NCBI RefSeq assembly: GCF_001905095.1
Contig: NZ_LWLS01000072.1
Location: forward strand, 248,001-312,000
Direction: 5' to 3'
Origin: Micromonospora sp. CB01531
Lineage (GTDB): Bacteria; Actinomycetota; Actinomycetes; Mycobacteriales; Micromonosporaceae
Length of the DNA: 64,000 nt
In this document: piece after piece, positions 1-64,000 of the stretch
Layout: every line of letters starts with the position of its first letter
Position numbering within the stretch: position 1 is the stretch's first letter
Notes under the pieces: generated by a model
What the model was told of the DNA's origin: nothing
Seen by the model: only the letters and a program-made list of their open reading frames with translations
Database searches by the model: none
Translations under genes and position numbers: made by a program

Positions 1-550
1 GGTGGCCGAGCCGGCGCAGTTCCGCCCCGACCAGGCGGGCGCCCTCCTCGTTGGCCGGCAGCACGGCGTCCCCCCGGTGCCGGTGCCGGCCGACCAGCGC
101 CACCCGCCCGCCGGTGGCCACGTACGCGGTGAGCCGCTCGTCGAGCAGCGCGTTGACGCCCTCGTCGTGGTAGCCCGACCCGGCCAGCACGATCGCGGCC
201 ACCTGCTGGGCACGGAGCAGGTCGACGTACTCCAGCTCGCGTTCCGGGTCGCGGTAGCTGTTGCAGATGATGACCAGCCGGCCCTGCTCGGTGGCGACCC
301 GCTGCAGCCCCCGGGTCACCTCGGCGAAGTACGGGTCGGAGACGTCGTGCACCACCACGCCGACCACGCTGCGCTGCGGCCGGGCCAGCAGCTGGGCGTG
401 CGCGTTCGGGACGTACCGCAGCTCGGCGACGGCCCTGAGCACCCGCTCGCGCAGATCGTCCGCGACCGGCTTGCTGCTGCGGTTGATCACCCGCGACGCG
501 GTCGCGGGGGAGACGCCCGCCCGGCGGGCGACGTCGGCCAGCGTCGCCAT
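1..550 (-). CDS. LacI-family transcriptional regulator (5' part, runs off the left edge)
   Basis: The visible 183 residues begin MATLADVARRAGVSPATASR, the helix-turn-helix of LacI-type repressors (residues about 1-22), followed by the hinge region VPNAHAQLLARP. The start of the periplasmic-binding-protein-like effector domain follows (VGVVVHDVSDPYFAEVTRG, then LVIICNSYRDPERE). The ATG start gives the canonical family N-terminus. The effector-binding half is outside the window, so the ligand, probably a sugar, cannot be guessed. The gene is transcribed in the same direction as the injection-system operon and lies 95 bases beyond that operon's last gene. Its own promoter should be in that gap. 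It marks the left boundary of the injection-system locus. Confidence 0.93.
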   Translation of the reverse strand, partial: MATLADVARRAGVSPATASRVINRSSKPVADDLRERVLRAVAELRYVPNAHAQLLARPQRSVVGVVVHDVSDPYFAEVTRGLQRVATEQGRLVIICNSYRDPERELEYVDLLRAQQVAAIVLAGSGYHDEGVNALLDERLTAYVATGGRVALVGRHRHRGDAVLPANEEGARLVGAELRRLGH

Positions 551-645
551 ACCACCCCTTTTCCTACCCGGTCGAGAGGTTACCGCAGGATGGTCGGGAA
601 AGCCCTTGCCTGATCGGCGGACGCCGACCTCCCCCCAACCCCGCG

Positions 646-1416
646 TCATCGGGACGGGACGGCGGGTCGGGAGGTGGTGGCGGTGGTCCGCACCGCCTTG
701 ACGATGGCGGGGATGGAGCCGACCAGCAGGACCAGCGCCCAGACCGCCGCCACCACGGCGAAGACCAGCGCGCCGAGGTCGTCGGTGATGCTGACCAGGA
801 TCCCCGGCACCAGCCGGTGCAGGAACACCAGCACCACCGTGCAGACCAACGTGGTCAGTGCCAGCAGCACCAGGCCCTTGTTCTGCAGGAAGCGCGGTTG
901 GGCGAGCAGCAGCAGGCCGGCCCAGACCAGTTTGAGCAGCAGCACCAGGCCGAGCAGCACGGCCGCGTCGCCCACCGGGAAGAACCCCCACACCGCCAGG
1001 TACGCCAGCGTGCCGAACGGCGCCGCCAGGAACAGCGACACCATCACGGTCAGCTCGACGAAGGCCACGATCAGCAGGACCACCGAGACGATCAGCAGGA
1101 CGATCCCGAAGATCAGGGTGGCCACCCCCTGCAGCCGGCCCTGGATCCGGTCCGGCACCACCAGGCTCAGGCTGAACAGCCCGGTGGTCCAGAGCGCCAC
1201 CACGTCGATCAGCGCCAGGTAGCCGGTGCCCCGGCCGGCGGGCTCGGTGACCGTCCCGACGTCGCCGAGGTCCACGCCCAACTGCCCGGCGCTGTCCCGC
1301 AGCGCGCCGCCCGCGTCCCCGCCGCCGGCGAGCAGCGCCGCCCCCAGCTCCAGCCCCACCACCAGCGCCACCGCGAGCAGCGCCAGCAGCAGGAACGGTT
1401 TGCGCAGCTCACCCAT
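646..1416 (-). CDS. polytopic membrane protein, last gene of the injection-system operon
   Basis: A 256-residue protein with about six or seven hydrophobic segments (near residues 7-30, 70-90, 98-122, 125-150, 150-170, 178-200 and 212-238). The stretch of about 40 residues after the first segment is polar and Gly/Asp-rich. No enzymatic motif was found and I do not recognise the family. It follows the exported protein at 1459-1935 by 42 bases on the same strand, so it is probably the distal gene of the contractile injection operon. Its start is preceded by a purine-rich GGAGGGAGG stretch, a strong ribosome binding site. A role in membrane docking or pore formation is possible from context only. 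Confidence 0.75.
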   Translation of the reverse strand: MGELRKPFLLLALLAVALVVGLELGAALLAGGGDAGGALRDSAGQLGVDLGDVGTVTEPAGRGTGYLALIDVVALWTTGLFSLSLVVPDRIQGRLQGVATLIFGIVLLIVSVVLLIVAFVELTVMVSLFLAAPFGTLAYLAVWGFFPVGDAAVLLGLVLLLKLVWAGLLLLAQPRFLQNKGLVLLALTTLVCTVVLVFLHRLVPGILVSITDDLGALVFAVVAAVWALVLLVGSIPAIVKAVRTTATTSRPAVPSR

Positions 1417-1458
1417 GACGTGCCTCCCTCCCTGGCGCGACCCCGGCCGTCCGTCCGA

Positions 1459-1935
1459 TCAGGACCTGGCGACGGTGACCGTGCATCCGCCACCTCCCGG
1501 GCAGCTCAGGGCGACCTCGGTAGCCCGGTCGACGGCCACCTTCGCCACCGCCGTGCCGTCGTCACCCGGGCTCACCTCGTCGCGGACGGTGACCTCGGCG
1601 TCCCCCGGCGCGGGCGCCGACACCTCGAACGACGCCGGGCTGCGCAGCACCAGGGTGCGCAGGCCGCCCGGGTCGGCGACCCGCAGCAGGCAGCCGGTGC
1701 GGAAGGTGACCACCGCGCCGTCGGGGGACGTGGTCGGCGGCGCGGCGGGCGGCGCGCAGGCGACGGTGACCGTGGCCGGGTCGACTGTGGCGGTGCCGCC
1801 GCCCAGCCCGCTCAGCCAGCCCGGCCGGGCGGCCGGGTCCCCCCGGTCGTGCCGGCCCCCGCCGACCGCGATCAGGTAGAGCGCCACCAGCAGCCCGGCC
1901 AGCGCCGCCAGCAGCACCTTCTGCCGCCCCCTCAT
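1459..1935 (-). CDS. membrane-anchored or secreted small protein of the injection-system operon
   Basis: A 158-residue protein starting [20 protein letters not shown]: a positively charged start and a hydrophobic helix, typical of a signal anchor. A Gly/Pro-rich stretch follows, then a beta-rich domain of about 100 residues with two or three cysteines (VACAPP, TGCLLRV, LSCPGGGGC) that could form a disulphide. A longer in-frame ORF starts at 2037, inside the upstream gene. I chose the ATG at 1935 because GGAG stands 7 bases before it and the signal helix then starts at residue 1. The family is not recognised. Context suggests an extracytoplasmic accessory of the injection system. Confidence 0.7.
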   Translation of the reverse strand: MRGRQKVLLAALAGLLVALYLIAVGGGRHDRGDPAARPGWLSGLGGGTATVDPATVTVACAPPAAPPTTSPDGAVVTFRTGCLLRVADPGGLRTLVLRSPASFEVSAPAPGDAEVTVRDEVSPGDDGTAVAKVAVDRATEVALSCPGGGGCTVTVARS

Positions 1936-2000
1936 GGCCGATCTCCGCTTCGCTCCGACCCGCCCTGAGGGGCGCTCCGTCGGATGATTTGCTCGCTCAT
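1932..2000 (-). CDS. 22-codon bridging mini-ORF between two injection-system genes
   Basis: This ORF ([20 protein letters not shown], then Arg-Pro-stop) starts at an ATG whose last bases form the stop of the upstream gene (ATGA at 2000-1997). It ends in a TGA that overlaps the ATG of the next gene (ATGA at 1935-1932). The DNA contains GAGCGAAGCGGAG, reminiscent of short intergenic repeats of Micromonosporaceae (from memory, not checked). It is either a genuine micropeptide or, more likely, a translational coupler that carries ribosomes from one gene to the next. Too short for homology arguments. Confidence 0.35.
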
Positions 2001-2920
2001 GGCTGGATGAGCTGGCTGAACCGGAGCTGGTCGACACCGGCGAAGTACCGGTCGGTGCCCTGCGTCTTGCTCACCGCCACCAGGGTGACCTGGTGGGTGC
2101 CCTTGCTCAGGGTGAGCGTGCCGACGTCGATCCAGTCGGTCTTCACCACGGTCGGGCTGAAGCCGAAGAAGGTGTCGCCGACCTGCCGGCCGTCCACCAG
2201 GAAGATGGTGTTGGCGTAGTCGAACGAGGTGGTGCGCACGGTGGCGAAGCGCCAGGTCCCGTCGACCGGCAGGTCCACCGTGACGGTCACCCGGTCGCCG
2301 ACCGTCCGACCCTGGAAGAACAGCTGGGCGTCGCCCGACCAGGTGACGAGGCAGCAGTTCTTCTGCTCGACCACCGTCGCCGCCACCGGGCCCGCCGACT
2401 GGACCACCGCGTCCGGCACCAGGCTCTCCGCCTCCAGGGTCACCTCCTGTGCCCGGGGCGGCGGAGGCGGCGGGTCACCGCCGCGGGTCACCAGCCAGCC
2501 GACCACCCCGGCCACCACCAGCACCAGCGCGGCCGCTGCCGCAAGCCATGGCCACAGCGGGCGCTTCGGCGGTACGGCGGCCCGCACGTCGTAGGTCACC
2601 CGACCGCTGGAGCGGGAACTCTCCTCGGGTGCGGTGTTCGCCGAGTACGCGAAGCCGGTCATGTCGTAGCGCCGGGGCGGGGTGCCGGGCGGCACGGTGA
2701 GCCGGACCAGGAAGGAGACCGAGCCCTGCCCGGGCACCACCCGCTGCGGCTCGGCGACGGTGAACCAGGCGCGCTGGCTGCCCTCGCCGGGCGCCACGTC
2801 GAAGACCACGGTGTCCGGTGCCGTGCCCGGGTTGGAGACGGTGAAGGTGAGCTCGCCGCTGTTGCGGGCGTCCAGGGTGAACTGCTCGGCGGCGGCGACG
2901 ACCGCCCATTCGGTGGTCAT
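1997..2920 (-). CDS. CIS-associated single-pass membrane protein with Ig-like and carbohydrate-binding-like domains (CisA-like architecture)
   Basis: The 307 residues divide into three parts. Residues 1-115 form an Ig-like beta-sandwich ([50 protein letters not shown]). One transmembrane helix follows ([20 protein letters not shown], near 125-145) with a Pro-rich tail. The C-terminal 145 residues look like a CBM6/CBM35-type galactose-binding-like domain ([43 protein letters not shown]). The gene overlaps the tail-protein-I gene by ATGA. The layout (inner domain, one helix, outer lectin-like domain) resembles CisA, the protein reported to link Streptomyces CIS particles to the membrane. Orthology is inference. 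The outer domain could bind cell-wall glycans. Confidence 0.75.
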
Positions 2921-3477
2921 GACGGCTCCTCTGGGGACGGCACGGACGGCGGGGACGGGACGGCGATGACGATCTCGGCGGTGACGATCTCGGCGGTGAC
3001 CGCGGCCGGTTTCTCCGCCTCGACGATGCGGGTGATCACGGCGAGCTGGTCGGCGGCGGCCGGCGGCACCCGGACCACCACGTGGAACGGCTGGTCCGCC
3101 GGCTCCTCGAGCAGGAAGCCGCTCACTCCGGTGGCCAGTTCCAGCGCGGTGCGCATCCCGTACGGGGTGCCCCGCCAGCGGGCCAGCAGCGCGCCGTGCG
3201 CGACGAGGTCCCGTAGCCGGCCCACCGGCAGCGGCAGTGGCGCGTCGGCCCGGGGCGCGGCGATCACGTGGTCCATCGCCACCCAGCGGGTCAGGTACGC
3301 GACGAAGCCGTCCCGGGTCCGGTACGGCGCGAAGAGTGCGTCGACGTCGGCGAGCACCGCCTCGTCCGGGGCGTGCAACGCCTCCATCACGTCCAGCAGC
3401 GCGCCCAGCACGCTGCCCGGCCCGGCGGCCCGCTGGTACGCGGCGGGCAGCAGCCGCTCAATCGCCGCTCGGCGCAT
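2917..3477 (-). CDS. phage tail protein I-like baseplate protein
   Basis: A 186-residue protein starting [20 protein letters not shown]. It contains [20 protein letters not shown] and [20 protein letters not shown], matching the tail-protein-I family (P2 gpI-like, TIGR02242 type) found in contractile injection systems. The middle carries the usual [19 protein letters not shown] motif. The C-terminus is Pro/Ser-rich. The start overlaps the end of the baseplate-J gene by 20 bases, and the stop overlaps the next gene by ATGA. Its job is expected to be in baseplate wedge assembly, next to the J-like protein. The family is fairly clear; its structural position is inferred. Confidence 0.85.
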
Positions 3478-6154
3478 CCTGCCGCACCACCTCGATGTCG
3501 TGCTCGCCGGAGCAGAGCAGCCAGGTTCCGGGCACGGTGACCACGTCGGCGGTGGCCTGGTTGGCGCTGGCCGTCCAGTCGGCCGCGTCGCCGCTGCGGT
3601 ACACCCCGCGCTCCCCGCCGGCGAGGATCAGCCGGGCGGCGCCATCAGCGCCGGCGGACGGCACGGTGGCGGCGATCGCGTCGACCGGGACGAATCGGGT
3701 CCGGTCCCGCAGTGGCAGCCCGCAGTTGACCATGACCGGCTGCCACTGCGGCTGGGCGGCGAGGGTGTCCAGCCGGACCACCCCGCCGCTCTGCGTGGCG
3801 GCGACCGCCAGGGTGCCGCTGAACGCCAGGTCCCGGCAGGTGCCGCCGATCCAGCCGGCCTGCACGGCCTGCCACTTGACGTCCGACTCGAACAGCCGGG
3901 TGCGGTGGCAGCCCTGGCCGGGCTTCCTCGGGTCCGGCTCGCCGGCCCCGCACCACAGCAGGGTCGCCGGGCCGTCGTACTGCACCGCGAGGACCCGGTT
4001 GTCCACGTTGGCCAGGCCCACGTGGGCGAAGGTGCCGGGGCGGCCGGCCGCGGTGGACAGGTAGACGCCGAAACCGGCCTGGGCGGCCACCGCCACCCCC
4101 GGGGCGCCCCGTTCGGAGACGAACGCGCGGACCGCGTAGAAGCCGCGGTCGGCGTCGGCGGGGTCGACCAGGATCTGCAGCGGCACCGCCCCGGGCAGCA
4201 GGGAGACCTCGTACAGGCCGGCGTCGGTGGCGAGCAGCAGCGCACCCGCGCCGTCCCGGTCGATCCAGGCCAGGTCCTGCACCCGGGAGTCCAGGTCGGT
4301 CAGCAGGGTCCAGGTCTCGCCGAGGTCGGTGCTCAGGCGGACCCGGGAACCGCCGGAGTCGCGGGCGGTGACCACGGCGACCGAGCCGGCCCGGGGCACG
4401 ATGCCGGGGCGTACCGGGGCGGGGGCGGGAACCACCCGGACCACGGTCTCGGCGTCGAAGCGGCCGGCCGGCTCCCAGCCGGCGCCGGCGTTGGTGGAGC
4501 GGAACAGCACCGGGCCGCGGCCCGCGTACCAGGTGCCGGGCTGGTACTGGTCGACGGCGACGGTCCGGACCTGCGCGTCGGGCGCCTCGTCGACCACGAA
4601 CCGGACCGACTCGACGTACCGCACGCCCGGCTCGGCGTGCTCCAGCATCCGGTACACGTTGGACGCCCGCAGCGGCTCACCGAACACCCAGCCGGTCGGG
4701 TTGAGCGGGGTGGGCAGCGGGCTGAGCGTCTGGTGCAGCCGGTCGTGGATGCGGCGGCGGACCGCGTCGACGTCCTCCTCCCGGCGGACCACCACCCGGG
4801 CTCGGATCGACACCGCCTTGTAGCGGGCCCAGCCGGCCCGGACCGCGGTGCCCAGGGCCCGCCGCCGGTCCAGGTCGGCCTCCACCCGGCGGCGGGCCTC
4901 CTCCACCTCGTGCTCGCGCAGCACGTCCACCGGCAGCCGGCCGCCGGGGCGGGCCTGCTCCGGCACGTACGGCACCAGCACCACCTCGACCTCGCCGGGG
5001 CGGGCGAAGCTGTAGACGGCCGCCCGGGTGAACGCGCGGGCCCGGGCCACCGCCCCGGAGCCGGCGGCGAGGATCTCGTAGTCGCGGGCGGTGACCGCGC
5101 GCTGCTGGGCGAAGAACTCGTACGGCCCGCGGGTCAGTGCCGACTCCAGCGACTCCAGGTCCCGGCCCCCGCCGGCCGGCTCGGGGTTGTCCACCCGCAG
5201 CCCCGGCAGCGGGTCGCGCAGGCTGGTCAGCGTCCCCGCGGCGACGTTCCCGGCCGGCCCGCCGCCGCACCGGTACCAGAGTCGGATCTGCCGTCCGGCC
5301 GGCGGCACCGCCGCCACGGTCACCAGGCCGCGCGGGGCCCGTCCCGCCGCGCCGGGATCGCCGCCGGCCGGGCCGCCGTCGGATGCCGGGCCGGGCGCCC
5401 CCTCGACGCCCGGCCCGGTCTCCGGCCCGGCCGGCGGGCGCAGGTCCAGCGCGGGGGCGAAGGTGACCACCCCGGAGGCGCGGTCGACCAGGTAGACCTT
5501 GGCCTGCGGGCCGGTGCCGGCGAAGCTGTCCACCGGCCGCCAGATCTCGTACGTGCGTCCCTCGTGCTCCCGGGCGGCCGCGCCCAGCTCCACCGAGCCT
5601 GCCGGCACCTCCACCCCGAGCAGCAGGTCCAGCGCCTCGGCGGTCCGGGTCAGCGGTGCCCGGGCCGCCCGGAACACCTGCCCGGCCTGGCCGGTGCCGA
5701 CGCCGAGCAGTTCCGCCTCGACCGGCTCGCAGTGGTGCATGCGTACGGTCACCTCGGTCTCCCCCTCGGGGAGCAGGGCCGGCTCGGTGCTGACGAAGAC
5801 GATCGGCCGGGGGTCGGCGCCGCGGGCGGCGGCGACCCGGGTGCCGGCCGGGACGCGGACCGTGCCCTGGTCCGGGCCGGTCCGGCTGAACCGGACGTCC
5901 GCCCAGGCGGCCGTGGGCGGGTGCCGGGTCACGCCGAGCAGGTTGAGGAACGCGACGTACGCCTTCTCCGGCAACTGGTTCAGCCGGTAGATCATCACCT
6001 CGGTGAGGTACGCGAACGCCTCCAGCAGCGCCATGCCCGGGTCGTGCGCGGAGAGGTCCGTCCAGTCCGGGCAGGACCGGTGGATCCGTTCCCGCGCCTC
6101 GGTGACCAGGTCGAGGAAGGCGCGGTCGTCGAGGTGCGGCACGGGCAGCGTCAT
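3458..6154 (-). CDS. baseplate J-like wedge protein fused to a C-terminal beta-propeller
   Basis: An 898-residue protein. The N-terminal half carries baseplate-assembly J-like features: MTLPVPHLDDRAFLDLVTEA, DWTDLSAHDPGMALLEAFAY, RLNQLPEKAYVAFLNLLGV and, near residues 350-460, VTARDYEILAAGSGAVARAR. From about residue 480 to the end the sequence changes to repeated BNR/sialidase-type blades (FRSTNAGAGWEP, LSTDLGETWTL, GVYRSGDAADW), indicating a beta-propeller. The ATG at 6154 overlaps the stop of the gp25 gene (ATGA); a longer frame starts at 6265 inside that gene and was rejected. The fused propeller may serve as a fibre-like receptor or scaffold domain. The Pro/Gly/Ala-rich segment near residues 225-290 is probably a flexible insertion. 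Confidence 0.88.
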   Translation of the reverse strand: MTLPVPHLDDRAFLDLVTEARERIHRSCPDWTDLSAHDPGMALLEAFAYLTEVMIYRLNQLPEKAYVAFLNLLGVTRHPPTAAWADVRFSRTGPDQGTVRVPAGTRVAAARGADPRPIVFVSTEPALLPEGETEVTVRMHHCEPVEAELLGVGTGQAGQVFRAARAPLTRTAEALDLLLGVEVPAGSVELGAAAREHEGRTYEIWRPVDSFAGTGPQAKVYLVDRASGVVTFAPALDLRPPAGPETGPGVEGAPGPASDGGPAGGDPGAAGRAPRGLVTVAAVPPAGRQIRLWYRCGGGPAGNVAAGTLTSLRDPLPGLRVDNPEPAGGGRDLESLESALTRGPYEFFAQQRAVTARDYEILAAGSGAVARARAFTRAAVYSFARPGEVEVVLVPYVPEQARPGGRLPVDVLREHEVEEARRRVEADLDRRRALGTAVRAGWARYKAVSIRARVVVRREEDVDAVRRRIHDRLHQTLSPLPTPLNPTGWVFGEPLRASNVYRMLEHAEPGVRYVESVRFVVDEAPDAQVRTVAVDQYQPGTWYAGRGPVLFRSTNAGAGWEPAGRFDAETVVRVVPAPAPVRPGIVPRAGSVAVVTARDSGGSRVRLSTDLGETWTLLTDLDSRVQDLAWIDRDGAGALLLATDAGLYEVSLLPGAVPLQILVDPADADRGFYAVRAFVSERGAPGVAVAAQAGFGVYLSTAAGRPGTFAHVGLANVDNRVLAVQYDGPATLLWCGAGEPDPRKPGQGCHRTRLFESDVKWQAVQAGWIGGTCRDLAFSGTLAVAATQSGGVVRLDTLAAQPQWQPVMVNCGLPLRDRTRFVPVDAIAATVPSAGADGAARLILAGGERGVYRSGDAADWTASANQATADVVTVPGTWLLCSGEHDIEVVRQDAPSGD

Positions 6155-6582
6155 GACGTTCCCTCCTCGCCGTCGTCGGCGGGCAGCAGGTCGACGGAGA
6201 AGACGAGCTGGCCGGGGGAGAGGCTGGCCCGGACCCGGTAGTCCAGCCGGATCACCAGCCGCCACGGGGCGTCCGGGTCGGGGCCGGCGTCCACGTCGAT
6301 CACCTCGACCCGGGGCTCCCAGCGCCGGATCGCCTGCCGCACGTAGTGGATGGCCAGGCCGGCGGTGGTGTCGTCGTTGGGTGCGAAGACCAGCCGGTGC
6401 AGCCGGGAGCCGTACCCGGGGCGCATCAGCCGCTCGCCCGGCGTGGTCGACAGCAGCAGGTACAGCGCCTGGCGGACCGTCTCGTCGCCCTCGGTCATGG
6501 CGAGCCCGCCGGCGGCGGTCAACGCGAGGCCGCCGGTGCGGCCCGCGTCGAAGCCGGCGCCGACGAAGCGGAAGGCCCTCAT
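6151..6582 (-). CDS. gp25-like baseplate wedge protein
   Basis: A 143-residue protein of the T4 gp25/'lysozyme-like' baseplate family. The central GDETVRQALYLLLSTTPGER plus LMRPGYGSRLHRLVFAPND block is the family signature. It is followed by AIHYVRQAIRRWEPRVEV and a short beta-rich end. In contractile systems this protein joins the wedge to the sheath and helps set off contraction. The length fits the family. Start and stop both overlap neighbours by ATGA (PAAR-like gene before, baseplate-J gene after), so translation is probably coupled. The N-terminal extension of about 25 residues (MRAFRFVGAGFDAGRTGG) precedes the conserved domain. Confidence 0.92.
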   Translation of the reverse strand: MRAFRFVGAGFDAGRTGGLALTAAGGLAMTEGDETVRQALYLLLSTTPGERLMRPGYGSRLHRLVFAPNDDTTAGLAIHYVRQAIRRWEPRVEVIDVDAGPDPDAPWRLVIRLDYRVRASLSPGQLVFSVDLLPADDGEEGTS

Positions 6583-6917
6583 GCGTCCGCCTCCAGGAAG
6601 CTCTGCCGCGGGTCGCGGGCGGTGTGGTGGACCAGCCCGGGCGGCGTGCCGTCGGTCAGGCCGTCCAGGTGGGACAGCACGATCCGGTGGCCGTCGACGC
6701 GCAGCCAGGTGCTGTAGCCGACGGTCACCTGGAGGGTCTTGGCGCAGGGCTTGATCGTGGGGCCGTAGTTCGGGCAGGCGGTGATGTCCCGCCCCTCTGG
6801 GTCGGTCGCCACCAGCACCGGGACGCCCTCGACGGTGAGCCATTGTTGGGAGGCGCGGTTGGCGACCCGGCCGTCGTGGTCGCAGGTGATCAGCGAGTCG
6901 TGGTGGATCCAGCGCAT
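6579..6917 (-). CDS. PAAR-like spike-tip protein
   Basis: A 112-residue protein beginning MRWIHHDSLITCDHDGRVAN, with a conserved-looking core ACPNYGPTIKPCAKTLQVTV and the end LSHLDGLTDGTPPG. Several Cys and His residues (HH, C, C, C, H) and the Gly-rich beta character suit a PAAR or DUF4280-like, metal-stabilised tip that caps the VgrG-like spike. Its place directly after the spike gene and before gp25 fits Afp10/PAAR in other injection systems. Both ends overlap neighbours by ATGA. The reading frame continues upstream far into the spike gene; the ATG at 6917 is chosen for the overlap and for the natural N-terminus. The PAAR assignment is by context plus motif, not a full match. Confidence 0.7.
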   Translation of the reverse strand: MRWIHHDSLITCDHDGRVANRASQQWLTVEGVPVLVATDPEGRDITACPNYGPTIKPCAKTLQVTVGYSTWLRVDGHRIVLSHLDGLTDGTPPGLVHHTARDPRQSFLEADA

Positions 6918-8488
6918 CAGCCACCTCCGTGGGCGCGGGCGAGGGTGCGGGCCTGCGTGGCGGCGGTGTCCGCGTCCTCGGCCGCGTCGGCGTGCAGGAA
7001 GTCGACGGTCCGGGCGCGGACCACCATGGCCCGGCCCGGCGCGGAGAGCACCAGGTCGCCGGCCGCGTGCACGGTGGTCAGCTCGGGTCGCAGCTCCACG
7101 AAGCTGCCGGCGTCGGTGGCCAGGCGCAGGGTGCGTCCGTCGTCGTCGATGACGATCGACTGGCCGGTGCCGGTCCGCATCGACCAGCGCCGGGACCGCC
7201 CGCCCACGATCCCCGCGTCGTACGGCTCGACCGCCCCGAAGAGCGAACCGAGCACGACACCGGCGGTCGGTTCGCCGCCGGGCAGCGCCACGAGCACGGT
7301 GTCCTCCGGGTCGGGCAGCGCCACGATGCCCTTGCCCCGGCCGGCGCCCGGGCAGACCACGGCGAGCCAGCCGGCGTCCAGATCCCCGTACGCGGGCAGC
7401 GTCACCCGGGCCCGGCCGAGCCGGTCGGGGTCGTCCACGTCGGTGACCGTGCCGAGGGTGACCGTGGCCGGGGCGGGCGCGGCGGCCGGCGGCGGCTCCG
7501 GCGGGACGGTGGAGAACCGGGTCAGGTGGCCGTTCGCGTCGACCGTGTGCACCACCTCGGTGAGCACGTACACCCCGGCGACGGGCGCGGGCACGCCGGC
7601 CAGGGCGATCCGTCGACCGGGGCGCAGCGCGGGGTCGCCCTCGGCCGTTCCCTCCGCGGTGACCAGCGCCGCCACCCGCGCGTCCAGCCCGGCCTGGGCC
7701 AGCGCGGCCAGCTCGTCGTCGCTGCGCCCCGGCTGGTCCACGGCGGTCCGTACCCCGTCCGCGCCCACCTCGCCCGGCTCGGGACGCAGCGGGATGCGCC
7801 GTCCGGAGCGGGCCGCGTCGACCTGCTGGCGCAGCGGTTCGGCGCGCTGCGGATGCCAGCCGAGGGCGGCGCACTCCGCGCCGGCCCGGTCCAGGTTCTC
7901 CGCGACGCGGAGCGCGTGGACGGTGTCGCCGAGGGTCAGCGGGACCGGCTCGCCGTAGCCGTCGAGGGTCAGCAGCCGCAGCCGGTCGTCGTCCACGGCC
8001 AGGTGCAGGCCGGCCCGGCCGGCGACCTCGCGGAGCAGCTCCAGGTCGCTGTGCCGGTGCTGGAGCAGCCGGTCCAGCCGTGGCCCGTCGGTCTCCGCGT
8101 CGACAGTGAGCCCGAGGTCGGCGCAGAGCACCCCGGCCAGCTCGGCGGCGGTCACCGCCTCGAAGACCCGAAGCTCCTGTCGCTTGCGCAGCCGGTGCAG
8201 CGGGTCGTACGCCCGGATCCGTAGCAGGGCGACACCGTCGGCGGCGTACTCCACCTCTACGGCGGTGACCTCGCCGGTGAACAGGGCGCCCGGCTGGCCG
8301 TCGAGGCGCAGGTCGAGGTTGGCGCCGGGGCGTACCGGGGGGTCGAGGGCGGCGGTACCCGGCCCGGCGGCGAGGGTGAGCTCGCACTGGGTCGGCTGGT
8401 CGAGGCGGGCGGCCACCCGGACGCCCCGCAGCCGCCGGGGCTCGGCCAGCGGGGTGCCGTCGATCGTCACGGTGGCGGCCCGGTTCAC
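6917..8488 (-). CDS. VgrG-like spike protein (gpD plus gpV/gp5 type)
   Basis: A 523-residue protein with two modules. Residues 1-320 resemble late-control D/gp27: SARGs such as VRPGANLDLRLDGQPGALFT, AYDPLHRLRKRQELRVFEAV and TAAELAGVLCADLGLTVDAE. Residues about 340-440 form the OB-fold of gpV/gp5 (VTLGTVTDVDDPDRLGRARV, LPDPEDTVLVALPGGEPTAG, VVLGSLFG). The C-terminal 80 residues are a short beta-rich repeat (TGQSIVIDDDGRTLRLATDA) leading to the spike. It would form the central trimer at the baseplate, carrying the PAAR-like tip encoded next. GTG start; its first bases overlap the stop of the 40-codon mini-ORF upstream. Confidence 0.92.
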   Translation of the reverse strand: MNRAATVTIDGTPLAEPRRLRGVRVAARLDQPTQCELTLAAGPGTAALDPPVRPGANLDLRLDGQPGALFTGEVTAVEVEYAADGVALLRIRAYDPLHRLRKRQELRVFEAVTAAELAGVLCADLGLTVDAETDGPRLDRLLQHRHSDLELLREVAGRAGLHLAVDDDRLRLLTLDGYGEPVPLTLGDTVHALRVAENLDRAGAECAALGWHPQRAEPLRQQVDAARSGRRIPLRPEPGEVGADGVRTAVDQPGRSDDELAALAQAGLDARVAALVTAEGTAEGDPALRPGRRIALAGVPAPVAGVYVLTEVVHTVDANGHLTRFSTVPPEPPPAAAPAPATVTLGTVTDVDDPDRLGRARVTLPAYGDLDAGWLAVVCPGAGRGKGIVALPDPEDTVLVALPGGEPTAGVVLGSLFGAVEPYDAGIVGGRSRRWSMRTGTGQSIVIDDDGRTLRLATDAGSFVELRPELTTVHAAGDLVLSAPGRAMVVRARTVDFLHADAAEDADTAATQARTLARAHGGG

Positions 8489-8607
8489 GCCGCACCACCC
8501 CTCGCGTCGTCGCGTTCCCTCGGGGCGTGGCGTCCGGCCGGGCCGGCGAGCCCGGGTGCGGAAACGGCGCGGCGTTCGTTCGTTCCGGCGGGCTGCGGTG
8601 CGGTCAC
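8485..8607 (-). CDS. 40-codon bridging ORF between the LysM tube protein and the spike
   Basis: The ORF (MTAPQPAGTNERRAVSAPGL to ARGGAA) begins with a GTG overlapping the stop of the LysM/tube gene (GTGA at 8607-8604). It ends with a TGA overlapping the GTG start of the spike gene (GTGA at 8488-8485). Its Arg/Ala/Gly/Pro-rich sequence has no recognisable fold. Both overlaps are exact, so a ribosome can step through from one structural gene to the next. In Afp/PVC clusters a small protein (Afp6) lies nearby, but I see no sequence resemblance. Either a disordered small component or a translation coupler. Confidence 0.4.
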   Translation of the reverse strand: MTAPQPAGTNERRAVSAPGLAGPAGRHAPRERDDARGGAA

Positions 8608-9362
8608 GGCGTGGTCCCTCCCGTCCCGCCGTCGGTCGGCGTCGCGACCGTCGGGGTGGCCGGCGGCACGGCCAGCGCCGCGCCGGCCGGCACGGTCAGC
8701 GGGTCGCTGATCCGGTTGTGCTCGGCGAGCAGCCGCCAGCGCAGCGGCGACCCGAGCGCGTCGTGGGCGAGCAGGTCGAAGCGCACTCCGGACCAGCCCG
8801 GCTCGGCCGCGCCGTCCGCCGCGGCGACCACCGCCGACCCGGGCGGCAACGGGGTGCTCGCCGCGGCGAGCTCCTCCTCGAAGCCCGCCTGGGCCGCCTC
8901 GGAGGACTCGGCCACCCGGACCAGCTTCAACCGCAGCCAGGAGCGGCGGGGCGTGCCGGTGAGGGCGAACGCGTCGAAGCGTTCCGCGATCGCCACGATG
9001 ACTCCGGGCACGTTCCAGGTCTTGCCCCACACCAGCCGCACCAGCGGGGGTCGCAGCCAGCCGTGCTCGGTGGCCGAGTTCTCCGCCAGCATCCACAGCG
9101 GACGGGTGAGCGTGCGGACGTCCTCGGGGCGTACCTGGGACTCGACGAGGTCGGTGTCGAAGAGCAGGTCCAGCACCAGCTCGGTGCGCCCGCCGCCGGT
9201 GAACAGCAGCGGGTCGTCGGCCAGGCCGGCACCGGTGAGCCGGCCGTCGGCGGTGCCCCGCGGGCGTACCCCGGCCAGCCGGGCGACCTGCACGGTCTCC
9301 GGGTTGAGCAGGCAGTCCACCCGGGCGCCGGACTCGTCCACGAGGAAGGCCACGCGTTCCAT
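8604..9362 (-). CDS. LysM-containing tube-baseplate adaptor (Afp7/CIS tube-protein type)
   Basis: A 252-residue protein. The N-terminal part (MERVAFLVDESGARVDCLLN, GGRTELVLDLLFDTDLVESQ, VRTLTRPLWMLAEN, PPLVRLVWGKTWNVPGVI, FALTGTPRRSWLRLKLV) has the CIS tube-protein N-terminal pattern. The C-terminal part (RFDLLAHDALGSPLRWRLLA, then LTVPAGAALAVPP) is a LysM-like repeat. In injection systems this protein connects the inner tube to the VgrG hub. The ATG at 9362 overlaps the stop of the disordered protein gene (ATGA). A longer open frame begins at 9614 but lies wholly inside that upstream gene. Confidence 0.88.
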   Translation of the reverse strand: MERVAFLVDESGARVDCLLNPETVQVARLAGVRPRGTADGRLTGAGLADDPLLFTGGGRTELVLDLLFDTDLVESQVRPEDVRTLTRPLWMLAENSATEHGWLRPPLVRLVWGKTWNVPGVIVAIAERFDAFALTGTPRRSWLRLKLVRVAESSEAAQAGFEEELAAASTPLPPGSAVVAAADGAAEPGWSGVRFDLLAHDALGSPLRWRLLAEHNRISDPLTVPAGAALAVPPATPTVATPTDGGTGGTTP

Positions 9363-10870
9363 CAGGAACCTGCCTGTTCCCGGTCCAGCCGGCGCAGCCG
9401 CGCGGCGTCGACCGTGCTGGCCGCCGGCAGCCACAGCTCCCGGTCGTCGGGCAGCGTCGGCCACGGGTCCCGCCGGCCCCGGCCATCGGGTACGGCGCCG
9501 GGGGCCCCGGCGGGGGGTGCGCCCCGGGTCTCGTCGGGCAGCGCCGGCCACGTCCCGGCGGCGGTGCGCGGCGGCCGTTGCCGGGCGGCGGACGCCGCGG
9601 CCCGCTCGCTCCACTCCGCAGCGGCCACCGCCGGTCCGCTCGCCGCACCGGAGCCGTCGGCCCGCACTGCCGTCCGGCCCGAGCCGCCGTTCGAGTGCAT
9701 CTGTTGTCCCCCCAGCGCCGACAGACGTATCCGAAGGCCCGCGGCAGGATCGGCGCGGCCCACGCCGAGCGGTCCACCGTCGCGCGGTGGCGGTCCGGCA
9801 TCAGGCGCATTCCCGTCGGTCCCCCGGTCCGCCCGGGACGCGGGCCCGTCGCGGTACCCGGCAACAGTCAGGCCGTCACCGTGGCCGGGGCACCCGGTGA
9901 TCGTCGGGGGCCCGGCGCTCTGGCTGGGCTCGGTGCTCAGGCTGGACCAGGTCGGGGTGGTGCGCTCGCCGGGCCCGGTCCGGGTGGTGCGCTCGCCCGG
10001 GCGGGTGCCACGTACCGTGGCGGGTTGCTCGCCCGGTCCGGAGGCACGGCTGGTCCCGGCGGTGGCGCCTGACCCCCGCTCGCCAGTCGTCCACTCGCCG
10101 CGGTCCGGGGAGCCGGTGGGCGCCGGATCGGACCGGATACCCGAGGCCGTCCCAGCGGTGTCGCCGTGGTGGCCGAAGGCGGACAACCCCTGCTGCCCGG
10201 CGGTCTCGGCGCGGCCCTGCGAGCCACCGGCGGGAGCGAGCCGTTCCCCGTCATCGCGCTGGCCGGACGCCGTGCCCAGGTCCGACCGGACCGGCCGGTC
10301 CGATCCGGCCGTCGAGACCGCGTCGGGGCGCCTCCACCGGCGCCGAACGTCGCGCCCGGACCGCACCGGCCGCCGCCACCCGCCCCTAGTCCCGACCACG
10401 GTCCGGTCCCCCCGGCGCCCCGACCCACCGTCCCACCCGCCCGCTCCGGGCGCCCCGTCCGCACCCGCCCCGCCCTCCCGCCCGTCGATCAAGGGGTTCG
10501 CGTCGACCGACGCTTCGGATCCGACCGAAACTCCTTGATCAACAGCGGGGAGGTCGAGAAGGGGGAGATCGGCCGGGGAGAGGTCGTGGAGGAGACCGGG
10601 GGCGTGGGCGGCGACGAGGCGCAGCCAGTGCTCGGGGGGCTCGCCGGGGCGGCGGAGCGCGGGTTGGTCCACCGCGGCCCAGGCTGCGGGCCGGTCGGCG
10701 GTCGGCGCGGCGAGCCCCTCGGCAGCGGGGGCGGCGTGCCGTTCGGCAGCGGGGGAGGCGAGCCGGCGGGTCGGGGTGGCGAGGCGGTCGGGGGGCGGGG
10801 CGGAGAGGCGGTCGGCCGCTACGCGCAGCGCCCGGGCCAGCCAGTCACGGGGTCGTCGGGGCGGCCGCAC
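9362..10870 (-). CDS. large disordered linker protein of the injection-system operon
   Basis: A 502-residue protein with a GTG start. Residues 1-110 are partly ordered (RDWLARALRVAADRL, PPEHWLRLVAAHAPGLLHDL). Residues 115-400 are low-complexity Gly/Arg/Thr/Pro/Ser. The C-terminal 90 residues contain two short similar motifs (TWPALPDE, DPWPTLPDD) and end WLPAASTVDAARLRRLDREQ. It sits between the tube gene (26-base overlap) and the LysM adaptor gene (ATGA overlap), where Afp6-like genes lie in other clusters. Length and disorder could allow a scaffold, chaperone or length-setting role, but nothing in the sequence proves any of these. The central part contains a palindromic repeat at 10484-10543 read in frame. 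Confidence 0.75.
   Translation of the reverse strand: MRPPRRPRDWLARALRVAADRLSAPPPDRLATPTRRLASPAAERHAAPAAEGLAAPTADRPAAWAAVDQPALRRPGEPPEHWLRLVAAHAPGLLHDLSPADLPLLDLPAVDQGVSVGSEASVDANPLIDGREGGAGADGAPGAGGWDGGSGRRGDRTVVGTRGGWRRPVRSGRDVRRRWRRPDAVSTAGSDRPVRSDLGTASGQRDDGERLAPAGGSQGRAETAGQQGLSAFGHHGDTAGTASGIRSDPAPTGSPDRGEWTTGERGSGATAGTSRASGPGEQPATVRGTRPGERTTRTGPGERTTPTWSSLSTEPSQSAGPPTITGCPGHGDGLTVAGYRDGPASRADRGTDGNAPDAGPPPRDGGPLGVGRADPAAGLRIRLSALGGQQMHSNGGSGRTAVRADGSGAASGPAVAAAEWSERAAASAARQRPPRTAAGTWPALPDETRGAPPAGAPGAVPDGRGRRDPWPTLPDDRELWLPAASTVDAARLRRLDREQAGS
10484..10543. repeat. palindromic TTGATCAAGG-type repeat inside a coding region
   Basis: The left arm GTCGATCAAGGGGTTCG (10484-10500) is matched by an inverted right arm whose complement reads GTTGATCAAGGAGTTTCG (10526-10543), with about three mismatches and a 25-base centre that itself contains GTCGACCGAC. 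On the minus strand it is translated in frame within the disordered protein (AVDQGVSVGSEASVDANPLI). Such TGATCA-centred palindromes resemble dispersed intergenic repeats of Micromonosporaceae; that comparison is from memory. It looks like an inserted mobile-type palindrome tolerated by a disordered segment. Confidence 0.6.
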
Positions 10871-11327
10871 TGCCGGACTCCAGTTCCAGTCCCTCGTACG
10901 CCAGGGTCAGCGCCTCGATGGCGATCTCCTGGGCGAGGGTGTTCAGGTGGGCGCCCCGCCACCGGGTGGGCCACGCGTTGATCATGTTCCAGCGCAGTAC
11001 CTCGGCGGTGCCGGCCGGGTCGAGCAGCACCACCGAGACGTTGCGCCGGCTCACCGTCCCCTTCGCCGCCGCGTTCACCCAGTCCCACAGCTCCCGCGAC
11101 GAGGTGAGCCCGAAGCGGAGGGTGACCGGGGCGTACTCGACCTGCCCGGGGACGGCCCGGATCCGCTCGTTGCCGGCCTCCCGGTACGCCAGCGACGGGA
11201 TGTTCACGTCGAAGCCGCTGACCTCGGTGAAGTGCCCGTTGGTGATCCCGTTGATCAGCAGCTTGAAGTGGTACGCCCGGTAGGGGTCGACGGGGGCGCC
11301 CGGCTGCGGGGTGGCCGTGGTCGGCAT
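10845..11327 (-). CDS. inner tube protein (gp19/Hcp-like) of the contractile injection system
   Basis: A 160-residue protein of the T4-like gp19 tail-tube family: YRAYHFKLLINGITNGHFTE, VSGFDVNIPSLAYREAGNER, VTLRFGLTSSRELWDWVNAA, RRNVSVVLLDPAGTAEVLRW and IAIEALTLAYEGLELE are all family landmarks. Length is normal for a tube subunit. It forms stacked hexameric rings inside the sheath and carries cargo in the lumen. It lies one base after the sheath stop codon. Only one tube gene is visible here, whereas many Afp-type clusters encode two or more. Confidence 0.95.
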   Translation of the reverse strand: MPTTATPQPGAPVDPYRAYHFKLLINGITNGHFTEVSGFDVNIPSLAYREAGNERIRAVPGQVEYAPVTLRFGLTSSRELWDWVNAAAKGTVSRRNVSVVLLDPAGTAEVLRWNMINAWPTRWRGAHLNTLAQEIAIEALTLAYEGLELESGSAAAPTTP

Positions 11328-11328
11328 G

Positions 11329-12546
11329 TCAGCCTCCGATCGTCTCGGTCTCGGTGCCGCCGGCCCACTGGCTCAGCTTGAACACCACGAACTCCGCGGG
11401 CTTGACCACCGCGATGCCGATGTGCGCGACGACCATGCCGGCGTCGCGGACGTCGGCCGGGTTGGTCTCTTCGTCGCACTTGACGAAGAACGCCTCCTCC
11501 GGCGTACGCCCGAGCAGCGCGCCGTCGCGCCAGACCCGGGTGAGGAACGCGCCGATGTCCCGCCGGATCGAGCGCCAGAGTGTGTAGTCGTTCGGCTCGA
11601 AGACCATCCACCGGGTGCCGTTGGCGATGGCCTGCTCGATGGCGATGGAGAGCCGCCGGACGTTGAGGTAGCGCCACTCGCTGGCCTCGGCGGCGAGCGT
11701 ACGGGCGCCCCAGAGCCGGATGCCCTCGCCGGCGAAGTAGCGGATCACGTTGACGCCCTTGGGGTTGAGCACGTCGTGCTCGGGGCGGGTGACCAGGCAG
11801 GCCAGGTCGACGGCGCCGCGTACCGGCTCGTTGGCCGGGGCCTTGTGCACGCCGCGCAGCGCGTCGGTGCGGGCCCAGATGCCGGCCACGTGCCCGCTCG
11901 GCGGGGTGAGCACGAGCTCGCCGCTGAGCGGGTCGCGTACCCGGATCCACGGGAAGTAGAAGGTGGCGAAGTCCGACTGCCGGGGCCGGTGCGCGCCCGG
12001 GCCGTCGTCGTCGGCGGGTTTCGGCGGGCCGTCGGTGGGCTTGCCGGGCGGCTTGCCCGGCGTGGCGACCCGGGTCAGCGCGGACACGTCGTCCACGTCC
12101 GGCGGCGGGTCGCAGATCGCCACCATGGTGCGCAGCCGCTCCGCCATGCTGATCAGTGCGTCGTGGGACACCGGGTCGTGGTAGCCGGGGGCGGCGAGGA
12201 TGGAGATCTCGTCGATGGCCTCCAGCAGTTGCAGACCGCTGCGCCGCCCGCCGGTGCCGGTGAGCTGGCCGCCCTCGCCGACGTTGACCACCCAGCAGCG
12301 GGTACCGCCGTTGTCGAGGAAGCCGAACACCGCCCGGGCGAGGTCCGTGCTCGCCAGGTCCTCGCCGTCGGCGTACAGCCGGAGGAACTCCGACCAGCTG
12401 TTCACCGCGAGCGCCTGGTCGACGTGGGCGGTGCGGTTCGGCGCGACCCCGACGAAGGCGGCGGTGCTGGTGCCGACCGGGCCGATCGGGCGGGCACCAC
12501 TGGGGACCTCCTCGACGTAGATGCCGGGGGAGAAGTAGGTGGGCAT
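11329..12546 (-). CDS. contractile tail sheath protein
   Basis: A 405-residue sheath protein starting MPTYFSPGIYVEEVPSGARP and continuing PVGTSTAAFVGVAPNR, the hallmark N-terminal linker strand of contractile sheaths. The middle has EAIDEISILAAPGYHD and the C-terminal domain has RRDIGAFLTRVWRDGALLGR, EEAFFVKCDEETNP and the terminal strand PAEFVVFKLSQWAGGTE. The first and last strands form the interlocking mesh that drives contraction. A Pro/Lys-rich insertion (GKPPGKPTDGPPKPADDDGP) lies near residues 172-191. ATG start with a GGAGG motif 6 bases upstream. It is a single sheath gene; some clusters carry two or three. Confidence 0.96.
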   Translation of the reverse strand: MPTYFSPGIYVEEVPSGARPIGPVGTSTAAFVGVAPNRTAHVDQALAVNSWSEFLRLYADGEDLASTDLARAVFGFLDNGGTRCWVVNVGEGGQLTGTGGRRSGLQLLEAIDEISILAAPGYHDPVSHDALISMAERLRTMVAICDPPPDVDDVSALTRVATPGKPPGKPTDGPPKPADDDGPGAHRPRQSDFATFYFPWIRVRDPLSGELVLTPPSGHVAGIWARTDALRGVHKAPANEPVRGAVDLACLVTRPEHDVLNPKGVNVIRYFAGEGIRLWGARTLAAEASEWRYLNVRRLSIAIEQAIANGTRWMVFEPNDYTLWRSIRRDIGAFLTRVWRDGALLGRTPEEAFFVKCDEETNPADVRDAGMVVAHIGIAVVKPAEFVVFKLSQWAGGTETETIGG

Positions 12547-12568
12547 CGGTCCTCCTTGAGGAGACGGC

Positions 12569-13249
12569 TCAGTCGGGAGCGCAGACGATGACGAGGTCGG
12601 GGTCGCCGGGATCGAGGTCGGCGGTGAGGGTGCGGCCCCGGCCGATCAGGCGGACCCGGACCGGCCGGCCGGGGGCGTCGGGGTCGTGCGGGACACCGAC
12701 CAGCCGGAACCGGCCGGCGTGGTCGGTCTGCGTGGCGTACGGGGTGCCGACCACCTCGACCCGCATGGCGGCGAGCGGCTGCCGCTCCGGCCCGACCACC
12801 TGGCCGTCGAGGGTGAGCATGTCCAGCTGGCGCAGCCGCAGCGGGTGCCGCACGGGCGGTGCGGGCGGCCGCGGCCGGACGATCTGCGCGGGCACGTCGA
12901 CCAGCAGCGCCGGCCGGGGCGCCACGCCGAAGGCCCGCCACAGGGCGGGGTCGCCGGCGGTCAGCACCACCTCCGGCGTGCCGGCCGTCGCGGCGGCGGC
13001 GAGCACCCGGTCCAGCGCGGGGAGCGCGGCCAGCCCGGCGCCGCTGACCAGCAGCCGGACCACGAACCGGTACGGCTCGCGGGCCCCGCCGCTGCCCACG
13101 GTCTGCTGTGCCGGCCGCAGCTCCAGCGGCCAGACGGTCAGCCCGTCCGCCGGGTCGTCGCGGGGCGGGCCGACCGGGACGGGGTCGCCCGCCGCCCCGG
13201 TCAGCCAGGCCGCGAGGTCCGCGACGGCCGCCTCGATCGCGCCGGTCAT
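12569..13249 (-). CDS. Pvc16/DUF4255-like protein with carboxypeptidase-regulatory-like C-terminal domain
   Basis: A 226-residue protein directly upstream of the sheath gene (22-base gap). The N-terminal 140 residues (MTGAIEAAVADLAAWLTGAA, YRFVVRLLVSGAGLAALPAL, VVLTAGDPALWRAFGVAPRP) resemble the Pvc16 N-terminal (DUF4255) domain of tail terminator or cap proteins, though weakly. Residues about 150-226 (LDMLTLDGQVVGPERQPLAA, MRVEVVGTPYATQTDHAGRF, RLVGVP) are a carboxypeptidase regulatory-like beta-sandwich. By position it could cap the sheath-tube at the distal end. The ATG at 13249 overlaps the stop of the HEDVH membrane protein gene. The N-terminal family assignment needs a profile search. 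Confidence 0.65.
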   Translation of the reverse strand: MTGAIEAAVADLAAWLTGAAGDPVPVGPPRDDPADGLTVWPLELRPAQQTVGSGGAREPYRFVVRLLVSGAGLAALPALDRVLAAAATAGTPEVVLTAGDPALWRAFGVAPRPALLVDVPAQIVRPRPPAPPVRHPLRLRQLDMLTLDGQVVGPERQPLAAMRVEVVGTPYATQTDHAGRFRLVGVPHDPDAPGRPVRVRLIGRGRTLTADLDPGDPDLVIVCAPD

Positions 13250-13854
13250 CGCGGCGGGGTCCCCTGGATCCGGTACGCGATGGCCTCGTTCCACACGTGC
13301 GGGTAGACGCCGATCTCGAAGTACCGGGTGAACCGGTTGATCGGCGCGTTGGTGTGGTCGTGCCAGAGCAGCCACACCGGAGCGATGGTGAACAGCGCGT
13401 AGTTGAGCACCACCAGCGGCAGGTAGAGCGGGCCGAGCAGCCGGGCCTGCAGGATGTGCACGTCCTCGTGCCGCTGGATGCCCGGGCTGGACCCGGCGCA
13501 GACGGTGCCGATGGTGGTGGCGTACCGGGGCGAGACCCCCTCGACCACGTTGACCCGGCCGCTGGCGGCGGAGACCACCCGGTCGAGCTGGTGCCCGAAG
13601 ACCAGGTGCAGGGCCAGGTAGACCGCCCCGACCACGGTGTTGAGCAGGCTCCAGGTGTGGTCGACCACGAAGAGGAAGACCCCCTTCGGGTCCGCCCCGT
13701 AGCTGCCGGCGGCGGCGACCGCCCAGCCGAAGGGCGCGCCGACGAGCAGTCCCACCACCGCGCCGATCACCAGGCCGAGGGTGCCGCCGGCCCACTGGCC
13801 GAGCAGGGCGCCGAGGACGATGTGGACGGCGGCGCTGACGATGCCGAAGACCAT
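13246..13854 (-). CDS. membrane protein with HEDVH zinc-peptidase-like motif in the injection-system operon
   Basis: A 202-residue protein. A Gly-rich hydrophobic region (residues 1-50, two helices) and a further helix (68-88) are followed by GIQRHEDVHILQARLLGPLY at 125-144, then a hydrophobic stretch 142-163. H129-E130-x-x-H133 fits the HExxH zinc motif, and the surroundings recall small 'HEYGHYxQ' membrane proteins from other bacteria. A third ligand is not identified (later His at HDH and PHVWNE are candidates). The gene overlaps the next by ATGA and follows the 113-residue membrane protein by 14 bases. The longer frame starting at 14091 is rejected because ATG 13854 has a GGAGG site (GAAGGAGGTGGCC). 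Peptidase activity is inference. Confidence 0.75.
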   Translation of the reverse strand: MVFGIVSAAVHIVLGALLGQWAGGTLGLVIGAVVGLLVGAPFGWAVAAAGSYGADPKGVFLFVVDHTWSLLNTVVGAVYLALHLVFGHQLDRVVSAASGRVNVVEGVSPRYATTIGTVCAGSSPGIQRHEDVHILQARLLGPLYLPLVVLNYALFTIAPVWLLWHDHTNAPINRFTRYFEIGVYPHVWNEAIAYRIQGTPPR

Positions 13855-13868
13855 CGGGGCCACCTCCT

Positions 13869-14210
13869 TCAGACCCACGAGCGGATGTAGCGGGGCTCGC
13901 GTCCCTGCGCGAGCTGGGTCGGCGACGCGCTCGTCGCCTGCCGGTTGCCGGGCGGCAGCTGGTTGACGCCGAGCGCGGCGGAGAAGATGACCAGCCCGTT
14001 GAAGAACGCGACGATCCACTTCTCCGGGCCGGCATCGGCGAACGCCGCGGCGACGTACGACAGCGCGAGGGCGATGCCCAGCGCGATCCATTTGCGTGCC
14101 TTGTCGCCGCCCGGGCCGATCAGACCGCCGATGACGTTGGCGGCCAGCAGGGTGGCGGCGCTGGCACCGGTCAGGGTGCCCAGGGCGGCAAAGGTGAAGA
14201 GATCGTTCAC
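13869..14210 (-). CDS. small membrane protein, holin-like in shape
   Basis: A 113-residue protein with three hydrophobic helices (about residues 5-30, 41-61 and 66-82) and a polar C-terminal tail (LPPGNRQATSASPTQLAQGR). GTG start with a strong AAGGGAG site 6 bases upstream. Size and helix number resemble a holin or other small phage-type membrane protein, but no family motif proves this. It is the second gene of the operon and lies 14 bases before the HEDVH protein. A role in membrane placement or release of the injection particle is conceivable and is inference only. Confidence 0.7.
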   Translation of the reverse strand: MNDLFTFAALGTLTGASAATLLAANVIGGLIGPGGDKARKWIALGIALALSYVAAAFADAGPEKWIVAFFNGLVIFSAALGVNQLPPGNRQATSASPTQLAQGREPRYIRSWV

Positions 14211-14313
14211 GGCGATCTCCCTTCGGATGGTGCGGTGGTGCGGGTCGGGGTGGGTGGTGCGGCGGCCGGGTCCGTCCGGGCCGGGGCCGCCCGGGTGGCG
14301 GTGTCGCGCCGGA

Positions 14314-15099
14314 TCAGACCGGCCCCGGATGGTCGACCGGGGGCGCCGGCGCGGGGGTGGTGGCGGTGGGGGCGGCGGCCGGGCCGCGGGTGCGGCGGAG
14401 CAGGAGTACGACGGCCCCGGCGACCAGCAGCAGGACGACCACCCCGCCGACGATCAGGAGCCAGGGGAAGCCGCCGCCGGAGACCGGCTCGGCGGCGCCG
14501 GTGGTCGAGGGGCTCGCGGGCGCCTCCGCCTCGGCGACCAGCTCCGCGGGTTTGGGCTGGTTGGCGTCCACCTTCCAGGTCACCGACCGGCCGGTGACCG
14601 TGCCGTTGGAGGTGAGCACCCGGCCCGGGAAGGTCACCGATATCTCGAACGACATCAACCGCACGAACAGCTGCCGATTCCGTGGATCCCGTTCGGGGAT
14701 CTTCCCGGCGTATTTCTCCGGGTCCAGCGGAAACGAGAAGCGGTAGCGGTCGCCGGTGCGGACCAGTTTCACGCTGTCGCTGGTGAATTGCGACAGCGGC
14801 TTTTTCCGGTACACGACCTGCACGCCGTAGAACCGGGCGTCCTCGTAGCGGCTCTCGTCGCCGGCGGGAAGCGTGGGGAGCTGCCGGCGCATGTCGGTGA
14901 AGGCCGCCTCGACGTCCGGGTTCCGGTCCCTGAGCAGGGATTTGTCGGCGGTCACCAGGAGTTGGCCGGTGACCGTGTCGTCCGCGTTCACGGTCAGCCC
15001 GAGGTTGAGCTGCATGCAGCCGCTCAACGCCGCCACGAGGGCGAGACACACCGCGAGGCGGAATGCTTGGCCGCGGTGGAGTCTCCTATTCATGGACAC
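14314..15099 (-). CDS. LppM-like (DUF3153) lipoprotein with C-terminal membrane anchor
   Basis: A 261-residue protein with a lipoprotein signal: LAVCLALVAALSGCMQLNLG, with lipobox LSGC and Cys at about 28. The domain that follows (LTVNADDTVTGQLLVTADKS, VTWKVDANQPKP) has the mycobacterial LppM pattern, which folds like a lipid-binding sandwich. A transmembrane helix lies near residues 214-235 (WLLIVGGVVVLLLVAGAVVL), followed by an Arg/Thr/Pro-rich cytoplasmic tail. The start is GTG 15099 or ATG 15093. It is the first gene of the minus-strand injection-system run, 103 bases before the next gene; whether it is cotranscribed is uncertain. The 254 bases upstream, up to the phosphotransferase gene, should hold the promoter. 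Confidence 0.82.
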   Translation of the reverse strand: MSMNRRLHRGQAFRLAVCLALVAALSGCMQLNLGLTVNADDTVTGQLLVTADKSLLRDRNPDVEAAFTDMRRQLPTLPAGDESRYEDARFYGVQVVYRKKPLSQFTSDSVKLVRTGDRYRFSFPLDPEKYAGKIPERDPRNRQLFVRLMSFEISVTFPGRVLTSNGTVTGRSVTWKVDANQPKPAELVAEAEAPASPSTTGAAEPVSGGGFPWLLIVGGVVVLLLVAGAVVLLLRRTRGPAAAPTATTPAPAPPVDHPGPV

Positions 15100-15353
15100 C
15101 AGTCTGTGTGATCGCTATCACATCCCGCAGTCAGCGATCAGTCACAAGCCTGTCGCCGATCTTACCGGTCGCTGCTCCCATTCGGCCGACCCGGAAAAGT
15201 TGGGCGATCGATATTCTGGAGGTTTGACCATTCCACTGCCTTCGCAGTGATCCTTTTCCCGACCGGACGGTCCGGGCGAGCGCCGGGGATGGGAGGCCAG
15301 CGGACGGTGCTCCCGGCGGAAATCGGTTGCCGCGTCCGGTGGTGGTCGTGATC

Positions 15354-16309
15354 ATGGCCGGGATGGCGCGGCAGGACGAGACCACGGACCCGACGGCGAT
15401 GCGACCCGCCGTCCCCCCGATCGACGTGGCGCTGGTCCGCCGGCCGATCGCGAGCCAGTTTCCGCGCTGGGCCGACCTCCCGGTACGGCCGGTCGCCGTC
15501 GGTGGCTGGGACAACCGGACCTTCCACCTGGGCGATGAGCTGACGGTGCGCCTGCCCAGCGCCGAGGGGTACGTGCCCCAGGTGCGGAAGGAGCAGCGGT
15601 GGCTGCCGGTCCTCGCGCGCCGGTTGCCGCTGCCGGTGCCCACCCCGCTGGCCGAGGGGAAGCCCGGCGAGGGTTACCCGTTCCCGTGGTCGGTGTGCCG
15701 CTGGATCGAGGGCGAGACCGCCGCCACCGACCGGATCGGCGACCCGGTCCGTTTCGCCACCGACCTCGCGGGCTTCCTCGCCGCCCTGCACCGCACCGAG
15801 CCGGCGGGTGGCCCGCCGGCCGGCGCGCACAGCGCGTTCCGGGGTGCCCCGCTGGCCACCTACGACGGTGAGACCCGGCGAGCGGTCGAGCTGCTCGGCG
15901 AACGGATCCCGACCGACACCGTCAACCGGATCTGGGCCAACGCGTTGCGTCCACCTGGACCGGGCCGCCGGTCTGGTTCCACGGCGACGTCGCCTGGGGC
16001 AACCTGCTGGTCCGCGACGGCCGGCTCGCCGCGGTCATCGACTTCGGCTGCTGCGGGATGGGCGATCCCGCCTGCGACCTGGCCATCGCCTGGACGCTGC
16101 TGTCCGGCCCGAGCCGGGCGGCGTTCCGCACGAAACTGGGCGTGGACGAGGCGACCTGGGCCCGGGGGCGCGGGTGGGTGCTCTGGAAGGCCCTCATCAC
16201 CCTCGACAACCCCGATCCGGTCCGCGCCGCCGAGGCCCGGCACATGCTGAATGCCGTCCTCACCGAGTACGCCGAGTCCCCGGCGGGCCAGGGCCGCCCG
16301 GTCGGGTGA
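15354..16309 (+). pseudogene. aminoglycoside phosphotransferase-family kinase, frameshifted
   Basis: The first frame encodes VGGWDNRTFHLGDELTVRLP, VRKEQRWLPVLARRLPLPVP and FPWSVCRWIEGETAATDRIG, the N-lobe of an APH-type small-molecule kinase. At about 15945-15952 (after RIWANAL) the reading frame is lost. It continues one frame over with TWTGPPVWFHGDVAWGNLLV and VIDFGCCGMGDPACDLAIAW, which hold the catalytic HGDxxxxN and the DFG-like metal site, and ends AGQGRPVG. A single missing base (expected GCGTTGGCGTCC, seen GCGTTGCGTCC) explains it. This is either a real inactivating mutation or a sequencing error. If intact it would be a 318-residue kinase, common in actinomycetes and not necessarily a resistance gene. 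Confidence 0.8.
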
Positions 16310-16455
16310 GGGCCGGGATCACTCCTCAGCAGGGCGGGTGAACGCCCCGTCCGGCGCCGCGATACATCGGGGCACCAACTACCCGCTGCGCGGGCAGGCG
16401 GCGCTGCTGGTCGCCAGGTGGCAGCGGCCCGGGCGGGTCGGACTAGGTTGATCGG

Positions 16456-16872
16456 ATGCACCCGATCGCCTGCATCCTGCTGGTCGACCCCGCCGGCCGG
16501 CTGCTGCTCCAGCTCCGCGACGAGCACGCGACGTACCACCCGAACGTGTGGTGCCTGCCCGGCGGGCACTGGGAGGCGGGAGAGACGATCGAGGAGACGG
16601 CGCTGCGGGAGTTGCGGGAGGAGTCCGGGCTGCGCCCGGACGGCCGGCTGCGGCTCTTCACCGAGCAGGAGATTTCGGAAGCCGGCCGGATCAAGCACTA
16701 CTTCTGGGGCACGACCACAGCCGGGCAGGAGGACGTGGTGCTCGGCGAGGGCGCCGCGCTCGTCTTCACCGCCCCGGCGGAGGTCCTGGACGGCCGCCCG
16801 TACACCCCGGGCACCGCGGACGTCCTTGCCCGCTTCCTCGCCTCGCCCGAATACGCCCGCCTCACCCGCTGA
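16456..16872 (+). CDS. Nudix hydrolase
   Basis: A 138-residue protein with a full Nudix box at residues 36-58: GGHWEAGETIEETALREL followed by REESG (pattern GX5EX7REUXEEXGU), where the glutamates bind magnesium. The start MHPIACILLVDPAGRLLLQL and the middle GRIKHYFWGTTTAGQEDV are typical. It hydrolyses a nucleoside diphosphate linked to another group; the substrate is unknown. The ATG lies 147 bases after the frameshifted kinase gene on the same strand. The gene stands alone, with no clear partner. Confidence 0.93.
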   Translation: MHPIACILLVDPAGRLLLQLRDEHATYHPNVWCLPGGHWEAGETIEETALRELREESGLRPDGRLRLFTEQEISEAGRIKHYFWGTTTAGQEDVVLGEGAALVFTAPAEVLDGRPYTPGTADVLARFLASPEYARLTR

Positions 16873-17011
16873 TCCCCCGCCGCGCGCCACGGATGCGGCC
16901 GTGGGCGCAGCTTCACGTGAAAGAGGCCACTCGCCGTCGGTGAGCCCGGCCGCTGCGGCCGGACCGGCCGCAGCGCACCATGGGTGGTCGAAGTGGCGAC
17001 GGGAGGCGGCG

Positions 17012-18190
17012 ATGGCGCGGTGGGGCAGGCTCCGGCCGCTCGGGCTCGGCGGGTCTGACACCACGCCGCGGCCCGGAGCGGCCGTCCGGGCGGCCGTGGG
17101 GCGGCTGCGGCGGGGCTGGCTGCCGGTGGTCGAGGCGACCCTCGCCGCCACCGTCGCCTGGGTCCTCGCCACCCGGTTGGTCGGCCACCCGCAGCCGTTC
17201 TTCGCACCGGCCGCCGCCCTGATCGTGCTCGGCCAGGCCCGTGGCCAACGGCTGCGCCGGGCCGTCGAGGTGGTGCTCGGGGTGGCCGCCGGGGTGCTCG
17301 TCGCCGACCTGGTCGTGCAGGCGCTCGGCCCGCACGCCAGCTGGACCGTCTTCACCGTCATCCTGCTCACCGTGGCCCTCGCGGTGGCGGTCGGCGCCAG
17401 TTCGGTCACCGTGGTGCAGGCCGCCGTGTCCGCCCTCTACCTGGTGGTCGTGGCACCGCCCACCGAGACGCTGGTCCCGTTCCGGTTCGTCGACGCGCTG
17501 ATCGGGGGTGGGGTGGCCATCGTGGCGAGCCTGCTCATCGACGCCCGCCGCCCGCTCGCCCCGCTGGTCGCCGAGTTCCGGCACACGTTCGAGGAACTGG
17601 CCGGGGTGCTCGACGAGATCGCGACGGCGCTCGACCGGACCGACGCCGAGGCGGCGCTGGCCGCGCTGGAGCGGGCCCGGCACGCCGACGCTGGGGTGGA
17701 GCGGCTGCGCGGAGCGGTGCAGGCCGCCGGCGAGGCGCTCTGGCTCCACGTACGCCGCCGGCAGCACCTCGGGCGGCTGCGCTCGGTGGAGAGCTCTATC
17801 CGGCAGATCGACTACGCGGTCCGCAACGTGCGGGTGCTGGCCCGCGCCGCGGTGACCCTCACCCGGGGCCCGGCGCCGGTGCCACCCGAACTGGGCGCCG
17901 CCGTGCGGACCCTGGCCGGGGCGGTCCGCTCGGCCGGGGATGCGCTCGCCGCCGACCTGACCGGGCAGGACGAGATCGCCGACCGGCACGCCGAGCGGGC
18001 GGACGTCGCCGCGCTGGAGGCGGTCCGGGCGGCCGGGCGGCTCTTCACCCCCGGCCAGACGCTGCCCCTCGCCATGATCATCGGCCAGGTCCGGGCCACC
18101 GCGATCGACCTGTTGCGCGGGGTCGGCGCCGACGACGACGCGTCGGTGCTCACCCGGGTCGACACGGCGGTCGCCGGACCCCCGGACTGA
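17012..18190 (+). CDS. FUSC-family (aromatic acid exporter-like) membrane protein
   Basis: A 392-residue protein. Residues 30-170 contain about five hydrophobic helices (VVEATLAATVAWVLATRLVG, PFFAPAAALIVLGQARGQRL, VVLGVAAGVLVADLVVQ, TVFTVILLTVALAVAVGASS, VVQAAVSALYLVVVAPP, FVDALIGGGVAIVASLLIDA). The FAPAAALIVLGQARGQRLRRA motif (given here to its core GQARGQRLRRA) is characteristic of FUSC/ArAE-like proteins. The C-terminal 210 residues are a largely helical cytoplasmic domain. It is likely involved in export or membrane stress; substrate unknown. The ATG with GGGAGGCGGCG upstream is preferred over the far longer open frame starting at 16418. Confidence 0.85.
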   Translation: MARWGRLRPLGLGGSDTTPRPGAAVRAAVGRLRRGWLPVVEATLAATVAWVLATRLVGHPQPFFAPAAALIVLGQARGQRLRRAVEVVLGVAAGVLVADLVVQALGPHASWTVFTVILLTVALAVAVGASSVTVVQAAVSALYLVVVAPPTETLVPFRFVDALIGGGVAIVASLLIDARRPLAPLVAEFRHTFEELAGVLDEIATALDRTDAEAALAALERARHADAGVERLRGAVQAAGEALWLHVRRRQHLGRLRSVESSIRQIDYAVRNVRVLARAAVTLTRGPAPVPPELGAAVRTLAGAVRSAGDALAADLTGQDEIADRHAERADVAALEAVRAAGRLFTPGQTLPLAMIIGQVRATAIDLLRGVGADDDASVLTRVDTAVAGPPD

Positions 18191-18245
18191 CGCCGGACCA
18201 GAGACCGCCGGGGCCCTCGGGGCCGCGAGTCTCCCGACGGTCGTG

Positions 18246-18941
18246 TCAGCCGACCAGCCAGTCCACCGCCCGCTGCCGGATCTCCGCCGGCACCTCGTGG
18301 CCGCCGGGGAACTCGGCGTACTCGGCCGGATAGCCGAGGCTGTGCAGGCGCGGGACCAGCCGCCGGCTGCACACGTCCACCGGCAGCACCCGGTCGTCGG
18401 TGCCGTGCGAGACGAACACCCGCGGCCGGCCGTGGGTGACCAGCGGCGCGGCGAACCCGGGGGAGAAGGCCACGATCGCGTCGACCAGGTCGCCGTTGGT
18501 CAGGCCCAGCGAGAGGGCGTACGACGCCCCGTCGGAGAAGCCGCCCAGGGTCACCCCGGCCATCGGGTACGCCGCGAGGACCGCGCCCAGCAGCGCGTCG
18601 ATCCGGCGGACGTCCGGGCCGTACCCCTCGGCGATCAGGTCCCAGCTGCTCGCGGTGGCCTGCGGCGCGACCAGCAGCAGCCGGTGCGCGTCGGCCAGCG
18701 GGAGCAGCAGGTCCAGCCCCTGCCGGGCCGACCCGCCGGCGCCGTGCAGCAGCACCACCACCCGGTACGGCCCGGTGCCGACGGCCGGCGCGTACCGCAG
18801 CGCCGGCGTCCCGCCCTCCGGATCGGGGACCGACGTCAGCCCGGTCGGGCCGGGCGCGGCCACCACGGCGGGGCGGGCGGTCAGCCGGCCGTGCCGATGC
18901 CCCTCCTCGGGCTGCCGGTGCGGCGGCGCGGGCTCGGTCAA
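18246..18941 (-). CDS. alpha/beta hydrolase (phospholipase/carboxylesterase-like)
   Basis: A 231-residue protein with VVVLLHGAGGSARQGLDLLL (oxyanion HGAGG), nucleophile elbow GGFSDGASYALSLGL (Ser near residue 136), acid site SHGTDDRVLPVDVC and base FPGGHEVPAEI. This is the triad layout of the YpfH/phospholipase-carboxylesterase group of small esterases. No signal peptide; the first 20 residues are His/Pro-rich and probably flexible. It faces the FUSC gene, with 55 bases between the two stops. The product could also act as a general esterase; the substrate is not predicted. Confidence 0.9.
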   Translation of the reverse strand: MTEPAPPHRQPEEGHRHGRLTARPAVVAAPGPTGLTSVPDPEGGTPALRYAPAVGTGPYRVVVLLHGAGGSARQGLDLLLPLADAHRLLLVAPQATASSWDLIAEGYGPDVRRIDALLGAVLAAYPMAGVTLGGFSDGASYALSLGLTNGDLVDAIVAFSPGFAAPLVTHGRPRVFVSHGTDDRVLPVDVCSRRLVPRLHSLGYPAEYAEFPGGHEVPAEIRQRAVDWLVG

Positions 18942-19061
18942 TGCTCGCCCCTCGGTCGTCGGTCGGTCCGCCGGCGCATACCCGGCTGGTGCCGGCTCAA
19001 CCGCCGGGAGCGGCCCGCCGCGCGGGTCCGGCGGCCGCCTCGGCGCTGACCACCCGCCGGC

Positions 19062-20051
19062 TCAGGCGCTCTCCCGGGCGACCAGCGCCGACGGGAACGC
19101 GGTGACCGGCGGTACCCGCCGGCCCTCCAGCACCGCCGTGGCCGCCGCGGTGGCGATCCCGGCGACCGGGTGGGTGGCGGTGGTCAACGCCGGGCTGCTG
19201 ACCGCCGCGTACGGGATGTCGTCGAAGCCGGCCACCGCCACGTCGTGCGGCACCCGGATCCCACGCCCACGCAGCGCGGCGATCGCACCCAGCGCGGTCG
19301 TGTCGCTGGCCGCGTAGATCGCGTCGGTGTCCGGCCAGCGGGTGAGCGCCTCCATCGCCGCCCGGCCGCCCCGCGCGGCGGTGAAGTCGCCGGTCACCAG
19401 ACGCACCGGCAGCCCGGCCGACCGCATCAACGCCTGGTACACGGTCACCGACCGCTCCGCGCAGCTGAGCCAGCGGGGGCCGGTGACCATGACGATCCGG
19501 CGGCGACCGTTGGCGTGCAGGTGGCGCAGCACCGCGTCGGAGCCCGCGGCGTTGTCCACGTCGAAGGCGGGGACGGCCGCCGAACCGATGCCGATCGAGG
19601 CGACCCGGCCGCGGAGCGTGGCGGGCACCGCGTCGAGCATCCGCTCGGTCGTGTTGATCAGCAGCACCCCGCAGACGCTGCGGTCGTCGCCGAGCCGGCG
19701 CAGGCGGGCCGGGGAGCTCAGCGGCAGCCACTCCAGCGCCACCCCGACTCCGTGCGGGGCGCAGAGCCGGGCCGCCGCGCTCACCACCCGGTCCACGTAC
19801 GGGTCGTCGAGGATCGCGGCGTCGGTGCCGGCGACGGCCACCACCAGCCGTACCCCGGCACCCCGGACCAGCGCGCGGGCCGTGGTGTTCGGCACGTAGC
19901 CGAGGCGGTCGGCGGCGGAGGTGACCCGGTCCCGCGCGGCCGGCGAGGCGAACCCGTAGCCGCCCAGCACCCGGGACGCGGTGGCCCGCGACACCCCGGC
20001 CGCCTGGGCGACGTCGTCGAGGGTGGCGGGACGTGCCGTCGGCGTGTCCAT
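19062..20051 (-). CDS. LacI-family transcriptional regulator, likely controlling the divergent MFS gene
   Basis: A 329-residue regulator. The N-terminal helix-turn-helix is ATLDDVAQAAGVSRATASRV with hinge YVPNTTARALVRGAG. The effector domain runs from VRLVVAVAGTDAAILDDPYV to LTTATHPVAGIATAAATAVL, with the usual ASDTTALGAIAALRGRGIRV and DVAVAGFDDIPYAAVSSPAL segments. Length is normal. It diverges from the sugar-type MFS transporter gene at 20211. The 159-base spacer holds two AGCGCT-centred operator-like palindromes, so autoregulation and control of the transporter are likely (inference). The long open frame extending to 21515 is not used because ATG 20051 gives the standard start. Confidence 0.95.
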   Translation of the reverse strand: MDTPTARPATLDDVAQAAGVSRATASRVLGGYGFASPAARDRVTSAADRLGYVPNTTARALVRGAGVRLVVAVAGTDAAILDDPYVDRVVSAAARLCAPHGVGVALEWLPLSSPARLRRLGDDRSVCGVLLINTTERMLDAVPATLRGRVASIGIGSAAVPAFDVDNAAGSDAVLRHLHANGRRRIVMVTGPRWLSCAERSVTVYQALMRSAGLPVRLVTGDFTAARGGRAAMEALTRWPDTDAIYAASDTTALGAIAALRGRGIRVPHDVAVAGFDDIPYAAVSSPALTTATHPVAGIATAAATAVLEGRRVPPVTAFPSALVARESA

Positions 20052-20133
20052 GCGTCGTCCTTCCTTACCGGCCGCGCCCCCCGCGCCGGCCACTGTCGGC
20101 ATCATGCCGCGTCCGGGCCGCCGACGGTAAGGG

Positions 20134-20162
20134 TGATAGCGCTTGCCGTGAGAGCGCTCCCA
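20134..20162. promoter_or_regulatory. two tandem LacI-type operator candidates
   Basis: TGATAGCGCTTGCC (20134-20147) and TGAGAGCGCTCCCA (20149-20162) both centre on AGCGCT, 15 bases apart. The second differs by one base from the perfect palindrome TGGGAGCGCTCCCA, known as the CebR-type operator of actinobacterial sugar repressors. They sit between the divergent LacI gene and the MFS gene, 49 bases before the MFS start. Binding by the adjacent repressor is inferred. Confidence 0.65.
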
Positions 20163-20210
20163 GGTATGGGATGATCGGCGAGCAGCCCTCGGGGGAGAGG
20201 AAGACATCGC

Positions 20211-21449
20211 GTGAGCAGCACCATCGACGCGTCGAGCGTCGACCGGCCGGTCGTGCCCCGGGCGGTCCTGGCCGCCCGGACCGGGGTGGCGGTCGTGTTC
20301 GCCCTCAACGGGCTCGCGGTGGGCACCTGGTTCTCCCGGGTGCCCGCGGTACGCGAGGCGCTGGGGCTCAGCACCGGGCGGCTCGGCCTGCTGCTGATGG
20401 CCTTGTCGGCCGGCGCGGTGCTGGCGATGCCGATGGCCGGGCTCGTCACCCAGCGGCTCGGACCGGCCCGCACGGTGGCGGCCTCGGTCCTGCTCGTCGC
20501 GTTCGGCACGGTCGTCGCCGGCCTCTCCGCCGGCCTGGCCGGGTCGGTGCTGGGGGTCGCCGTGGGCCTCTTCGCCTTCGGCTACGGCTCCGGCACCTGG
20601 GACGTGGCGATGAACGTCGAGGGCGCGGCGGTGGAGAAACGCCTCGGCCGGACCATCATGCCCCGGTTCCATGCCGCTTGGAGCCTCGGCTCGGTGGCCG
20701 GGGCCGGGATCGGCGCCGGGGCGGCCCGGCTGGGCGTACCGGTGGGGGTGCACCTGCCCGCGCTCGCGGTCGTGGTCCTGGTCGGCGCGCTGCTCGGTGC
20801 CCGCGCCTTCCTGCCGGCCCCCGCGGAGGCGGAGGGTACGGCGGACCCGGCGGCCCGGCGCCGGGCGCTGCTGGCCACCTGGCGGGAGCCGCGCACCCTG
20901 CTCATCGGCCTGCTGGTGCTGGTCATGGCATTCACCGAGGGCAGCGCCAACGACTGGCTGGCGGTGGCGTTCGTCGACGGGTACGGCGTCAGCGAGGCGG
21001 TCGGCGCTGTCGTCTTCGGCGTCTTCGTGGTCGGCATGACGCTCGGCCGGACCGTCGGCACGATCGCCATCGACCGGTGGGGGCGGGTGGCGGTGCTGTT
21101 CGGCACCATCGGGCTGGCCGCCGTCGGCGCCGCCCTGGCCGTGCTGGCCGGCTCCGGGCCGCTCGCCGTGGTCGGCGTGGCGCTCTGGGGGATCGGGGCG
21201 TCGCTCGGCTTCCCGGTCGGGATGAGCGCCGCCGCCGACGACGAGGACCGGGCGCCGGCCCGGGTCAGCGTGGTCGCCGTGATCGGCTACACCGCCTTCC
21301 TGGCTGGGCCGCCGCTGCTCGGCTTCCTCGGCGACCACCTTGGCATCCTGCCCGCCCTCGGTGTCGTGCCGCTCCTGCTGCTGCCCACCCTGGCGCTGGT
21401 CCCGGTGCTCCGCCCGCCCGCTCCGGGGACCCCGCCGGGCCAGGGCTGA
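20211..21449 (+). CDS. MFS transporter (FucP/YbjJ-like)
   Basis: A 412-residue protein with about twelve hydrophobic segments. VVFALNGLAVGTWFSRVPAV opens the first helix pair; LLLMALSAGAVLAMPMAGLV and TQRLGPARTV form the loop 2-3 region, and DVAMNVEGAAVEKRLGRTIM follows helix 4. The protein resembles the YbjJ/FucP-like MFS group (predicted sugar or metabolite transport), with 'G-W-F-S-R-V/I-P' early in the sequence. GTG start; the GGGGGAGAGGAAG site lies about 9 bases upstream. It is transcribed away from the LacI gene and probably repressed by it. Substrate unknown. Confidence 0.88.
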   Translation: MSSTIDASSVDRPVVPRAVLAARTGVAVVFALNGLAVGTWFSRVPAVREALGLSTGRLGLLLMALSAGAVLAMPMAGLVTQRLGPARTVAASVLLVAFGTVVAGLSAGLAGSVLGVAVGLFAFGYGSGTWDVAMNVEGAAVEKRLGRTIMPRFHAAWSLGSVAGAGIGAGAARLGVPVGVHLPALAVVVLVGALLGARAFLPAPAEAEGTADPAARRRALLATWREPRTLLIGLLVLVMAFTEGSANDWLAVAFVDGYGVSEAVGAVVFGVFVVGMTLGRTVGTIAIDRWGRVAVLFGTIGLAAVGAALAVLAGSGPLAVVGVALWGIGASLGFPVGMSAAADDEDRAPARVSVVAVIGYTAFLAGPPLLGFLGDHLGILPALGVVPLLLLPTLALVPVLRPPAPGTPPGQG

Positions 21450-21603
21450 TCGACCCGGGCCACGGCCTGTCGCGGTGCCCGGACGGGCCGGATCCGACCG
21501 GAACCGGGTGACCACGGCCGGTCAGCGGACTCCCACGGCGCTCCCAGCCACCTGCCAGGTGATGTTGCTGCACTGGGAGCGACGCCGAGGAGAGGAGGCG
21601 GGC

Positions 21604-21936
21604 ATGGGCTGGTTCAGCCGACGGGGCGCCGACCGGACGACCCCGACCAAGCTCGACCGTGAGGCCACCGCGGAGGACCTGGCCGCGCTGGAGGCCTTCG
21701 TGACCAGCCGCCGCGGGGTGGAGTTCTACCTGGAGCCGGAGACCACCGCCACCGACACCACCGTGGTCGCCATCGCGTACGACGGCGAGTGGATCCGCCG
21801 CCGCACCGGCTCGCCCCGTGCCGCTGGGAAGATCGCCCAGCGGCACGCGATCCCGCTGTACGAGGCGGCCCGCACCGGCTACCCCGAGCGGATGCGGGCC
21901 TGGAACCGGGCCCATCCGGAGCGCCGGGCCCGCTGA
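21604..21936 (+). CDS. small conserved actinobacterial protein of unknown function
   Basis: A 110-residue soluble protein: MGWFSRRGADRTTPTKLDRE, then AALEAFVTSRRGVEFYLEPE, TTVVAIAYDGEWIRRRTGSP and IPLYEAARTGYPERMRAWNR. The compact beta-alpha layout has no catalytic motif. I recognise the type as a small protein found in Streptomyces and Micromonospora genomes but know of no function. The chosen ATG has a very strong GGAGAGGAGG site upstream; an open frame from 21340 overlaps the MFS gene and is rejected. Its 3' end faces the GT87 gene. Confidence 0.8.
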   Translation: MGWFSRRGADRTTPTKLDREATAEDLAALEAFVTSRRGVEFYLEPETTATDTTVVAIAYDGEWIRRRTGSPRAAGKIAQRHAIPLYEAARTGYPERMRAWNRAHPERRAR

Positions 21937-21958
21937 CCGCCGCCGGCGGGGGTCAGCG
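21931..21958. terminator. hairpin between convergent genes
   Basis: CGCTGACC (21931-21938) pairs with GGTCAGCG (21951-21958) around a 12-base GC-rich loop. The hairpin spans the end of the small protein gene and the end of the GT87 gene, so it could serve both as a bidirectional terminator. There is no T tract, as is common in actinomycetes. Confidence 0.4.
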
Positions 21959-23551
21959 GTGCGCGCGGAACGCCGCCGCCAGCTCGTCGTCGTAGGTGGC
22001 GATCGGGCGGCCGTCGGCCGCGTACGCGACCAGCCGGCCGTGCGTCATGGTCGCGGCGCGGAACGAGAAGATCCGGGACCCTGGGTAGGCGTCGAGCAAT
22101 GGGATGGCCCGGGGTGCCCCGCCCGGCGCCGAGTAGTAGGCCAACCGGGCCACCTGCCCGGAGACCACCCCGTTGACCCGGACCTTCGTCGGCTCGACGG
22201 CCGTGCCGAAGGAGACCGCCGCGTCCCCGCCGTACGCGTCGCACTCGGCGGCCCCACGGCAGACGAAGAAGTATCGGGGGTTCGCCACGTCGTCGAGGGC
22301 GTACGCCTTGAACGTGGGGTCCGCGCCGGCCGGGAGCGGCTGCACGGCGAAGAACGCCAGCGTCGCGGCGGCGGCCACGCCCACCCGTAGCCAGGCCCGG
22401 CGGGCGGTGGCCCGGCGGTGTGCCCGGGTGGCGGTGACCGCGACGCCGCCGAACCCGACGAGGCAGAGCGCGCCGACGCCGAGCGCCCGGGCGTTCTCCA
22501 GTAGGAACTGCACGCCGGGCCGGGCGGACACCGGGCCCAGCGCCGCGCCGAGGGATACCACCATGGCCACCAGCAGGGCGGCGCCGGCCATCCGGCGGGC
22601 CACCCCGGACGCGCCGACCAGCAGCATGGCGGCCAGCACCGGCCAGATCTGGTGGTGGGTCCAGGACACCGGGGAGGCGGCCACGGTGGCGCAGCCGACC
22701 AGCACGGCGGCGTGCCCCGGCCGGCGGAGCCCGGTGAGCTGCCGGGCCCGCAGCAGCGCCACCGCGCAGATGACGCCCACCAGCGCGGCCCAGAGCAGCG
22801 GCAGGGTGGCCGGGGCGACGCCGACGCGGAGCAGCATCCCGTGCAGCGACTGGTTGCCCAGCGACGCGAGGTCGCCGATCCGGGAGGTCTGCAGCACCGT
22901 CCCGGTCCAGTAGGTCCAGCTCTCCGCCGGCAACACCGCCGCGGCGACCCCCGCCGCCACCAGGAACGCAGCCGCCGCCCGACCGGCGTCCCGGTAGCGG
23001 CCACTGACCAGGAAGTACGCCACGAAGAGCAGCGGCGTCAGCTTGATCGCCGCGGTCAACCCGACCAGCACCCCGCGCCAGCGGGGCGGAACCACCCCCA
23101 TGCCGTCCAGCAGGGCCAGCAGCACGATGAAGATGCTCACCTGGCCGAAGCGCAGGTTGCTCTGCACCGGCGCGGAGAGCATCAGCGCCGTGGCGACCGC
23201 GGCCACGGCCAGCGGCCGTCGGGACCGCTCGGGCGCCAGCACCCCACCGACCGGTACGGCGATGGCGACCACGGCCACGACCGTCAGCAGCAGCCAGAGC
23301 ACGCCCAGCGCGGGCTCCGGGAGCACGGTGATCGGCGCCAGCACGAGCGCCGCGAACGGGGGATAGGTGAACGGACCCCCGTTCTTCGCGACATACCCGT
23401 ACAGCGGCCGCCCGGCCCGCAGGTCGGTCAGCGCCCCGTAGTAGATGTGCAGGTCGGAGAGGTGGTCGGGGCGTCGTGCCACCAGCCCGACGGAGACCAC
23501 GGCGGCCAACGCGAACCCGGTCCACAGCAGAAGCACCCGGCGGTCCCGCAT
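21953..23551 (-). CDS. glycosyltransferase family 87-like (alpha-mannosyltransferase-like) membrane protein
   Basis: A 532-residue protein with roughly ten helices. The periplasmic loop after the first helix has DLHIYYGALTDLRAGRPLYG and NGGPFTYPPFAALVLAPITV, the GT87/DUF2029 signature of polyprenyl-phosphate-mannose-dependent transferases (D near the first loop, then FTYPPFAA). Later AAIKLTPLLFVAYFLVSGRY and SPVSWTHHQIWPVLAAML also fit the family. The C-terminal 140 residues (DPTFKAYALDDVANPRYFFV, CRGAAECDAYGG) form an extra soluble domain. It would add mannose to a lipid, glycan or protein outside the membrane. The ATG at 23551 is preceded by GGTCGATGC rather than a strong site, so the start is moderately certain. 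Confidence 0.85.
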   Translation of the reverse strand: MRDRRVLLLWTGFALAAVVSVGLVARRPDHLSDLHIYYGALTDLRAGRPLYGYVAKNGGPFTYPPFAALVLAPITVLPEPALGVLWLLLTVVAVVAIAVPVGGVLAPERSRRPLAVAAVATALMLSAPVQSNLRFGQVSIFIVLLALLDGMGVVPPRWRGVLVGLTAAIKLTPLLFVAYFLVSGRYRDAGRAAAAFLVAAGVAAAVLPAESWTYWTGTVLQTSRIGDLASLGNQSLHGMLLRVGVAPATLPLLWAALVGVICAVALLRARQLTGLRRPGHAAVLVGCATVAASPVSWTHHQIWPVLAAMLLVGASGVARRMAGAALLVAMVVSLGAALGPVSARPGVQFLLENARALGVGALCLVGFGGVAVTATRAHRRATARRAWLRVGVAAAATLAFFAVQPLPAGADPTFKAYALDDVANPRYFFVCRGAAECDAYGGDAAVSFGTAVEPTKVRVNGVVSGQVARLAYYSAPGGAPRAIPLLDAYPGSRIFSFRAATMTHGRLVAYAADGRPIATYDDELAAAFRAHR

Positions 23552-23605
23552 CGACCGAGGATAGGACGGGCCGCTGCGTCGCGGGGCCCCCTTCGGGCGC
23601 TGCCG

Positions 23606-24328
23606 TCAGCCGGCCAGCGCGGCCCGCGCCTCTGCCAGCCGTACCGGCTCGTCGTGGGCGGAGACGTACCACTCGACGTCGTCGGTGAGCAGGCCGCGCG
23701 CCATCGCCAGGTCGGGCCTGTCCCCCGGGGCACGCAGGTGGGCCGGCGGCGGGTACCAGCAGTCGCCGAGCAGCAGCACCCCCGAGTCCGGCACCAGCAC
23801 CACCGACGAGTCCGGGGCGTGCCGGCCGCCCACGTGCCGGACCACGACCCCGGTGGGCAGGGTCAGGTCGTTGGTGAAGGTGCGGGTCGGCGGGAGAACC
23901 GTGAAACCGTCCCAGGAGTCCATGGTGAGGGCCCGGGCCCGGAAGCTGTGCCCGAGCCGGGGGTTCTCGCGTACCTGATCGCGCAGGTAGCGGTGGCTCC
24001 ACGGCCGGGCCGCCTCGGCGCGCAGAGGCGCGACGCCGGCCTCGTGCCCGACGATCTCCACCCCCGGCCAGGCGCAGGCGCCCCAGACGTGGTCCCAGTG
24101 ACAGTGCGTGTAGACCAGCCAGCGGGGAGCCGGCAGTCCGGCCGCGCGCAGTCCGGCCTGGACCTCGCGGGCATGGGCCGGGCTCTGCCCCGCGTCGACG
24201 ATCACACTTCCGCGCTCGTCGGCGACGACGGCGACGGTCGGGCGGACCGCGTACGGGTCCGGGTCGCCGGGGAACAACCAGACCCGGCCGGCCAACTGTC
24301 GGGGCGTGACGGTGTCGATGGCGGCCAT
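23606..24328 (-). CDS. metallo-beta-lactamase-fold hydrolase
   Basis: A 240-residue protein with the zinc motif THCHWDHVWGACAWPGVEIV (H75, H77, D79, H80), further metal ligands GGRHAPDSSVVLV and GVLLLGDCWYPP, and a start region IDTVTPRQLAGRVWLFPGDP. The fold is shared by hydroxyacylglutathione hydrolases, lactonases and others, so the substrate is not clear. ATG 24328 was chosen because it gives the natural domain start; an open frame continues to 24409. Its promoter must lie in the space shared with the cobalamin riboswitch region, from which it is divergently transcribed. Confidence 0.88.
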   Translation of the reverse strand: MAAIDTVTPRQLAGRVWLFPGDPDPYAVRPTVAVVADERGSVIVDAGQSPAHAREVQAGLRAAGLPAPRWLVYTHCHWDHVWGACAWPGVEIVGHEAGVAPLRAEAARPWSHRYLRDQVRENPRLGHSFRARALTMDSWDGFTVLPPTRTFTNDLTLPTGVVVRHVGGRHAPDSSVVLVPDSGVLLLGDCWYPPPAHLRAPGDRPDLAMARGLLTDDVEWYVSAHDEPVRLAEARAALAG

Positions 24329-24609
24329 TCCTCTCGCCGGGCGGAAGTGCGGTCCGTAGTCGATCGCGATGCTATCGGCCCGACGCGTCCCAGACCGCCC
24401 CGCCAGCACGGACGTGGTTTCCGAACCGTGCCGCGCCGTCCGACGGAACGGTGTTGGTTAAGGTGCCGGGCGGCGGGTTAAACCGACCTACCGATCGGTG
24501 TGCGTCATTGCGAGCGGCACTGTTCGCCGATCCATCTGATCGATCAGAGTCCATCGGTCGTGGCCGCGGTGGCGCCGCCGACCTGCCGTTGACCCGGGGC
24601 CGGAGGCTG

Positions 24610-24775
24610 TGGCAGCATTCGCGGCCAGACGGCAGTGAAGGAAGCCGGTGTGAATCCGGCGCGGTCCCGCCACTGTCACCGGGGAGCGATCCCCCCTCGT
24701 GAGTCACGGCCGTGCGTGCGCGGTTGGAAGGCCGGGGGAGAGCGTCGATCCGGGAGCCAGGATACTTCGGCCGTC
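24610..24775 (+). ncRNA. cobalamin (B12) riboswitch upstream of the cob operon
   Basis: The core matches the B12 box of the cobalamin aptamer: GGAAGCCGGTGTGAATCCGG (24640-24659), then GCGGTCCCGCCACTGTCACC (24661-24680), and the closing motif GAGCCAGGATAC (24754-24765). Binding of adenosylcobalamin should reduce expression of the biosynthesis operon that starts at 25179. The exact outer stem P1 was not folded, so the ends are approximate. The 280 bases between the metallo-beta-lactamase start and this element should hold two divergent promoters; no other structure is evident there. Confidence 0.93.
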
Positions 24776-24812
24776 GGAGAGCCCCAGGGCGTGGACACCC
24801 GAGGAGGACCCG

Positions 24813-25022
24813 ATGCACGGCCTTTCCGCCATCGACGGTGATCGTCGTATCCGGCCGGCGCGCACCGACGTGCCGCTGACCGCTCGCCCCGCCGCACCGC
24901 GGGCAGCGCGCGGTCCCGCGCACCCGACCGTTCGCCGCGCCGCCGCCCGTCCGGGCGTCGCCGGAGTCGCTCGCGCCGTCCTCGAACCCGCCGCCGGGCG
25001 GGGTCGCGCCGTCCGCCGCTGA
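24813..25022 (+). CDS. small Arg/Ala/Pro-rich ORF between the riboswitch and cobN
   Basis: A 69-residue ORF (MHGLSAIDGDRRIRPARTDV to GRGRAVRR) with an excellent ribosome binding site: GAGGAGG, 6 bases before the ATG. It lies 38 bases after the riboswitch closing motif. Its composition (about a quarter Arg, rich in Ala and Pro) fits no known cobalamin or cobalt-transport protein. It may be a leader peptide whose translation is what the riboswitch blocks, or a real small protein. The 156 bases between it and cobN hold no further credible gene. Confidence 0.45.
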   Translation: MHGLSAIDGDRRIRPARTDVPLTARPAAPRAARGPAHPTVRRAAARPGVAGVARAVLEPAAGRGRAVRR

Positions 25023-25178
25023 GTTCCGCCCCGCCGGGTTTCGCGCCCGGCCGGGCGTCCCTGCCGGCCCGCCGTCGGTGAGCCGCCCGCCCGGACCCGC
25101 GTACCCGCTGAACCCGCGCCCACCCCCGCCCGCCGCCGGCCCTGCCGTGCCGCCGGGCGTCACGCTCCGGAGCCGTCC

Positions 25179-28100
25179 GTGCGCATCCTGCTGCTGTCCA
25201 CCGCCGACACCGACCTGCTCGCCGCCCGCGCCAGCGACGCCGACTACCGGCTGGCCAACCCCGCGCGGCTCGCCGTCGACGCGGTGCCGGCGCTGCTCGA
25301 CGGCGTCGACCTGGCCGTCGTGCGCCTGCTTGGCGGCCGGCAGGCGTGGCCGGACGGCCTGGCCGCGGTGCTCGCCTCCGGCGTGCCGACCGTGGTGCTC
25401 GGCGGTGAGGCGCTGCCCGACGCGGAGCTGATGGCGGCGTCCACGGTGGCCGCCGGGGTGGCGGCCGAGTCCCTCGCCTACCTGGTGGAGGGCGGCCCGG
25501 ACAACCTCGCCGAGCTGGCCCGGTTCCTCTCCGACACCGTCCTGCTCACCGGGGAGGGCTTCGCCCCGCCCGCGCCCACCCCGCCGTACGGCATCCTCGG
25601 CCCCGACCCGGCGTCGGCCGGGGACGGGCGGCCCACGGTCGGGATCGTCTTCTACCGGGCACACGCCCTGGCCGGGAACACCGCGTTCGTCGAGACCCTG
25701 GCCGACGCGGTCACCACGGCCGGCGGGCGTCCGCTGCCGATCTTCTGCGGCTCGCTGCGCGGGCTCACCCCCGGCGACGGACCGACGGGCCTCTTCGCCC
25801 GCTGCGACGTCCTCGTGGTGACGGTGCTGGCGGCCGGCGGCACTGTCGCCGCGGACGCGTCCGGTGGGGGCGACGAGGACGCCTGGGACGTCGGCGCGCT
25901 CGCCGCCCTGGACGTCCCGGTCATCCAGGCCCTCTGCCTGACCAGCACCCGCGACCGGTGGGCGGCCAGCGACGCCGGGCTCTCCCCGCTGGACGCGGCC
26001 ATGCAGGTGGCCATCCCCGAGTTCGACGGCCGGATCGTCACGGTGCCGTTCTCGTTCAAGCGGATCGACGCCGACGGGCTCTCGGTCTACGAGCCCGACC
26101 CGGAGCGGGCCGCCCGGGTCGCCGGCATCGCCGTCCGCCAGGCCCGGCTGCGGCACGTGCCGAACGCCGACAAGCGGCTGGCGATCGTGCTCAGCTCCTA
26201 CCCGACCAAGCACTCGCGGGTCGGCAACGCGGTCGGCCTGGACACCCCGGCCTCGGCGGTACGCCTGCTCGCCGCCCTCGCCGACGCCGGCTACGACCTC
26301 GGTGCCGGGCCACTGCCGGACGACGGGGACGCGCTGATCCACGCCCTGATCGCCGCCGGCGGGCACGACGTCGAGTGGCTCACCCCGGAGCAACTCGCCG
26401 CCGCCGAGGCCCGGGTGCCGGGGGAGACGTACCGGCGTTGGTTCGGCGCGCTCCCGGCGGAGCTGCGCGCGCGGCTGCGGGACCACTGGGGCGAGCCGCC
26501 GGGGCAGCTCTACACCGACGGCGGCGACATCGTCCTCGCCGGGCTGCGCTTCGGCAACGTGGTGCTGCTGATCCAGCCGCCCCGCGGCTTCGGGGAGAAC
26601 CCGGTCGCCATCTACCACGACCCGGACCTGCCGCCCAGCCACCACTACCTGGCCGCGTACCGGTGGCTGGCCGCGCCGGTCGCCGACGACGGCTTCGGCG
26701 CGGACGCCGTGGTCCACCTCGGCAAGCACGGCACCCTGGAATGGCTGCCCGGCAAGGGACTCGGGCTGGCCGCCGACTGCGCCCCCGACGCGGTGCTCGG
26801 CGACCTGCCGCTGGTCTACCCGTTCATCGTCAACGACCCCGGCGAGGGAACGCAGGCCAAACGCCGTGCGCACGCCGTCGTCGTGGACCACCTCGTCCCG
26901 CCGATGGCCCGCGCCGAGACGTACGGCGAGCTGGCGAAGCTCGAACAGCTTCTCGACGAGTACGCCACCGTGCAGGCCCTCGACCCGGCCAAGGTGCCCA
27001 CGGTCCAGCGGCAGATCTGGGACCTGGTGCGGGACGCGCAGCTGCACCACGACCTGCACCAGGCGGAGATGCCCGCCGAGGACGACTTCGACGATTTCGT
27101 GCTGCACCTGGACGGGTACCTCTGCGAGGTCAAGGACGTGCAGATCCGCGACGGCCTGCACGTGCTGGCCGAGGCGCCGGCCGGCGAGGCGCGGGTCAAC
27201 CTGGTCCTCGCCGTGCTGCGCGCCCCGCAGGTCTGGGGCGGTGTCCGCGCCCTGCCGGGGCTGCGCCAGGCCCTCGCCGCCCACGTCGGCCTCGACGAGG
27301 CGGCGCTGCTCGCCGCGCCCGGGGAGCGGATCACCGTGCCGGTGGCGCTGACCGAGGCGGTCGACGGCCCCGCCGCCACGGCCGCCGACGCCGTCGACCT
27401 GATCGAGGCCCTCGCCCGGCGGCTCGTCCTCGGCATGGAGACGCTCGGCTGGGACGGCGCCCAGGCGGACGCGGTGGTCGAGGAGGTCGTCGGCACCGCG
27501 GTGCCCGACGCCGCCGAGGTGCTGCGCTTCGCCGCCCGCGAGGTGGTGCCCCGGCTGGCCCGCACCACCGACGAAATCGGCCGGGTGCTCGGCGCGCTCG
27601 ACGGCCGGTTCGTCCCGCCCGGCCCGTCCGGCTCACCCACCCGGGGACTGGTCAACGTGCTGCCCACCGGCCGCAACTTCTACTCGGTCGATCCGAAGGC
27701 CATCCCCAGCCGCAACGCCTGGGACGTCGGGGTGGCCCTCGCCGACTCGCTGCTCGCCCGGCACCGCGCCGACACCGGGGCGTACCCACGCTCGGTCGGG
27801 CTCACCGTCTGGGGGACCAGCGCCATGCGGACGCAGGGTGACGACATCGCCGAGGTGCTGGCACTGCTCGGTGTCCGTCCGACATGGGACGACCGGTCCC
27901 GCCGGGTCACCGGCGTCGAGGTGGTGCCGCTCGCCGAACTCGGCCGCCCGCGGATCGACGTCACCGTCCGCATCTCTGGCTTCTTCCGGGACGCCTTCCC
28001 GCACGTCGTCGCCCTGATCGACGACGCGGTCCGGCGTGTCGCCGCGCTGGACGAGCCGGCCGCGGACAACTACGTGCAGGCGCACGTGGCCGCGGACGTC

Positions 28101-28853
28101 GCCGAGCACGGGGACGAGCGGCGGGCCACCGCCCGCGTCTTCGGCTCGAAACCCGGGGCGTACGGGGCGGGGCTGCTGCCGCTCATCGACGCCCGAAACT
28201 GGCGCACCGACGCCGACCTCGCCGAGGTGTACGCGGTCTGGGGCGGCTACGCGTACGGGGCCGGGCTGGACGGGCGGGAGGCGCGTGCCGACATGGAACG
28301 TTCCTTCGCCCGGATCGCCGTCGCGGTGAAGAACCAGGACACCCGCGAGCACGACATCGTCGACTCCGACGACTACTTCCAGTACCACGGCGGGATGGTG
28401 GCGATGGTCCGCCACCTCACCGGCACGGCCCCGGCCGCGTACGTCGGCGACTCGGCCATGCCGCACGACGTGCGTACCCGCACGCTCGGCGAGGAGACCC
28501 GCCGGGTGTTCCGGGCCCGGGTGGTCAACCCGCGCTGGATCGCCGCGATGCGCCGGCACGGCTACAAGGGCGCCTTCGAGCTGGCCGCCACCGTCGACTA
28601 CCTGTTCGGCTACGACGCCACCGCCGGGGTCGTCGACGACTGGATGTACGAGCGGCTCGCCGACGCGTACCTGTTCGACGACACGACGCGCGCCTTCCTG
28701 GCGGAGTCCAACCCGTGGGCGCTGCGCGGCATCACGGAACGCCTGCTCGAGGCCGCCGATCGGGGGCTGTGGGCCGCCCCCGAGCCGGCCACTCTCGACC
28801 GGCTGCACGAGACGTACCTGGCCAGCGAGGGCGACCTGGAGGAGCGGCAGTGA
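25179..28853 (+). CDS. cobN: aerobic cobaltochelatase large subunit CobN
   Basis: A 1224-residue protein, the usual CobN/ChlH-type size. Family landmarks: VVHLGKHGTLEWLPGKGLGL, PFIVNDPGEGTQAKRRAHAV, LVNVLPTGRNFYSVDPKAIP, YPRSVGLTVWGTSAMRTQGD, DVTVRISGFFRDAFPHVVAL and HDIVDSDDYFQYHGGMVAMV. CobN binds hydrogenobyrinic acid a,c-diamide and cobalt; chelation also needs an ATPase pair, here supplied by the downstream ChlI/ChlD-like fusion. GTG start with only a weak purine-rich site upstream. First enzyme gene of the riboswitch-controlled operon. Its stop is overlapped by a 20-codon mini-ORF leading into the ATPase gene. Confidence 0.97.
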   Translation: MRILLLSTADTDLLAARASDADYRLANPARLAVDAVPALLDGVDLAVVRLLGGRQAWPDGLAAVLASGVPTVVLGGEALPDAELMAASTVAAGVAAESLAYLVEGGPDNLAELARFLSDTVLLTGEGFAPPAPTPPYGILGPDPASAGDGRPTVGIVFYRAHALAGNTAFVETLADAVTTAGGRPLPIFCGSLRGLTPGDGPTGLFARCDVLVVTVLAAGGTVAADASGGGDEDAWDVGALAALDVPVIQALCLTSTRDRWAASDAGLSPLDAAMQVAIPEFDGRIVTVPFSFKRIDADGLSVYEPDPERAARVAGIAVRQARLRHVPNADKRLAIVLSSYPTKHSRVGNAVGLDTPASAVRLLAALADAGYDLGAGPLPDDGDALIHALIAAGGHDVEWLTPEQLAAAEARVPGETYRRWFGALPAELRARLRDHWGEPPGQLYTDGGDIVLAGLRFGNVVLLIQPPRGFGENPVAIYHDPDLPPSHHYLAAYRWLAAPVADDGFGADAVVHLGKHGTLEWLPGKGLGLAADCAPDAVLGDLPLVYPFIVNDPGEGTQAKRRAHAVVVDHLVPPMARAETYGELAKLEQLLDEYATVQALDPAKVPTVQRQIWDLVRDAQLHHDLHQAEMPAEDDFDDFVLHLDGYLCEVKDVQIRDGLHVLAEAPAGEARVNLVLAVLRAPQVWGGVRALPGLRQALAAHVGLDEAALLAAPGERITVPVALTEAVDGPAATAADAVDLIEALARRLVLGMETLGWDGAQADAVVEEVVGTAVPDAAEVLRFAAREVVPRLARTTDEIGRVLGALDGRFVPPGPSGSPTRGLVNVLPTGRNFYSVDPKAIPSRNAWDVGVALADSLLARHRADTGAYPRSVGLTVWGTSAMRTQGDDIAEVLALLGVRPTWDDRSRRVTGVEVVPLAELGRPRIDVTVRISGFFRDAFPHVVALIDDAVRRVAALDEPAADNYVQAHVAADVAEHGDERRATARVFGSKPGAYGAGLLPLIDARNWRTDADLAEVYAVWGGYAYGAGLDGREARADMERSFARIAVAVKNQDTREHDIVDSDDYFQYHGGMVAMVRHLTGTAPAAYVGDSAMPHDVRTRTLGEETRRVFRARVVNPRWIAAMRRHGYKGAFELAATVDYLFGYDATAGVVDDWMYERLADAYLFDDTTRAFLAESNPWALRGITERLLEAADRGLWAAPEPATLDRLHETYLASEGDLEERQ

Positions 28854-28912
28854 GCGCGAGGAGTGAGCCGGGTTTGCGAGCCCCGCAGTCGCGAACGAAG
28901 GAGCGGCAATGA
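28850..28912 (+). CDS. 20-codon bridging mini-ORF between cobN and the chelatase ATPase gene
   Basis: The [23 protein letters not shown] starts at a GTG overlapping the cobN stop (GTGA at 28850-28853) and ends with a TGA overlapping the next ATG (ATGA at 28909-28912). The DNA begins GTGAGCGCGAGGAGTGAGC and carries GCGAACGAAGGAG, similar in style to the bridge at 1932-2000. Both share small, Arg/Ser-rich products. A translation-coupling role is inferred; a functional peptide seems unlikely. Confidence 0.35.
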
Positions 28913-31218
28913 CCAGCTTTCCGTTCAGTGCGGTACTGGGCATGGCCGAGATGCGCCTCGCGCTGCTGCTCAACGCGGTCAGCCCGGCCATCGGCGGGGT
29001 GCTCGTCCGGGGTGAGAAGGGCACCGCCAAGTCCACCGCGGTGCGAGCCCTGGCCGCGCTGCTGCCGCCGGTCGACCGGGTCGAGGGCTGCCGCTTCGCC
29101 TGCGACCCGGCCGCGCCCGACCCGGGTTGCCCGGACGGGCCGCACCGGGCCGGGTCGGCGGTCGAGCGCCGCCCGGCCGGCCTGGTCGAACTGCCGGTCG
29201 GCGCCGCCGAGGACCGGGTGGTCGGCTCGCTCGACCTGGAACGCGCCCTCGCCGAGGGGGTACGCGCCTACGAGCCCGGCCTGCTCGCCGCCGCGCACCG
29301 CGGCGTGCTCTATGTCGACGAGGTCAACCTGTTGCACGACCACCTGGTCGACCTGCTCCTCGACGCCGCCGCCATGGGTCGCTGCCACGTCGAGCGGGAG
29401 GGTGTCTCGGTCAGCCACGCCGCCCGGTTCCTGCTGGTCGGCACCATGAACCCGGAGGAGGGTGAGCTGCGCCCGCAGCTGCTCGACCGGTTCGGGCTCA
29501 CCGTCGAGGTGGCCGCCAGCCGCGACCCCGCCGTACGCGTCGAGGTGGTCCGCCGCCGGCTCGCCGCCGACGCCGATCCGGCCGGCTTCGCCGCCGGCTG
29601 GGCCGACGCGGACGCCGAGGTGGCCCGCCGGGTCGCGGCCGCCCGCCACCGGCTGCCCGCCGTGGCGCTGCCCGACGCGGCGCTGCGGCAGATCGCCGAG
29701 GTCTGTGCCGCGTTCGACGTGGACGGCATGCGGGCCGACATCGTCACCGCCCGGGCCGCGGTCGCCCATGCGGCGTGGCAGGGCCGGGACCGGGTGACCG
29801 CCGAGGACGTCCGGGTCGCCGCCCGGCTCGCCCTGCCGCACCGTCGCCGGCGGGACCCCTTCGACACGCCGGGCCTGGACGAGCAGCGCCTGGACGAGGC
29901 GCTGCGCCGGGCCCGGGACGAGCACCCGGACGACGACCCGGACGACGACGGCCCGGGCGGCGGATCCCGCCCCGACGGCGGTCCCGGCGGCCCGGCCGGC
30001 GGCCTGGGCGGGGGTGCCGAGGGCGGGGCGCCCGACGGGCGGGGCTCGGGCGAGCACCCGGGTGCGCCGGATGACGGGCGACGGACCGGCCGGGACGGCC
30101 GGTGGCCGGTCAACGGCCGGGCCGGCGACGACGGCCGCGGCGAGGTCGGCCGCGACGACCCGTTCGACCAGTCGGGCGGCGACAGCTGGGGCGGCGCTGG
30201 CGGCGACGCGTCCGCCTCGGAGGGCCCCGGCCGAGCGGGCGACGCCGAAGGATTCGGCGGGGACTCCGAAGCCGATCGGCGGGCGGGTGAGGACACCCCG
30301 GGCCAGGGCGCCGACCGGGCCGGACCGCGCGTCCGGCGGGACGGGCACGCCGGCCGGCCGGGCGAGCCGGACGGCGTCGACGGGCCCGGCCCGGTGGCCG
30401 TACCCGATCGGGGGCTGCGGGCGCGGCTGCTCACGGCGCCCGGCGTGGGCGAGGGGGTGCCCGGCCGGCGCTCCCGGGCCCGTACCGGACGCGGCCGGAC
30501 CACCGGCGCCCGGGTGCCCGCCGGGCGGCCCGGCGCGCTGCACCTGCCGGCCACGGTCCGGGCCGCCGCCCCGCACCAGGCGGCCCGCGGCCGGCACGGC
30601 GGCCCGCTGCGGCTGCACCCGGACGACCTGCGCGAGGCGGTCCGCGAGGGACGCGAGGGGAACCTCGTCCTGTTCGTGGTCGACGCCAGCGGATCGATGG
30701 GCGCCCGGCAGCGGATGAGCGCCGTCAAGGGGGCGGTGCTCGCCCTGCTCACCGACGCCTACCAGCGCCGGGACAAGGTGGCCGTGGTCGCCTTCCGGGG
30801 CACCGGGGCGCAGACCCTGCTCCCGGCCACCTCCTCGGTGCTCGCCGCCTCGACCCGGCTGGCCGAGCTACCCACCGGCGGGCGTACCCCGCTCGCCGAG
30901 GGCCTGCTCGCGGCGGCCGACCTGCTCCGAATGGAGCGGCTGCGCGACCCGAAGCGGCGCCCTCTGGTCCTGGTCGTCACCGACGGGCGGGCCACCGCCG
31001 GACCGCAGCCGCTCGACCGGACCGCCCGGGCGGCCGCGGTGCTCGCCGCGACCGGCGCCCCCTGCGTCGTCGTCGACTGCGAGTCCGGCCCGGTCCGCCT
31101 CGGCCTGGCCGGCCGCCTCGCCGCCCAGCTCCGGGCCCAGCACCACCCCCTCGACCGGGTGGCCAGCGACTCCCTGGCCGCCGTCGCCACCACCACGCCG
31201 ACAAGGAGCGCCGCCTGA
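28909..31218 (+). CDS. ChlI/ChlD-type chelatase ATPase with C-terminal von Willebrand A domain
   Basis: A 769-residue fusion. Residues 1-330 form the AAA+ module (Walker [30 protein letters not shown] as Walker [21 protein letters not shown]). Residues about 340-500 are a Gly/Asp/Arg-rich acidic linker. The last 190 residues form a vWA domain with the MIDAS motif [20 protein letters not shown] and [19 protein letters not shown]. In actinomycetes such a single protein replaces CobS plus CobT as motor for CobN. The ATG overlaps the mini-ORF stop and the TGA overlaps the cobO ATG, so the three genes are tightly coupled. Confidence 0.93.
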
Positions 31219-31829
31219 TGCCGCAGGGGAAGCCGACCCACGTGCCCGAGGACGGGCTGACCACCCGGCAGCGGCGGCACCGGCCACTGGTCATCGTCCA
31301 CACCGGACAGATGAAGGGAAAGTCGACCGCCGCCTTCGGGCTGGCGTTGCGGGCCTGGACGGCCGGGCTGCCGATCGGCGTGTTCCAGTTCGTCAAGAGC
31401 GCCAAGTGGCGGGTGGGGGAGGAGAACGCCTTCCGCGCCCTCGGCGAGCTGCACGCGCGGACCGGGCAGGGCGCCCCGGTGACCTGGCACAAGATGGGCG
31501 AGGGCTGGTCCTGGATCCAGCGCGGCGAGACAGCCGACCACGCCGCCGACGCCCGGGAGGGCTGGCGGCAGATCCAGCGCGACCTGGCCGCGCAGCGCTA
31601 CGGCCTGTACGTGCTCGACGAGTTCACCTACCCGATGACCTGGGGCTGGGTCGACGTCGACGAGGTGGTCGAGACGCTGCGCAACCGGCCCGGCTTCCAG
31701 CACGTGGTGATCACCGGCCGCAACGCCGACCCGCGCCTGGTCGAGGCGGCCGACCTGGTCGCCGAGCTGACCAAGGTCAAGCACCCGATGGACGCCGGCC
31801 AGAAGGGCCAGAAGGGCATCGAATGGTGA
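31218..31829 (+). CDS. cobO: cob(I)yrinic acid a,c-diamide adenosyltransferase CobO
   Basis: A 203-residue protein of the CobO/BtuR family: P-loop VIVHTGQMKGKSTAAFGLAL, then VFQFVKSAKWRVGEENAFR, MGEGWSWIQRGETADHAADA and LYVLDEFTYPMTWGWVDVDE. The C-terminus is Lys-rich (KGQKGIEW). It transfers the adenosyl group of ATP to the Co(I) corrinoid, forming the upper ligand. The ATG overlaps the preceding TGA (TGATG). Length and motifs are complete. Confidence 0.97.
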   Translation: MPQGKPTHVPEDGLTTRQRRHRPLVIVHTGQMKGKSTAAFGLALRAWTAGLPIGVFQFVKSAKWRVGEENAFRALGELHARTGQGAPVTWHKMGEGWSWIQRGETADHAADAREGWRQIQRDLAAQRYGLYVLDEFTYPMTWGWVDVDEVVETLRNRPGFQHVVITGRNADPRLVEAADLVAELTKVKHPMDAGQKGQKGIEW

Positions 31830-33199
31830 GCCCGCCGCGCGGCCCGGCGGACCCGTGGGAGCTGCCCCGGCTGGTCGTCGCCGCCCCGGCCAGCGGGCAC
31901 GGCAAGACCACTGTGGCCACCGGGCTGCTCGCCGCGCTGCGCCGCCGGGGCCTGACGGTCAGCCCGCACAAGGTCGGCCCCGACTACATCGACCCCGGCT
32001 ACCACGCCCTCGCCGCCGGCCGCCCCGGCCGCAACCTCGACCCCTGGCTGGTCGGGCCGGAGCGGGTCGCCCCGCTGCTGCGCCACGGCGCCAGCGTCCC
32101 CACCCCCGCCGACGTCGCCGTCGTGGAGGGAGTGATGGGGCTGCACGACGGCGCGGTGGGGCACGGCGGATACGCGTCCACCGCGCACGTCGCCCGGCTC
32201 ATCGCGGCACCGGTGCTGCTGGTCCTGGACACCACCGCGCAGGGCCGGTCCGCCGCCGCCCTCGTGCTCGGCATGCGCGCCTTCGACCCCGGTGTGCGGA
32301 TCGGCGGGGTGATCCTCAACCGGGTCGGCTCGCCCCGGCACGAGACGCTGCTGCGCGACGCGCTCGCCGAGGTGGGCGTACCGGTGCTGGGGGCGGTGAC
32401 CCGGGCCGTCGAGGTGAGCGCCCCGGCGCGCCACCTCGGGCTGGTGCCGGTGGCCGAACGCGCGCCCGAGTCCGTCGCCGTGGTGGCCGCGCTCGCCGAC
32501 CTGGTCGCGTCCACGGTGGACCTCGACGCCGTGCTCGACCTGGCGCGTACCGCACCGCCCTTGACCGAGCCGGCCTGGGACCCGGTCGCCGCCGTGGCCG
32601 GGCCCGCCGGCACGGCCTGCCCGGTCGTCGCGGTCGCCGGCGGCGCGGCCTTCACCTTCTCCTACGCCGAGACCACCGAACTGCTCACTGCGGCCGGCGC
32701 GGATGTGGCAATCGTCGACCCGCTGCGCGACCCGGCCCTGCCGCCCGGCACCCGCGCCGTGGTGGTCGGCGGCGGCTTCCCCGAGGTGTACGCCGAGGCC
32801 CTCGCCGGCAACGCCGCGCTCCGTGCCGAGCTGGCCGACTTCGCCGGTCCGATCGTCGCCGAGTGCGCCGGGCTGCTCTATCTCGGCCGCTCCCTGGACG
32901 GGGTGCCGATGTGCGGGCGGCTCGGCCACACCGCCCGGATGACCGGCCGGCTCACTCTCGGCTACCGCGACGCCGTGGCCGCCGCCGACTCCCCGGTGCA
33001 CCGCGCCGGCGACCGGGTACGCGGACACGAGTTCCACCGCACCGTCACCGACCCGGGGCACGGCGACCGGCCGGCCTGGCGCTGGGACGACACCGCCCAC
33101 GGCTTCGTCGCCGGCCGGGTGCACGCCTCCTACCTGCACACCCACTGGGCCGGACACCCGTACGCGGCCCGCCGGCTGGTCGAGGCGGCGAGCTGGTGA
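31823..33199 (+). CDS. cobB: cobyrinic/hydrogenobyrinic acid a,c-diamide synthase CobB (CbiA)
   Basis: A 458-residue glutamine-dependent amidase. The N-terminal dethiobiotin-synthetase-like part has APASGHGKTTVATGLLAAL, KVGPDYIDPGYHALAAGRPG and VVEGVMGLHDGAVGHGGYAS. The C-terminal glutaminase has VVGGGFPEVYAEALAGNAAL and the nucleophile region IVAECAGLLYLGRSLDG, with HxxH-type ends (HEFHRTV, HASYLHTHWAGHPYA). It amidates the a and c side chains of the ring using ATP and glutamine. The ATG overlaps the cobO stop by 7 bases; a GTG at 31826 is an alternative start. Confidence 0.96.
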   Translation: MVSPPRGPADPWELPRLVVAAPASGHGKTTVATGLLAALRRRGLTVSPHKVGPDYIDPGYHALAAGRPGRNLDPWLVGPERVAPLLRHGASVPTPADVAVVEGVMGLHDGAVGHGGYASTAHVARLIAAPVLLVLDTTAQGRSAAALVLGMRAFDPGVRIGGVILNRVGSPRHETLLRDALAEVGVPVLGAVTRAVEVSAPARHLGLVPVAERAPESVAVVAALADLVASTVDLDAVLDLARTAPPLTEPAWDPVAAVAGPAGTACPVVAVAGGAAFTFSYAETTELLTAAGADVAIVDPLRDPALPPGTRAVVVGGGFPEVYAEALAGNAALRAELADFAGPIVAECAGLLYLGRSLDGVPMCGRLGHTARMTGRLTLGYRDAVAAADSPVHRAGDRVRGHEFHRTVTDPGHGDRPAWRWDDTAHGFVAGRVHASYLHTHWAGHPYAARRLVEAASW

Positions 33200-33954
33200 G
33201 CGCCGACACCGTCACGCTGACCGGGGTCGGGGTGGGCCCGGGCGACCCGGAACTGCTCACCCTCCGGGCGGTCCGGGTGCTGCGCGAGGCCGACGTGGTC
33301 CTCGTACCTGTGCTGGACCGGCACGCCGCGGACCCGGACGCGCCCGGCGGCCGGGCCGAGACGGTGGTCCGGGTGCACGTGGCCGCGGACCGGCTGCGCC
33401 GGCTGCCGTTCGCGCTCGACGACCGGGGCGGGGTGACCGCGCGCCGGGAGCGGGCCTGGGACGCCGCCGCGCGGGCGGTGCTGGCCGCGGTCGATGCCGG
33501 CGCCCGCGCGCTCGCCTTCGCCACCATCGGCGACCCGAACGTCTACTCCACCTTCGGCTACCTCGCTGACGGGGTGCGCGCGCTGCGGCCGGCGGTCCGG
33601 GTGCGCACCGTGCCCGGGGTCACCGCCATGCAGGAGCTGGCCGCCCGCGCCGGCGTCCCGCTCTGCGAGGGGCGGGAACCGCTCACCCTGCTGCCCGCTA
33701 CCGCCGGGCTCGCGCCGGTCGCCGACGCGCTCGCCGGCCCCGGCACCGTCGTCGTCTACAAGGGCTGGCGTCGCCACCCCGACCTCGTCGACGAGCTGCG
33801 CCGGCAGGGCCGGCTCGGCGACGCCGTGCTCGGCCGTGCGCTCGGCATGTCCGACGAGCGGGTCGGGTCGGTGGACGCGGACGCCGCCGACCTGCCGTAC
33901 CTGTCGACGCTGCTGGTGCCGGCCCGCCGGGACCGCCGGGGAGGAAAACTGTGA
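33196..33954 (+). CDS. cobI: precorrin-2 C20-methyltransferase CobI
   Basis: A 252-residue SAM-dependent methyltransferase: VTLTGVGVGPGDPELLTLRA at the start (the GxGxGD SAM loop), ADVVLVPVLDRHAADPDAPG, FATIGDPNVYSTFGYLADGV and VPGVTAMQELAARAGVPLCE. The YSTFGYL and ITA/TAMQELAA patterns match CobI/CbiL rather than other members of the superfamily. GTG start overlapping the cobB stop (GTGA). It makes precorrin-3A or the cobalt form. The C-terminus is short and basic. Confidence 0.94.
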   Translation: MSADTVTLTGVGVGPGDPELLTLRAVRVLREADVVLVPVLDRHAADPDAPGGRAETVVRVHVAADRLRRLPFALDDRGGVTARRERAWDAAARAVLAAVDAGARALAFATIGDPNVYSTFGYLADGVRALRPAVRVRTVPGVTAMQELAARAGVPLCEGREPLTLLPATAGLAPVADALAGPGTVVVYKGWRRHPDLVDELRRQGRLGDAVLGRALGMSDERVGSVDADAADLPYLSTLLVPARRDRRGGKL

Positions 33955-34826
33955 CCACCACCGGGAAGGTCTGGTTCGTCGGGGCCGGTCCCGGCGCCGC
34001 CGACCTGCTCACCCTGCGCGCCGCCCGGGTAATCGGTACGGCCGACGTGGTGATCTGGGCGGCCAGCCTGGTCCACGCCGACGTGCTCGCCCACGCCCGC
34101 CCGGGCGCCGAGCTGGTCGACTCCTCGCAGCTACCCATCGAGGGGGTGCTGCCGCTCTACCAGCGGGCCGCCGCCGAGGGGCTGACTGTGGCCCGGATCC
34201 ACTCCGGCGACCCGGCGCTGTGGGGTGCCGTGCAGGAGCAGCTCGACCTTTGCGCGGCGCTCGGCCTGGCCGTGGAGATCGTCCCGGGGGTCTCCTCGTT
34301 CACCGCCGTCGCCGCCCTCGTCGGCCGGGAGCTGACCATCCCCGAGGTGGCCCAGTCGGTGATCCTCACCCGGCTGGAGGGTGGCAAGACGCCGATGCCG
34401 GCGGGGGAGCGGGTCCGGGAGTTCGCCCGGCACGGCACCACCATGGCGCTCTTCCTCTCCGCCGCCCGCTCTGGGCAGGCGCAGGCCGAGCTGCTGGCCG
34501 GTGGCTACCCGCCGGAGACCCCGGTGGTGGTCGCGTACCAGGCGACCTGGCCGGACGAGCTGGTGGTCCGGTGCACCCTCGCCGAGCTGGAGGCGACCGT
34601 CAAGGCGCACAAGCTGTGGAAGCACACCCTGTTCCTGGTCGGGCCGGCGCTCGCCGCCACCGGCACCCGCTCGCACCTCTACCACCCTGGCCACTTCCAC
34701 GCCTTCCGCCGGGCGGAGCCTGCCGCCCGCGCGGCGCTCCGCCGCGCCCGCGCCGGGGGCGCCGCCGGCCCGGCCGCCGGCGAGAACCTGCCCGCCGCCG
34801 GGGACCCGGCCGGGGACGGTCGATGA
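33951..34826 (+). CDS. cobM: precorrin-4 C11-methyltransferase CobM (CbiF)
   Basis: A 291-residue member of the SAM corrin methyltransferase family: VWFVGAGPGAADLLTLRAAR, AADVVIWAASLVHADVLAHA (seen as ADVVIWAASLVHADVLAH), ARIHSGDPALWGAVQEQLDL, VPGVSSFTAVAALVGRELTI and ILTRLEGGKTPMP. These match CobM/CbiF well. The last 40 residues are an Ala/Gly/Arg/Pro-rich tail (RRARAGGAAGPAAGENLPAA) not usual in the family. GTG start overlapping the cobI stop (GTGA). Confidence 0.94.
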   Translation: MTTTGKVWFVGAGPGAADLLTLRAARVIGTADVVIWAASLVHADVLAHARPGAELVDSSQLPIEGVLPLYQRAAAEGLTVARIHSGDPALWGAVQEQLDLCAALGLAVEIVPGVSSFTAVAALVGRELTIPEVAQSVILTRLEGGKTPMPAGERVREFARHGTTMALFLSAARSGQAQAELLAGGYPPETPVVVAYQATWPDELVVRCTLAELEATVKAHKLWKHTLFLVGPALAATGTRSHLYHPGHFHAFRRAEPAARAALRRARAGGAAGPAAGENLPAAGDPAGDGR

Positions 34827-35968
34827 CGTACGCCGAGCCGCCGCTGCGCGAGCCGGACCTGCCGCGTACGGCGAAGGTCCGGCCCACCGCGCTGCGCACC
34901 GGCTGGACCACCGGCGCGTGCGCCACCGCGGCGACCAAGGCGGCGCTGACCGCGCTGGTCACCGGCGTGCCGCAGGGGACGGTGGAGATCGGCCTGCCCG
35001 CCGGCCGGCGGGTCAGCTTCGCGGTGGCCCGCTGCGACGTCGAGCCGGCGCGGCGGGCCGAGGCGGTGGTGGTCAAGGACGCCGGCGACGACCCGGACGT
35101 CACCCACGGCGCCGAGCTCACCGCCACCGTCGCCTGGCGGGACGAGCCCGGGCTGCGCCTCGACGGCGGCCCTGGCGTCGGCACGGTCACCCGGCCCGGG
35201 CTGGGGCTGCCGGTGGGCGGGCCGGCCATCAACGAGACCCCGCGCCGCATGATCGGCCTGGCCGTCGCCGAGGTGGTCGACCTGACCGAGGTCGGCGTCC
35301 GCGTGGTGATCAGCGTGCCGCGCGGCGAGATCATGGCCCGGAAGACCACCAACCGGCGGCTCGGCATCCTCGGCGGCATCTCCATCCTCGGCACCACCGG
35401 GATCGTCCGCCCCTTCTCCACCGCCTCCTGGCGGGCCAGCGTGGTGCAGGCCGTGCACGTGATGGCCGCCCAGGGGGAGCGGACCGTGGTGCTCTGCACC
35501 GGTGGGCGGACCGAGCGGGCCGCCCGGGCGCTGCTGCCGGAGCTGCCCGAGGTGTGCTTCGTCGAGGTCGGCGACTTCACCGGCGCGGCCGTCACCGCCG
35601 CCGTCGGCGACGGGATGACCGGGGTGGTCTTCGTCGGCATGGCGGGCAAGCTCGCCAAGCTCGCCGCGGGCGTGCTGATGACCCACTACACCCGGTCGAA
35701 GGTGGACCTGTCGCTGCTCGGCGCGGTCACCGCCGAGGCCGACGGCGACGCCGAACTGGTCGCCGCGGTCGCCGCGGCCAACACCGGACGGCACGCGTAC
35801 GAGCTGTGGGAGGGCGCCGGGCTGCTCGGGCCGGCCGGGGACCTGCTCTGTCGCCGGGTCCGCCAGGTGCTGCGCCGCTTCGCCGGCCACGCCGTCACCG
35901 TCGACGTGGCCATGGTGGACTTCGCCGGCGCCCGGCTGGTCGCGTCCTCAGGCCGGTGGGTCGCGTGA
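34823..35968 (+). CDS. cbiD: cobalt-precorrin-5B C1-methyltransferase CbiD
   Basis: A 381-residue protein with LRTGWTTGACATAATKAALT at the start, VKDAGDDPDVTHGAELTATV, GVGTVTRPGLGLPVGGPAIN, TPRRMIGLAVAEV and MARKTTNRRLGILGGISILG, all CbiD landmarks. CbiD belongs to the cobalt-early ('anaerobic') pathway and performs C1 methylation together with loss of acetaldehyde from the ring, a step that CobF does in the aerobic pathway. The ATG overlaps the cobM stop. Its presence beside cobN makes the route mixed. Confidence 0.95.
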   Translation: MTYAEPPLREPDLPRTAKVRPTALRTGWTTGACATAATKAALTALVTGVPQGTVEIGLPAGRRVSFAVARCDVEPARRAEAVVVKDAGDDPDVTHGAELTATVAWRDEPGLRLDGGPGVGTVTRPGLGLPVGGPAINETPRRMIGLAVAEVVDLTEVGVRVVISVPRGEIMARKTTNRRLGILGGISILGTTGIVRPFSTASWRASVVQAVHVMAAQGERTVVLCTGGRTERAARALLPELPEVCFVEVGDFTGAAVTAAVGDGMTGVVFVGMAGKLAKLAAGVLMTHYTRSKVDLSLLGAVTAEADGDAELVAAVAAANTGRHAYELWEGAGLLGPAGDLLCRRVRQVLRRFAGHAVTVDVAMVDFAGARLVASSGRWVA

Positions 35969-37230
35969 CCGCCCGAGTGTCCTCGCCACTGCCCGTCCCC
36001 GGCGGGGCGGCCGTCACGGTGGTCGGCGTCGACGCCGCCGCCCGGCCGGCGTACCCCGGGCTCGCCGACGTGCTGGCCGACGCCGGGCTGGTCGTCGGGG
36101 CGGCCCGGCACCTGGCCGCCGCGCCGGTGCCACCCGGCTGCCCCACCGTCACCCTCGGCCCGCTCGAACCAGCGGTGCGCCGGCTCGCCGCGGCCGTCGC
36201 CGCCAGCACCCCGGCCGTCGTGCTGGCCAGCGGCGATCCCGGGTTCTTCGGCATCGTCCGCCGGCTCCGGGCGGCCGGCCTCCCGGTCCGCGTGCGGCCC
36301 GCCGTGTCCAGCGTCGCAGCCGCGTTCGCCCGGGCCGGGCTGCCCTGGGACGCCGCCGCCGTGGTCAGCGCGCACGGACGCGACCTACGACCCGCGCTCA
36401 ATGCCTGCCGGGCGCTGCCCGCCGTCGCGGTGCTCACCGCCCCCGGCGCCGGGGCGGCCGAGATCGGCGCCGGGCTGGCCGGCTGGACCCGCCGCCTGGT
36501 CGTGGCCGAGCACCTCGGCACCCCGGACGAACGAATCACCTGGACCACCCCGGCGGAGGCCGCCGCCACGACCTGGGCCGACCCGCACGTCGTGCTCAGC
36601 CTCGCCCGAGCCGACGCCGACCCTGGGCGCGGGCGGCGCGCGGACAACCAGCCCGCGGCCCCGCCCGCCGAGGGATGGGCGCTGCCCGAGTCGGCGTACG
36701 CCCACCGCGCTTCCATGATCACGAAGGTGGAGGTGCGGGCCCTCGTGGTGGCCCGGCTGCGTCCCCGCCTCGGCCGGCTGGTCTGGGACGTCGGCGCCGG
36801 CAGCGGCTCGGTCGGCATCGAGTGCGCCCTGCTCGGCGCAGCGGTCATCGCCGTCGAACGGGAACCGGACGCGCCGATCCGGGCCAACGCCGCCCGGCAC
36901 GGCGTCGACGTCCGGGTGGTGGCCGGCGCCGCCCCGGCCGCCCTGGACGGCCTGCCCGACCCGGACGCCGTCTTCGTCGGCGGGGGCGGCACCGCCGTGC
37001 TCGCCGCGGCGGCCGCCCGCCGCCCGTCCCGGGTGGTGGCCACCCTCGCCGCCCTCGACCGGGTCGCCCCGGCCGTCCACCTGCTGCGCGACGCCGGATA
37101 CGCGGTCGAGGGCAGCCAGCTCGCCGCCGCCCGCCTCGCCGACCTGCCCGGCGGCTCGCTGCGCCTGGCCGCCACCAACCCGGTCGTCGTGCTCACCGGA
37201 GAAGCGCCGTCCACCTGGGGGAATCCATGA
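35965..37230 (+). CDS. cobL: precorrin-6B C5,15-methyltransferase (decarboxylating) CobL (CbiE-CbiT fusion)
   Basis: A 421-residue bifunctional enzyme. The N-terminal CbiE part has VTVVGVDAAARPAYPGLADV, VVLASGDPGFFGIVRRLRAA and VVSAHGRDLRPALNACRALP. The C-terminal CbiT part begins ESAYAHRASMITKVEVRALV, with the SAM-binding LVWDVGAGSGSVGIECALLG. It methylates C5 and C15 and removes the acetate carboxyl at C12. GTG start overlapping the cbiD stop (GTGA). Both halves have normal length. Confidence 0.96.
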   Translation: MTARVSSPLPVPGGAAVTVVGVDAAARPAYPGLADVLADAGLVVGAARHLAAAPVPPGCPTVTLGPLEPAVRRLAAAVAASTPAVVLASGDPGFFGIVRRLRAAGLPVRVRPAVSSVAAAFARAGLPWDAAAVVSAHGRDLRPALNACRALPAVAVLTAPGAGAAEIGAGLAGWTRRLVVAEHLGTPDERITWTTPAEAAATTWADPHVVLSLARADADPGRGRRADNQPAAPPAEGWALPESAYAHRASMITKVEVRALVVARLRPRLGRLVWDVGAGSGSVGIECALLGAAVIAVEREPDAPIRANAARHGVDVRVVAGAAPAALDGLPDPDAVFVGGGGTAVLAAAAARRPSRVVATLAALDRVAPAVHLLRDAGYAVEGSQLAAARLADLPGGSLRLAATNPVVVLTGEAPSTWGNP

Positions 37231-38915
37231 CCACGATCGGACTCGTCGCGGCCACCGCCGCCGGCCGCCGGCACGCCGGCACCCTCGCCGCCGCATGGCC
37301 GCACGCCCGGCCCGTCGAGGCGGAGACCACCGCCGAGGCGCTGCGGGCCGCCTGGGCGGAGTGCGACGCGGTGGTGGCGTTCCTGGCCACCGGCGCGGTG
37401 GTCCGGATCCTCGCCCCGCTGCTCGGCGACAAGCGCACCGACCCGGCCGTGGTGGTGGTCGACGAGGCGGCCCGGCACGCCGTGGCGCTGCTCGGCGGGC
37501 ACGCCGGCGGCGCCAACGCGCTCGCCGCCGAGGTCGGCGCGCTGCTGGACGCCCGGCCGGTGGTCACCACCGCCACCGACGCGGTCGGCCTGCCCGGGCT
37601 GGACACCCTCGGCTGGCCGGTGGAGGGCGCGGTGGCCGCGGTGTCCCGGGCGCTCCTCGACGGCGCGCCGGTCCGGCTGGTCGCCGACGCCACCTGGCCG
37701 CTGCCCGCCCTGCCGGACAACGTCCACGTCGACGAGGGAACCGGCGCGGGCGGCTGGCGGATCCTGGTCACCGACCGGATCGTCCCGCTCGACGAGCGGA
37801 CCGTGGTGCTGCGGCCCCCGTCCCTGGTCGCCGGGATCGGGTCCAGCCGGGGCGTAGCGGCCGCCGAGGTGACCGGCCTGCTGCGCCGGGCCCTCGCCGA
37901 CGCCGGCCTGAGCGCGGCCAGCCTGCGCTGCCTGGCCAGCGTGGACGTCAAGGCCGACGAGGCGGGCATCCGGGCCACCGCCGAGGCGTACGGCGTACCC
38001 CTGGCGACCTGGCCGGCGGCGGAGCTGGCGGCGGTCGACGTGCCGCACCCCAGCGAGGTGGTCCGCGCCGCGGTCGGCACGCCGAGCGTCGCGGAGGCCG
38101 CCGCGCTGCGCGGCGGCGGGACCCTGCTGGTGCCCAAGACCGCCTCGGCGATGGCCACCGTCGCGATCGCCCGGCACGCCCCGCGCGGCCGCCTCGCGCT
38201 CGTCGGACTCGGCCCCGGCGCGGCCGACCTGCGCACCCCGCGCGCGGTCGCCGAGCTGCGCCGGGCCGCCGTGGTCGTCGGCCTCGACCAGTACGTCGAC
38301 CAGATCCGCGACCTGCTCCGCCCCGGCACCCGGGTGCTGGCCAGCGGCCTCGGGGCGGAGGAGCAGCGGGCCCGGACCGCCGTCGCCGAGGCCACCGCCG
38401 GCCACGCCGTCGCCCTGGTCGGCTCCGGCGACGCCGGGGTGTACGCGATGGCCAGCCCCGCCCTGGACCACGCCGACCACCGGATCGACGTGGTCGGGGT
38501 GCCCGGCGTCACCGCCGGAATCGCCGCGTCCGCCCTGCTCGGCGCGCCGCTCGGGCACGACCACGCCTACCTGAGCCTGTCCGATCTGCACACCCCGTGG
38601 GCGGTGATCGCCCGCCGGGTGGCGGCCGCCGCCGAGGCGGACTTCGTGGCGGTGCTCTACAACCCGCGCAGCCGGGCCCGGGACTGGCAGCTCGGGGCCG
38701 CGCTCGAGGCGTTCGCCGCGCACCGCCCGCCGCACACCCCGGTCGGCGTGGTACGCCACGCCAGCCGGCCCGGCGAACGCGTCCACCTGGCCACCCTCGC
38801 CACCCTCGATCCCACCCTGGTCGACATGTACAGCGTGGTCGTCGTCGGCAGCTCGCAGACCCGGGTGGTCGCCGGCCGGATGGTCACGCCCCGGGGCTAC
38901 CGGTGGCGGGAGTGA
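37227..38915 (+). CDS. cobJ: CbiG-CobJ fusion (cobalt-precorrin-5A hydrolase / precorrin-3B C17-methyltransferase)
   Basis: A 562-residue fusion. Residues 1-320 are CbiG-like: VVAFLATGAVVRILAPLLGD, DPAVVVVDEAARHAVALLGG, HAGGANALAAEVGALLDA, and the C-terminal CbiG piece VAGIGSSRGVAAAEVTGLLR with CLASVDVKADEAGI. Residues 325-562 are CobJ: LALVGLGPGAADLRTPRAVA, VVGLDQYVDQIRDLL, VALVGSGDAGVYAMASPALD, VPGVTAGIAASALLGAPLGH and FVAVLYNPRSRARDWQLGAA. The ATG overlaps the cobL stop. CbiG opens the lactone made during C17 methylation in the cobalt-early route. Such fusions are common in actinomycetes. Confidence 0.95.
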   Translation: MTTIGLVAATAAGRRHAGTLAAAWPHARPVEAETTAEALRAAWAECDAVVAFLATGAVVRILAPLLGDKRTDPAVVVVDEAARHAVALLGGHAGGANALAAEVGALLDARPVVTTATDAVGLPGLDTLGWPVEGAVAAVSRALLDGAPVRLVADATWPLPALPDNVHVDEGTGAGGWRILVTDRIVPLDERTVVLRPPSLVAGIGSSRGVAAAEVTGLLRRALADAGLSAASLRCLASVDVKADEAGIRATAEAYGVPLATWPAAELAAVDVPHPSEVVRAAVGTPSVAEAAALRGGGTLLVPKTASAMATVAIARHAPRGRLALVGLGPGAADLRTPRAVAELRRAAVVVGLDQYVDQIRDLLRPGTRVLASGLGAEEQRARTAVAEATAGHAVALVGSGDAGVYAMASPALDHADHRIDVVGVPGVTAGIAASALLGAPLGHDHAYLSLSDLHTPWAVIARRVAAAAEADFVAVLYNPRSRARDWQLGAALEAFAAHRPPHTPVGVVRHASRPGERVHLATLATLDPTLVDMYSVVVVGSSQTRVVAGRMVTPRGYRWRE

Positions 38916-39106
38916 CCCCGGCCCGGGTGACCGTCGCCGCCTGCCAGGGCTGCGGCGCCTGCCTGCTCACCTGCCCGGTGCACGCCATCCGCCCGACCCC
39001 CGGCGGCCTGCGGGTCACCGACCGCTGCACCGGCTGCCTGGAGTGCCTGGAGATCTGTCCCGTGGACGCCATCCGCGTCGAACCCCGACCTGGAGGAGAG
39101 CGATGA
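38912..39106 (+). CDS. small 2[4Fe-4S] ferredoxin in the cobalamin operon
   Basis: A 64-residue protein with two cluster motifs, CQGCGACLLTCPVHAIRP and CTGCLECLEICPVDAIRV (each CxxCxxCxxxCP). GTG start overlapping the cobJ stop, and the TGA overlaps the cobH ATG, so it is an integral gene of the operon. It probably feeds electrons to a redox step of corrin synthesis, such as ring contraction or Co(II) reduction before adenosylation. CobG, the iron-sulphur mono-oxygenase of the aerobic route, is not seen in the window. The partner is inference. Confidence 0.93.
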   Translation: MTPARVTVAACQGCGACLLTCPVHAIRPTPGGLRVTDRCTGCLECLEICPVDAIRVEPRPGGER

Positions 39107-39705
39107 CCCTGACCGCCAGGGTGGTGCACCCGATCGAGGCGGAGTCCTACCGGATCCTGCGCGAGCGGGTCGACCTGTCCCACCTGCCGCCGCTGACCCG
39201 GGCGGTCACCGAGCGGGCGGTGCACGCCAGCGCCGACCTCGACTACGTCACCGATCTGGTCTGCGCCGAGGACACGCTCGCCGCCGGGCTGGCCGCGCTG
39301 CGGGCCGGGGCGCCGATCGTCACCGACGTGTGGATGGTCGCCGCCGGGATCACCCGGGCCGGGCGGGACCCGGTCTGCCCGGTCGCCGAACCGGCCGCCG
39401 CGGACCTGGCCCGCACCGCCGGCCTCACCCGGTCGGCGGCGGCGGTGCGGATCGCGTACGAGCGCGTCGGCCCCGGCGCGGTCTGGGTGGTCGGCTGCGC
39501 CCCGACCGCGCTGGTGGAACTGATCGACCTGGCCGCTGCGCCGGCGCTGGTGATCGGGCTGCCGGTCGGGTTCGTCGGGGCTGCCGAGTCCAAGGCGGCG
39601 CTGCGGGCCAGCGGCCTGCCCGCCGTGTCCAACGTGGGGGAGAAGGGCGGCTCGGCGGTCGCCGCCGCCGCCCTCAACGCCCTGCTGTACCTGGAGGAAG
39701 AGTGA
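39103..39705 (+). CDS. cobH: precorrin-8X methylmutase CobH (CbiC)
   Basis: A 200-residue protein: MTLTARVVHPIEAESYRILR, LPPLTRAVTERAVHASADLD (with the catalytic His), LRAGAPIVTDVWMVAAGITR and PALVIGLPVGFVGAAESKAA plus SNVGEKGGSAVAAAALNAL. All match CobH/CbiC, which moves the methyl group from C11 to C12 to form hydrogenobyrinate. The ATG overlaps the ferredoxin stop (ATGA); the GGAGGAGAG site lies 3 bases upstream. Normal length. Confidence 0.96.
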   Translation: MTLTARVVHPIEAESYRILRERVDLSHLPPLTRAVTERAVHASADLDYVTDLVCAEDTLAAGLAALRAGAPIVTDVWMVAAGITRAGRDPVCPVAEPAAADLARTAGLTRSAAAVRIAYERVGPGAVWVVGCAPTALVELIDLAAAPALVIGLPVGFVGAAESKAALRASGLPAVSNVGEKGGSAVAAAALNALLYLEEE

Positions 39706-41345
39706 ACGACCGTACCCCGCTGCTGATCGTCGGGCACGGCACCCGCAGTGCGGCCGGTGTCGCCCAGTTCGCCGCGCTCGTCGACCGGATCCGCCGCCGG
39801 GGCACGGTCGACGACGTCGACGGCGGGTTCATCGAGCTGTCCCGCCCGCCGCTCACCGACGCGGTCGGCGCGTTGGCCGGCCGGGGACACCGGCACCTGG
39901 TCGCGCTGCCCCTGGTGCTGGCCGCCGCCGGGCACGGCAAGGGCGACATCCCCGCCGCCCTGGCCCGGGAGAAAGGGCGCCACCCCGGCCTGCGGTACGC
40001 GTACGGCCGGCCGCTCGGGCCGCACCCGCTGCTGCACGACACCCTGGCCGAGCGGATCGACGCGGCGCTGGCCGGCGCCGACCGGGCCGGCACGTGGATC
40101 GCCCTGATCGGCCGCGGCTCCACCGATCCAGACGCCAACGCCGAGGTCGCCAAGGTGGCCCGGCTGCTCTGGGAGGGCCGCGGCTACGCCGGCGTCGAAC
40201 CGGGGTTCATCTCGCTGGCCGAGCCGTCCGTGCCGGCCGTGCTGGAACGGCTGCGCCGGCTCGGCGCCCGCCGGATCGTGGTCGCCCCGTACTTCCTCTT
40301 CGCCGGGGTGCTCCCGGACCGGATCGCGGCGCGGTCCCGGGAGTTCGCCGTCGACCACCCGGGGCTGGACGTGCGCGTCGCCGACCTGATCGGCGACTGC
40401 GACGCCCTCGCGGACCTGGTGCTGGAACGGCACGCCGAGGCGCTGCGCGGGGACATCCGGATGAACTGCGACACCTGCGCGTACCGGGTGACGTTGCCCG
40501 GGTTCGTCGACAAGGTGGGCCGGCCGCAGACCCCGCACCACCACCCCGACGACCCGGCCGACGGGTCCGGCCACCACCACCATCACCACCACGGCGACCA
40601 CCGGCACGAGCCGGCGCTGCGGCCCGGCCAGGTCGCCGTCGTGGGCGGCGGCCCCGGCCCCGACGACCTGATCACCGTACGCGGGCAGGCGCTGCTCGAC
40701 GCCGCGGACGTGGTGGTGGCCGACCGGCTCGCCCCGGCCGGGCTGGTGCGCCGGCTGCGTCCCGGCGTGCTGGTGGTGGACGCCGCCAAGGTGCCGCGCG
40801 GGCCGGCGATGGCGCAGGACACCATCAACGCCATGCTGATCGCGCACGCCCGGGCCGGCAGGCGGGTGGTCCGCCTCAAGGGCGGCGACCCGTACGTCTT
40901 CGGTCGCGGTCACGAGGAGGTGCTGGCCTGCGCGGCAGCCGGGGTGGAGACCGTGCTGGTGCCCGGGGTGAGCAGCGCGGTCGCCGCTCCGGCCCTGGCC
41001 GGGGTGCCGGTGACTCATCGCGGGGTGGCGCACGACGTCACCGTGGTCTCCGGGCACCTGCCGCCCGGGCACCCGGACTCCCTGGTGGACTGGGCGGCGC
41101 TGGCCCGCGCCCGGGGCACGGTGGTGCTGCTCATGGCGGTGGAGAACATCGCGAAGATCGCGGCGGTGCTGGTCGAGCACGGCCGGGCTCCGGACACCCC
41201 GGTGCTGATGGTCCGGGACGCCGGGCAGCCCGGCCAGCGGAGCTGGTCGTTGCGGCTGGACGAGGTGGGCGGGCTCGCCGCGCGGGTGGACGTCACGCCG
41301 CCGGCGGTGTTCGTCGTCGGTCCGGTCGTCGGCCTGCGCGGCTGA
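39702..41345 (+). CDS. CbiX-type cobalt chelatase fused to uroporphyrinogen-III C-methyltransferase through a His-rich linker
   Basis: A 547-residue fusion. Residues 1-245 are CbiX-like (LLIVGHGTRSAAGVAQFAAL, LVLAAAGHGKGDIPAALARE, IALIGRGSTDPDANAEVAKV, RIVVAPYFLFAGVLPDRIAA), followed by a Cys motif MNCDTCAYRV. Residues about 278-303 are a His/Asp-rich stretch, TPHHHPDDPADGSG then HHHHHHHGDHRHE. Residues 308-547 are the SUMT module (VAVVGGGPGPDDLITVRGQA, VVRLKGGDPYVFGRGHEEVL, VPGVSSAVAAPALAGVPVTH). The protein may both make precorrin-2 and insert cobalt into it, with the linker holding metal. GTG start overlapping the cobH stop. Last gene of the operon. Confidence 0.94.
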   Translation: MNDRTPLLIVGHGTRSAAGVAQFAALVDRIRRRGTVDDVDGGFIELSRPPLTDAVGALAGRGHRHLVALPLVLAAAGHGKGDIPAALAREKGRHPGLRYAYGRPLGPHPLLHDTLAERIDAALAGADRAGTWIALIGRGSTDPDANAEVAKVARLLWEGRGYAGVEPGFISLAEPSVPAVLERLRRLGARRIVVAPYFLFAGVLPDRIAARSREFAVDHPGLDVRVADLIGDCDALADLVLERHAEALRGDIRMNCDTCAYRVTLPGFVDKVGRPQTPHHHPDDPADGSGHHHHHHHGDHRHEPALRPGQVAVVGGGPGPDDLITVRGQALLDAADVVVADRLAPAGLVRRLRPGVLVVDAAKVPRGPAMAQDTINAMLIAHARAGRRVVRLKGGDPYVFGRGHEEVLACAAAGVETVLVPGVSSAVAAPALAGVPVTHRGVAHDVTVVSGHLPPGHPDSLVDWAALARARGTVVLLMAVENIAKIAAVLVEHGRAPDTPVLMVRDAGQPGQRSWSLRLDEVGGLAARVDVTPPAVFVVGPVVGLRG

Positions 41346-41354
41346 TCGCCGGGC

Positions 41355-41387
41355 CGGCCGGCCCGGTTCCGTAGTCCGGGCCGGCCG
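41355..41387. terminator. strong hairpin between the cob operon and crcB
   Basis: CGGCCGGCCCGG (41355-41366) pairs perfectly with CCGGGCCGGCCG (41376-41387) around the loop TTCCGTAGT: a 12-base stem between convergent genes. It likely ends the cob transcript and, read from the other strand, also the crcB genes. No U tract is present. Confidence 0.7.
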
Positions 41388-41419
41388 CCCCAGATGCGGA
41401 CGGGCAGTGCCGACGGGGG

Positions 41420-41782
41420 TCAGCCGGTGAATGCGCGGGCGAGCGCGTACCCCAGGCTGGCCGCGCCCAGCCCGGCGACCACGCTGGCCAGCACGTTCGC
41501 CACGGCGTGGAAGCGGGCACCGTCCCGGGTCAGCCGCAGCGTCTCGTAGCTGAGCGTGGACCAGGTGGTCAGCGCGCCGCAGAAGCCGGTACCGATCAGC
41601 GCGGTCACCGCCGGGTCCGCCGGCACCGCCACCACCGCGCCGAGGACCAGCGACCCGAACACATTGACGGTCAACGTGCCCCACGGGAAGGGGGAATCGT
41701 GCCGGGCCTGCACCGCCCGGTCGGTCAGGTAACGCAATGGAGCGCCGAGCGCGGCTCCGATCGCGATCAGCAGGACGGTCAT
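41420..41782 (-). CDS. crcB: CrcB/Fluc-type fluoride ion channel subunit
   Basis: A 120-residue membrane protein with four helices: LLIAIGAALGAPLRYLTDRA, FPWGTLTVNVFGSLVLGAVV, TALIGTGFCGALTTWSTLSY and VANVLASVVAGLGAASLGYA. GTLTVNVFGS and GFCGALTTWSTLSYE are the signature motifs of the fluoride channel, in which the Asn and Phe/Thr residues line the pore. It overlaps the upstream crcB paralogue by ATGA; paired crcB genes suggest a heterodimeric channel. It protects against fluoride. Confidence 0.95.
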   Translation of the reverse strand: MTVLLIAIGAALGAPLRYLTDRAVQARHDSPFPWGTLTVNVFGSLVLGAVVAVPADPAVTALIGTGFCGALTTWSTLSYETLRLTRDGARFHAVANVLASVVAGLGAASLGYALARAFTG

Positions 41783-42261
41783 CGCGCCTCCCCGGCACCG
41801 GCCCGGGCCAGCACCCGGCCGGCCAGCGCGTCCCCCAGCCAGACGGCCAGGAGCGCCCCGACCAGGGTCGCCGCCAGGTAGGCCAGCGCGGTGCCCGGTG
41901 CCCCGGCGGCCACCGCCCGCTGCACGTCCACCACGTAGGTGGAGAACGTGGTGTAGCCGCCCAGCACGCCGACGCCGAGAAACGGCCGGACCAGCGGGCC
42001 GGCCGGGCGGGCGGTGAGCACCGCCATCAGCACGCCGATCAGCAGGCAGCCGGTGACGTTGACGCCGAAGGTCGCCCACGGGAAGCCGGTGGGCGGGTGC
42101 GGGAAGGCCGCCTGGAGGCTTCCCCGGGCCAGCGCGCCGAGCACGCCCCCGGCCGCGATCGCGCCCAGCACGGCGGCAGGGTGGGCGGCCAGCTCCCCGC
42201 GGTCGGCGGTCACGTGCAGGTCGACATCCGGATCGACGCGGCGTTCGGGCGGTTGTGTCAC
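41779..42261 (-). CDS. crcB: CrcB/Fluc-type fluoride ion channel subunit, second copy
   Basis: A 160-residue protein. The first 30 residues are a hydrophilic Asp/Pro/Arg-rich extension, followed by four helices with FPWATFGVNVTGCLLIGVLM and GVGVLGGYTTFSTYVVDVQR, the CrcB motifs (GVNVTG; GGYTTFSTY). It is translated ahead of, and overlaps by ATGA, the shorter crcB; together they would form an antiparallel dual-topology channel. GTG start. I looked for a fluoride riboswitch in the 140 bases upstream (shared with the divergent paaK gene) and saw none. Confidence 0.94.
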   Translation of the reverse strand: MTQPPERRVDPDVDLHVTADRGELAAHPAAVLGAIAAGGVLGALARGSLQAAFPHPPTGFPWATFGVNVTGCLLIGVLMAVLTARPAGPLVRPFLGVGVLGGYTTFSTYVVDVQRAVAAGAPGTALAYLAATLVGALLAVWLGDALAGRVLARAGAGEAR

Positions 42262-42402
42262 AGTTCCTCCCCACCAGGACGGGCATCACTGGCAGGGACC
42301 GTTGGCGAGCCCCTGACCTGGCAGGACCCACGGTACGGGCGTACGGTGTGCGGCATCGCCCGGCACGCGGCGGCGTCGGGGCTTGTCGCGCAGGAGGCAA
42401 CC

Positions 42403-43710
42403 GTGCAGGACCGCACCCCTCGTCCCGAGGAGCTGGAACCCGTCGAGCGGGTGTCCGTGGACGAGCTGCGGGCGGTGCAGTTGGACCGGCTGCGCTGGTC
42501 GCTGCGGCACGCGTACGACAATGTGCCGCACTACCGCCGGGCCTTCGAGGCGGCCGGGGTCCATCCGGACGACCTGCGCGAGCTGGCCGACCTGGCCCGT
42601 TTCCCGTTCACCGGGAAGGCCGAGCTGCGGGAGAACTACCCGTTCGGGATGTTCGCGGTGCCCCGGGAGCGGATCGCCCGGCTGCACGCCTCCTCCGGCA
42701 CCACCGGCCGCCCCACCGTGGTCGGCTACACCCGCAACGACGTCAGCACGTGGGCGAAGCTGATGGCCCGTTCCATCCGGGCCGCCGGCGGACGCCCCGG
42801 CGACCGGGTGCACGTCGCCTACGGGTACGGGCTCTTCACCGGTGGGCTCGGCGCGCACTACGGCGCCGAGGAGCTGGGCTGCACGGTCATCCCGGTCTCC
42901 GGCGGGATGACCGAGCGGCAGGTGATGCTGATCCGCGACTTCGAGCCGGACGTCATCATGGTCACCCCCAGCTACCTGCTGGCGATCGTGGACGAGATGG
43001 AACGCCAGGGCGTCGATCCGAGGTCCACCTCGCTGCAGGTCGGCATCTTCGGCGCCGAGCCGTGGACCGAGGACATGCGCCGGGAGATGGAGCAGCGCCT
43101 CGACATGCACGCGGTCGACATCTACGGCCTGTCCGAGGTGATGGGGCCCGGGGTGGCCGTCGAGTGCGTGGAGACCAAGGACGGCCTGCACCTGTGGGAG
43201 GACCACTTCTACCCGGAGATCATCGACCCGGTCAGCGGGGAGGTGCTGCCCGACGGTGAGCAGGGGGAGCTGGTGCTCACCTCGCTCACCAAGGAGGCCA
43301 TGCCGGTGGTCCGCTACCGCACCCGCGACCTGACCCGGCTGCTGCCCGGCACCGCCCGGACGATGCGGCGGATCGAGAAGATCACCGGCCGGACCGACGA
43401 CATGATGATCGTCCGCGGGGTGAACGTGTTCCCCACCCAGATCGAGGAGCTGATCTTGCGTACGCCCGCGCTGTCGCCGCACTTCCAGTGCGTGCTGGAC
43501 CGGCAGGGCCGGATGGACACCCTCACCGTCAAGGTGGAGCGGCGGGCCGGGGTGCCGGCCGACGAGGCGGAGCGGGCCGGGACGGCCCTGGTGCAGCAGG
43601 TCAAGGACACGATCGGGGTGAGCGTGGCGGTGCAGGTCGTCGAGCCCGACGGGGTGGAACGGTCGATGGGCAAGATGCGTCGGATCGTCGACCAGCGGCG
43701 GGGGCGTTGA
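42403..43710 (+). CDS. paaK: phenylacetate-CoA ligase
   Basis: A 435-residue AMP-forming ligase: LHASSGTTGRPTVVGYTRND (the P-loop of adenylate-forming enzymes), VHVAYGYGLFTGGLGAHYGA, VDIYGLSEVMGPGVAVECVE, YRTRDLTRLLPGTARTMRRI and ITGRTDDMMIVRGVNVFPTQ. These match PaaK/PhenylCoA-ligase closely. It activates phenylacetate with CoA and ATP. GTG start with AGGAGG 5 bases upstream; an open frame reaching back to 41737 is rejected. The thioesterase gene follows after 1 base, indicating a small degradation operon. No ring-oxygenase paaABCDE genes are in the window. Confidence 0.95.
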   Translation: MQDRTPRPEELEPVERVSVDELRAVQLDRLRWSLRHAYDNVPHYRRAFEAAGVHPDDLRELADLARFPFTGKAELRENYPFGMFAVPRERIARLHASSGTTGRPTVVGYTRNDVSTWAKLMARSIRAAGGRPGDRVHVAYGYGLFTGGLGAHYGAEELGCTVIPVSGGMTERQVMLIRDFEPDVIMVTPSYLLAIVDEMERQGVDPRSTSLQVGIFGAEPWTEDMRREMEQRLDMHAVDIYGLSEVMGPGVAVECVETKDGLHLWEDHFYPEIIDPVSGEVLPDGEQGELVLTSLTKEAMPVVRYRTRDLTRLLPGTARTMRRIEKITGRTDDMMIVRGVNVFPTQIEELILRTPALSPHFQCVLDRQGRMDTLTVKVERRAGVPADEAERAGTALVQQVKDTIGVSVAVQVVEPDGVERSMGKMRRIVDQRRGR

Positions 43711-43711
43711 G

Positions 43712-44140
43712 GTGGGGGAGCACGACGGCCGCACCGCGGCCCACGACATGTTCGACGCCGACGTGGCCTCCAAGGGGCTCGGCATCGAGCTGGTCTCGGC
43801 CGGCGACGGCGCGGCGGTGGCCCGGATGCGGGTCACCGCGGCCATGCTGAACGGCCACGCGATTGGTCACGGCGGCTTCGTCTTCCTGCTCGCCGACACC
43901 GCGTTCGCGCTGGCCTGCAACAGCCACGGCCCGGCCACGGTGGCCGCCGGCGGCGAGATCAGCTTCCTCCGGCCGGTGCGCGAGGGCGACCTGCTGGAGG
44001 CTCGGGCCACCGAGCGGGTCCGCTACGGCCGCAGCGGCATCTACGACGTCACGGTCTGGCGGGACGGCGAGGTGGTCGCCGAGCTCCGCGGCCGCAGCCG
44101 CACCCTGTCCCGGGACGCGCGGGGCGGCGCGGCTGGCTGA
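43712..44140 (+). CDS. paaI: PaaI-type hotdog-fold thioesterase
   Basis: A 142-residue hotdog thioesterase. HDMFDADVASKGLGIELVSA starts the fold. NGHAIGHGGFVFLLADTAFA is the catalytic helix region (GHGGxxxxLxD), with the active Asp in LLADTAFA; NSHGPATVAAGGEISFLRPV follows. It probably removes CoA from stalled phenylacetyl or hydroxyphenylacetyl-CoA, matching its pairing with paaK. GTG start, 1 base after the paaK stop. The C-terminus is Arg/Gly-rich. Confidence 0.94.
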   Translation: MGEHDGRTAAHDMFDADVASKGLGIELVSAGDGAAVARMRVTAAMLNGHAIGHGGFVFLLADTAFALACNSHGPATVAAGGEISFLRPVREGDLLEARATERVRYGRSGIYDVTVWRDGEVVAELRGRSRTLSRDARGGAAG

Positions 44141-44254
44141 GCCCGCGGCGCCCCCACCCGGATTGCGGACCCCCGCCCAAAGTCGAGTCCCTGGGCTGAC
44201 CTTCCACCGGCGCGGCTGCCCGATCTGCCGGTGGCCCGGCAGCACGATGAACCG

Positions 44255-44818
44255 GTGGCACACATCCTGCTGTTGCACTCCGTCTTCGGGCTGCGGCCCG
44301 CCGTGCTGGCCGCCGCCGCCCGGCTGCGTGCCGCCGGGCACGAGGTCGCCACCCCCGACCTGTACGGGCTGCCGGCGGCGGACACCGTCCAGGACGGTTT
44401 CGCCCTGCTCGACAAGGTCGGCCGGGACAGCGTGCTGGAGCGGGCGCGCGCGGCCGCCGACGATCTCCCGGCCGAGGCGGTGCTGGCCGGCTTCTCGATG
44501 GGCGCCGGGGTGGCCGGGGCGCTGCTCGCCGAGCGGCCGCGGGCGGCGGCGCTGCTCCTGCTGCACGGCACCGGGGGTGCCCCGGAGTCGGTACGCCCCG
44601 GGCTGCCGGTGCAGCTGCACCTCGCCGACCCTGACGAGTACGAGCCGCCGGACGAGCTGGACGAGTGGCGGCGGGCGATGACCGGCGCCGGCGCCGAGCT
44701 GTCCGTGTACCGCTATCCGGGGCCCGGCCACCTCTACACGGACCCCGATGTGCCCGACCACGACGCCCTGGCGGCCGCGCTCACCTGGGACCGCGCCCTG
44801 GCGTTCCTCGCCGGTTGA
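44255..44818 (+). CDS. dienelactone hydrolase-family alpha/beta hydrolase
   Basis: A 187-residue hydrolase of the DLH-like group: VAHILLLHSVFGLRPAVLAA at the N-terminus, nucleophile elbow AEAVLAGFSMGAGVAGALLA (Ser), then LPVQLHLADPDEYEPPDELD, and the catalytic His in YPGPGHLYTDPDVPDHD. Start choice: GTG at 44255 gives the typical short N-terminus; an earlier GTG at 44231 is possible. It lies 114 bases after the paaI gene on the same strand; shared transcription is uncertain. Substrate unknown. Confidence 0.85.
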   Translation: MAHILLLHSVFGLRPAVLAAAARLRAAGHEVATPDLYGLPAADTVQDGFALLDKVGRDSVLERARAAADDLPAEAVLAGFSMGAGVAGALLAERPRAAALLLLHGTGGAPESVRPGLPVQLHLADPDEYEPPDELDEWRRAMTGAGAELSVYRYPGPGHLYTDPDVPDHDALAAALTWDRALAFLAG

Positions 44819-45195
44819 GCCGCGGCGCCGCTCCACCCGATCAGCAGGCACGGAGTTCTCCGCCGTCGCGCGCGGCGTGCCGCGTGCCGCCCGGGCCGGT
44901 TGTTCCGCCGCAGGCGCTAGGAACTTGATGACGTGAGTGGATCGGTCCGGCGGAGGTGGTGCTCGTCGGGCCCTTTCGAGCTGATGGCGTGCCCGACTCA
45001 TCCCACGCCCGACGGGCTTGAATCGCTTACGCCATCAGGTCTGTAGGCGGACGACCTGGAACCTGACCACCGCCCTCGCCAGCGAGGAGGATGTGGTGCG
45101 CGCGACGGACGCACCGGGGCAACCGCGGCAGGCGCGGACCGGGACGACGCCGGGGGCGGAGCAGCCCCGTGCCCGCTCCGCCCCTGGCGCCGGGC
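44819..45195. other. intergenic region without a gene
   Basis: This 377-base stretch lies between two convergent genes (hydrolase and cyclase). I found no credible ORF. It contains a 10-base perfect inverted repeat, CTGATGGCGT (44981-44990) with ACGCCATCAG (45029-45038), 38 bases apart, too widely spaced for a simple terminator. Transcription from both sides must end here, but no compact hairpin stands out. Confidence 0.5.
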
Positions 45196-47322
45196 TCAGG
45201 CCACGGCGAGCGCCGGCGACCCGGCGAAACCGCCGGTGCGACCGCGTCCCCGTGCTCGCGCCCGGGTCGCTGCCCGGTGCGCCGGTTCCCGGTCCCGTTC
45301 CGCCAGGGCTGGCGGCCCGACGGCCGGCAGGGCCTGCCGGCGAGCGTCCACCGGGGCGCCCGCTCCCCGTGCCAACCCGATGTGCGGCAGGCCGGCGTAC
45401 CGGGACGGGAAGCGCGGCAGCGAGACGGTGGGCGAGCCGTCGAATGGCCCAGCCTTGGTCTCGGCCCTGAACATGCCGTGCGAGACGAGACCACCCTGGT
45501 CGTGGCGGGTGCGCTGCCCGACCGGTTGGGCACGTGGCGGCGTGGCGCCCTCCGGATGCTCCGGTGCGCCGGTCGCGGCGGCCACCGCGGGTTGCGGGGC
45601 GGTCCGCGCCCGCCCGACGAACTCCGCCCGCAGCGCGCGCGGCAGCCGGTGCCGCGCCACCCGGGCCACGGTGGGCTCGGCGACGGCGTACCCGCCCAGG
45701 CCGGTCCGGCGCAGCAGACCGGCCGCGACCAGGGCGCGCAGCACCGGCTCCGCCCGGCCCGGCACCCAGCCGAGCAGCCGGTCCATTGTCGCGGCCGGAA
45801 ACTCCGCGGGTTGGGCCGCGCCGGCCATCAGCACCGCCCGCTGGTCGCCGTCCAGCCGGTCCAACCGGGCGTCGACCCGGCGGCGCACCGTCTCCGGCAC
45901 CCCGATCCGGTCGCCGTCCTCGTCGAGCGCCCGGACGTACGCCTGCGCGACCGCCGGGTTGCCGCTTGTCAGCGGCAGCAGCTCCCCGGCCAGCGCGGCC
46001 GGGCGGCCGGCCCGGTCGAGCAGATGCCGGAGCAGCCGCCCGGTGTCCACGGCGCCCAGCGCGGGCAGCGGCACCCGGCGACGCCGCCCGGCGGCGCCGG
46101 GCAGCAGGTCGGCCCAGCCCGGGCCGTGGGTGGCCACCACGGCCAGGGGCAGTCCCCGCTCGCTCGCCGCGGCGAAGAGCCGGTGCAGGAACCGGTTCAA
46201 CGCCGGGGCGGCCCGGTCGAGGTCGTCCACCGCCACCACGGTCGGCTGGCCGGCGGCCAGGTCGAGGAGGACCTCCCGCCAGACCTCGGCGCCGCGGCCC
46301 GCCGCGCCCACGTCCTGGGGCGCCACGACGAAGTCCGCCAGCGCGTGCACCGCCGCGGCGCGGTGGGCCGGCGGCAGCAGCCCGGCCAGCGCCGTGGCCA
46401 GCCGGCGACGTACGGTCGGGGTCGGATCGGTGTCGCGGACCCGGGCGAACGCGCGGACCGTGTCGGCCAGCGGCGCCAGCTCTCCCTCCGGATACGGCGG
46501 GCAGTGCGCCACGCACCAGCGGACCGGCGCACCGTCCACCGTCGACACCGTACGGGTCAGCTCGTGCAGTATCCGGCTGCGGCCACTGCCGGCCGGACCG
46601 ACCAGGGAGACCCAGCGCGGCCGCCGGTCCCGGACGGCCCGGGCGATCTCGTCGCCGGCGGTGGCCAGCTCCCGGCGCCGACCGACCAGCGGGCCCTGGT
46701 GGTGGGTCGGCCGGGGCCGGGCCGCCCCCAGCACCCGCCAGACGTCCAGCGGCAGCGCCTTCCCGGCCACCGTCAACGCGGCCAGCGGGCGCTGGTCGAC
46801 CAGGCCGTCGGTGGCCCGCCGGGTGGCCGCGCAGACCGTCACCCCGCCCGGCGCGGCGTACTGCTGGATGCGGGCTGCGGTGGTGATGACGGCACCGCTG
46901 GCGGTGCCGTGTCCGCCGTCGCGGGTGGCGGCCAGGTCGACCAGGGCCTCGCCGGTCGCCACGCCGACGCGGACCCGCAGCCGGATGCCGGCCGGCGCCC
47001 GCCGGTCCAGCGCGTCCTGGATCTCCAGCCCGGCCCGCACCGCCCGGTACGCGTCGAACCCGTCCGACGCGTGCGCCCCGAACAGCGCCATCACCGCGTC
47101 GCCGATGTACTTCTCCACCACGCCGTTCCACCGGCGCAGCACCCCGGCGACTGTGTTGAAGTACGCGCGTTGCAGCTCCCGGACATCCTCCGGGTCGAGC
47201 CGCTCCACCAGACCGGTCGAGCCGACGATGTCGGCGAAGAGCACGGTGACGGTGCGTCTCTCCTCGGGCACCGGCCAGTGCGTGGCGGTGACGGGTTTCC
47301 GACTTCTCACGATCGTGGTCAT
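45196..47322 (-). CDS. class III adenylate/guanylate cyclase fused to an ATPase module
   Basis: A 708-residue protein. The cyclase domain (residues 20-190) has RRTVTVLFADIVGSTGLVER (first metal Asp), NGVVEKYIGDAVMALFGAHA (GD hairpin) and VRVGVATGEALVDLAA. An AAA/STAND-type ATPase follows (Walker A LVGPAGSGRSRIL near residue 245; PTVVAVDDLDRAAPALNRFL as Walker B; LPLTSGNPAVAQAYVRALDE). The last 150 residues are Arg/Ala/Pro-rich with no fold. This is the architecture of actinobacterial cyclase regulators that sense via an ATPase domain. Start ATG 47322; an open frame reaching 47469 is rejected. It is divergent from the LuxR regulator. Confidence 0.88.
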   Translation of the reverse strand: MTTIVRSRKPVTATHWPVPEERRTVTVLFADIVGSTGLVERLDPEDVRELQRAYFNTVAGVLRRWNGVVEKYIGDAVMALFGAHASDGFDAYRAVRAGLEIQDALDRRAPAGIRLRVRVGVATGEALVDLAATRDGGHGTASGAVITTAARIQQYAAPGGVTVCAATRRATDGLVDQRPLAALTVAGKALPLDVWRVLGAARPRPTHHQGPLVGRRRELATAGDEIARAVRDRRPRWVSLVGPAGSGRSRILHELTRTVSTVDGAPVRWCVAHCPPYPEGELAPLADTVRAFARVRDTDPTPTVRRRLATALAGLLPPAHRAAAVHALADFVVAPQDVGAAGRGAEVWREVLLDLAAGQPTVVAVDDLDRAAPALNRFLHRLFAAASERGLPLAVVATHGPGWADLLPGAAGRRRRVPLPALGAVDTGRLLRHLLDRAGRPAALAGELLPLTSGNPAVAQAYVRALDEDGDRIGVPETVRRRVDARLDRLDGDQRAVLMAGAAQPAEFPAATMDRLLGWVPGRAEPVLRALVAAGLLRRTGLGGYAVAEPTVARVARHRLPRALRAEFVGRARTAPQPAVAAATGAPEHPEGATPPRAQPVGQRTRHDQGGLVSHGMFRAETKAGPFDGSPTVSLPRFPSRYAGLPHIGLARGAGAPVDARRQALPAVGPPALAERDREPAHRAATRARARGRGRTGGFAGSPALAVA

Positions 47323-47501
47323 TGGCCTCGCACCCACCCTTTCCCCCCCGCCCGGTGCCTGACGACCTCCGGAGACTTTCACCACCGGGTCCTCGGGGGA
47401 TCGGTAGGACGACGTATGTCGACCACCCGCAACCTTTAGTCGTAATGTCGACGCGAGATGTACCACCACCGGCTCTCGCCCATAGAACGGTGGGGGAACG
47501 T

Positions 47502-50462
47502 GTGACTAGGCTGCGAGCCATGGCCAGCGATGTGGACACCGCACCGCTTGTCGGCCGTGCCGACAACGTGACGGCGCTCCGGTCGGCCCTGCTCGACGAC
47601 GTCGCGCCCGGGCACACCGCTGCGGTCTTCCTCACCGGTGAGAGCGGGGTGGGCAAGACCCGGCTGCTGGCCGAGGTCAGCGAGCGGTTGCGGGAGGCGG
47701 GCGCGCTCGTGCTGACCGGTTCCTGTCTCGACATCGGCGACGCCTCCCCGCTGCATCCGCTGCGGCAGGCGTTGCGCCGCTTCGACGCCGAGGCGACCGA
47801 GGCCCGCCTCGCCTCGGCGGTCCGCGGCCTGCTCCAGGTCTTCGACGAGGAGACCCCGGGCCCGGACGGCGCGGGCACCCTGCTGGAACGGGTCTCCCGC
47901 GGGTTGCAGCTGGTCGCCGGGGGGCGTCCGCTGGTCCTGGTCCTGGACGACTTCCAGTGGGTCGACCGGAGCACCCGCCAGCTCCTGCTCTATCTGCTCG
48001 CCGGCCTCGGTGACCTGCAGCTGTCGGTGCTCGCCGCGATCCGGGCCGAGTCGTTGCAGGGCGCGCACCCGTTGCGCCGGGTGCTCACCGAGCTGCGCCG
48101 GCTGCGTTCGGTCCGGGTGGTCGACCTGGCGCCGCTGGACCGCGCCGGCACCGACGAGCTGGCCGCCGCGATCGTCGGCGCGCCGCTGAATCCGGACGCG
48201 GCCGACCAGATGTGGCAGCGCAGCGGCGGCAACCCGTTCGTGGTCGAGGAGTTGGCCCGGGACCTGCGCGACGGCCGCGACGGCCTCTCCGACACGGTGC
48301 GCGAGGTCTTCCTGGCCCGGGTGGACGCGCTGCCGCAGCACGCGCACGCGGTGGTGCACGCGGTCGCCGCGGGTGTCGAACCGGTCGAGCACTGGCTGCT
48401 CGCCCAGGTGGTCCGGTTGCCGGAGGAGGAGCTGATCGACGCGGTCCGGGCCGCGGTGGCGCACCGGCTGCTGGTCGGCGCCGACGACGGCTACCGGCTG
48501 CGGCACCGGCTGGTGGCCGAGGTGCTGGCGCACGAGCTGCTGCCCGCCGAGCGCGCCGCGCTGCACCGGCGCTACGCCGAGGCGCTGACCTCGGCCACCG
48601 CCGAGCTGCACCAGGCCCGGCTGGCCCACCACTGGCGGCTGGCCGGCGAGCCGGGCCGGGCGTTGCCGGCGGCGATGGCCGCGGCCCGCGAGGCCGAGCG
48701 GCTGCAGGGGTACGCCGAGGCACACCGGCACTGGTCGGCGGCGTTGCAGCTGGCGAACACCCCGGCCGCGGTGTCGCCGGACGGCGACCGGCCGGACCCG
48801 GTCGAGGTGAACCGCGCCGAGTTGCTGGAGCACGCGGCCGAGACGGCGCACCACTGCGGCGAGCACGCCCGGGCCCTGGCCCTGCTGGAGGAGCTGGCCG
48901 CGGACCCGGCCGGGCCGGCGACCTGCGCCCTGCACATCCGGCGGGCCCGCTACCTGGCCGCCGCCGGCCGGTCGGCGCCGGCGGAGGCCGAGTATCGGCG
49001 GGCCTTGCAGGCCGCCGACTGCACCCCCCGGGAGCGGGCCACCGCCGCCGCCCACCTGGCCGAGCTGCTGCTGCACCTGGGCCGGTACGGCGAGGCCGGT
49101 GACCAGGCCCGGGAGGCGCTGGAGTTGGCCGCGGCGGTCGAGGGCTCCACCTCGGAGCTGGTGCTGGCCAGCGCCGCGCTCGGTTTCAGCGAGGCCTTCC
49201 TGGAGGACCCGGACGCCGGGCTGGCGGTCATGCGCAACGCGCTGGCGATCGCCGAGCGCGCCGGCCGGCCGGAGGACGTCGCGTGCGCGTACCTGCACCT
49301 GGCGGAGCTGCTTACCGGTCCGCTGAACATCCTCGAAGAGGGGGTGGTGGTCGCCCGCCGGGGTGCCGAGCGGGTCGCCGAGCTGGGGCTGGGCCGCACC
49401 TGGGAGACCCGGCTGCTGGCCATCGCCACCAACGGGCTGTTCCGGGTCGGCCAGTGGGCCGAGGCGGAGAAGGTGGTCGCGGCGGCGCTGCGGCACCGTC
49501 CCTCCGGCGCCGACGCGGTGGAGCTGCTGCTCGCCCGCTGCCGGCTCTCCGTCGGGTACGGCGACATCGAGGCCTCCGACCGGGACCTGGAGGCGGTGGC
49601 CACCGTGCTGGCCGGCGGCGGGGCCCGGCACGTGCTGCCGATGCTGATCCTGCGGGCCGGACTGGCCATGTGGCAGGGGCGGCACGACCTGGCCCGGCAG
49701 GCCGTCCAGCGCGGCCTCACCGAGAGCCGCTCCGACGACGTCATCGTGCTCGCCACGCTCGCCTGGCACGGGCTGCGGGCGGAGGCGGAGGCGCACGCCA
49801 GCCGGACCGTCGAGGTGGACCCCACCGCGGTGCGGCGGCTGCGCGAGGTGGCCGATCGGGTGGCGCGCAAGAGCGAGAAGGCGGGGGCCCCGGTGCGCTA
49901 CGTCGCCGACGGGTTCCTGGCGTTGTGTGACGCCGAGGTCAGCCGGCTCGACGGCAAGGGCGACCCGGAACTGTGGGCCCGCTCGGCCGAGCTGTGGGAC
50001 CACCGCAACCACCCCTATCCGGCGGCGTACTCGCGACTGCGGCAGGCCGAGGCGCTGCTGGCCCGGCGCAGCAAGCCGGCCACGGCGGGCAAGCTGCTGC
50101 GGCAGGCGTACCAGATGGCGCAGGGGCTGGGCGCGGTGCCGTTGAGCTCGGAGATCCGTACCCTGGCCGGTCGGGCCCGGGTGACCCTGGAGGAGCGGCC
50201 GGCCGACGCCCGCCCGGTGCCCCGGCCCCGGCGCGCCCCGGCGGACGCTGCGCCGGCGGTGGACGAGCTGGAGGTGCTCACCGTCCGGGAGCGCGAGGTG
50301 CTCGCCGCGGTGGCGGAGGGGCTGACCAACAAGGAGATCGGCCAGCGGCTGTTCATCAGCGAGCGGACCATCGGTGTGCACGTGTCGCACATCTTCGACA
50401 AGCTTCAGGTCCGCACCCGGGTGCAGGCCAGCGCGATCTTCCTGCGCAACCGCTCCGCGTAG
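47502..50462 (+). CDS. large ATPase (LAL/MalT-like) LuxR-family transcriptional regulator
   Basis: A 986-residue LAL regulator. The N-terminal ATPase has PLVGRADNVTALRSALLDDV and Walker A AVFLTGESGVGKTRLLAEVS, with VLVLDDFQWVDRSTRQLLLY as Walker B. The middle 500 residues are helical repeats of the TPR type. The C-terminal LuxR helix-turn-helix is LTVREREVLAAVAEGLTNKE, then IGQRLFISERTIGVHVSHIF and DKLQVRTRVQA. GTG 47502 has TGGGGGA 5 bases upstream; ATG 47520 is an alternative start. Divergent from the cyclase gene, with which it shares a 179-base promoter space. It probably activates an unknown target set. Confidence 0.93.
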   Translation: MTRLRAMASDVDTAPLVGRADNVTALRSALLDDVAPGHTAAVFLTGESGVGKTRLLAEVSERLREAGALVLTGSCLDIGDASPLHPLRQALRRFDAEATEARLASAVRGLLQVFDEETPGPDGAGTLLERVSRGLQLVAGGRPLVLVLDDFQWVDRSTRQLLLYLLAGLGDLQLSVLAAIRAESLQGAHPLRRVLTELRRLRSVRVVDLAPLDRAGTDELAAAIVGAPLNPDAADQMWQRSGGNPFVVEELARDLRDGRDGLSDTVREVFLARVDALPQHAHAVVHAVAAGVEPVEHWLLAQVVRLPEEELIDAVRAAVAHRLLVGADDGYRLRHRLVAEVLAHELLPAERAALHRRYAEALTSATAELHQARLAHHWRLAGEPGRALPAAMAAAREAERLQGYAEAHRHWSAALQLANTPAAVSPDGDRPDPVEVNRAELLEHAAETAHHCGEHARALALLEELAADPAGPATCALHIRRARYLAAAGRSAPAEAEYRRALQAADCTPRERATAAAHLAELLLHLGRYGEAGDQAREALELAAAVEGSTSELVLASAALGFSEAFLEDPDAGLAVMRNALAIAERAGRPEDVACAYLHLAELLTGPLNILEEGVVVARRGAERVAELGLGRTWETRLLAIATNGLFRVGQWAEAEKVVAAALRHRPSGADAVELLLARCRLSVGYGDIEASDRDLEAVATVLAGGGARHVLPMLILRAGLAMWQGRHDLARQAVQRGLTESRSDDVIVLATLAWHGLRAEAEAHASRTVEVDPTAVRRLREVADRVARKSEKAGAPVRYVADGFLALCDAEVSRLDGKGDPELWARSAELWDHRNHPYPAAYSRLRQAEALLARRSKPATAGKLLRQAYQMAQGLGAVPLSSEIRTLAGRARVTLEERPADARPVPRPRRAPADAAPAVDELEVLTVREREVLAAVAEGLTNKEIGQRLFISERTIGVHVSHIFDKLQVRTRVQASAIFLRNRSA

Positions 50463-50580
50463 ACCGGGCGCCCGAGCGCGCCGAATACGTCGTTCTACTG
50501 ATCCGGCCGGCGTACGCCGGCTGGGAGGCTGTCCAGCGTCACCGTGGCGCCCCGCGGCGTTTCGGCACAGTGGAGGAGAG

Positions 50581-51351
50581 ATGACGGAACCGGTCTGGGG
50601 TCCTGTGCACCAGGACATCGTCGGGCTGCTCGCCGACCACCCCGCCGACGTGCCGGCGGTCGTCGACCACCTCACCAAGCTCCAGGACATGCTGGTCCGG
50701 CTGCCTCCGCTCGAGGAGAGCTGCCCCCTCGCCGACTTCAACAAGCTCTACCTGGTCATCACCAGCACCGTTCTCGACGGCCTCTACGACGACCGGTTCG
50801 CCGACCCGGTCTTCCTGGCCCGCCTGGACGTGGAGTTCGCCACCCGCTACTTCGACGCGTTGCGGTTCTGGACCGAGTCCAGCCCGAACACGCCGAAGGC
50901 GTGGGCCTGCCTGTTCCAGCGGATGCGCGGCCCGGACGCCCGGCCATTGCCGTCCGCCGCGGCCGGGGTCAACGCGCACATCAACTACGATCTGCCGTTT
51001 GCGCTGGTCACCACGTTCGACAGCCTGGAGTCCGAGCCGGTCGACGGCAGCGAGCAGCACCGCGACTACCTGGAGGTCAACAACATCTTCGCCGAGAAGA
51101 TCCCGGGGCTGCGCCGCGGCTACCTGGACAACTGGCAGTTGATGATCGACATGCTGAACGGCGAGATCGACGACTGGTACCAGGGCGAACTGGTGGAGTA
51201 CACGCGGAACGTGGCCTGGCGCAACGCGCAGAAGATCTGGCGCTGCCGGCACGATCCGGAGGCCCGCGAGTGTGAGCGGACGCGGCTGGACGACAACGCC
51301 GCGCTGCTCGGCCGGCTGCTGCTCTCGCCCCTCGGGGCGTTCCTGCAGTAG
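50581..51351 (+). CDS. DUF5995-family protein
   Basis: A 256-residue soluble protein: LTKLQDMLVRLPPLEESCPL, ADFNKLYLVITSTVLDGLYD, PVFLARLDVEFATRYFDALR, AAAGVNAHINYDLPFALVTT and NNIFAEKIPGLRRGYLDNWQ. It matches the DUF5995 pattern as I know it (mostly helical, with an AHINYDLPxAL motif), found in many actinomycetes. No catalytic function is known. ATG start with GGAGGAGAG just upstream. It lies 118 bases after the LuxR gene on the same strand and is followed by a strong terminator-like hairpin. Confidence 0.88.
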   Translation: MTEPVWGPVHQDIVGLLADHPADVPAVVDHLTKLQDMLVRLPPLEESCPLADFNKLYLVITSTVLDGLYDDRFADPVFLARLDVEFATRYFDALRFWTESSPNTPKAWACLFQRMRGPDARPLPSAAAGVNAHINYDLPFALVTTFDSLESEPVDGSEQHRDYLEVNNIFAEKIPGLRRGYLDNWQLMIDMLNGEIDDWYQGELVEYTRNVAWRNAQKIWRCRHDPEARECERTRLDDNAALLGRLLLSPLGAFLQ

Positions 51352-51364
51352 CCGGGACGGGGGG

Positions 51365-51405
51365 GTCCCCGCGCTCCGGAGTCCAGGGGGGCGGAGCGCG
51401 GGGAC
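51365..51405 (+). terminator. strong 14-base-pair hairpin after the DUF5995 gene
   Basis: GTCCCCGCGCTCCG (51365-51378) pairs perfectly with CGGAGCGCGGGGAC (51392-51405) across a 13-base loop. It starts 13 bases after the DUF5995 stop codon and ends 34 bases before the next start. A GC-only terminator without U tract, typical of actinomycetes. Confidence 0.8.
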
Positions 51406-51439
51406 GCCGTCACGGCCGGTCCGGTGCGAGGATGGGCCG

Positions 51440-52180
51440 GTGGAGGAGGCACTGACCGGCAACGTCACCGCCGGCGTCGTGCGGGTCGGGGACACCGTCC
51501 GGCGCCCGGCCGGCCCGTGGACCGACGCCGTCGACGCCCTGCTGGCCCACCTGCGCGAGGTCGGTTTCCCCGGCGCGCCCCGCCCGCTCGGCCGCGACGA
51601 ACGGGGCCGCCAGGTGCTGGAGTACGTCCAGGGAGAGGTGGGCGACCCGTCTGGCACCTACTCGCTCGACGAGCTGGCCTCGATCGGCGCGTTCGTGGCC
51701 GACCTGCACCGTGCCACGGCCACCTTCGGGTCCCCGCCGTCGGCCGCGTGGCAGCGGGTCATCCCGCCCGACGGCGAGGACCTCGTCTGCCATCACGACG
51801 TGGCACCGTGGAACCTGGTCCGGTCCGCCCGGGGCTGGGTGCTGATCGACTGGGACTCGGCCGGTCCCGGCACCCGGTTGTGGGAGTTGGCGTACGCGGC
51901 TCAGAGCATGGCGGGGATGCGCCCGGACCGGCCGCTGGGGGAGTCCGCCGAGCGGTTGCGCGCCCTGGTGGACGGCTACGGCCTCGGCGCGGCCGAGCGG
52001 CCGGCCCTGGCCGCGCTGCTCGGCCGCCGGGCCCGGGCCATGTCTGACCTGCTCTGCCGGGGCGCCCGGACCGGGGTGCAGCCGTGGGCGCGGATCCACG
52101 CCGAGGACGGGGCATACTGGCGGGCCACCGCCGAGCTGCTGAGCGCCCACATGGACCGGTGGGCCGCCGCGCTGGTCTGA
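51440..52180 (+). CDS. aminoglycoside phosphotransferase-family small-molecule kinase
   Basis: A 246-residue kinase: DERGRQVLEYVQGEVGDPSG, YSLDELASIGAFVADLHRAT, then the catalytic DLVCHHDVAPWNLVRSARGW (HxDxxxxN) and VLIDWDSAGPGTRLWELAYA (metal Asp). It is shorter than drug-modifying APH enzymes and lacks a clear aminoglycoside signature, so the substrate is probably a metabolite. GTG start; the GGAT sequence upstream is a weak site. Its stop lies 4 bases from the CGNR gene, which comes from the other strand. Confidence 0.9.
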   Translation: MEEALTGNVTAGVVRVGDTVRRPAGPWTDAVDALLAHLREVGFPGAPRPLGRDERGRQVLEYVQGEVGDPSGTYSLDELASIGAFVADLHRATATFGSPPSAAWQRVIPPDGEDLVCHHDVAPWNLVRSARGWVLIDWDSAGPGTRLWELAYAAQSMAGMRPDRPLGESAERLRALVDGYGLGAAERPALAALLGRRARAMSDLLCRGARTGVQPWARIHAEDGAYWRATAELLSAHMDRWAAALV

Positions 52181-52184
52181 CGCG

Positions 52185-52733
52185 TCAGGCGCGCCGGGTC
52201 CGGCTGCGGTACGCCGCTGCGGCGGCCCGGTTGTTGCACAGTTCGCAGCAGTAGCGCTGCCTTCCCGCCCGGGTCCGGTCAAGGTAGGGCGCCCGGCAGG
52301 GGTCGGCGGCGCAGACGCCGAACCGGTCCGTCCCGCCGGTCGTGGCGGCCCGGGCCAGGGCTCCGGTGACGGTGGCGGCGAACGGCCCGATCGGGCCGGG
52401 CCGGGGCAGCGGGGTCAGCCGCAGCGTGCCGTCCGGGCTGGCCTCGACCGCCGTGCCGGCGCTGACCTCGGTCAGCACCTCGTTGAGGGTGGCCACCCGG
52501 GCGGCCGGGTCGGGAGCGGCGAAGACCTGGTAGAGCCGTGTCCGCAGCTCCCGCAACCGGGGCAGGTCGGCGTCGCCCAGCGGTTCGGTCAGCTCGGTGA
52601 GGCCGAGTTCCCGGCCGGCGGCCCGGAGCCGGGCCACGGAGAGCTGGTCGACCGGGTCCTGGAGCACCCAGTAGCTGTGCAGCAGCGCGACGGCCAGCCG
52701 CAGCGCCGGCTCCAGGGGTGGCACCGCGCTCAT
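52185..52733 (-). CDS. CGNR/ABATE-type zinc-finger regulator
   Basis: A 182-residue protein. The N-terminal ABATE-like part has EPALRLAVALLHSYWVLQDP and LPRLRELRTRLYQVFAAPDP. The C-terminal finger has GVCAADPCRAPYLDRTRAGR and QRYCCELCNNRAAAAAYRSR; the hallmark CGNR here reads CNNR. Such proteins are thought to be transcription regulators with a structural zinc. ATG 52733 is chosen; an open frame reaches 52817. Divergent from the secreted hydrolase gene, with an AAACGCGTTT palindrome between them. Control of that hydrolase is inferred. Confidence 0.88.
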   Translation of the reverse strand: MSAVPPLEPALRLAVALLHSYWVLQDPVDQLSVARLRAAGRELGLTELTEPLGDADLPRLRELRTRLYQVFAAPDPAARVATLNEVLTEVSAGTAVEASPDGTLRLTPLPRPGPIGPFAATVTGALARAATTGGTDRFGVCAADPCRAPYLDRTRAGRQRYCCELCNNRAAAAAYRSRTRRA

Positions 52734-52825
52734 CCGCGCCCGCTCCGCCGTCCGGTTGCCGACACGCCCGCCGTCCCTCCCCGCTTGACCTACCGCCGCC
52801 CGCCATCCTACCTTCATCAGCTGTA

Positions 52826-52835
52826 AAACGCGTTT
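52826..52835. promoter_or_regulatory. perfect AAACGCGTTT palindrome between divergent genes
   Basis: A 10-base perfect palindrome in an AT-rich island (CTGTAAAACGCGTTTAAAAA, 52821-52840), 21 bases before the hydrolase start and about 93 bases before the CGNR-type regulator start. It overlaps where the hydrolase promoter or its ribosome binding site should be, so binding would block expression. The likely binder is the divergent CNNR-finger regulator; this is inference. Confidence 0.5.
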
Positions 52836-52856
52836 AAAAACTTATGGAGGTGTGTG

Positions 52857-53720
52857 ATGCGACGACTACCCGCACTCGTGTCCATGGCCGTGCTGCTGGT
52901 CACCGGCGCGTTCGTCAGCGCCGGCGGGGCGCACGCGCAGGCTCCGGCCGACGCCGCGAGCGCCGGGGGACACGGGGCCGCCGTGCTGGTCCGGGACATC
53001 GAGATCCCGGTGCCCGGGCAGCCGGCCGTCCGGGCGTACCTGGTGCGGCCGCAGCGGTCCGGCGCCGGGCTGGCCGGCGTGCTGGACCTGCACTGGTTCG
53101 AGCCGGGCCGGGTCAACCAGGACCGCACCGAGTTCCTCGCCGAGGCGACCGCCCTGGCCGGGCGCGGGGTGGTCTCGCTGCTGCCCCAGCTCACCTTCCC
53201 GTGGGCGGGCGACCCGGTCGGCGACGCGCGGGACCGGGCCGCGGTGACCGCCCAGCTCGACGCGGTGCGGCACGCGTACCGGCGGCTGCTCGCCGAGCCC
53301 GGCGTCGACCGGACCCGCACCGCCGTGGTCGGCCACGACTACGGCGCGATGTACGCCGTCGACCTCGCCGCCGGCGAGCCGGGGCTGCGCACCGCGGTGC
53401 TCCTCGCGCCGGACGCCACCTGGGCGAACTGGTTCGACCTGTACTGGCTCCAGTTGCCGGAGGGGGAGCAGGCGGCGTACCGGGCGGTCTTCGCCGGGCT
53501 GGACCCGGTGGACCTGGTGGGGCGGCTCGGCGCCGGGGCGTACCTCCAGTTCGCCGGCGCGGACCGGTTCGTCGGCCCGGCGACCCGCGCGGCCTTCGCC
53601 GCCGCCGCACCGCAGGCCCGGGTGTCGCTCTATCCGCGCGAGGAGCACGACCTGGGCGCGACCAGCGTCCGCGACGACCGGTTCGCCTGGCTCACCGACC
53701 GGCTGGACCTGCGTGACTGA
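52857..53720 (+). CDS. secreted dienelactone hydrolase-like alpha/beta hydrolase with aspartate at the nucleophile elbow
   Basis: A 287-residue exported protein with signal peptide MRRLPALVSMAVLLVTGAFV ending at AHA|QA. The mature domain has RAYLVRPQRSGAGLAGVLDL, GVVSLLPQLTFPWAGDPVGD, elbow TAVVGHDYGAMYAVDLAAGE (Asp161 where Ser or Cys is usual), and His in YPREEHDLGATS. The G-H-D-Y-G elbow resembles haloalkane dehalogenases and epoxide hydrolases (GHDWG), but the rest of the fold looks DLH-like. GTG 52854 could also start it; the ATG 52857 is favoured because GGAGG lies 6 bases upstream. Substrate unknown. Confidence 0.85.
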   Translation: MRRLPALVSMAVLLVTGAFVSAGGAHAQAPADAASAGGHGAAVLVRDIEIPVPGQPAVRAYLVRPQRSGAGLAGVLDLHWFEPGRVNQDRTEFLAEATALAGRGVVSLLPQLTFPWAGDPVGDARDRAAVTAQLDAVRHAYRRLLAEPGVDRTRTAVVGHDYGAMYAVDLAAGEPGLRTAVLLAPDATWANWFDLYWLQLPEGEQAAYRAVFAGLDPVDLVGRLGAGAYLQFAGADRFVGPATRAAFAAAAPQARVSLYPREEHDLGATSVRDDRFAWLTDRLDLRD

Positions 53721-53734
53721 CCACAGCGGGAGGG

Positions 53735-53761
53735 GGCCGGCCGGCCCGGGGGCGGCCGGCC
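53735..53761 (+). terminator. GC-rich hairpin after the secreted hydrolase gene
   Basis: GGCCGGCCG (53735-53743) pairs with CGGCCGGCC (53753-53761), 9-base stem and 9-base loop, 14 bases after the hydrolase stop. Further GGCC-rich repeats nearby allow alternative pairings. The remaining 220 bases to the permease gene show no other feature. Confidence 0.5.
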
Positions 53762-53984
53762 GGTTCCGGCCCGCGGGATGGGCTGGCCCGGGCGCGGTGC
53801 CGACCACCGGGCCGCGGCCGGACCGGTGAGCCGCCGGGGGCACCGCCCCGCCGCCCGGCCGATCTTGCCCGGCTTGCCGGGTTCGCCGGTCGGCGCCCCG
53901 GGTACCGCCTACGGTCGGGTCAGGCTGGCGTTTGCGGGTGGCGCTGTGCGGGCGGCCCGGCGAGCCGCGCGCCGAGGGGTGGAC

Positions 53985-56084
53985 ATGACGGACGGGCGGG
54001 ACGGGCCGCGACGCAGGCGGGGGCGGCGGGGCAACGCGGGGCGCGGTGACGAGCGTGGACTCGACGCCGCCGGCGACCGGGACCGCGCCCCTGGCCCCGG
54101 CCGGACGCCCGCGCGGATCCCGGAGTGCGTGCCGAGCCACACCCGGCCGGCGGAGCCGCCCAACCGGCTGAGCCAGTGGCTGTTCCAGCACCGGGTGCAT
54201 CCGGTCGGCCCGGAGACGCTCGAACCGGAGGCTCGGGCCCACCCCTGGTGGCAGGTGATGTGCCTGACCGGCGTGGACTACTTCTCCACCCTCTCCTACC
54301 TGCCCGGCATCGCCGCCCTGGCGGCCGGTGTGCTCTCCCCGGTGGCCACCCTGCTGATCGTGGCGCTGACCCTGTTCGGGATGCTGCCGATGTACCGGCG
54401 GGTGGCCCGGGAGAGCCCGCACGGGCAGGGCTCCGTGGCCATGCTGGAGCGGCTGCTGCCGTTCTGGCGGGGGAAGATCTTCGTACTCATCCTGCTCGGC
54501 TTCGTCGCCACCTCGTGGATCATCACGATCACCCTCTCCGCCGCGGACGCCACCGTGCACCTGCTGGAGAACCCCAAGCTGCCGGCGTCGGTCCCGCACG
54601 GCGCCACGGCGGCGGTGCTGGTGACGGTGGTGCTCCTGCTCATCCTCGGCGGCGTGTTCCTGATGGGCTTCAGCGAGGCGGTGCAGGTCGCCATCCCCCT
54701 GGTCGCGGTCTTCCTTGCGCTCAACGCGGTGGTCGTGGTGGTCGGGCTCGGTCAGGTGGCGGCCCACCCGGAGGTGCTGAACGGCTGGCTCGAACTCCTC
54801 ACCGCCCAGGTCACCAACGTCAGCGACCTGGTGGGGCCGGCCGTGCTGGCGTTCCCGCTGCTGGTGCTGGGCCTGTCCGGCTTCGAGACCGGGGTCAGCA
54901 TGGAGCCGCTGGTCCGGGGCCGGGGCGCCGACCCGCAGGAGCGGCTCCGGTCCCGGATCCGGAACACCCGCAAGCTGCTCACCGCCGCAGCGCTCATCAT
55001 GTCCGTGTACCTGATCACGACCACCTTCGTCACCACCGTGCTGATCCCCCCGAAGGAGTTCCAGCCCGGTGGGGCGGCCAACGGGCGGGCGCTGGCCTTC
55101 CTGGCCCACGAGCACCTGGGCGAGGGATTCGGCACCGTCTACGACATCAGCAGCATCCTCATCCTCTGGTTCGCCGGCGCCTCGGCGATGGCCGGCCTGA
55201 TCAACATCGTGCCGCGTTACCTGCCGGACTACGGCATGGCGCCCGAGTGGGGCCGCGCGGTCCGGCCCGTGGTCCTCGTCTACACGCTGATCAGCATCGC
55301 CATCACGGTGGCCTTCCGCGCCGACGTGAACGCCCAGGCCGGGGCGTACGCGACGGGGATCCTGGCGATGATGTTCTCCGGCGCGATCGCGGTGGCCATC
55401 TCGGCGCTCCGCTCCCGGCACCGGGTTGCCGCGGCCGGCTTCACGGTGCTCACCGTGGTGCTGCTCTACGCGCTGCTGGCGAACGTCATCGAGAAGCCGG
55501 ACGGCATCACGATCTCCGCGTTCTTCATCCTCGGCATCGTCGTGGTCTCGCTGGTCTCCCGGGTCACCCGCACCACCGAGCTGCGCGCCGCGCAGATCGA
55601 GTTCGACGAGCCGGCGCGGCGGTTCATCGCCGACTCGCTGGCAAACGACGGCCGCCTGCATCTGGTCGCGAACAAGCGGCAGAGCGGGACGGTGCAGGAA
55701 TACCGGGCCAAGGAGCGGGCGCAGCGGGCGATCAATCCGGTGCCGGGCAAGGCCGACGTCCTCTTCCTCGAGATCGACGTGATCGACCCGTCGCAGTTTA
55801 GCCAGGTGCTGCGGGTGCACGGGGTGGAGGTGGACGGGTACCGGGTGCTGCGGGCCGGCAGCCCGGCCGTGCCGAACGCGATCGCGGCGATCCTGCTCGC
55901 GCTCCGGGACGCCACCGGGGTACGCCCGCACGCCCATTTCGAGTGGTCGGAGGGAAATCCCCTCGCGCATCTGCTGCGCTACCTGATCCTCGGCCGGGGG
56001 GACACCCCGCCGGTGGTCCGGGAGATCATCCGCAAGGCTGAGCCCGACCCCGCCCACCGCCCCGGCATCCATGTCGGCGGCTGA
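53985..56084 (+). CDS. APC-superfamily permease with cytoplasmic C-terminal domain
   Basis: A 699-residue transporter. A charged Arg/Gly-rich N-terminus (1-60) is followed by about twelve helices: [20 protein letters not shown] (helix 1), [40 protein letters not shown], and later [20 protein letters not shown]. The last 170 residues ([40 protein letters not shown]) form a soluble domain. The type is widespread in actinomycetes and annotated as an amino-acid or cation transporter; the substrate is not known. ATG 53985 with GAGGGG upstream is chosen over an open frame starting at 53778. Confidence 0.87.
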
Positions 56085-56289
56085 GGCGGCGTGTTCAGCC
56101 GGGCGTGCGGCGGAGCGCCCCAGGTCGCCGGCGAGAAACTCGTGGGCGGCTGCCCGTCCCGGCCGACGCCGGTCAACGCCCCCGGGAAACGCTGCCTGCT
56201 AGGACGCCGTACGGAGGGTGACGGCACCCGCGCCGGACCCGAAGCGGCCCGCGCCGCGGGGAGCGGGCGCGGGCCGGAAGGGGAGTGGC

Positions 56290-56496
56290 CTACTTTGAGG
56301 GCTCGGGGAGCGTGCAGTCCACCTTGGGGTTGGCGCCGATGTAGTTCAGCGGACCGGCCACGATGGTGACCAGAATGGTGCCGGCCTCGGCGCAGTTCTT
56401 GTCGTCGTTGCTGTAGTAGCCGCGCTGACCGGCGGCGATCGCGCCGATGATGAGCCAGATGACGACCAGGACGCCGAGTATCGAGGTGCCGCGCAT
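56290..56496 (-). CDS. small single-pass membrane protein
   Basis: A 68-residue protein: MRGTSILGVLVVIWLIIGAI (one helix), then GQRGYYSNDDKNCAEAGTIL, VTIVAGPLNYIGANPKVDC and a short polar tail. Two cysteines in the outer part could form a disulphide. Proteins with the GxxAGGQRGYY pattern are common in actinomycetes, with no known role. ATG start; GGAGGC lies 6 bases upstream. It stands alone. The 205 bases between it and the permease gene carry no recognisable feature. Confidence 0.85.
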   Translation of the reverse strand: MRGTSILGVLVVIWLIIGAIAAGQRGYYSNDDKNCAEAGTILVTIVAGPLNYIGANPKVDCTLPEPSK

Positions 56497-56652
56497 GGGG
56501 TGCCTCCACGGGGTTGTGGCGGATTCGAGAGGTGTGGTCCTTGTACCCCGGGCGGGTGAGTGCCCAAACGGTGCCGCGAGACGCGCGGCCGATTTCGATC
56601 ATCGCGGCCCCCGGGTGGCGGCCCGCAGCGGCGCCGCTCACGGCACGCCGGC

Positions 56653-56885
56653 TCAGGTCGGCGGGGCCGGATCCTGCGGCGGCCGGCCCCGGCTGCGCAG
56701 GTGGTCGGCGACGGCCACGCCGGCCAGCACCAGCATGGCGCCGAGCGCCGCGCGCAGCGGCGGCAGGAACAGTACCGCCGGCGCCCGCCGGCATGGGGAA
56801 GAGTCCACGTCCAAGGTGGATGGCGACGTACGTCCCGGCGAAGACCAGGCCCCGGCGTGCCGAAGGCGTCCGGGACGGTGGTCAT
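56653..56885 (-). pseudogene. possible remnant of a small membrane protein gene
   Basis: In the 618-base gap 56497-57114 no intact gene is found. On the minus strand two frames together read as one membrane protein: one encodes SARRGLVFAGTYVAIHLGRG then LFPMPAG, the other continues VLFLPPLRAALGAMLVLAGV then AVADHLRSRG and a stop at 56653. The ATG at 56885 is in a third frame. Hydrophobic, codon-like segments split across frames suggest a gene broken by at least two frameshifts. Chance is not excluded. Confidence 0.3.
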
Positions 56886-57054
56886 CAGCAGCGCGCGCGG
56901 CGGGCCGTCCGGCTCCTCACCGACGGTAGCCACGGCCGTCCTGACCCGTGTTTTCGCGCTTTCCGGTGCACCCTTCCGGGGGCGGTGGCGACGGCGCCGG
57001 CCGGGGCGGGGCACACCGGGCGGGCGCTGACGCCGCGCCGGCCGGCGCTGGTGC

Positions 57055-57087
57055 GGGCCGGTGGTGACGGAGCGTCACCACCGGCCC
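57055..57087 (-). terminator. perfect 14-base-pair hairpin after the helix-hairpin-helix protein gene
   Basis: GGGCCGGTGGTGAC (57055-57068) pairs with GTCACCACCGGCCC (57074-57087) around loop GGAGC. It lies 28 bases beyond the stop of the minus-strand gene at 57115, so it should end that transcript. Confidence 0.8.
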
Positions 57088-57114
57088 GGGGTGTTTAAGC
57101 GGTGGCGGGGCCGC

Positions 57115-57852
57115 TCAGGGCAGCACCGCCTCGGCCTCGGCACGGGCACCGGCCAGCACCTTCGCCTGCTGCGGCCAGGTCGCCACGCTCGGCGCGGCGC
57201 GCAGGCCGGCGGCCTTGATGGTCTCCCGCAGCGCCGCTTCGTCCAGCTCGGCGAGCTGCTGGTAGGTGCGGATGCCGGCGGCCTGGAGCGCGGCGGCCAT
57301 CTTCGGTCCGATGCCCTGGATCTGCCGGAAGTCGTCGGCGGCCTGTTCGGCCGGCGCCGCGGCGGGTTCCGCCACGGCCGTGGTGGTGTTCTCGACCGAG
57401 GCGCGCGGCGCGGGGATGGTCACCGGGGTGGCCGGCTCCGCGGGCGTCGCTGCCGGCGTGACCGGCTCGGCCTCGGTGGTGGCGGGCTCGGGATCGACGG
57501 CCGCCGGCTCGACCTTGACGGTGACCGGTGCGGCCTCGGCGGGCTGGTCGGCCGGAGCGGAGCCGGCCGATTCGGCGGACAGTGGGGCGGTGGCCTCGAC
57601 GGCCGGGTTGGCGACCGGGGGAGCGTCCTGCTCGGCCGGGGCCGGCTCCTCGGTCACCGCGGCGGGCGCCGGGACCTCGTCGACGACCGCGGCGGGCCGT
57701 TCCTGGTCACTGGTGGCGGTCGTGGGGTCACCCTCCACCGTGGGCGCTGCCGGGCCGGCGGTGGTGCGGCCTCCGGCCAGCACCCGCCAGATCACCAGGC
57801 CCGCCACCACAGCCAGGATCACGACCAGCCATAGCCCGAAACTCGACGACAC
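57115..57852 (-). CDS. membrane-anchored protein with C-terminal helix-hairpin-helix domain
   Basis: A 245-residue protein: N-terminal helix FGLWLVVILAVVAGLVIWRV, a disordered middle of 145 residues rich in Ala, Pro, Glu and Thr (APAEQDAPPVANPAVEATAP), and a C-terminal domain DDFRQIQGIGPKMAAALQAA, GIRTYQQLAELDEAALRETI. The latter is a DUF4332/L21-type helix-hairpin-helix (IQGIGPKMA) seen in DNA-binding and scaffold proteins. GTG start with AGGAGGAG 8 bases upstream; the open frame to 58491 is rejected. It could tether nucleic acid or protein to the membrane (inference). Confidence 0.82.
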   Translation of the reverse strand: MSSSFGLWLVVILAVVAGLVIWRVLAGGRTTAGPAAPTVEGDPTTATSDQERPAAVVDEVPAPAAVTEEPAPAEQDAPPVANPAVEATAPLSAESAGSAPADQPAEAAPVTVKVEPAAVDPEPATTEAEPVTPAATPAEPATPVTIPAPRASVENTTTAVAEPAAAPAEQAADDFRQIQGIGPKMAAALQAAGIRTYQQLAELDEAALRETIKAAGLRAAPSVATWPQQAKVLAGARAEAEAVLP

Positions 57853-58088
57853 GGCCAATCTCCTCCTCAGTACGTGAACGACAGTCGTGAGAAAACTCGG
57901 GGCAGCTTCGCACACGTACGTCGGGGACGACAGGGCGGTCCGCGGCTTTCGTCGCTGGTGGGATGGTTCGTGCCGAACGGTGGTGGTGGGATGACTGAGC
58001 GTGTGCCGCGGGAGGGGCTGGGGCACCCCGGACCCTGGTGCCTGGTGGGGTCCGGGGCGCCCGGTCACGCGCGCTGCCGCGGGTGCGG

Positions 58089-58436
58089 TCAGCGGATCAG
58101 CCCCGGTGTGCGGGCTCCGGTGGCGTCCCAGCTGTAGAAGCAGCCGGCGACGGCTTCCCGTGGGGAGTGCCAGGTGGGCAGATACGGCGACGTGTGTGCG
58201 GACAGTCGCTGGTTGACCTGCTCGAAGAGTGGGTGGTTGCGGACGCCGGCCGCCGCGTCCGGGTCGACGTCGGTGGTCTCCATCAGGTGGACGCACAGGT
58301 CGTGCAGGCTGTACAGCGACCGGTGCCGGACGCCGGTCAGGACGGGCAGCTCGGTCGCGTCGGACTCGGCGAAGATCTGCGCCACCCGTCCCTCCGCGCC
58401 CGGCACGATCCGGCTGACGACCAACAGTCGACTCAT
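58089..58436 (-). CDS. TcmI-family aromatic polyketide cyclase, copy 1
   Basis: A 115-residue protein: [80 protein letters not shown] and AGCFYSWDATG. The whole length matches the TcmI family of ring-closing enzymes of type II polyketide pathways. It is a close paralogue of the cyclase at 59877 (shared [23 protein letters not shown]). It lies before the SARP gene in an operon-like minus-strand order, with 95 bases between them. It probably closes a late ring in an aromatic polyketide. Confidence 0.92.
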   Translation of the reverse strand: MSRLLVVSRIVPGAEGRVAQIFAESDATELPVLTGVRHRSLYSLHDLCVHLMETTDVDPDAAAGVRNHPLFEQVNQRLSAHTSPYLPTWHSPREAVAGCFYSWDATGARTPGLIR

Positions 58437-58531
58437 CGGGACCCCTCTCGCCGGCGGTGCCGCCGTCCCGCGCAGCCGGGCCGTCGGACACCGTGTGCGC
58501 TCACATTGCCCGGTCGAGTGTCAACTGCTCG

Positions 58532-59455
58532 TCACGATCGGTCACTGTTCGGTGATGGTTGTCGTGACGCCGTCGCTGCTGCCGCACCGTCGGTTGTGTC
58601 CGGTGAGCGCGAGCCGGGTGCGGTGGGCGAGGTCGGTCCGCGGTGCGAGGGTGGGCCGGACGACCGGCCGGGCGGGTTGCCCCGGTCGGATCGCCGGGAC
58701 GGTGGCTCGGGTCGCGAGGCGCGCCGGATCGGGGCGAGGGTGTCGTCGAGTAGCGCGCACATCGCCGGGGACGGCTCCAGGCGCAGTTCGCGCAGCAGCA
58801 GGTCGCGGTAGACGTAGAAGGCGTGCACCGCCTCGAAGGCGTTGCCCTCGGCGAGGTGGATGCGGACCACGAGGCGGTGCGGGGTCTCCCGGAGTGGTTC
58901 GGCGGCCATCGCCTCCAGGGCCGCCTCCAGGGCCTCGCCGTGCCGGCCGGCGGCAAGGTGGTTGCCGGCGAGTTCCTCCAGCATGTGCAGCCGCAGCTGG
59001 CGCAGCCGTTCGCGTTCCAGCAGCACCCAGTCGTCGTACCAGCCGGGGAGCAGGTCGTGGCGCCCGGTGCTGGCGGCCCCGCGGGGCGTCTCGCGGTCGC
59101 GGACGCGGGCGGCGGTGTCGACCAGTTCGTCGACGTCGAGGTGGACGGTGTCGCCGAGCCGGACGGTGTCACCGTCGGTCAGCAGCGGGCAGCAGGGGTC
59201 CTGCCGCAACCGCCACAGGGCGGTACGCAGCGACGACAGCGCTCGTTCCTCGGAGGTTTCCGGCCACAGCAGCCCGGCCAGGTGGCTGCGGGTGGCGCCG
59301 GGTCGTAGCCCGATCAGGGCGATGACCCGTTGCAGTCCGCGGGGCACCACCACCGGCACGTCGTCGTGCAGCAACCGGAAGCCGCCGAGCAGGTGCAACG
59401 ACACCGGTGGCGCGGACGGATCCTCTGCCGCCGGCGTCCTCGATTCACCGGTCAC
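58532..59455 (-). CDS. SARP-family (AfsR/BTAD) transcriptional activator
   Basis: A 307-residue regulator. The OmpR-type winged helix (VSLHLLGGFRLLHDDVPVVV, PRGLQRVIALIGLRPGATRS, LAGLLWPETSEERALSSLRT, ALWRLRQD) is followed by the bacterial transcription activator domain (LPGWYDDWVLLERERLRQLR, LHMLEELAGNHLAAGRHGEA, VVRIHLAEGNAFEAVHAFYV). The last 60 residues are a Ser/Arg/Pro tail. SARPs switch on antibiotic clusters. No ATG is present; a GTG at 59455 is chosen for its GGGGGT site, but a TTG at 59596 would add 47 Ala-rich residues. Likely the pathway activator of the adjacent polyketide genes. Confidence 0.85.
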   Translation of the reverse strand: MTGESRTPAAEDPSAPPVSLHLLGGFRLLHDDVPVVVPRGLQRVIALIGLRPGATRSHLAGLLWPETSEERALSSLRTALWRLRQDPCCPLLTDGDTVRLGDTVHLDVDELVDTAARVRDRETPRGAASTGRHDLLPGWYDDWVLLERERLRQLRLHMLEELAGNHLAAGRHGEALEAALEAMAAEPLRETPHRLVVRIHLAEGNAFEAVHAFYVYRDLLLRELRLEPSPAMCALLDDTLAPIRRASRPEPPSRRSDRGNPPGRSSGPPSHRGPTSPTAPGSRSPDTTDGAAAATASRQPSPNSDRS

Positions 59456-59876
59456 GGGCGCACCCCCTGCACCGGAACCTTCGTTCCAACTGTCCTGTGT
59501 TGCCCGGCGCGGTGCCTGCGACTCCGGTGTCGGAACGGCTCCCGCCGCTGCGGCTGACGCCGCTGCAGCCGGGCTGACCGCAACGAACGTTACCAACTAT
59601 GATTACTCTGGGTCAACAGTCATGATGGCAAATGCGACTGTCCACACTCCGCGCGAAAACTGGCGTTGAACTGCGAAAAAGTGTCGGAATGAGTTCCCGG
59701 AAGTCGATCTTCTGATAGCTCGCGCACAGGATGCGTCAACGCAGCGTCACGACATTTCGCCTCGAATGGCCCACAGGTGACGCCCCGTTGACGGTGTCGG
59801 CGCGACGGTGACGGAGTCGTCCGGCGGGACCGGCCGCGCCATGCGCCGGGTTCGCGCACCCAAGGGGAGGCTCTCC
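59456..59876. promoter_or_regulatory. divergent control region between the SARP gene and the polyketide/carboxylase operon, with a SARP-box-like repeat
   Basis: This 421-base gap contains an unusually AT-rich stretch (about 59590-59720), where promoters of both directions could sit. CGTCAAC (59734-59740) and CGTCACG (59745-59751) form a direct heptamer repeat with 11-base spacing, the geometry bound by SARPs. Additional GTCAAC or GTTGAC words occur at 59612 and 59787. No complete ORF lies here apart from the optional SARP N-terminus. Confidence 0.5.
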
Positions 59877-60209
59877 ATGGACCGTTCACTCATCGTCGCC
59901 AAGGTGGTGCCGACCGCCGAGGATCGGGTCGCCGAGATCTTCGCCGCGTCCGACGCGACCGAACTGCCCGGTGTGGTCGGCGTCCGCCACCGGTCGCTCT
60001 ACCGGCTGCACGACCTCTACGTCCATCTCCTAGAGACGGAGCGGCCGGCCGACGGCGCGGTGGAGGACGCCCGCGGGCATCCCGAGTTCATCCGGGTCAG
60101 CGAGCGGCTGCGGCCGTACATCTCGCCGTATCTGCCGGACTGGAGCTCACCGCGGGACGCCATGGCCCACTGCTTCTACCGGTACGACGCGCCCGGGCGG
60201 CGGCCGTGA
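59877..60209 (+). CDS. TcmI-family aromatic polyketide cyclase, copy 2
   Basis: A 110-residue TcmI-type cyclase: [80 protein letters not shown] and [11 protein letters not shown]. Full family length. It heads the plus-strand operon and overlaps the carboxylase gene accDA by GTGA (stop 60209, start 60206). ATG with GGGGAGG 9 bases upstream. A paralogue of the 58089-58436 protein, facing away from it across the SARP gene and its control region. Two such cyclases are typical of pentangular or other multi-ring aromatic pathways (known from the families; not proof here). Confidence 0.92.
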
Positions 60210-61912
60210 CCACCACCGCGCCCCAGGACGAGCAGCTCTGGTCACGCTGCGACGGCTGCGCCTCGCTGCTGTACCGCAAGCGGTTGCGCCGCAACCTGGA
60301 CGTCTGCCCGGAGTGCGGCTCGCACGCCCGGCTGGACGCCCCGGACCGGGTTGCGCAGCTGGTCGACCCGGAGTCGTTCGTCCCGCTGCCGGAGCGGGCC
60401 GTCCAGGTCGACCCGATCGAATTCGTCGACGCGGTGCCGTACCCGCACCGGCTCGGCGCGGCCCGCGTCGCCACCGGGCTGGACGAGGCGGTGCTCTGCG
60501 GCACCGCCCGCATCGGCGGTCATCCGGTGGCGCTGGCGGTGATGGACTTCCGCTTCCTCGGCGGCAGCCTCGGCTGCGCGGTCGGGGAGCTGATCACCCT
60601 GACCGCCGAGCGGGCGCTTGCCGAGGCGGTGCCGCTGGTGCTGGTCACCGCCTCCGGCGGGGCCCGCATGCAGGAGGGGGCGCTGTCGTTGATGCAGATG
60701 GCCACGGTCAGCCAGGCCCTCGCCGGGCTGCGTGAGGCGGGCCTGCTGACCGTCAGCGTCCTCACCGACCCCACCTACGGCGGGGTGGCCGCGTCCTACG
60801 CCACCAACACCGACGTGGTGCTCGCCGAGAGCGGCGCCCGGATGGGCTTCGCCGGCCCCCGGGTGATCCGGCAGGTCACCGGCGCCGCGCTGCCCGAGGG
60901 CTTCCAGACCGCCGAGTTCCTGCTGCGGCACGGGCAGATCGACATGGTGGTGCCTCGGCACGCGCTGCGCGGCCGGCTGACCGCGCTGCTCGCCGCGGCG
61001 CACGCGGCCCGCCGGCGGGTGACCGTACCCCGGCAGGTGCCGGCGCCGCGGCCGGCGACCGGGGGCGGCGGCGCCGTGCCCGCGACGGCGGCCGGCCCGG
61101 AGCGGGACGCCTGGGCGACTGTACGCACGGCCCGGCACCCCGGTCGGCCCACCACGCTGGACTACCTGGACACCGCCTTCGACGGCTTCGTCGAGCTGCA
61201 CGGCGACCGGCTCGGCGCGGACTGCCCGGCGATCGTCGGCGGCCTGGCCCGGCTCGACGGCCGGCCGGTGATGGTGATCGGCCACCAGAAGGGGCACACC
61301 ACCGCCGAGCTTGTGGCACACAACTTCGGCATGGCCAGCCCGGCCGGGCACCGCAAGGCGTTGCGGCTGATGCGGCTCGCGGCCCGGCTCGGCCTGCCGG
61401 TGGTGACCCTGGTGGACACCCCCGGTGCCGACCCGGGGGTGAGCGCGGAGCAGCAGGGGCAGGCGGCGGCGATCGCCGAGAACATCCTCGCGCTGAGCAT
61501 GCTGCCCACCCCGGTCGTCGCGGTGGTCACCGGCGAGGGCGGCAGCGGCGGGGCGCTCGCCCTCGCGGTGGCCGACCGGGTGCTCATGCTCGAACGCGCC
61601 GTCTATTCGGTGATCAGCCCGGAGGGCTGCGCCGCGATCCTCTGGCCGGACAGCTCCGCCGCGCCGCAGGCGGCCCGCGCGCTGCGGCTCACCGCCACCG
61701 ACCTGTGCCGGCTCGGGGTGGTCGACGAGGTGGTGCCGGAGCCGGCGCCGGCCGCGCACGGCGACCCGGCGGGCGCGGCCGAGCTGCTGGGCCGGGCGGT
61801 GGCGGCGAATCTCGCCCCGTTGCTCGACGTGCCGCCGGCCACCCTGGTCCGCCGCCGCCGGCAGCGGTTCCGTCGCTTCGGCGCGGCCCGCGCCGTGGGG
61901 GTTACCCGATGA
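60206..61912 (+). CDS. acetyl-CoA carboxylase carboxyltransferase, beta-alpha fusion (AccD-AccA)
   Basis: A 568-residue fusion. The N-terminal beta part has a four-Cys zinc finger ([20 protein letters not shown] then PEC; C15, C18, C34, C37), [20 protein letters not shown] and [20 protein letters not shown]. The alpha part (from about residue 310) has [60 protein letters not shown] and [20 protein letters not shown]. It transfers carboxyl from biotin to acetyl-CoA. A cluster-borne copy beside polyketide genes would boost malonyl-CoA supply. GTG start overlapping the cyclase stop. Confidence 0.95.
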
Positions 61913-62385
61913 GCGCCGGCGCCCGACCCGACGAGGTGCTGGACGGGCTGCGCCGGCACGCCCGCAAGCTGGTCGCCGAACTGGCCGGCCCGGTGCGCCG
62001 GGTCCGGCTGCGCAGCGGCGAGAACGTGCTGGAGGTGGAGTGGCACGGTCCGGCCCAGGCGGCGCTCGCGCCGCGCGCCGATGCCGAGCCGGTCGCGGAA
62101 CCGGCCACCGAGCCGGTGTCCGCGCCGGACCGGCTGGCCGTGCGGTCACCCGTGGTGGGCACCTTCTACCGCGCCCCGGAACCGGGCGCCGCTGCCTTCG
62201 TCGCCGTCGGCGACCTGGTCCGGCCCGGCCAGGTGGTCGGCATCGTCGAGGCCATGAAGTTGATGAACGAGGTGACCGCCGACCAGGCCGGACGGGTGGT
62301 CGAGATGCTGGTCGAGGACGGCAAGCCCGTCGAGTACGACCAGCCGCTGGTCGCCCTGGAACCGCTCGCCACGCGAGGAAGCTGA
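61909..62385 (+). CDS. accB: biotin carboxyl carrier protein of acetyl-CoA carboxylase
   Basis: A 158-residue [44 protein letters not shown] (biotinylated Lys117 in EAMKLM), then [20 protein letters not shown] and the end [12 protein letters not shown]. The N-terminal 75 residues are a helical part plus a Pro/Ala/Glu linker, as usual. The ATG overlaps the accDA stop (ATGA) and the TGA overlaps the accC ATG (TGATG). It carries the carboxyl group between the biotin carboxylase and the transferase. Confidence 0.96.
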
Positions 62386-64000
62386 TGTTCGACAAGGTGC
62401 TGATCGCCAACCGGGGTGAGATCGCGCTGCGGGTCCTGCGGGCCTGCCAGGAGCTGGGGGTGCGTACCGTGGTGGTGCACTCCACCGCCGACGCCGACTC
62501 GTTGCCGGTGCGGCTGGCCGACGAGACCGTCCGGATCGGACCGGCGGCGAGCCGGCAGAGCTACCTGAACGCCGCGGCGATCGTCGAGGCCGCCCGGCAG
62601 ACCGGTGCGCAGGCCGTGCATCCCGGCTACGGGTTTCTCTCCGAGGACGCCGACTTCGCCGAGATCTGCGCGGCCAACGGACTGACGTTCGTCGGCCCGC
62701 CGCCGGAGGTGATGTCGGCGCTGGCCGACAAGTCCACCGCCCGTGCGCTGATGAGCAAGGCGGGGCTGCCGCTGCCGCCGGGCGCCGTGCAGACCCTGCC
62801 GACGGTCGCCGACGCGGTGGAGGTGGCCGCCGAGGTGGGCTACCCGGTGATCATCAAGGCGGCGGCCGGCGGCGGCGGGCGCGGCATGACGGTGGTGCAC
62901 GAGGCGGCCCACCTGCCCCGCGCGTACGCGCGTACCCGCGCCGCCGCCCAGGTCGCCTTCGGCGACGACCGGGTGTACGTCGAGCGCTACCTCGCCGACG
63001 CCCGGCACGTCGAGGTGCAGGTGCTCTGCGACGGCCACGGCAACGGGGTGCACCTGGGCACCCGGGACTGCTCGGTGCAGCGGCGCCACCAGAAGCTGAT
63101 CGAGGAGGCACCCGCCCCGGCGCTGCGGCAGTCCACCCTGGACATGCTCGCGGAGACCGCACTGCGTGGCGTCCTGTCGGTCGGCTTCACCGGCGCCGGG
63201 ACGGTCGAGTTCCTGGTCGACGGGGCGGAACAGGGCCACTTCCTGGAGATCAACTGCCGGATCCAGGTCGAGCACCCGGTCACCGAGCTGGTAACCGGCG
63301 TGGACCTGGTGCACGAGCAGCTGCACATCGCCGCCGGTACGCCGCTGCGCCTGCGGCAGGAGGACATCCGGCTGCGCGGGGTGGCCGTCGAGGCCCGGGT
63401 CAACGTGGAGGACCCGGACCGGGACTTCGCGCCCGCGCCCGGCCGGCTCGACCGGTTCCGGCCACCCGGCGGCCCGTTCACCCGGGTCGACACCCACGGC
63501 CATCCCGGCTATCTGGTCAGCCCGCACTACGACTCGCTGCTGGCCAAGGTCGCGGTCTGGGCGCCGGACCGGGACGGCGCGCTCGACCGCCTCGACCGCG
63601 CGCTCGGCGAGTTCGACGTGGCCGGGCCGGGTGTCCGCACCACCATCCCGTTCGTCCGGCGGGTGCTGCGCGACCCGGCGTTCCGCCGGGGACGCCACAC
63701 CACCGGCCTGGTCGACCGGCTGTTCACCGCCCCTGCCGAGGGGGCCACGCCCGATGTCCCGCCGGCCACCGCTGCCGCGCCCGTCGACGGCAGGCCCGCC
63801 GAGGGCACCGCGCCGGCCGAGGGCACCGCGCCCGCCGCCGGGGCCGCCGGCCACGTGGCCGTGAACGGCGGGCAGGGCGGGCCGGATCCCGACCGCGCCG
63901 CCCCCGCGCCCGCTGATCCCGTGTCCGTCACCCGTGCCGAGGCCGACCCGGCCGGCCGTACCCCCGTCACCGCCGTGCCCGCCGCCGGCCCGACCGCTTG
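62385..64000 (+). CDS. accC: biotin carboxylase of acetyl-CoA carboxylase (3' end beyond the window)
   Basis: 538 residues are visible. [60 protein letters not shown] (ATP-grasp Gly loop), HVEVQVLCDGHGNGVHLGTR, DCSVQRRHQKLIEEAPAPAL and LEINCRIQVEHPVTELVTGV are all AccC landmarks; the NCRIQVEH reads C where M is usual. After about residue 450 an unusual Ala/Pro/Gly-rich tail follows (GRPAEGTAPAEGTAPAAGAA), without a known domain up to the edge. Start ATG 62385 overlaps the accB stop. Most AccC proteins end near residue 450, so this one is extended or fused. Confidence 0.95.
   Translation, partial: MFDKVLIANRGEIALRVLRACQELGVRTVVVHSTADADSLPVRLADETVRIGPAASRQSYLNAAAIVEAARQTGAQAVHPGYGFLSEDADFAEICAANGLTFVGPPPEVMSALADKSTARALMSKAGLPLPPGAVQTLPTVADAVEVAAEVGYPVIIKAAAGGGGRGMTVVHEAAHLPRAYARTRAAAQVAFGDDRVYVERYLADARHVEVQVLCDGHGNGVHLGTRDCSVQRRHQKLIEEAPAPALRQSTLDMLAETALRGVLSVGFTGAGTVEFLVDGAEQGHFLEINCRIQVEHPVTELVTGVDLVHEQLHIAAGTPLRLRQEDIRLRGVAVEARVNVEDPDRDFAPAPGRLDRFRPPGGPFTRVDTHGHPGYLVSPHYDSLLAKVAVWAPDRDGALDRLDRALGEFDVAGPGVRTTIPFVRRVLRDPAFRRGRHTTGLVDRLFTAPAEGATPDVPPATAAAPVDGRPAEGTAPAEGTAPAAGAAGHVAVNGGQGGPDPDRAAPAPADPVSVTRAEADPAGRTPVTAVPAAGPTA

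What the first reader, a model, noticed from the sequence alone, without database searches (positions are those of the whole stretch)
646..15099. Compact contractile injection system operon in an actinomycete
Sheath, tube, LysM adaptor, VgrG-like spike, PAAR-like tip, gp25, baseplate-J and tail-protein-I genes lie in one minus-strand run with no capsid, terminase, integrase or lysis genes. The run also holds several membrane proteins. This is a non-phage injection machine. The combination of structural genes with a HEDVH membrane protein, a lipoprotein and a lectin-like membrane protein at its ends looks like a membrane-docking module.
Basis: partly seen in the sequence, partly recalled or inferred. 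Interest (0 to 1): 0.75.

Follow-up and report, generated by a model that had tools for sequence, protein, structure and literature searches.

The report
Membrane-docked contractile injection system subtype
A soil actinomycete carries a very small phage-tail-like injection machine that comes with its own two-part membrane attachment, and the same set is found in very different bacteria, which suggests a way of mounting such needles on the cell membrane that I did not find described.

Summary
Window 646-15099 is one minus-strand gene run encoding a phage-tail-like contractile injection system (CIS). No phage head, integrase or lysis gene was recognised in the run or in 10 flanking proteins.

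It belongs to a distinct sheath clade found in 7 phyla and on plasmids. Markers: a short sheath (~405 aa); no Cis15-type AAA+ ATPase found (0 of 53 fetched loci); a beta-propeller on baseplate-J (55 of 56 compact loci, 0 of 27 others that have baseplate-J); and two membrane proteins. M (1997-2920), just after tail-protein-I, is Ig-like domain / one TM helix / glycan-binding-type domain: CBM35-like here, PASTA in 16 of 29 family members. O (646-1416) is a six-helix membrane protein. In 150 family genomes O occurs in exactly the 26 with this sheath and in none of the other 124.

Most likely M and O dock the baseplate to the cytoplasmic membrane and cell wall. M sits and is built like Streptomyces CisA, without detectable sequence similarity. 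Docking is inferred, not shown.

The parts
646..1416 (-). O: membrane protein with about six TM helices, conserved marker of this CIS type
   Evidence: No Pfam/NCBIfam family at E 0.1. In 150 family genomes found in the same 26 that carry the compact sheath, 0 of 124 others; 2 of 394 class genomes, both compact. Model pLDDT 79.5; CDF/YiiP-like bundle Z 18.0, 207 aligned, 3.1 A, not backed by Foldseek E-values or sequence
1459..1935 (-). N: short protein with N-terminal TM helix and a probable extracytoplasmic part
   Evidence: found in 9 of 23 representative compact loci
1997..2920 (-). M: bitopic protein, probably cytosolic Ig-like domain, TM ~123-145, CBM35-like outer domain (CisA-like position and topology)
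   Evidence: 22 of 23 loci across phyla; AlphaFold2 mean pLDDT 90, pTM 0.50; outer domain vs MiXBM Z 18.9, CBM35 Z 13-14; PASTA in 16 of 29 family members; more K/R on the N side of the helix in 24 of 29
2917..3477 (-). Tail protein I (Cis12-like)
   Evidence: TIGR02242 E=5e-10, Tail_P2_I E=1.5e-5
3458..6154 (-). Baseplate J (Cis11-like) with C-terminal part of ~370 aa, probably a beta-propeller
   Evidence: TIGR02243 E=3.5e-81; glycosylhydrolase-type repeat family match over 636-793, E=1.5e-7; C-terminal profile in 55 of 56 compact loci, 0 of 27 non-compact loci that have the core
6151..6582 (-). gp25-like sheath initiator (Cis9-like)
   Evidence: PF04965 E=5e-25
6579..6917 (-). Spike tip, PAAR-like (112 aa)
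   Evidence: 112-113 aa in 20 of 20 family loci; counterpart in Paracoccus matches PAAR_motif E=0.007, below its cut-off
6917..8488 (-). VgrG-like spike (Cis8-like)
   Evidence: Phage_base_V E=1e-17, Phage_GPD E=3e-14
8604..9362 (-). Tube adaptor (Cis7-like)
   Evidence: CIS_tube PF19266 E=2e-11
9362..10870 (-). F: Pro/Gly/Ser-rich, probably disordered protein with short conserved motifs, in the cis6/tape-measure position
   Evidence: motifs in 31, 39 and 43 of 54 F proteins against 0.7, 0.5 and 0.9 expected on shuffling; motifs chosen after seeing the sequences
10845..11327 (-). Inner tube (gp19-like)
   Evidence: PF06841 E=5e-35; TIGR02241 E=2e-35, CIS5_fam E=6e-30
11329..12546 (-). Contractile sheath, 405 aa
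   Evidence: PF04984 E=5e-16, PF17482 E=2e-15; own clade
12569..13249 (-). Cap / tail terminator (Pvc16-like) with carboxypeptidase-regulatory-like domain
   Evidence: Pvc16_N in 6 of 15 and CarboxypepD_reg in 13 of 15 family members
13246..13854 (-). HEDVH membrane protein (HExxH motif)
   Evidence: 9 of 9 same-genus loci and 1 of 11 other family loci
13869..14210 (-). Small two-TM protein
   Evidence: 9 of 9 same-genus loci, 0 of 11 other family loci; sub-threshold holin-like Pfam match, E=0.042
14314..15099 (-). LppM-domain lipoprotein
   Evidence: PF21946 E=7e-31; 9 of 9 same-genus loci and 1 of 11 others

Best explanation
This is a minimal contractile injection system without a recognised AAA+ ATPase that is mounted on, or recruited to, the inner face of the cytoplasmic membrane by its own two-protein docking module. 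M is the link: its cytosolic Ig-like domain would bind the baseplate (tail-protein-I and/or the baseplate-J propeller), its helix crosses the membrane, and its outer glycan-binding-type domain (CBM-like here, PASTA elsewhere) holds or senses the cell wall. O, a six-helix membrane protein, would complete the membrane complex or form the exit site. On a trigger, such as wall damage or contact, the sheath contracts once and drives the tube outward through the cell's own envelope; without an AAA+ ATPase the sheath would not be recycled. Shown here by computation: gene content, co-occurrence, position, predicted folds and likely topology. Inferred: binding to the baseplate, docking, firing direction, trigger, target.
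For: O occurs in exactly the 26 of 150 family genomes that carry this sheath and in 0 of 124 others; class level: O in 2 of 394 genomes, both with the compact sheath. M lies just after tail-protein-I and is present in 22 of 23 representative loci from Actinomycetota, Chloroflexota, Myxococcota, Pseudomonadota, Thermodesulfobacteriota and Fibrobacterota. The same gene order is annotated on Deinococcus, Paracoccus and Rhodovulum plasmids, with a 'PASTA domain-containing protein' right after or near the tail protein. M: confident model, Ig-like domain / TM / CBM35-like; PASTA in 16 of 29, Kelch in 1; more K/R on the N-terminal side of the helix in 24 of 29. The baseplate-J propeller is specific to this type. 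Precedents: CisA of S. coelicolor, bitopic and needed for contraction in the cell (PMC12237407, sections 6, 7 and 9 read), encoded downstream of cis11 and sco4243 (PMC10066040, passages); the 6-TM putative anchor that correlates with T6SS mode in haloarchaea (PMC11566945, passages).
Against: No experiment. No effector or immunity gene was recognised. M and O could be a sensor or an immunity factor rather than an anchor. The CDF-like fold of O rests on a model from 9 sequences: Foldseek E-values are not significant and sequence comparison is null. One representative locus (L126) lacks M. In the family sample two genomes carry an M match without an intact compact sheath and without O (G112, sheath in fragments; G114, weak match). 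In L084's genome O lies at the edge of another contig, so its neighbourhood is unknown. A six-helix protein and a bitopic protein do not by themselves show docking.
Confidence: 0.55

Rival explanations
1. A cytoplasmic free-floating CIS of the Streptomyces CISSc kind: particles float until stress, then M (a CisA analogue) recruits them to the membrane, where they kill the producing cell or release its contents as part of development; there is no standing T6SS-like complex and no neighbour is attacked.
For: CisA-type proteins of IId systems lie after tail-protein-I and share the plan cytosolic part / one TM / sugar-binding-like outer domain (zinc ribbons and an F5/8-type C or related domain in L165, L167, L169; PMC12237407). 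No fibre gene was recognised in the window. Many hosts are filamentous or developmental (Micromonospora, Catellatospora, Myxococcus, Ktedonobacter; names, life styles recalled).
Against: The compact type is also in hosts that I recall as unicellular, such as Nitrosomonas, Caulobacter and Deinococcus, where developmental self-killing is less obvious. O has no counterpart in the 11 canonical stretches and 7 downstream extensions examined. M is not similar in sequence to the CisA-type protein tested.
Confidence: 0.3
2. An extracellular CIS released by lysis, with M (or the baseplate-J propeller) acting as a receptor-binding part that inserts into or binds target envelopes.
For: Baseplate, cap and spike are of eCIS type; many eCIS have glycan-binding fibres downstream of Tail_P2_I or baseplate-J (PMC12923769, passages).
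Against: M has a conserved TM helix and O is a multi-helix membrane protein, poor candidates for a soluble particle. No DUF6519 (eBAP5) appears among Pfam matches of 29 M proteins at E 0.01. No AAA+ ATPase found, which Sarris et al. describe as always present (PMC4122934, passages).
Confidence: 0.1
3. A domesticated tailocin or decaying prophage tail without a function in injection.
For: Phage-derived tail genes; a small 2-TM gene with a sub-threshold holin-like match.
Against: Full-length sheath in 26 of 150 family genomes and the same gene order in 53 fetched loci; no lysis or head family above its cut-off in the proteins scanned; dedicated membrane partners; phage sheaths that cover at least 80% are only 23-24% identical.
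Confidence: 0.03

Closest known systems
CISSc / SLP of Streptomyces (eCIS subtype IId) with CisA
   Same: Sheath, tube, adaptor, VgrG, gp25, baseplate-J; a bitopic membrane protein with a sugar-binding-like outer domain after tail-protein-I; fibre and tape-measure genes reported absent (PMC12237407) and not recognised here
   Different: Separate sheath clade; longer sheaths (509-627 aa in 10 fetched canonical loci against ~405); a AAA+ ATPase near the canonical sheath (seen in 5 of 11 stretches, the others being cut); no propeller on baseplate-J, no O, no M homologue in the stretches examined
Haloarchaeal T6SS (Halogeometricum borinquense)
   Same: eCIS-type machine whose T6SS mode correlates with a clade-specific 6-TM membrane protein (PMC11566945, passages read)
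   Different: That protein has a ~150-residue cytoplasmic domain, which the O model does not show; homology not tested; no M-like gene is mentioned in the passages read
Streptomyces davawensis CIS (Tme group)
   Same: Sheath group said to span Actinobacteria, Chloroflexota and Proteobacteria; a peptidoglycan-binding protein at the cluster's end proposed to attach the particle to the envelope (PMC11126660, sections 6 and 12 and passages)
   Different: Defined by a >2000-aa DUF4157 effector Tme; no DUF4157 match in the window's genome; spacing of tube-initiator, spike and tip locus tags differs. Whether its sheath lies in the compact clade could not be tested
Thylakoid-anchored tCIS (Anabaena)
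   Same: Membrane-anchored CIS
   Different: Anchored by TM-bearing Cis13 and a Cis12 extension (PMC8894136, passages); the cyanobacterial sheaths fetched here fall in another clade
T6SS i-iii
   Same: Cell-anchored mode proposed
   Different: No ClpV-type AAA+ ATPase found; none of the 16 window proteins matched a TssJLM-type family

Membership tests
eCIS / PLTS (Afp/PVC-like) | AAA+ ATPase always in the cluster (PMC4122934) | tested here: not met
   0 of 53 compact loci with the own-genome CIS AAA query; of 47 non-compact named loci of the same scan 9 match over the AAA part and 6 only weakly elsewhere; none in the window plus 20 kb to its left (best E=0.49). Limits: about 10 kb each side for the other loci, one query; a short AAA gene of other look lies 1.1 kb upstream in the Deinococcus plasmid
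eCIS / PLTS (Afp/PVC-like) | sheath, gp19 tube, adaptor, VgrG, gp25, baseplate-J, Pvc16-type cap | tested here: met
   cap by 6 of 15 family members
eCIS with fibres (eBAP1-5) | fibre gene with an eBAP domain | tested here: inconclusive
   no DUF6519 (eBAP5) among Pfam matches of 29 M proteins at E 0.01; eBAP1-4 models are not held
CIS IId (CISSc) | sheath in the IId clade | tested here: not met
   window sheath in another clade; the 14-row clade with the Streptomyces-like loci has SH-aLRT 100.
CIS IId (CISSc) | CisA homologue | tested here: not met
   M HMM finds nothing at E 1 in 7 canonical downstream regions; M vs one CisA-type protein: BLASTP E 8, hhalign probability 0.8%. Position and topology agree
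Tme group (S. davawensis) | DUF4157 tape-measure-like effector | tested here: not met
   0 eCIS_core matches at E 0.01 in the whole genome
T6SS i-iii | TssJLM membrane complex and ClpV | tested here: not met
   no such family among matches of the 16 proteins; no ClpV-like AAA with the one query used
Haloarchaeal T6SS | 6-TM putative anchor homologous to Hbor_38620 | not tested
   that sequence was not obtained
CDF zinc transporters (for O) | sequence homology and conserved metal-site residues | tested here: not met
   hhalign probability 0.6%; no CDF among PDB sequence matches at E 10; no invariant His in 9 aligned O proteins, whereas the H and D of an HxxxD stretch are invariant in three own-genome CDF proteins. 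Fold resemblance Z 18
Tailocin / prophage | lysis, head or integrase genes nearby | tested here: not met
   none above cut-off among the 16 proteins of the run or 10 flanking proteins; not every flanking ORF was scanned; one sub-threshold holin-like match

The most novel reading that the evidence does not exclude
A cell-anchored, type-VI-like injection machine that uses neither TssJLM nor a recycling ATPase but its own M-O membrane complex, shared by monoderm and diderm bacteria of seven phyla and carried by plasmids: a further independent origin of the T6SS mode, with swappable wall-sensing domains (CBM, PASTA, Kelch) tuning what triggers firing.
Probability: 0.35. Interest if true: 0.85.

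Novelty: new variant of a known kind. Interest (0 to 1): 0.7.

Why it matters
How a CIS comes to be released, to kill its own cell or to be anchored like a T6SS is an open question; one published approach is to look for clade-specific membrane proteins (PMC11566945, passages). Here two such proteins co-occur with one sheath clade across monoderms and diderms, O without exception in the family sample, which makes the question directly testable by deleting M or O in a culturable host. Published surveys may have missed the type: one required at least ten core genes (PMC8213781, passage), and one set aside loci without recognised fibres (PMC12923769, passage); whether they did was not checked. M is a candidate link between cell-wall state and CIS firing.

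Tried and rejected
Prophage or tailocin: no head, lysis or integrase family above cut-off among the 16 proteins of the run or the 10 flanking proteins scanned. DUF4157 effector: none in the genome at E 0.01. M as an eBAP5 fibre: no DUF6519 match. O as a real zinc transporter: fold resemblance only. M as a CisA homologue: null. HEDVH protein and lipoprotein as core docking parts: mostly genus-limited. A plasmid search with O alone found one record (Deinococcus), although the O profile finds it in the Paracoccus and Rhodovulum plasmid stretches too, so single-sequence searches miss it. The sheath tree is a quick tree with long branches (L004, L157, L132, L126 and others) and two joins of long branches (L115 with L138, L156 with L126) flagged by the program; no test_one_clade was run. 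The 8 rows labelled 'other' inside the compact clade (L065, L072, L073, L074, L082, L091, L097, L132) are whole short contigs or stretches that end at a contig edge before all marker genes are reached. In one search one of them, L073, gave a weak M-profile match (E 6e-5) in its lipoprotein region; at E 1e-5 it drops out. M's N-terminal domain resembles WxLIP by VIA (Z 12.5, 109 aligned, 2.7 A) but was not modelled on its own. Absent from the VIA lists is no evidence of a new fold. No complex prediction was possible (single chains only).

Against my reading: the Deinococcus plasmid locus has an annotated 'AAA family ATPase' of about 670 bp roughly 1.1 kb upstream of the cap gene; I take it to belong to the neighbouring PIN/HTH genes but did not test this. 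G112 has M and a sheath in fragments but no O; G114 has a weak M match without this sheath. The genome-wide search missed O in L126's genome, although the locus profile finds it (E=3.8e-13), so that search can miss divergent copies. Two of the seven phyla (Thermodesulfobacteriota, Fibrobacterota) rest on metagenome-assembled genomes only, where contigs can be mis-binned.
Full report
What is there. Window 646-15099 (G000:C72:248646-263099; genus Micromonospora, judged from a named relative 92% identical in the sheath) holds 16 genes on the minus strand, 8 of 15 junctions overlapping: lipoprotein, 2-TM protein, HEDVH membrane protein, Pvc16-like cap, sheath, tube, disordered protein F, adaptor, VgrG-like spike, PAAR-like tip, gp25, baseplate-J with C-terminal propeller, tail-protein-I, bitopic protein M, TM protein N, six-helix protein O (profiles). 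Ten flanking proteins scanned are ordinary (GntR, HNH, HD, VTT, LacI, APH, NUDIX, FUSC, esterase, MFS). The genome has a second, AAA-containing CIS on another contig.

A distinct, widespread type. The sheath was searched in 150 genomes of the family; 82 have some match. Two groups stand apart: 26 genomes (the window's own included) with a near full-length match in one piece, the other 25 at 65-95% identity; and canonical-type matches that are weaker and mostly fall in two pieces (about 50% over the C-terminal part, often with a separate N-terminal piece). One further genome, G112, has the sheath in fragments. Loci were fetched from 20 of the 25 other genomes; all 20 share the core from cap to tail-protein-I, and M is seen in 19, the missing one being cut by the stretch end and found just outside it. 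By three marker genes (tip, adaptor, baseplate-J) 33 of these 80 and 20 of 20 family loci are compact, 53 in all. Four genomes were fetched twice (L048/L075, L050/L077, L051/L076, L052/L079), so 49 are distinct; in 53 of 53 the matched core genes lie on one strand in the same order. Three plasmid loci were added from annotated records: Deinococcus sp. AJ005, Paracoccus sp. MC1862, Rhodovulum sulfidophilum. Hosts cover Actinomycetota, Chloroflexota, Pseudomonadota, Myxococcota, Deinococcota and, from metagenome-assembled genomes only, Thermodesulfobacteriota and Fibrobacterota. In a quick tree of 100 sheaths (15 of 115 rows left out beforehand: one truncated, 14 close relatives or duplicates) the compact loci fall in one clade of 49 rows with SH-aLRT 97 (50 rows with 82, once the long-branched L132 is added), apart from the Streptomyces-type clade (14 rows, 100), a clade with the cyanobacterial loci (14 rows, 95) and one of Myxococcota, Planctomycetota and Spirochaetota (21 rows, 96). 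The non-compact rows inside the compact clade are contigs cut short.

No AAA+ ATPase found. The AAA protein of the own-genome canonical CIS used as query finds 0 of 53 compact loci; of the 47 non-compact named loci, 9 match over the AAA part (E 5.4e-43 or better) and 6 more show weak matches in the C-terminal region only. Nothing is found in the 64-kb window or the 20 kb to its left (best E 0.49). Sarris et al. 2014 state that PLTS clusters always hold this ATPase (PMC4122934, passages). Limits: one query, and stretches of about 10 kb either side, many shorter; as a control, the query finds it in only 5 of 11 canonical stretches of 17-20 kb, so absence in a single cut stretch means little and the weight lies in 0 of 53.

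Baseplate-J propeller. A profile of the C-terminal ~370 residues finds 55 of 56 compact loci (53 plus 3 plasmids; the exception, L088, ends at a contig edge inside the gene). Among 58 non-compact loci (8 of them cut-off members of the compact clade), 27 have the baseplate-J core and none of these 27 has the C-terminal part. It is also absent from 7 further canonical stretches that have the core. That it is a beta-propeller rests on a repeat-family match in the window protein, not on a model.

M. All-against-all comparison of ORFs in 23 representative loci (window plus 22) finds M in 22: about 115 N-terminal residues, one TM helix often preceded by a K-P-F-P-W-W-like stretch, then a variable part. 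Pfam on 29 M proteins: PASTA in 16, Kelch in 1, CBM_6 in 1 (E 0.0035), none relevant for the window's own outer domain. The window model (24 rows; mean pLDDT 90, pTM 0.50) shows a beta-sandwich, the helix at 123-145 and a second beta-sandwich. The outer domain matches MiXBM (Foldseek E 6e-10; VIA Z 18.9, 133 aligned, 2.0 A, 26% identity) and CBM35 modules (Z 13-14). K/R counts are higher on the N side of the helix in 24 of 29, equal in 2, and PASTA domains are known to be extracellular (recalled), so N-in/C-out is likely. Several loci carry tandem M paralogues (L081, L090, L092, L096). In the larger set the M profile is found in 52 of 56 compact loci, some of them cut, and in 0 of 58 non-compact ones.

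O. No Pfam or NCBIfam family at E 0.1. In the 150 family genomes O occurs in 26, the same 26 that carry the compact sheath, and in 0 of 124 others. M's N-terminal profile occurs in those 26 plus G112 and, weakly, G114. In the 394-genome class sample O occurs in 2, both compact. Relatedness inflates such counts, but the pairing holds across phyla: O is within the fetched stretch in 16 of 23 representatives. The O profile finds 27 of 56 compact loci within the stretches and 0 of 58 non-compact ones, and none in 7 further canonical stretches. The O model (9 rows, pLDDT 79.5, pTM 0.72) resembles the TM domain of CDF zinc transporters: ranks 1-32 of the VIA list are all CDF proteins, Z 18.0 falling to 7.3, then 6.5. 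Foldseek alone is not significant, profile-profile comparison with own-genome CDF proteins is null (probability 0.6%; its score of 19.3 is slightly above 20 of 20 column-shuffled controls, best 17.3), and O has no invariant histidine. I treat the fold as a lead and transport as unlikely.

F. Between tube and adaptor the compact loci have a Pro/Gly/Ser-rich protein, 171-679 aa as picked by my script in 53 loci plus the window (some picks may be in the wrong frame; 4 loci are duplicates), with short conserved motifs (PPEHWL-like in 31 of 54, W-P-x-L-P-like near the end in 39, E-Q at the C-terminus in 43; shuffles expect 0.7, 0.5 and 0.9). The motifs were chosen after looking, so the contrast is descriptive. 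Its position is that of cis6 or a tape measure; its role is unknown.

Mechanism. M sits where CisA sits, just after tail-protein-I, and has the same plan (cytosolic part, TM, outer glycan-binding-type domain). CisA is required for CISSc contraction in situ and is predicted to contact Cis11 (PMC12237407, sections 6, 7 and 9 read). CisA-type proteins in three canonical loci fetched here carry zinc ribbons and an F5/8-type C or related domain; the one compared, a 468-aa protein, shows no sequence similarity to M. So M works like CisA without being detectably related. O recalls the clade-specific 6-TM protein proposed as anchor of the haloarchaeal T6SS (PMC11566945, passages); homology was not tested. 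The simplest reading is that M and O dock the baseplate at the membrane and couple firing to the state of the wall. Shown: co-occurrence, position, predicted folds, likely topology. Inferred: contact with the baseplate, docking, direction, trigger, target.

Known or not. Searches of the held open-access library: 'contractile injection' + Micromonospora gives one paper, on Sle1-type effectors (abstract read); + PASTA domain none; 'contractile injection system' + beta-propeller + baseplate 4, the relevant one being the fibre catalogue PMC12923769 (passages), whose main text holds neither 'PASTA' nor 'transmembrane'; 'phage tail-like' + Micromonosporaceae 1 (PMC4122934 counts 12 Micromonosporaceae organisms with PLTS loci). 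Broader searches were seen as listings, with passages of PMC12210884, PMC8213781, PMC10066040 and PMC8894136; none of what I saw describes this set. The S. davawensis paper (PMC11126660) describes a CIS group of similarly mixed phyla defined by a >2000-aa DUF4157 effector; the window's genome has no DUF4157 match, but I could not place its sheath in my tree. Most subscription papers, including the dbeCIS survey as far as I could tell, are not in the library, so a prior description there is possible. I file this as a new variant of a known kind.

Noticed in passing
G000:C98:1-20000 (L004): A second, distant CIS cluster in the same genome, with AAA+ ATPase (L004:2747-5206 -) and a 987-aa sheath frame.
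   Followed up: partly
L155, L156, L157 (NZ_CP044987.1, NZ_CP067227.1, NZ_CP015419.1): Compact CIS loci on plasmids of Deinococcus, Paracoccus and Rhodovulum, which points to horizontal spread.
   Followed up: partly
L081, L090, L092, L096 downstream of tail-protein-I: Tandem paralogues of M with similar N-terminal domains and different outer parts, as if sensor domains were being swapped.
   Followed up: no
window 13246-13854: HEDVH (HExxH-type) membrane protein conserved in the genus; could be a membrane-embedded metalloprotease tied to this CIS.
   Followed up: no
window 9362-10870 and counterparts: A probably disordered protein with short motifs conserved across phyla in the cis6/tape-measure position; its variable middle differs strongly in length.
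   Followed up: partly
G112:C3:385364-396688: Apparently decayed compact locus: sheath in fragments, two M copies, no O found.
   Followed up: no
L155:17415-18086: A short annotated AAA family ATPase lies upstream of the cap gene in the Deinococcus plasmid, beside PIN and HTH genes.
   Followed up: no
L098, L105, L112: Non-compact Myxococcota-type loci carry a 1330-1438 aa frame before the adaptor, possibly a tape-measure-like effector.
   Followed up: no
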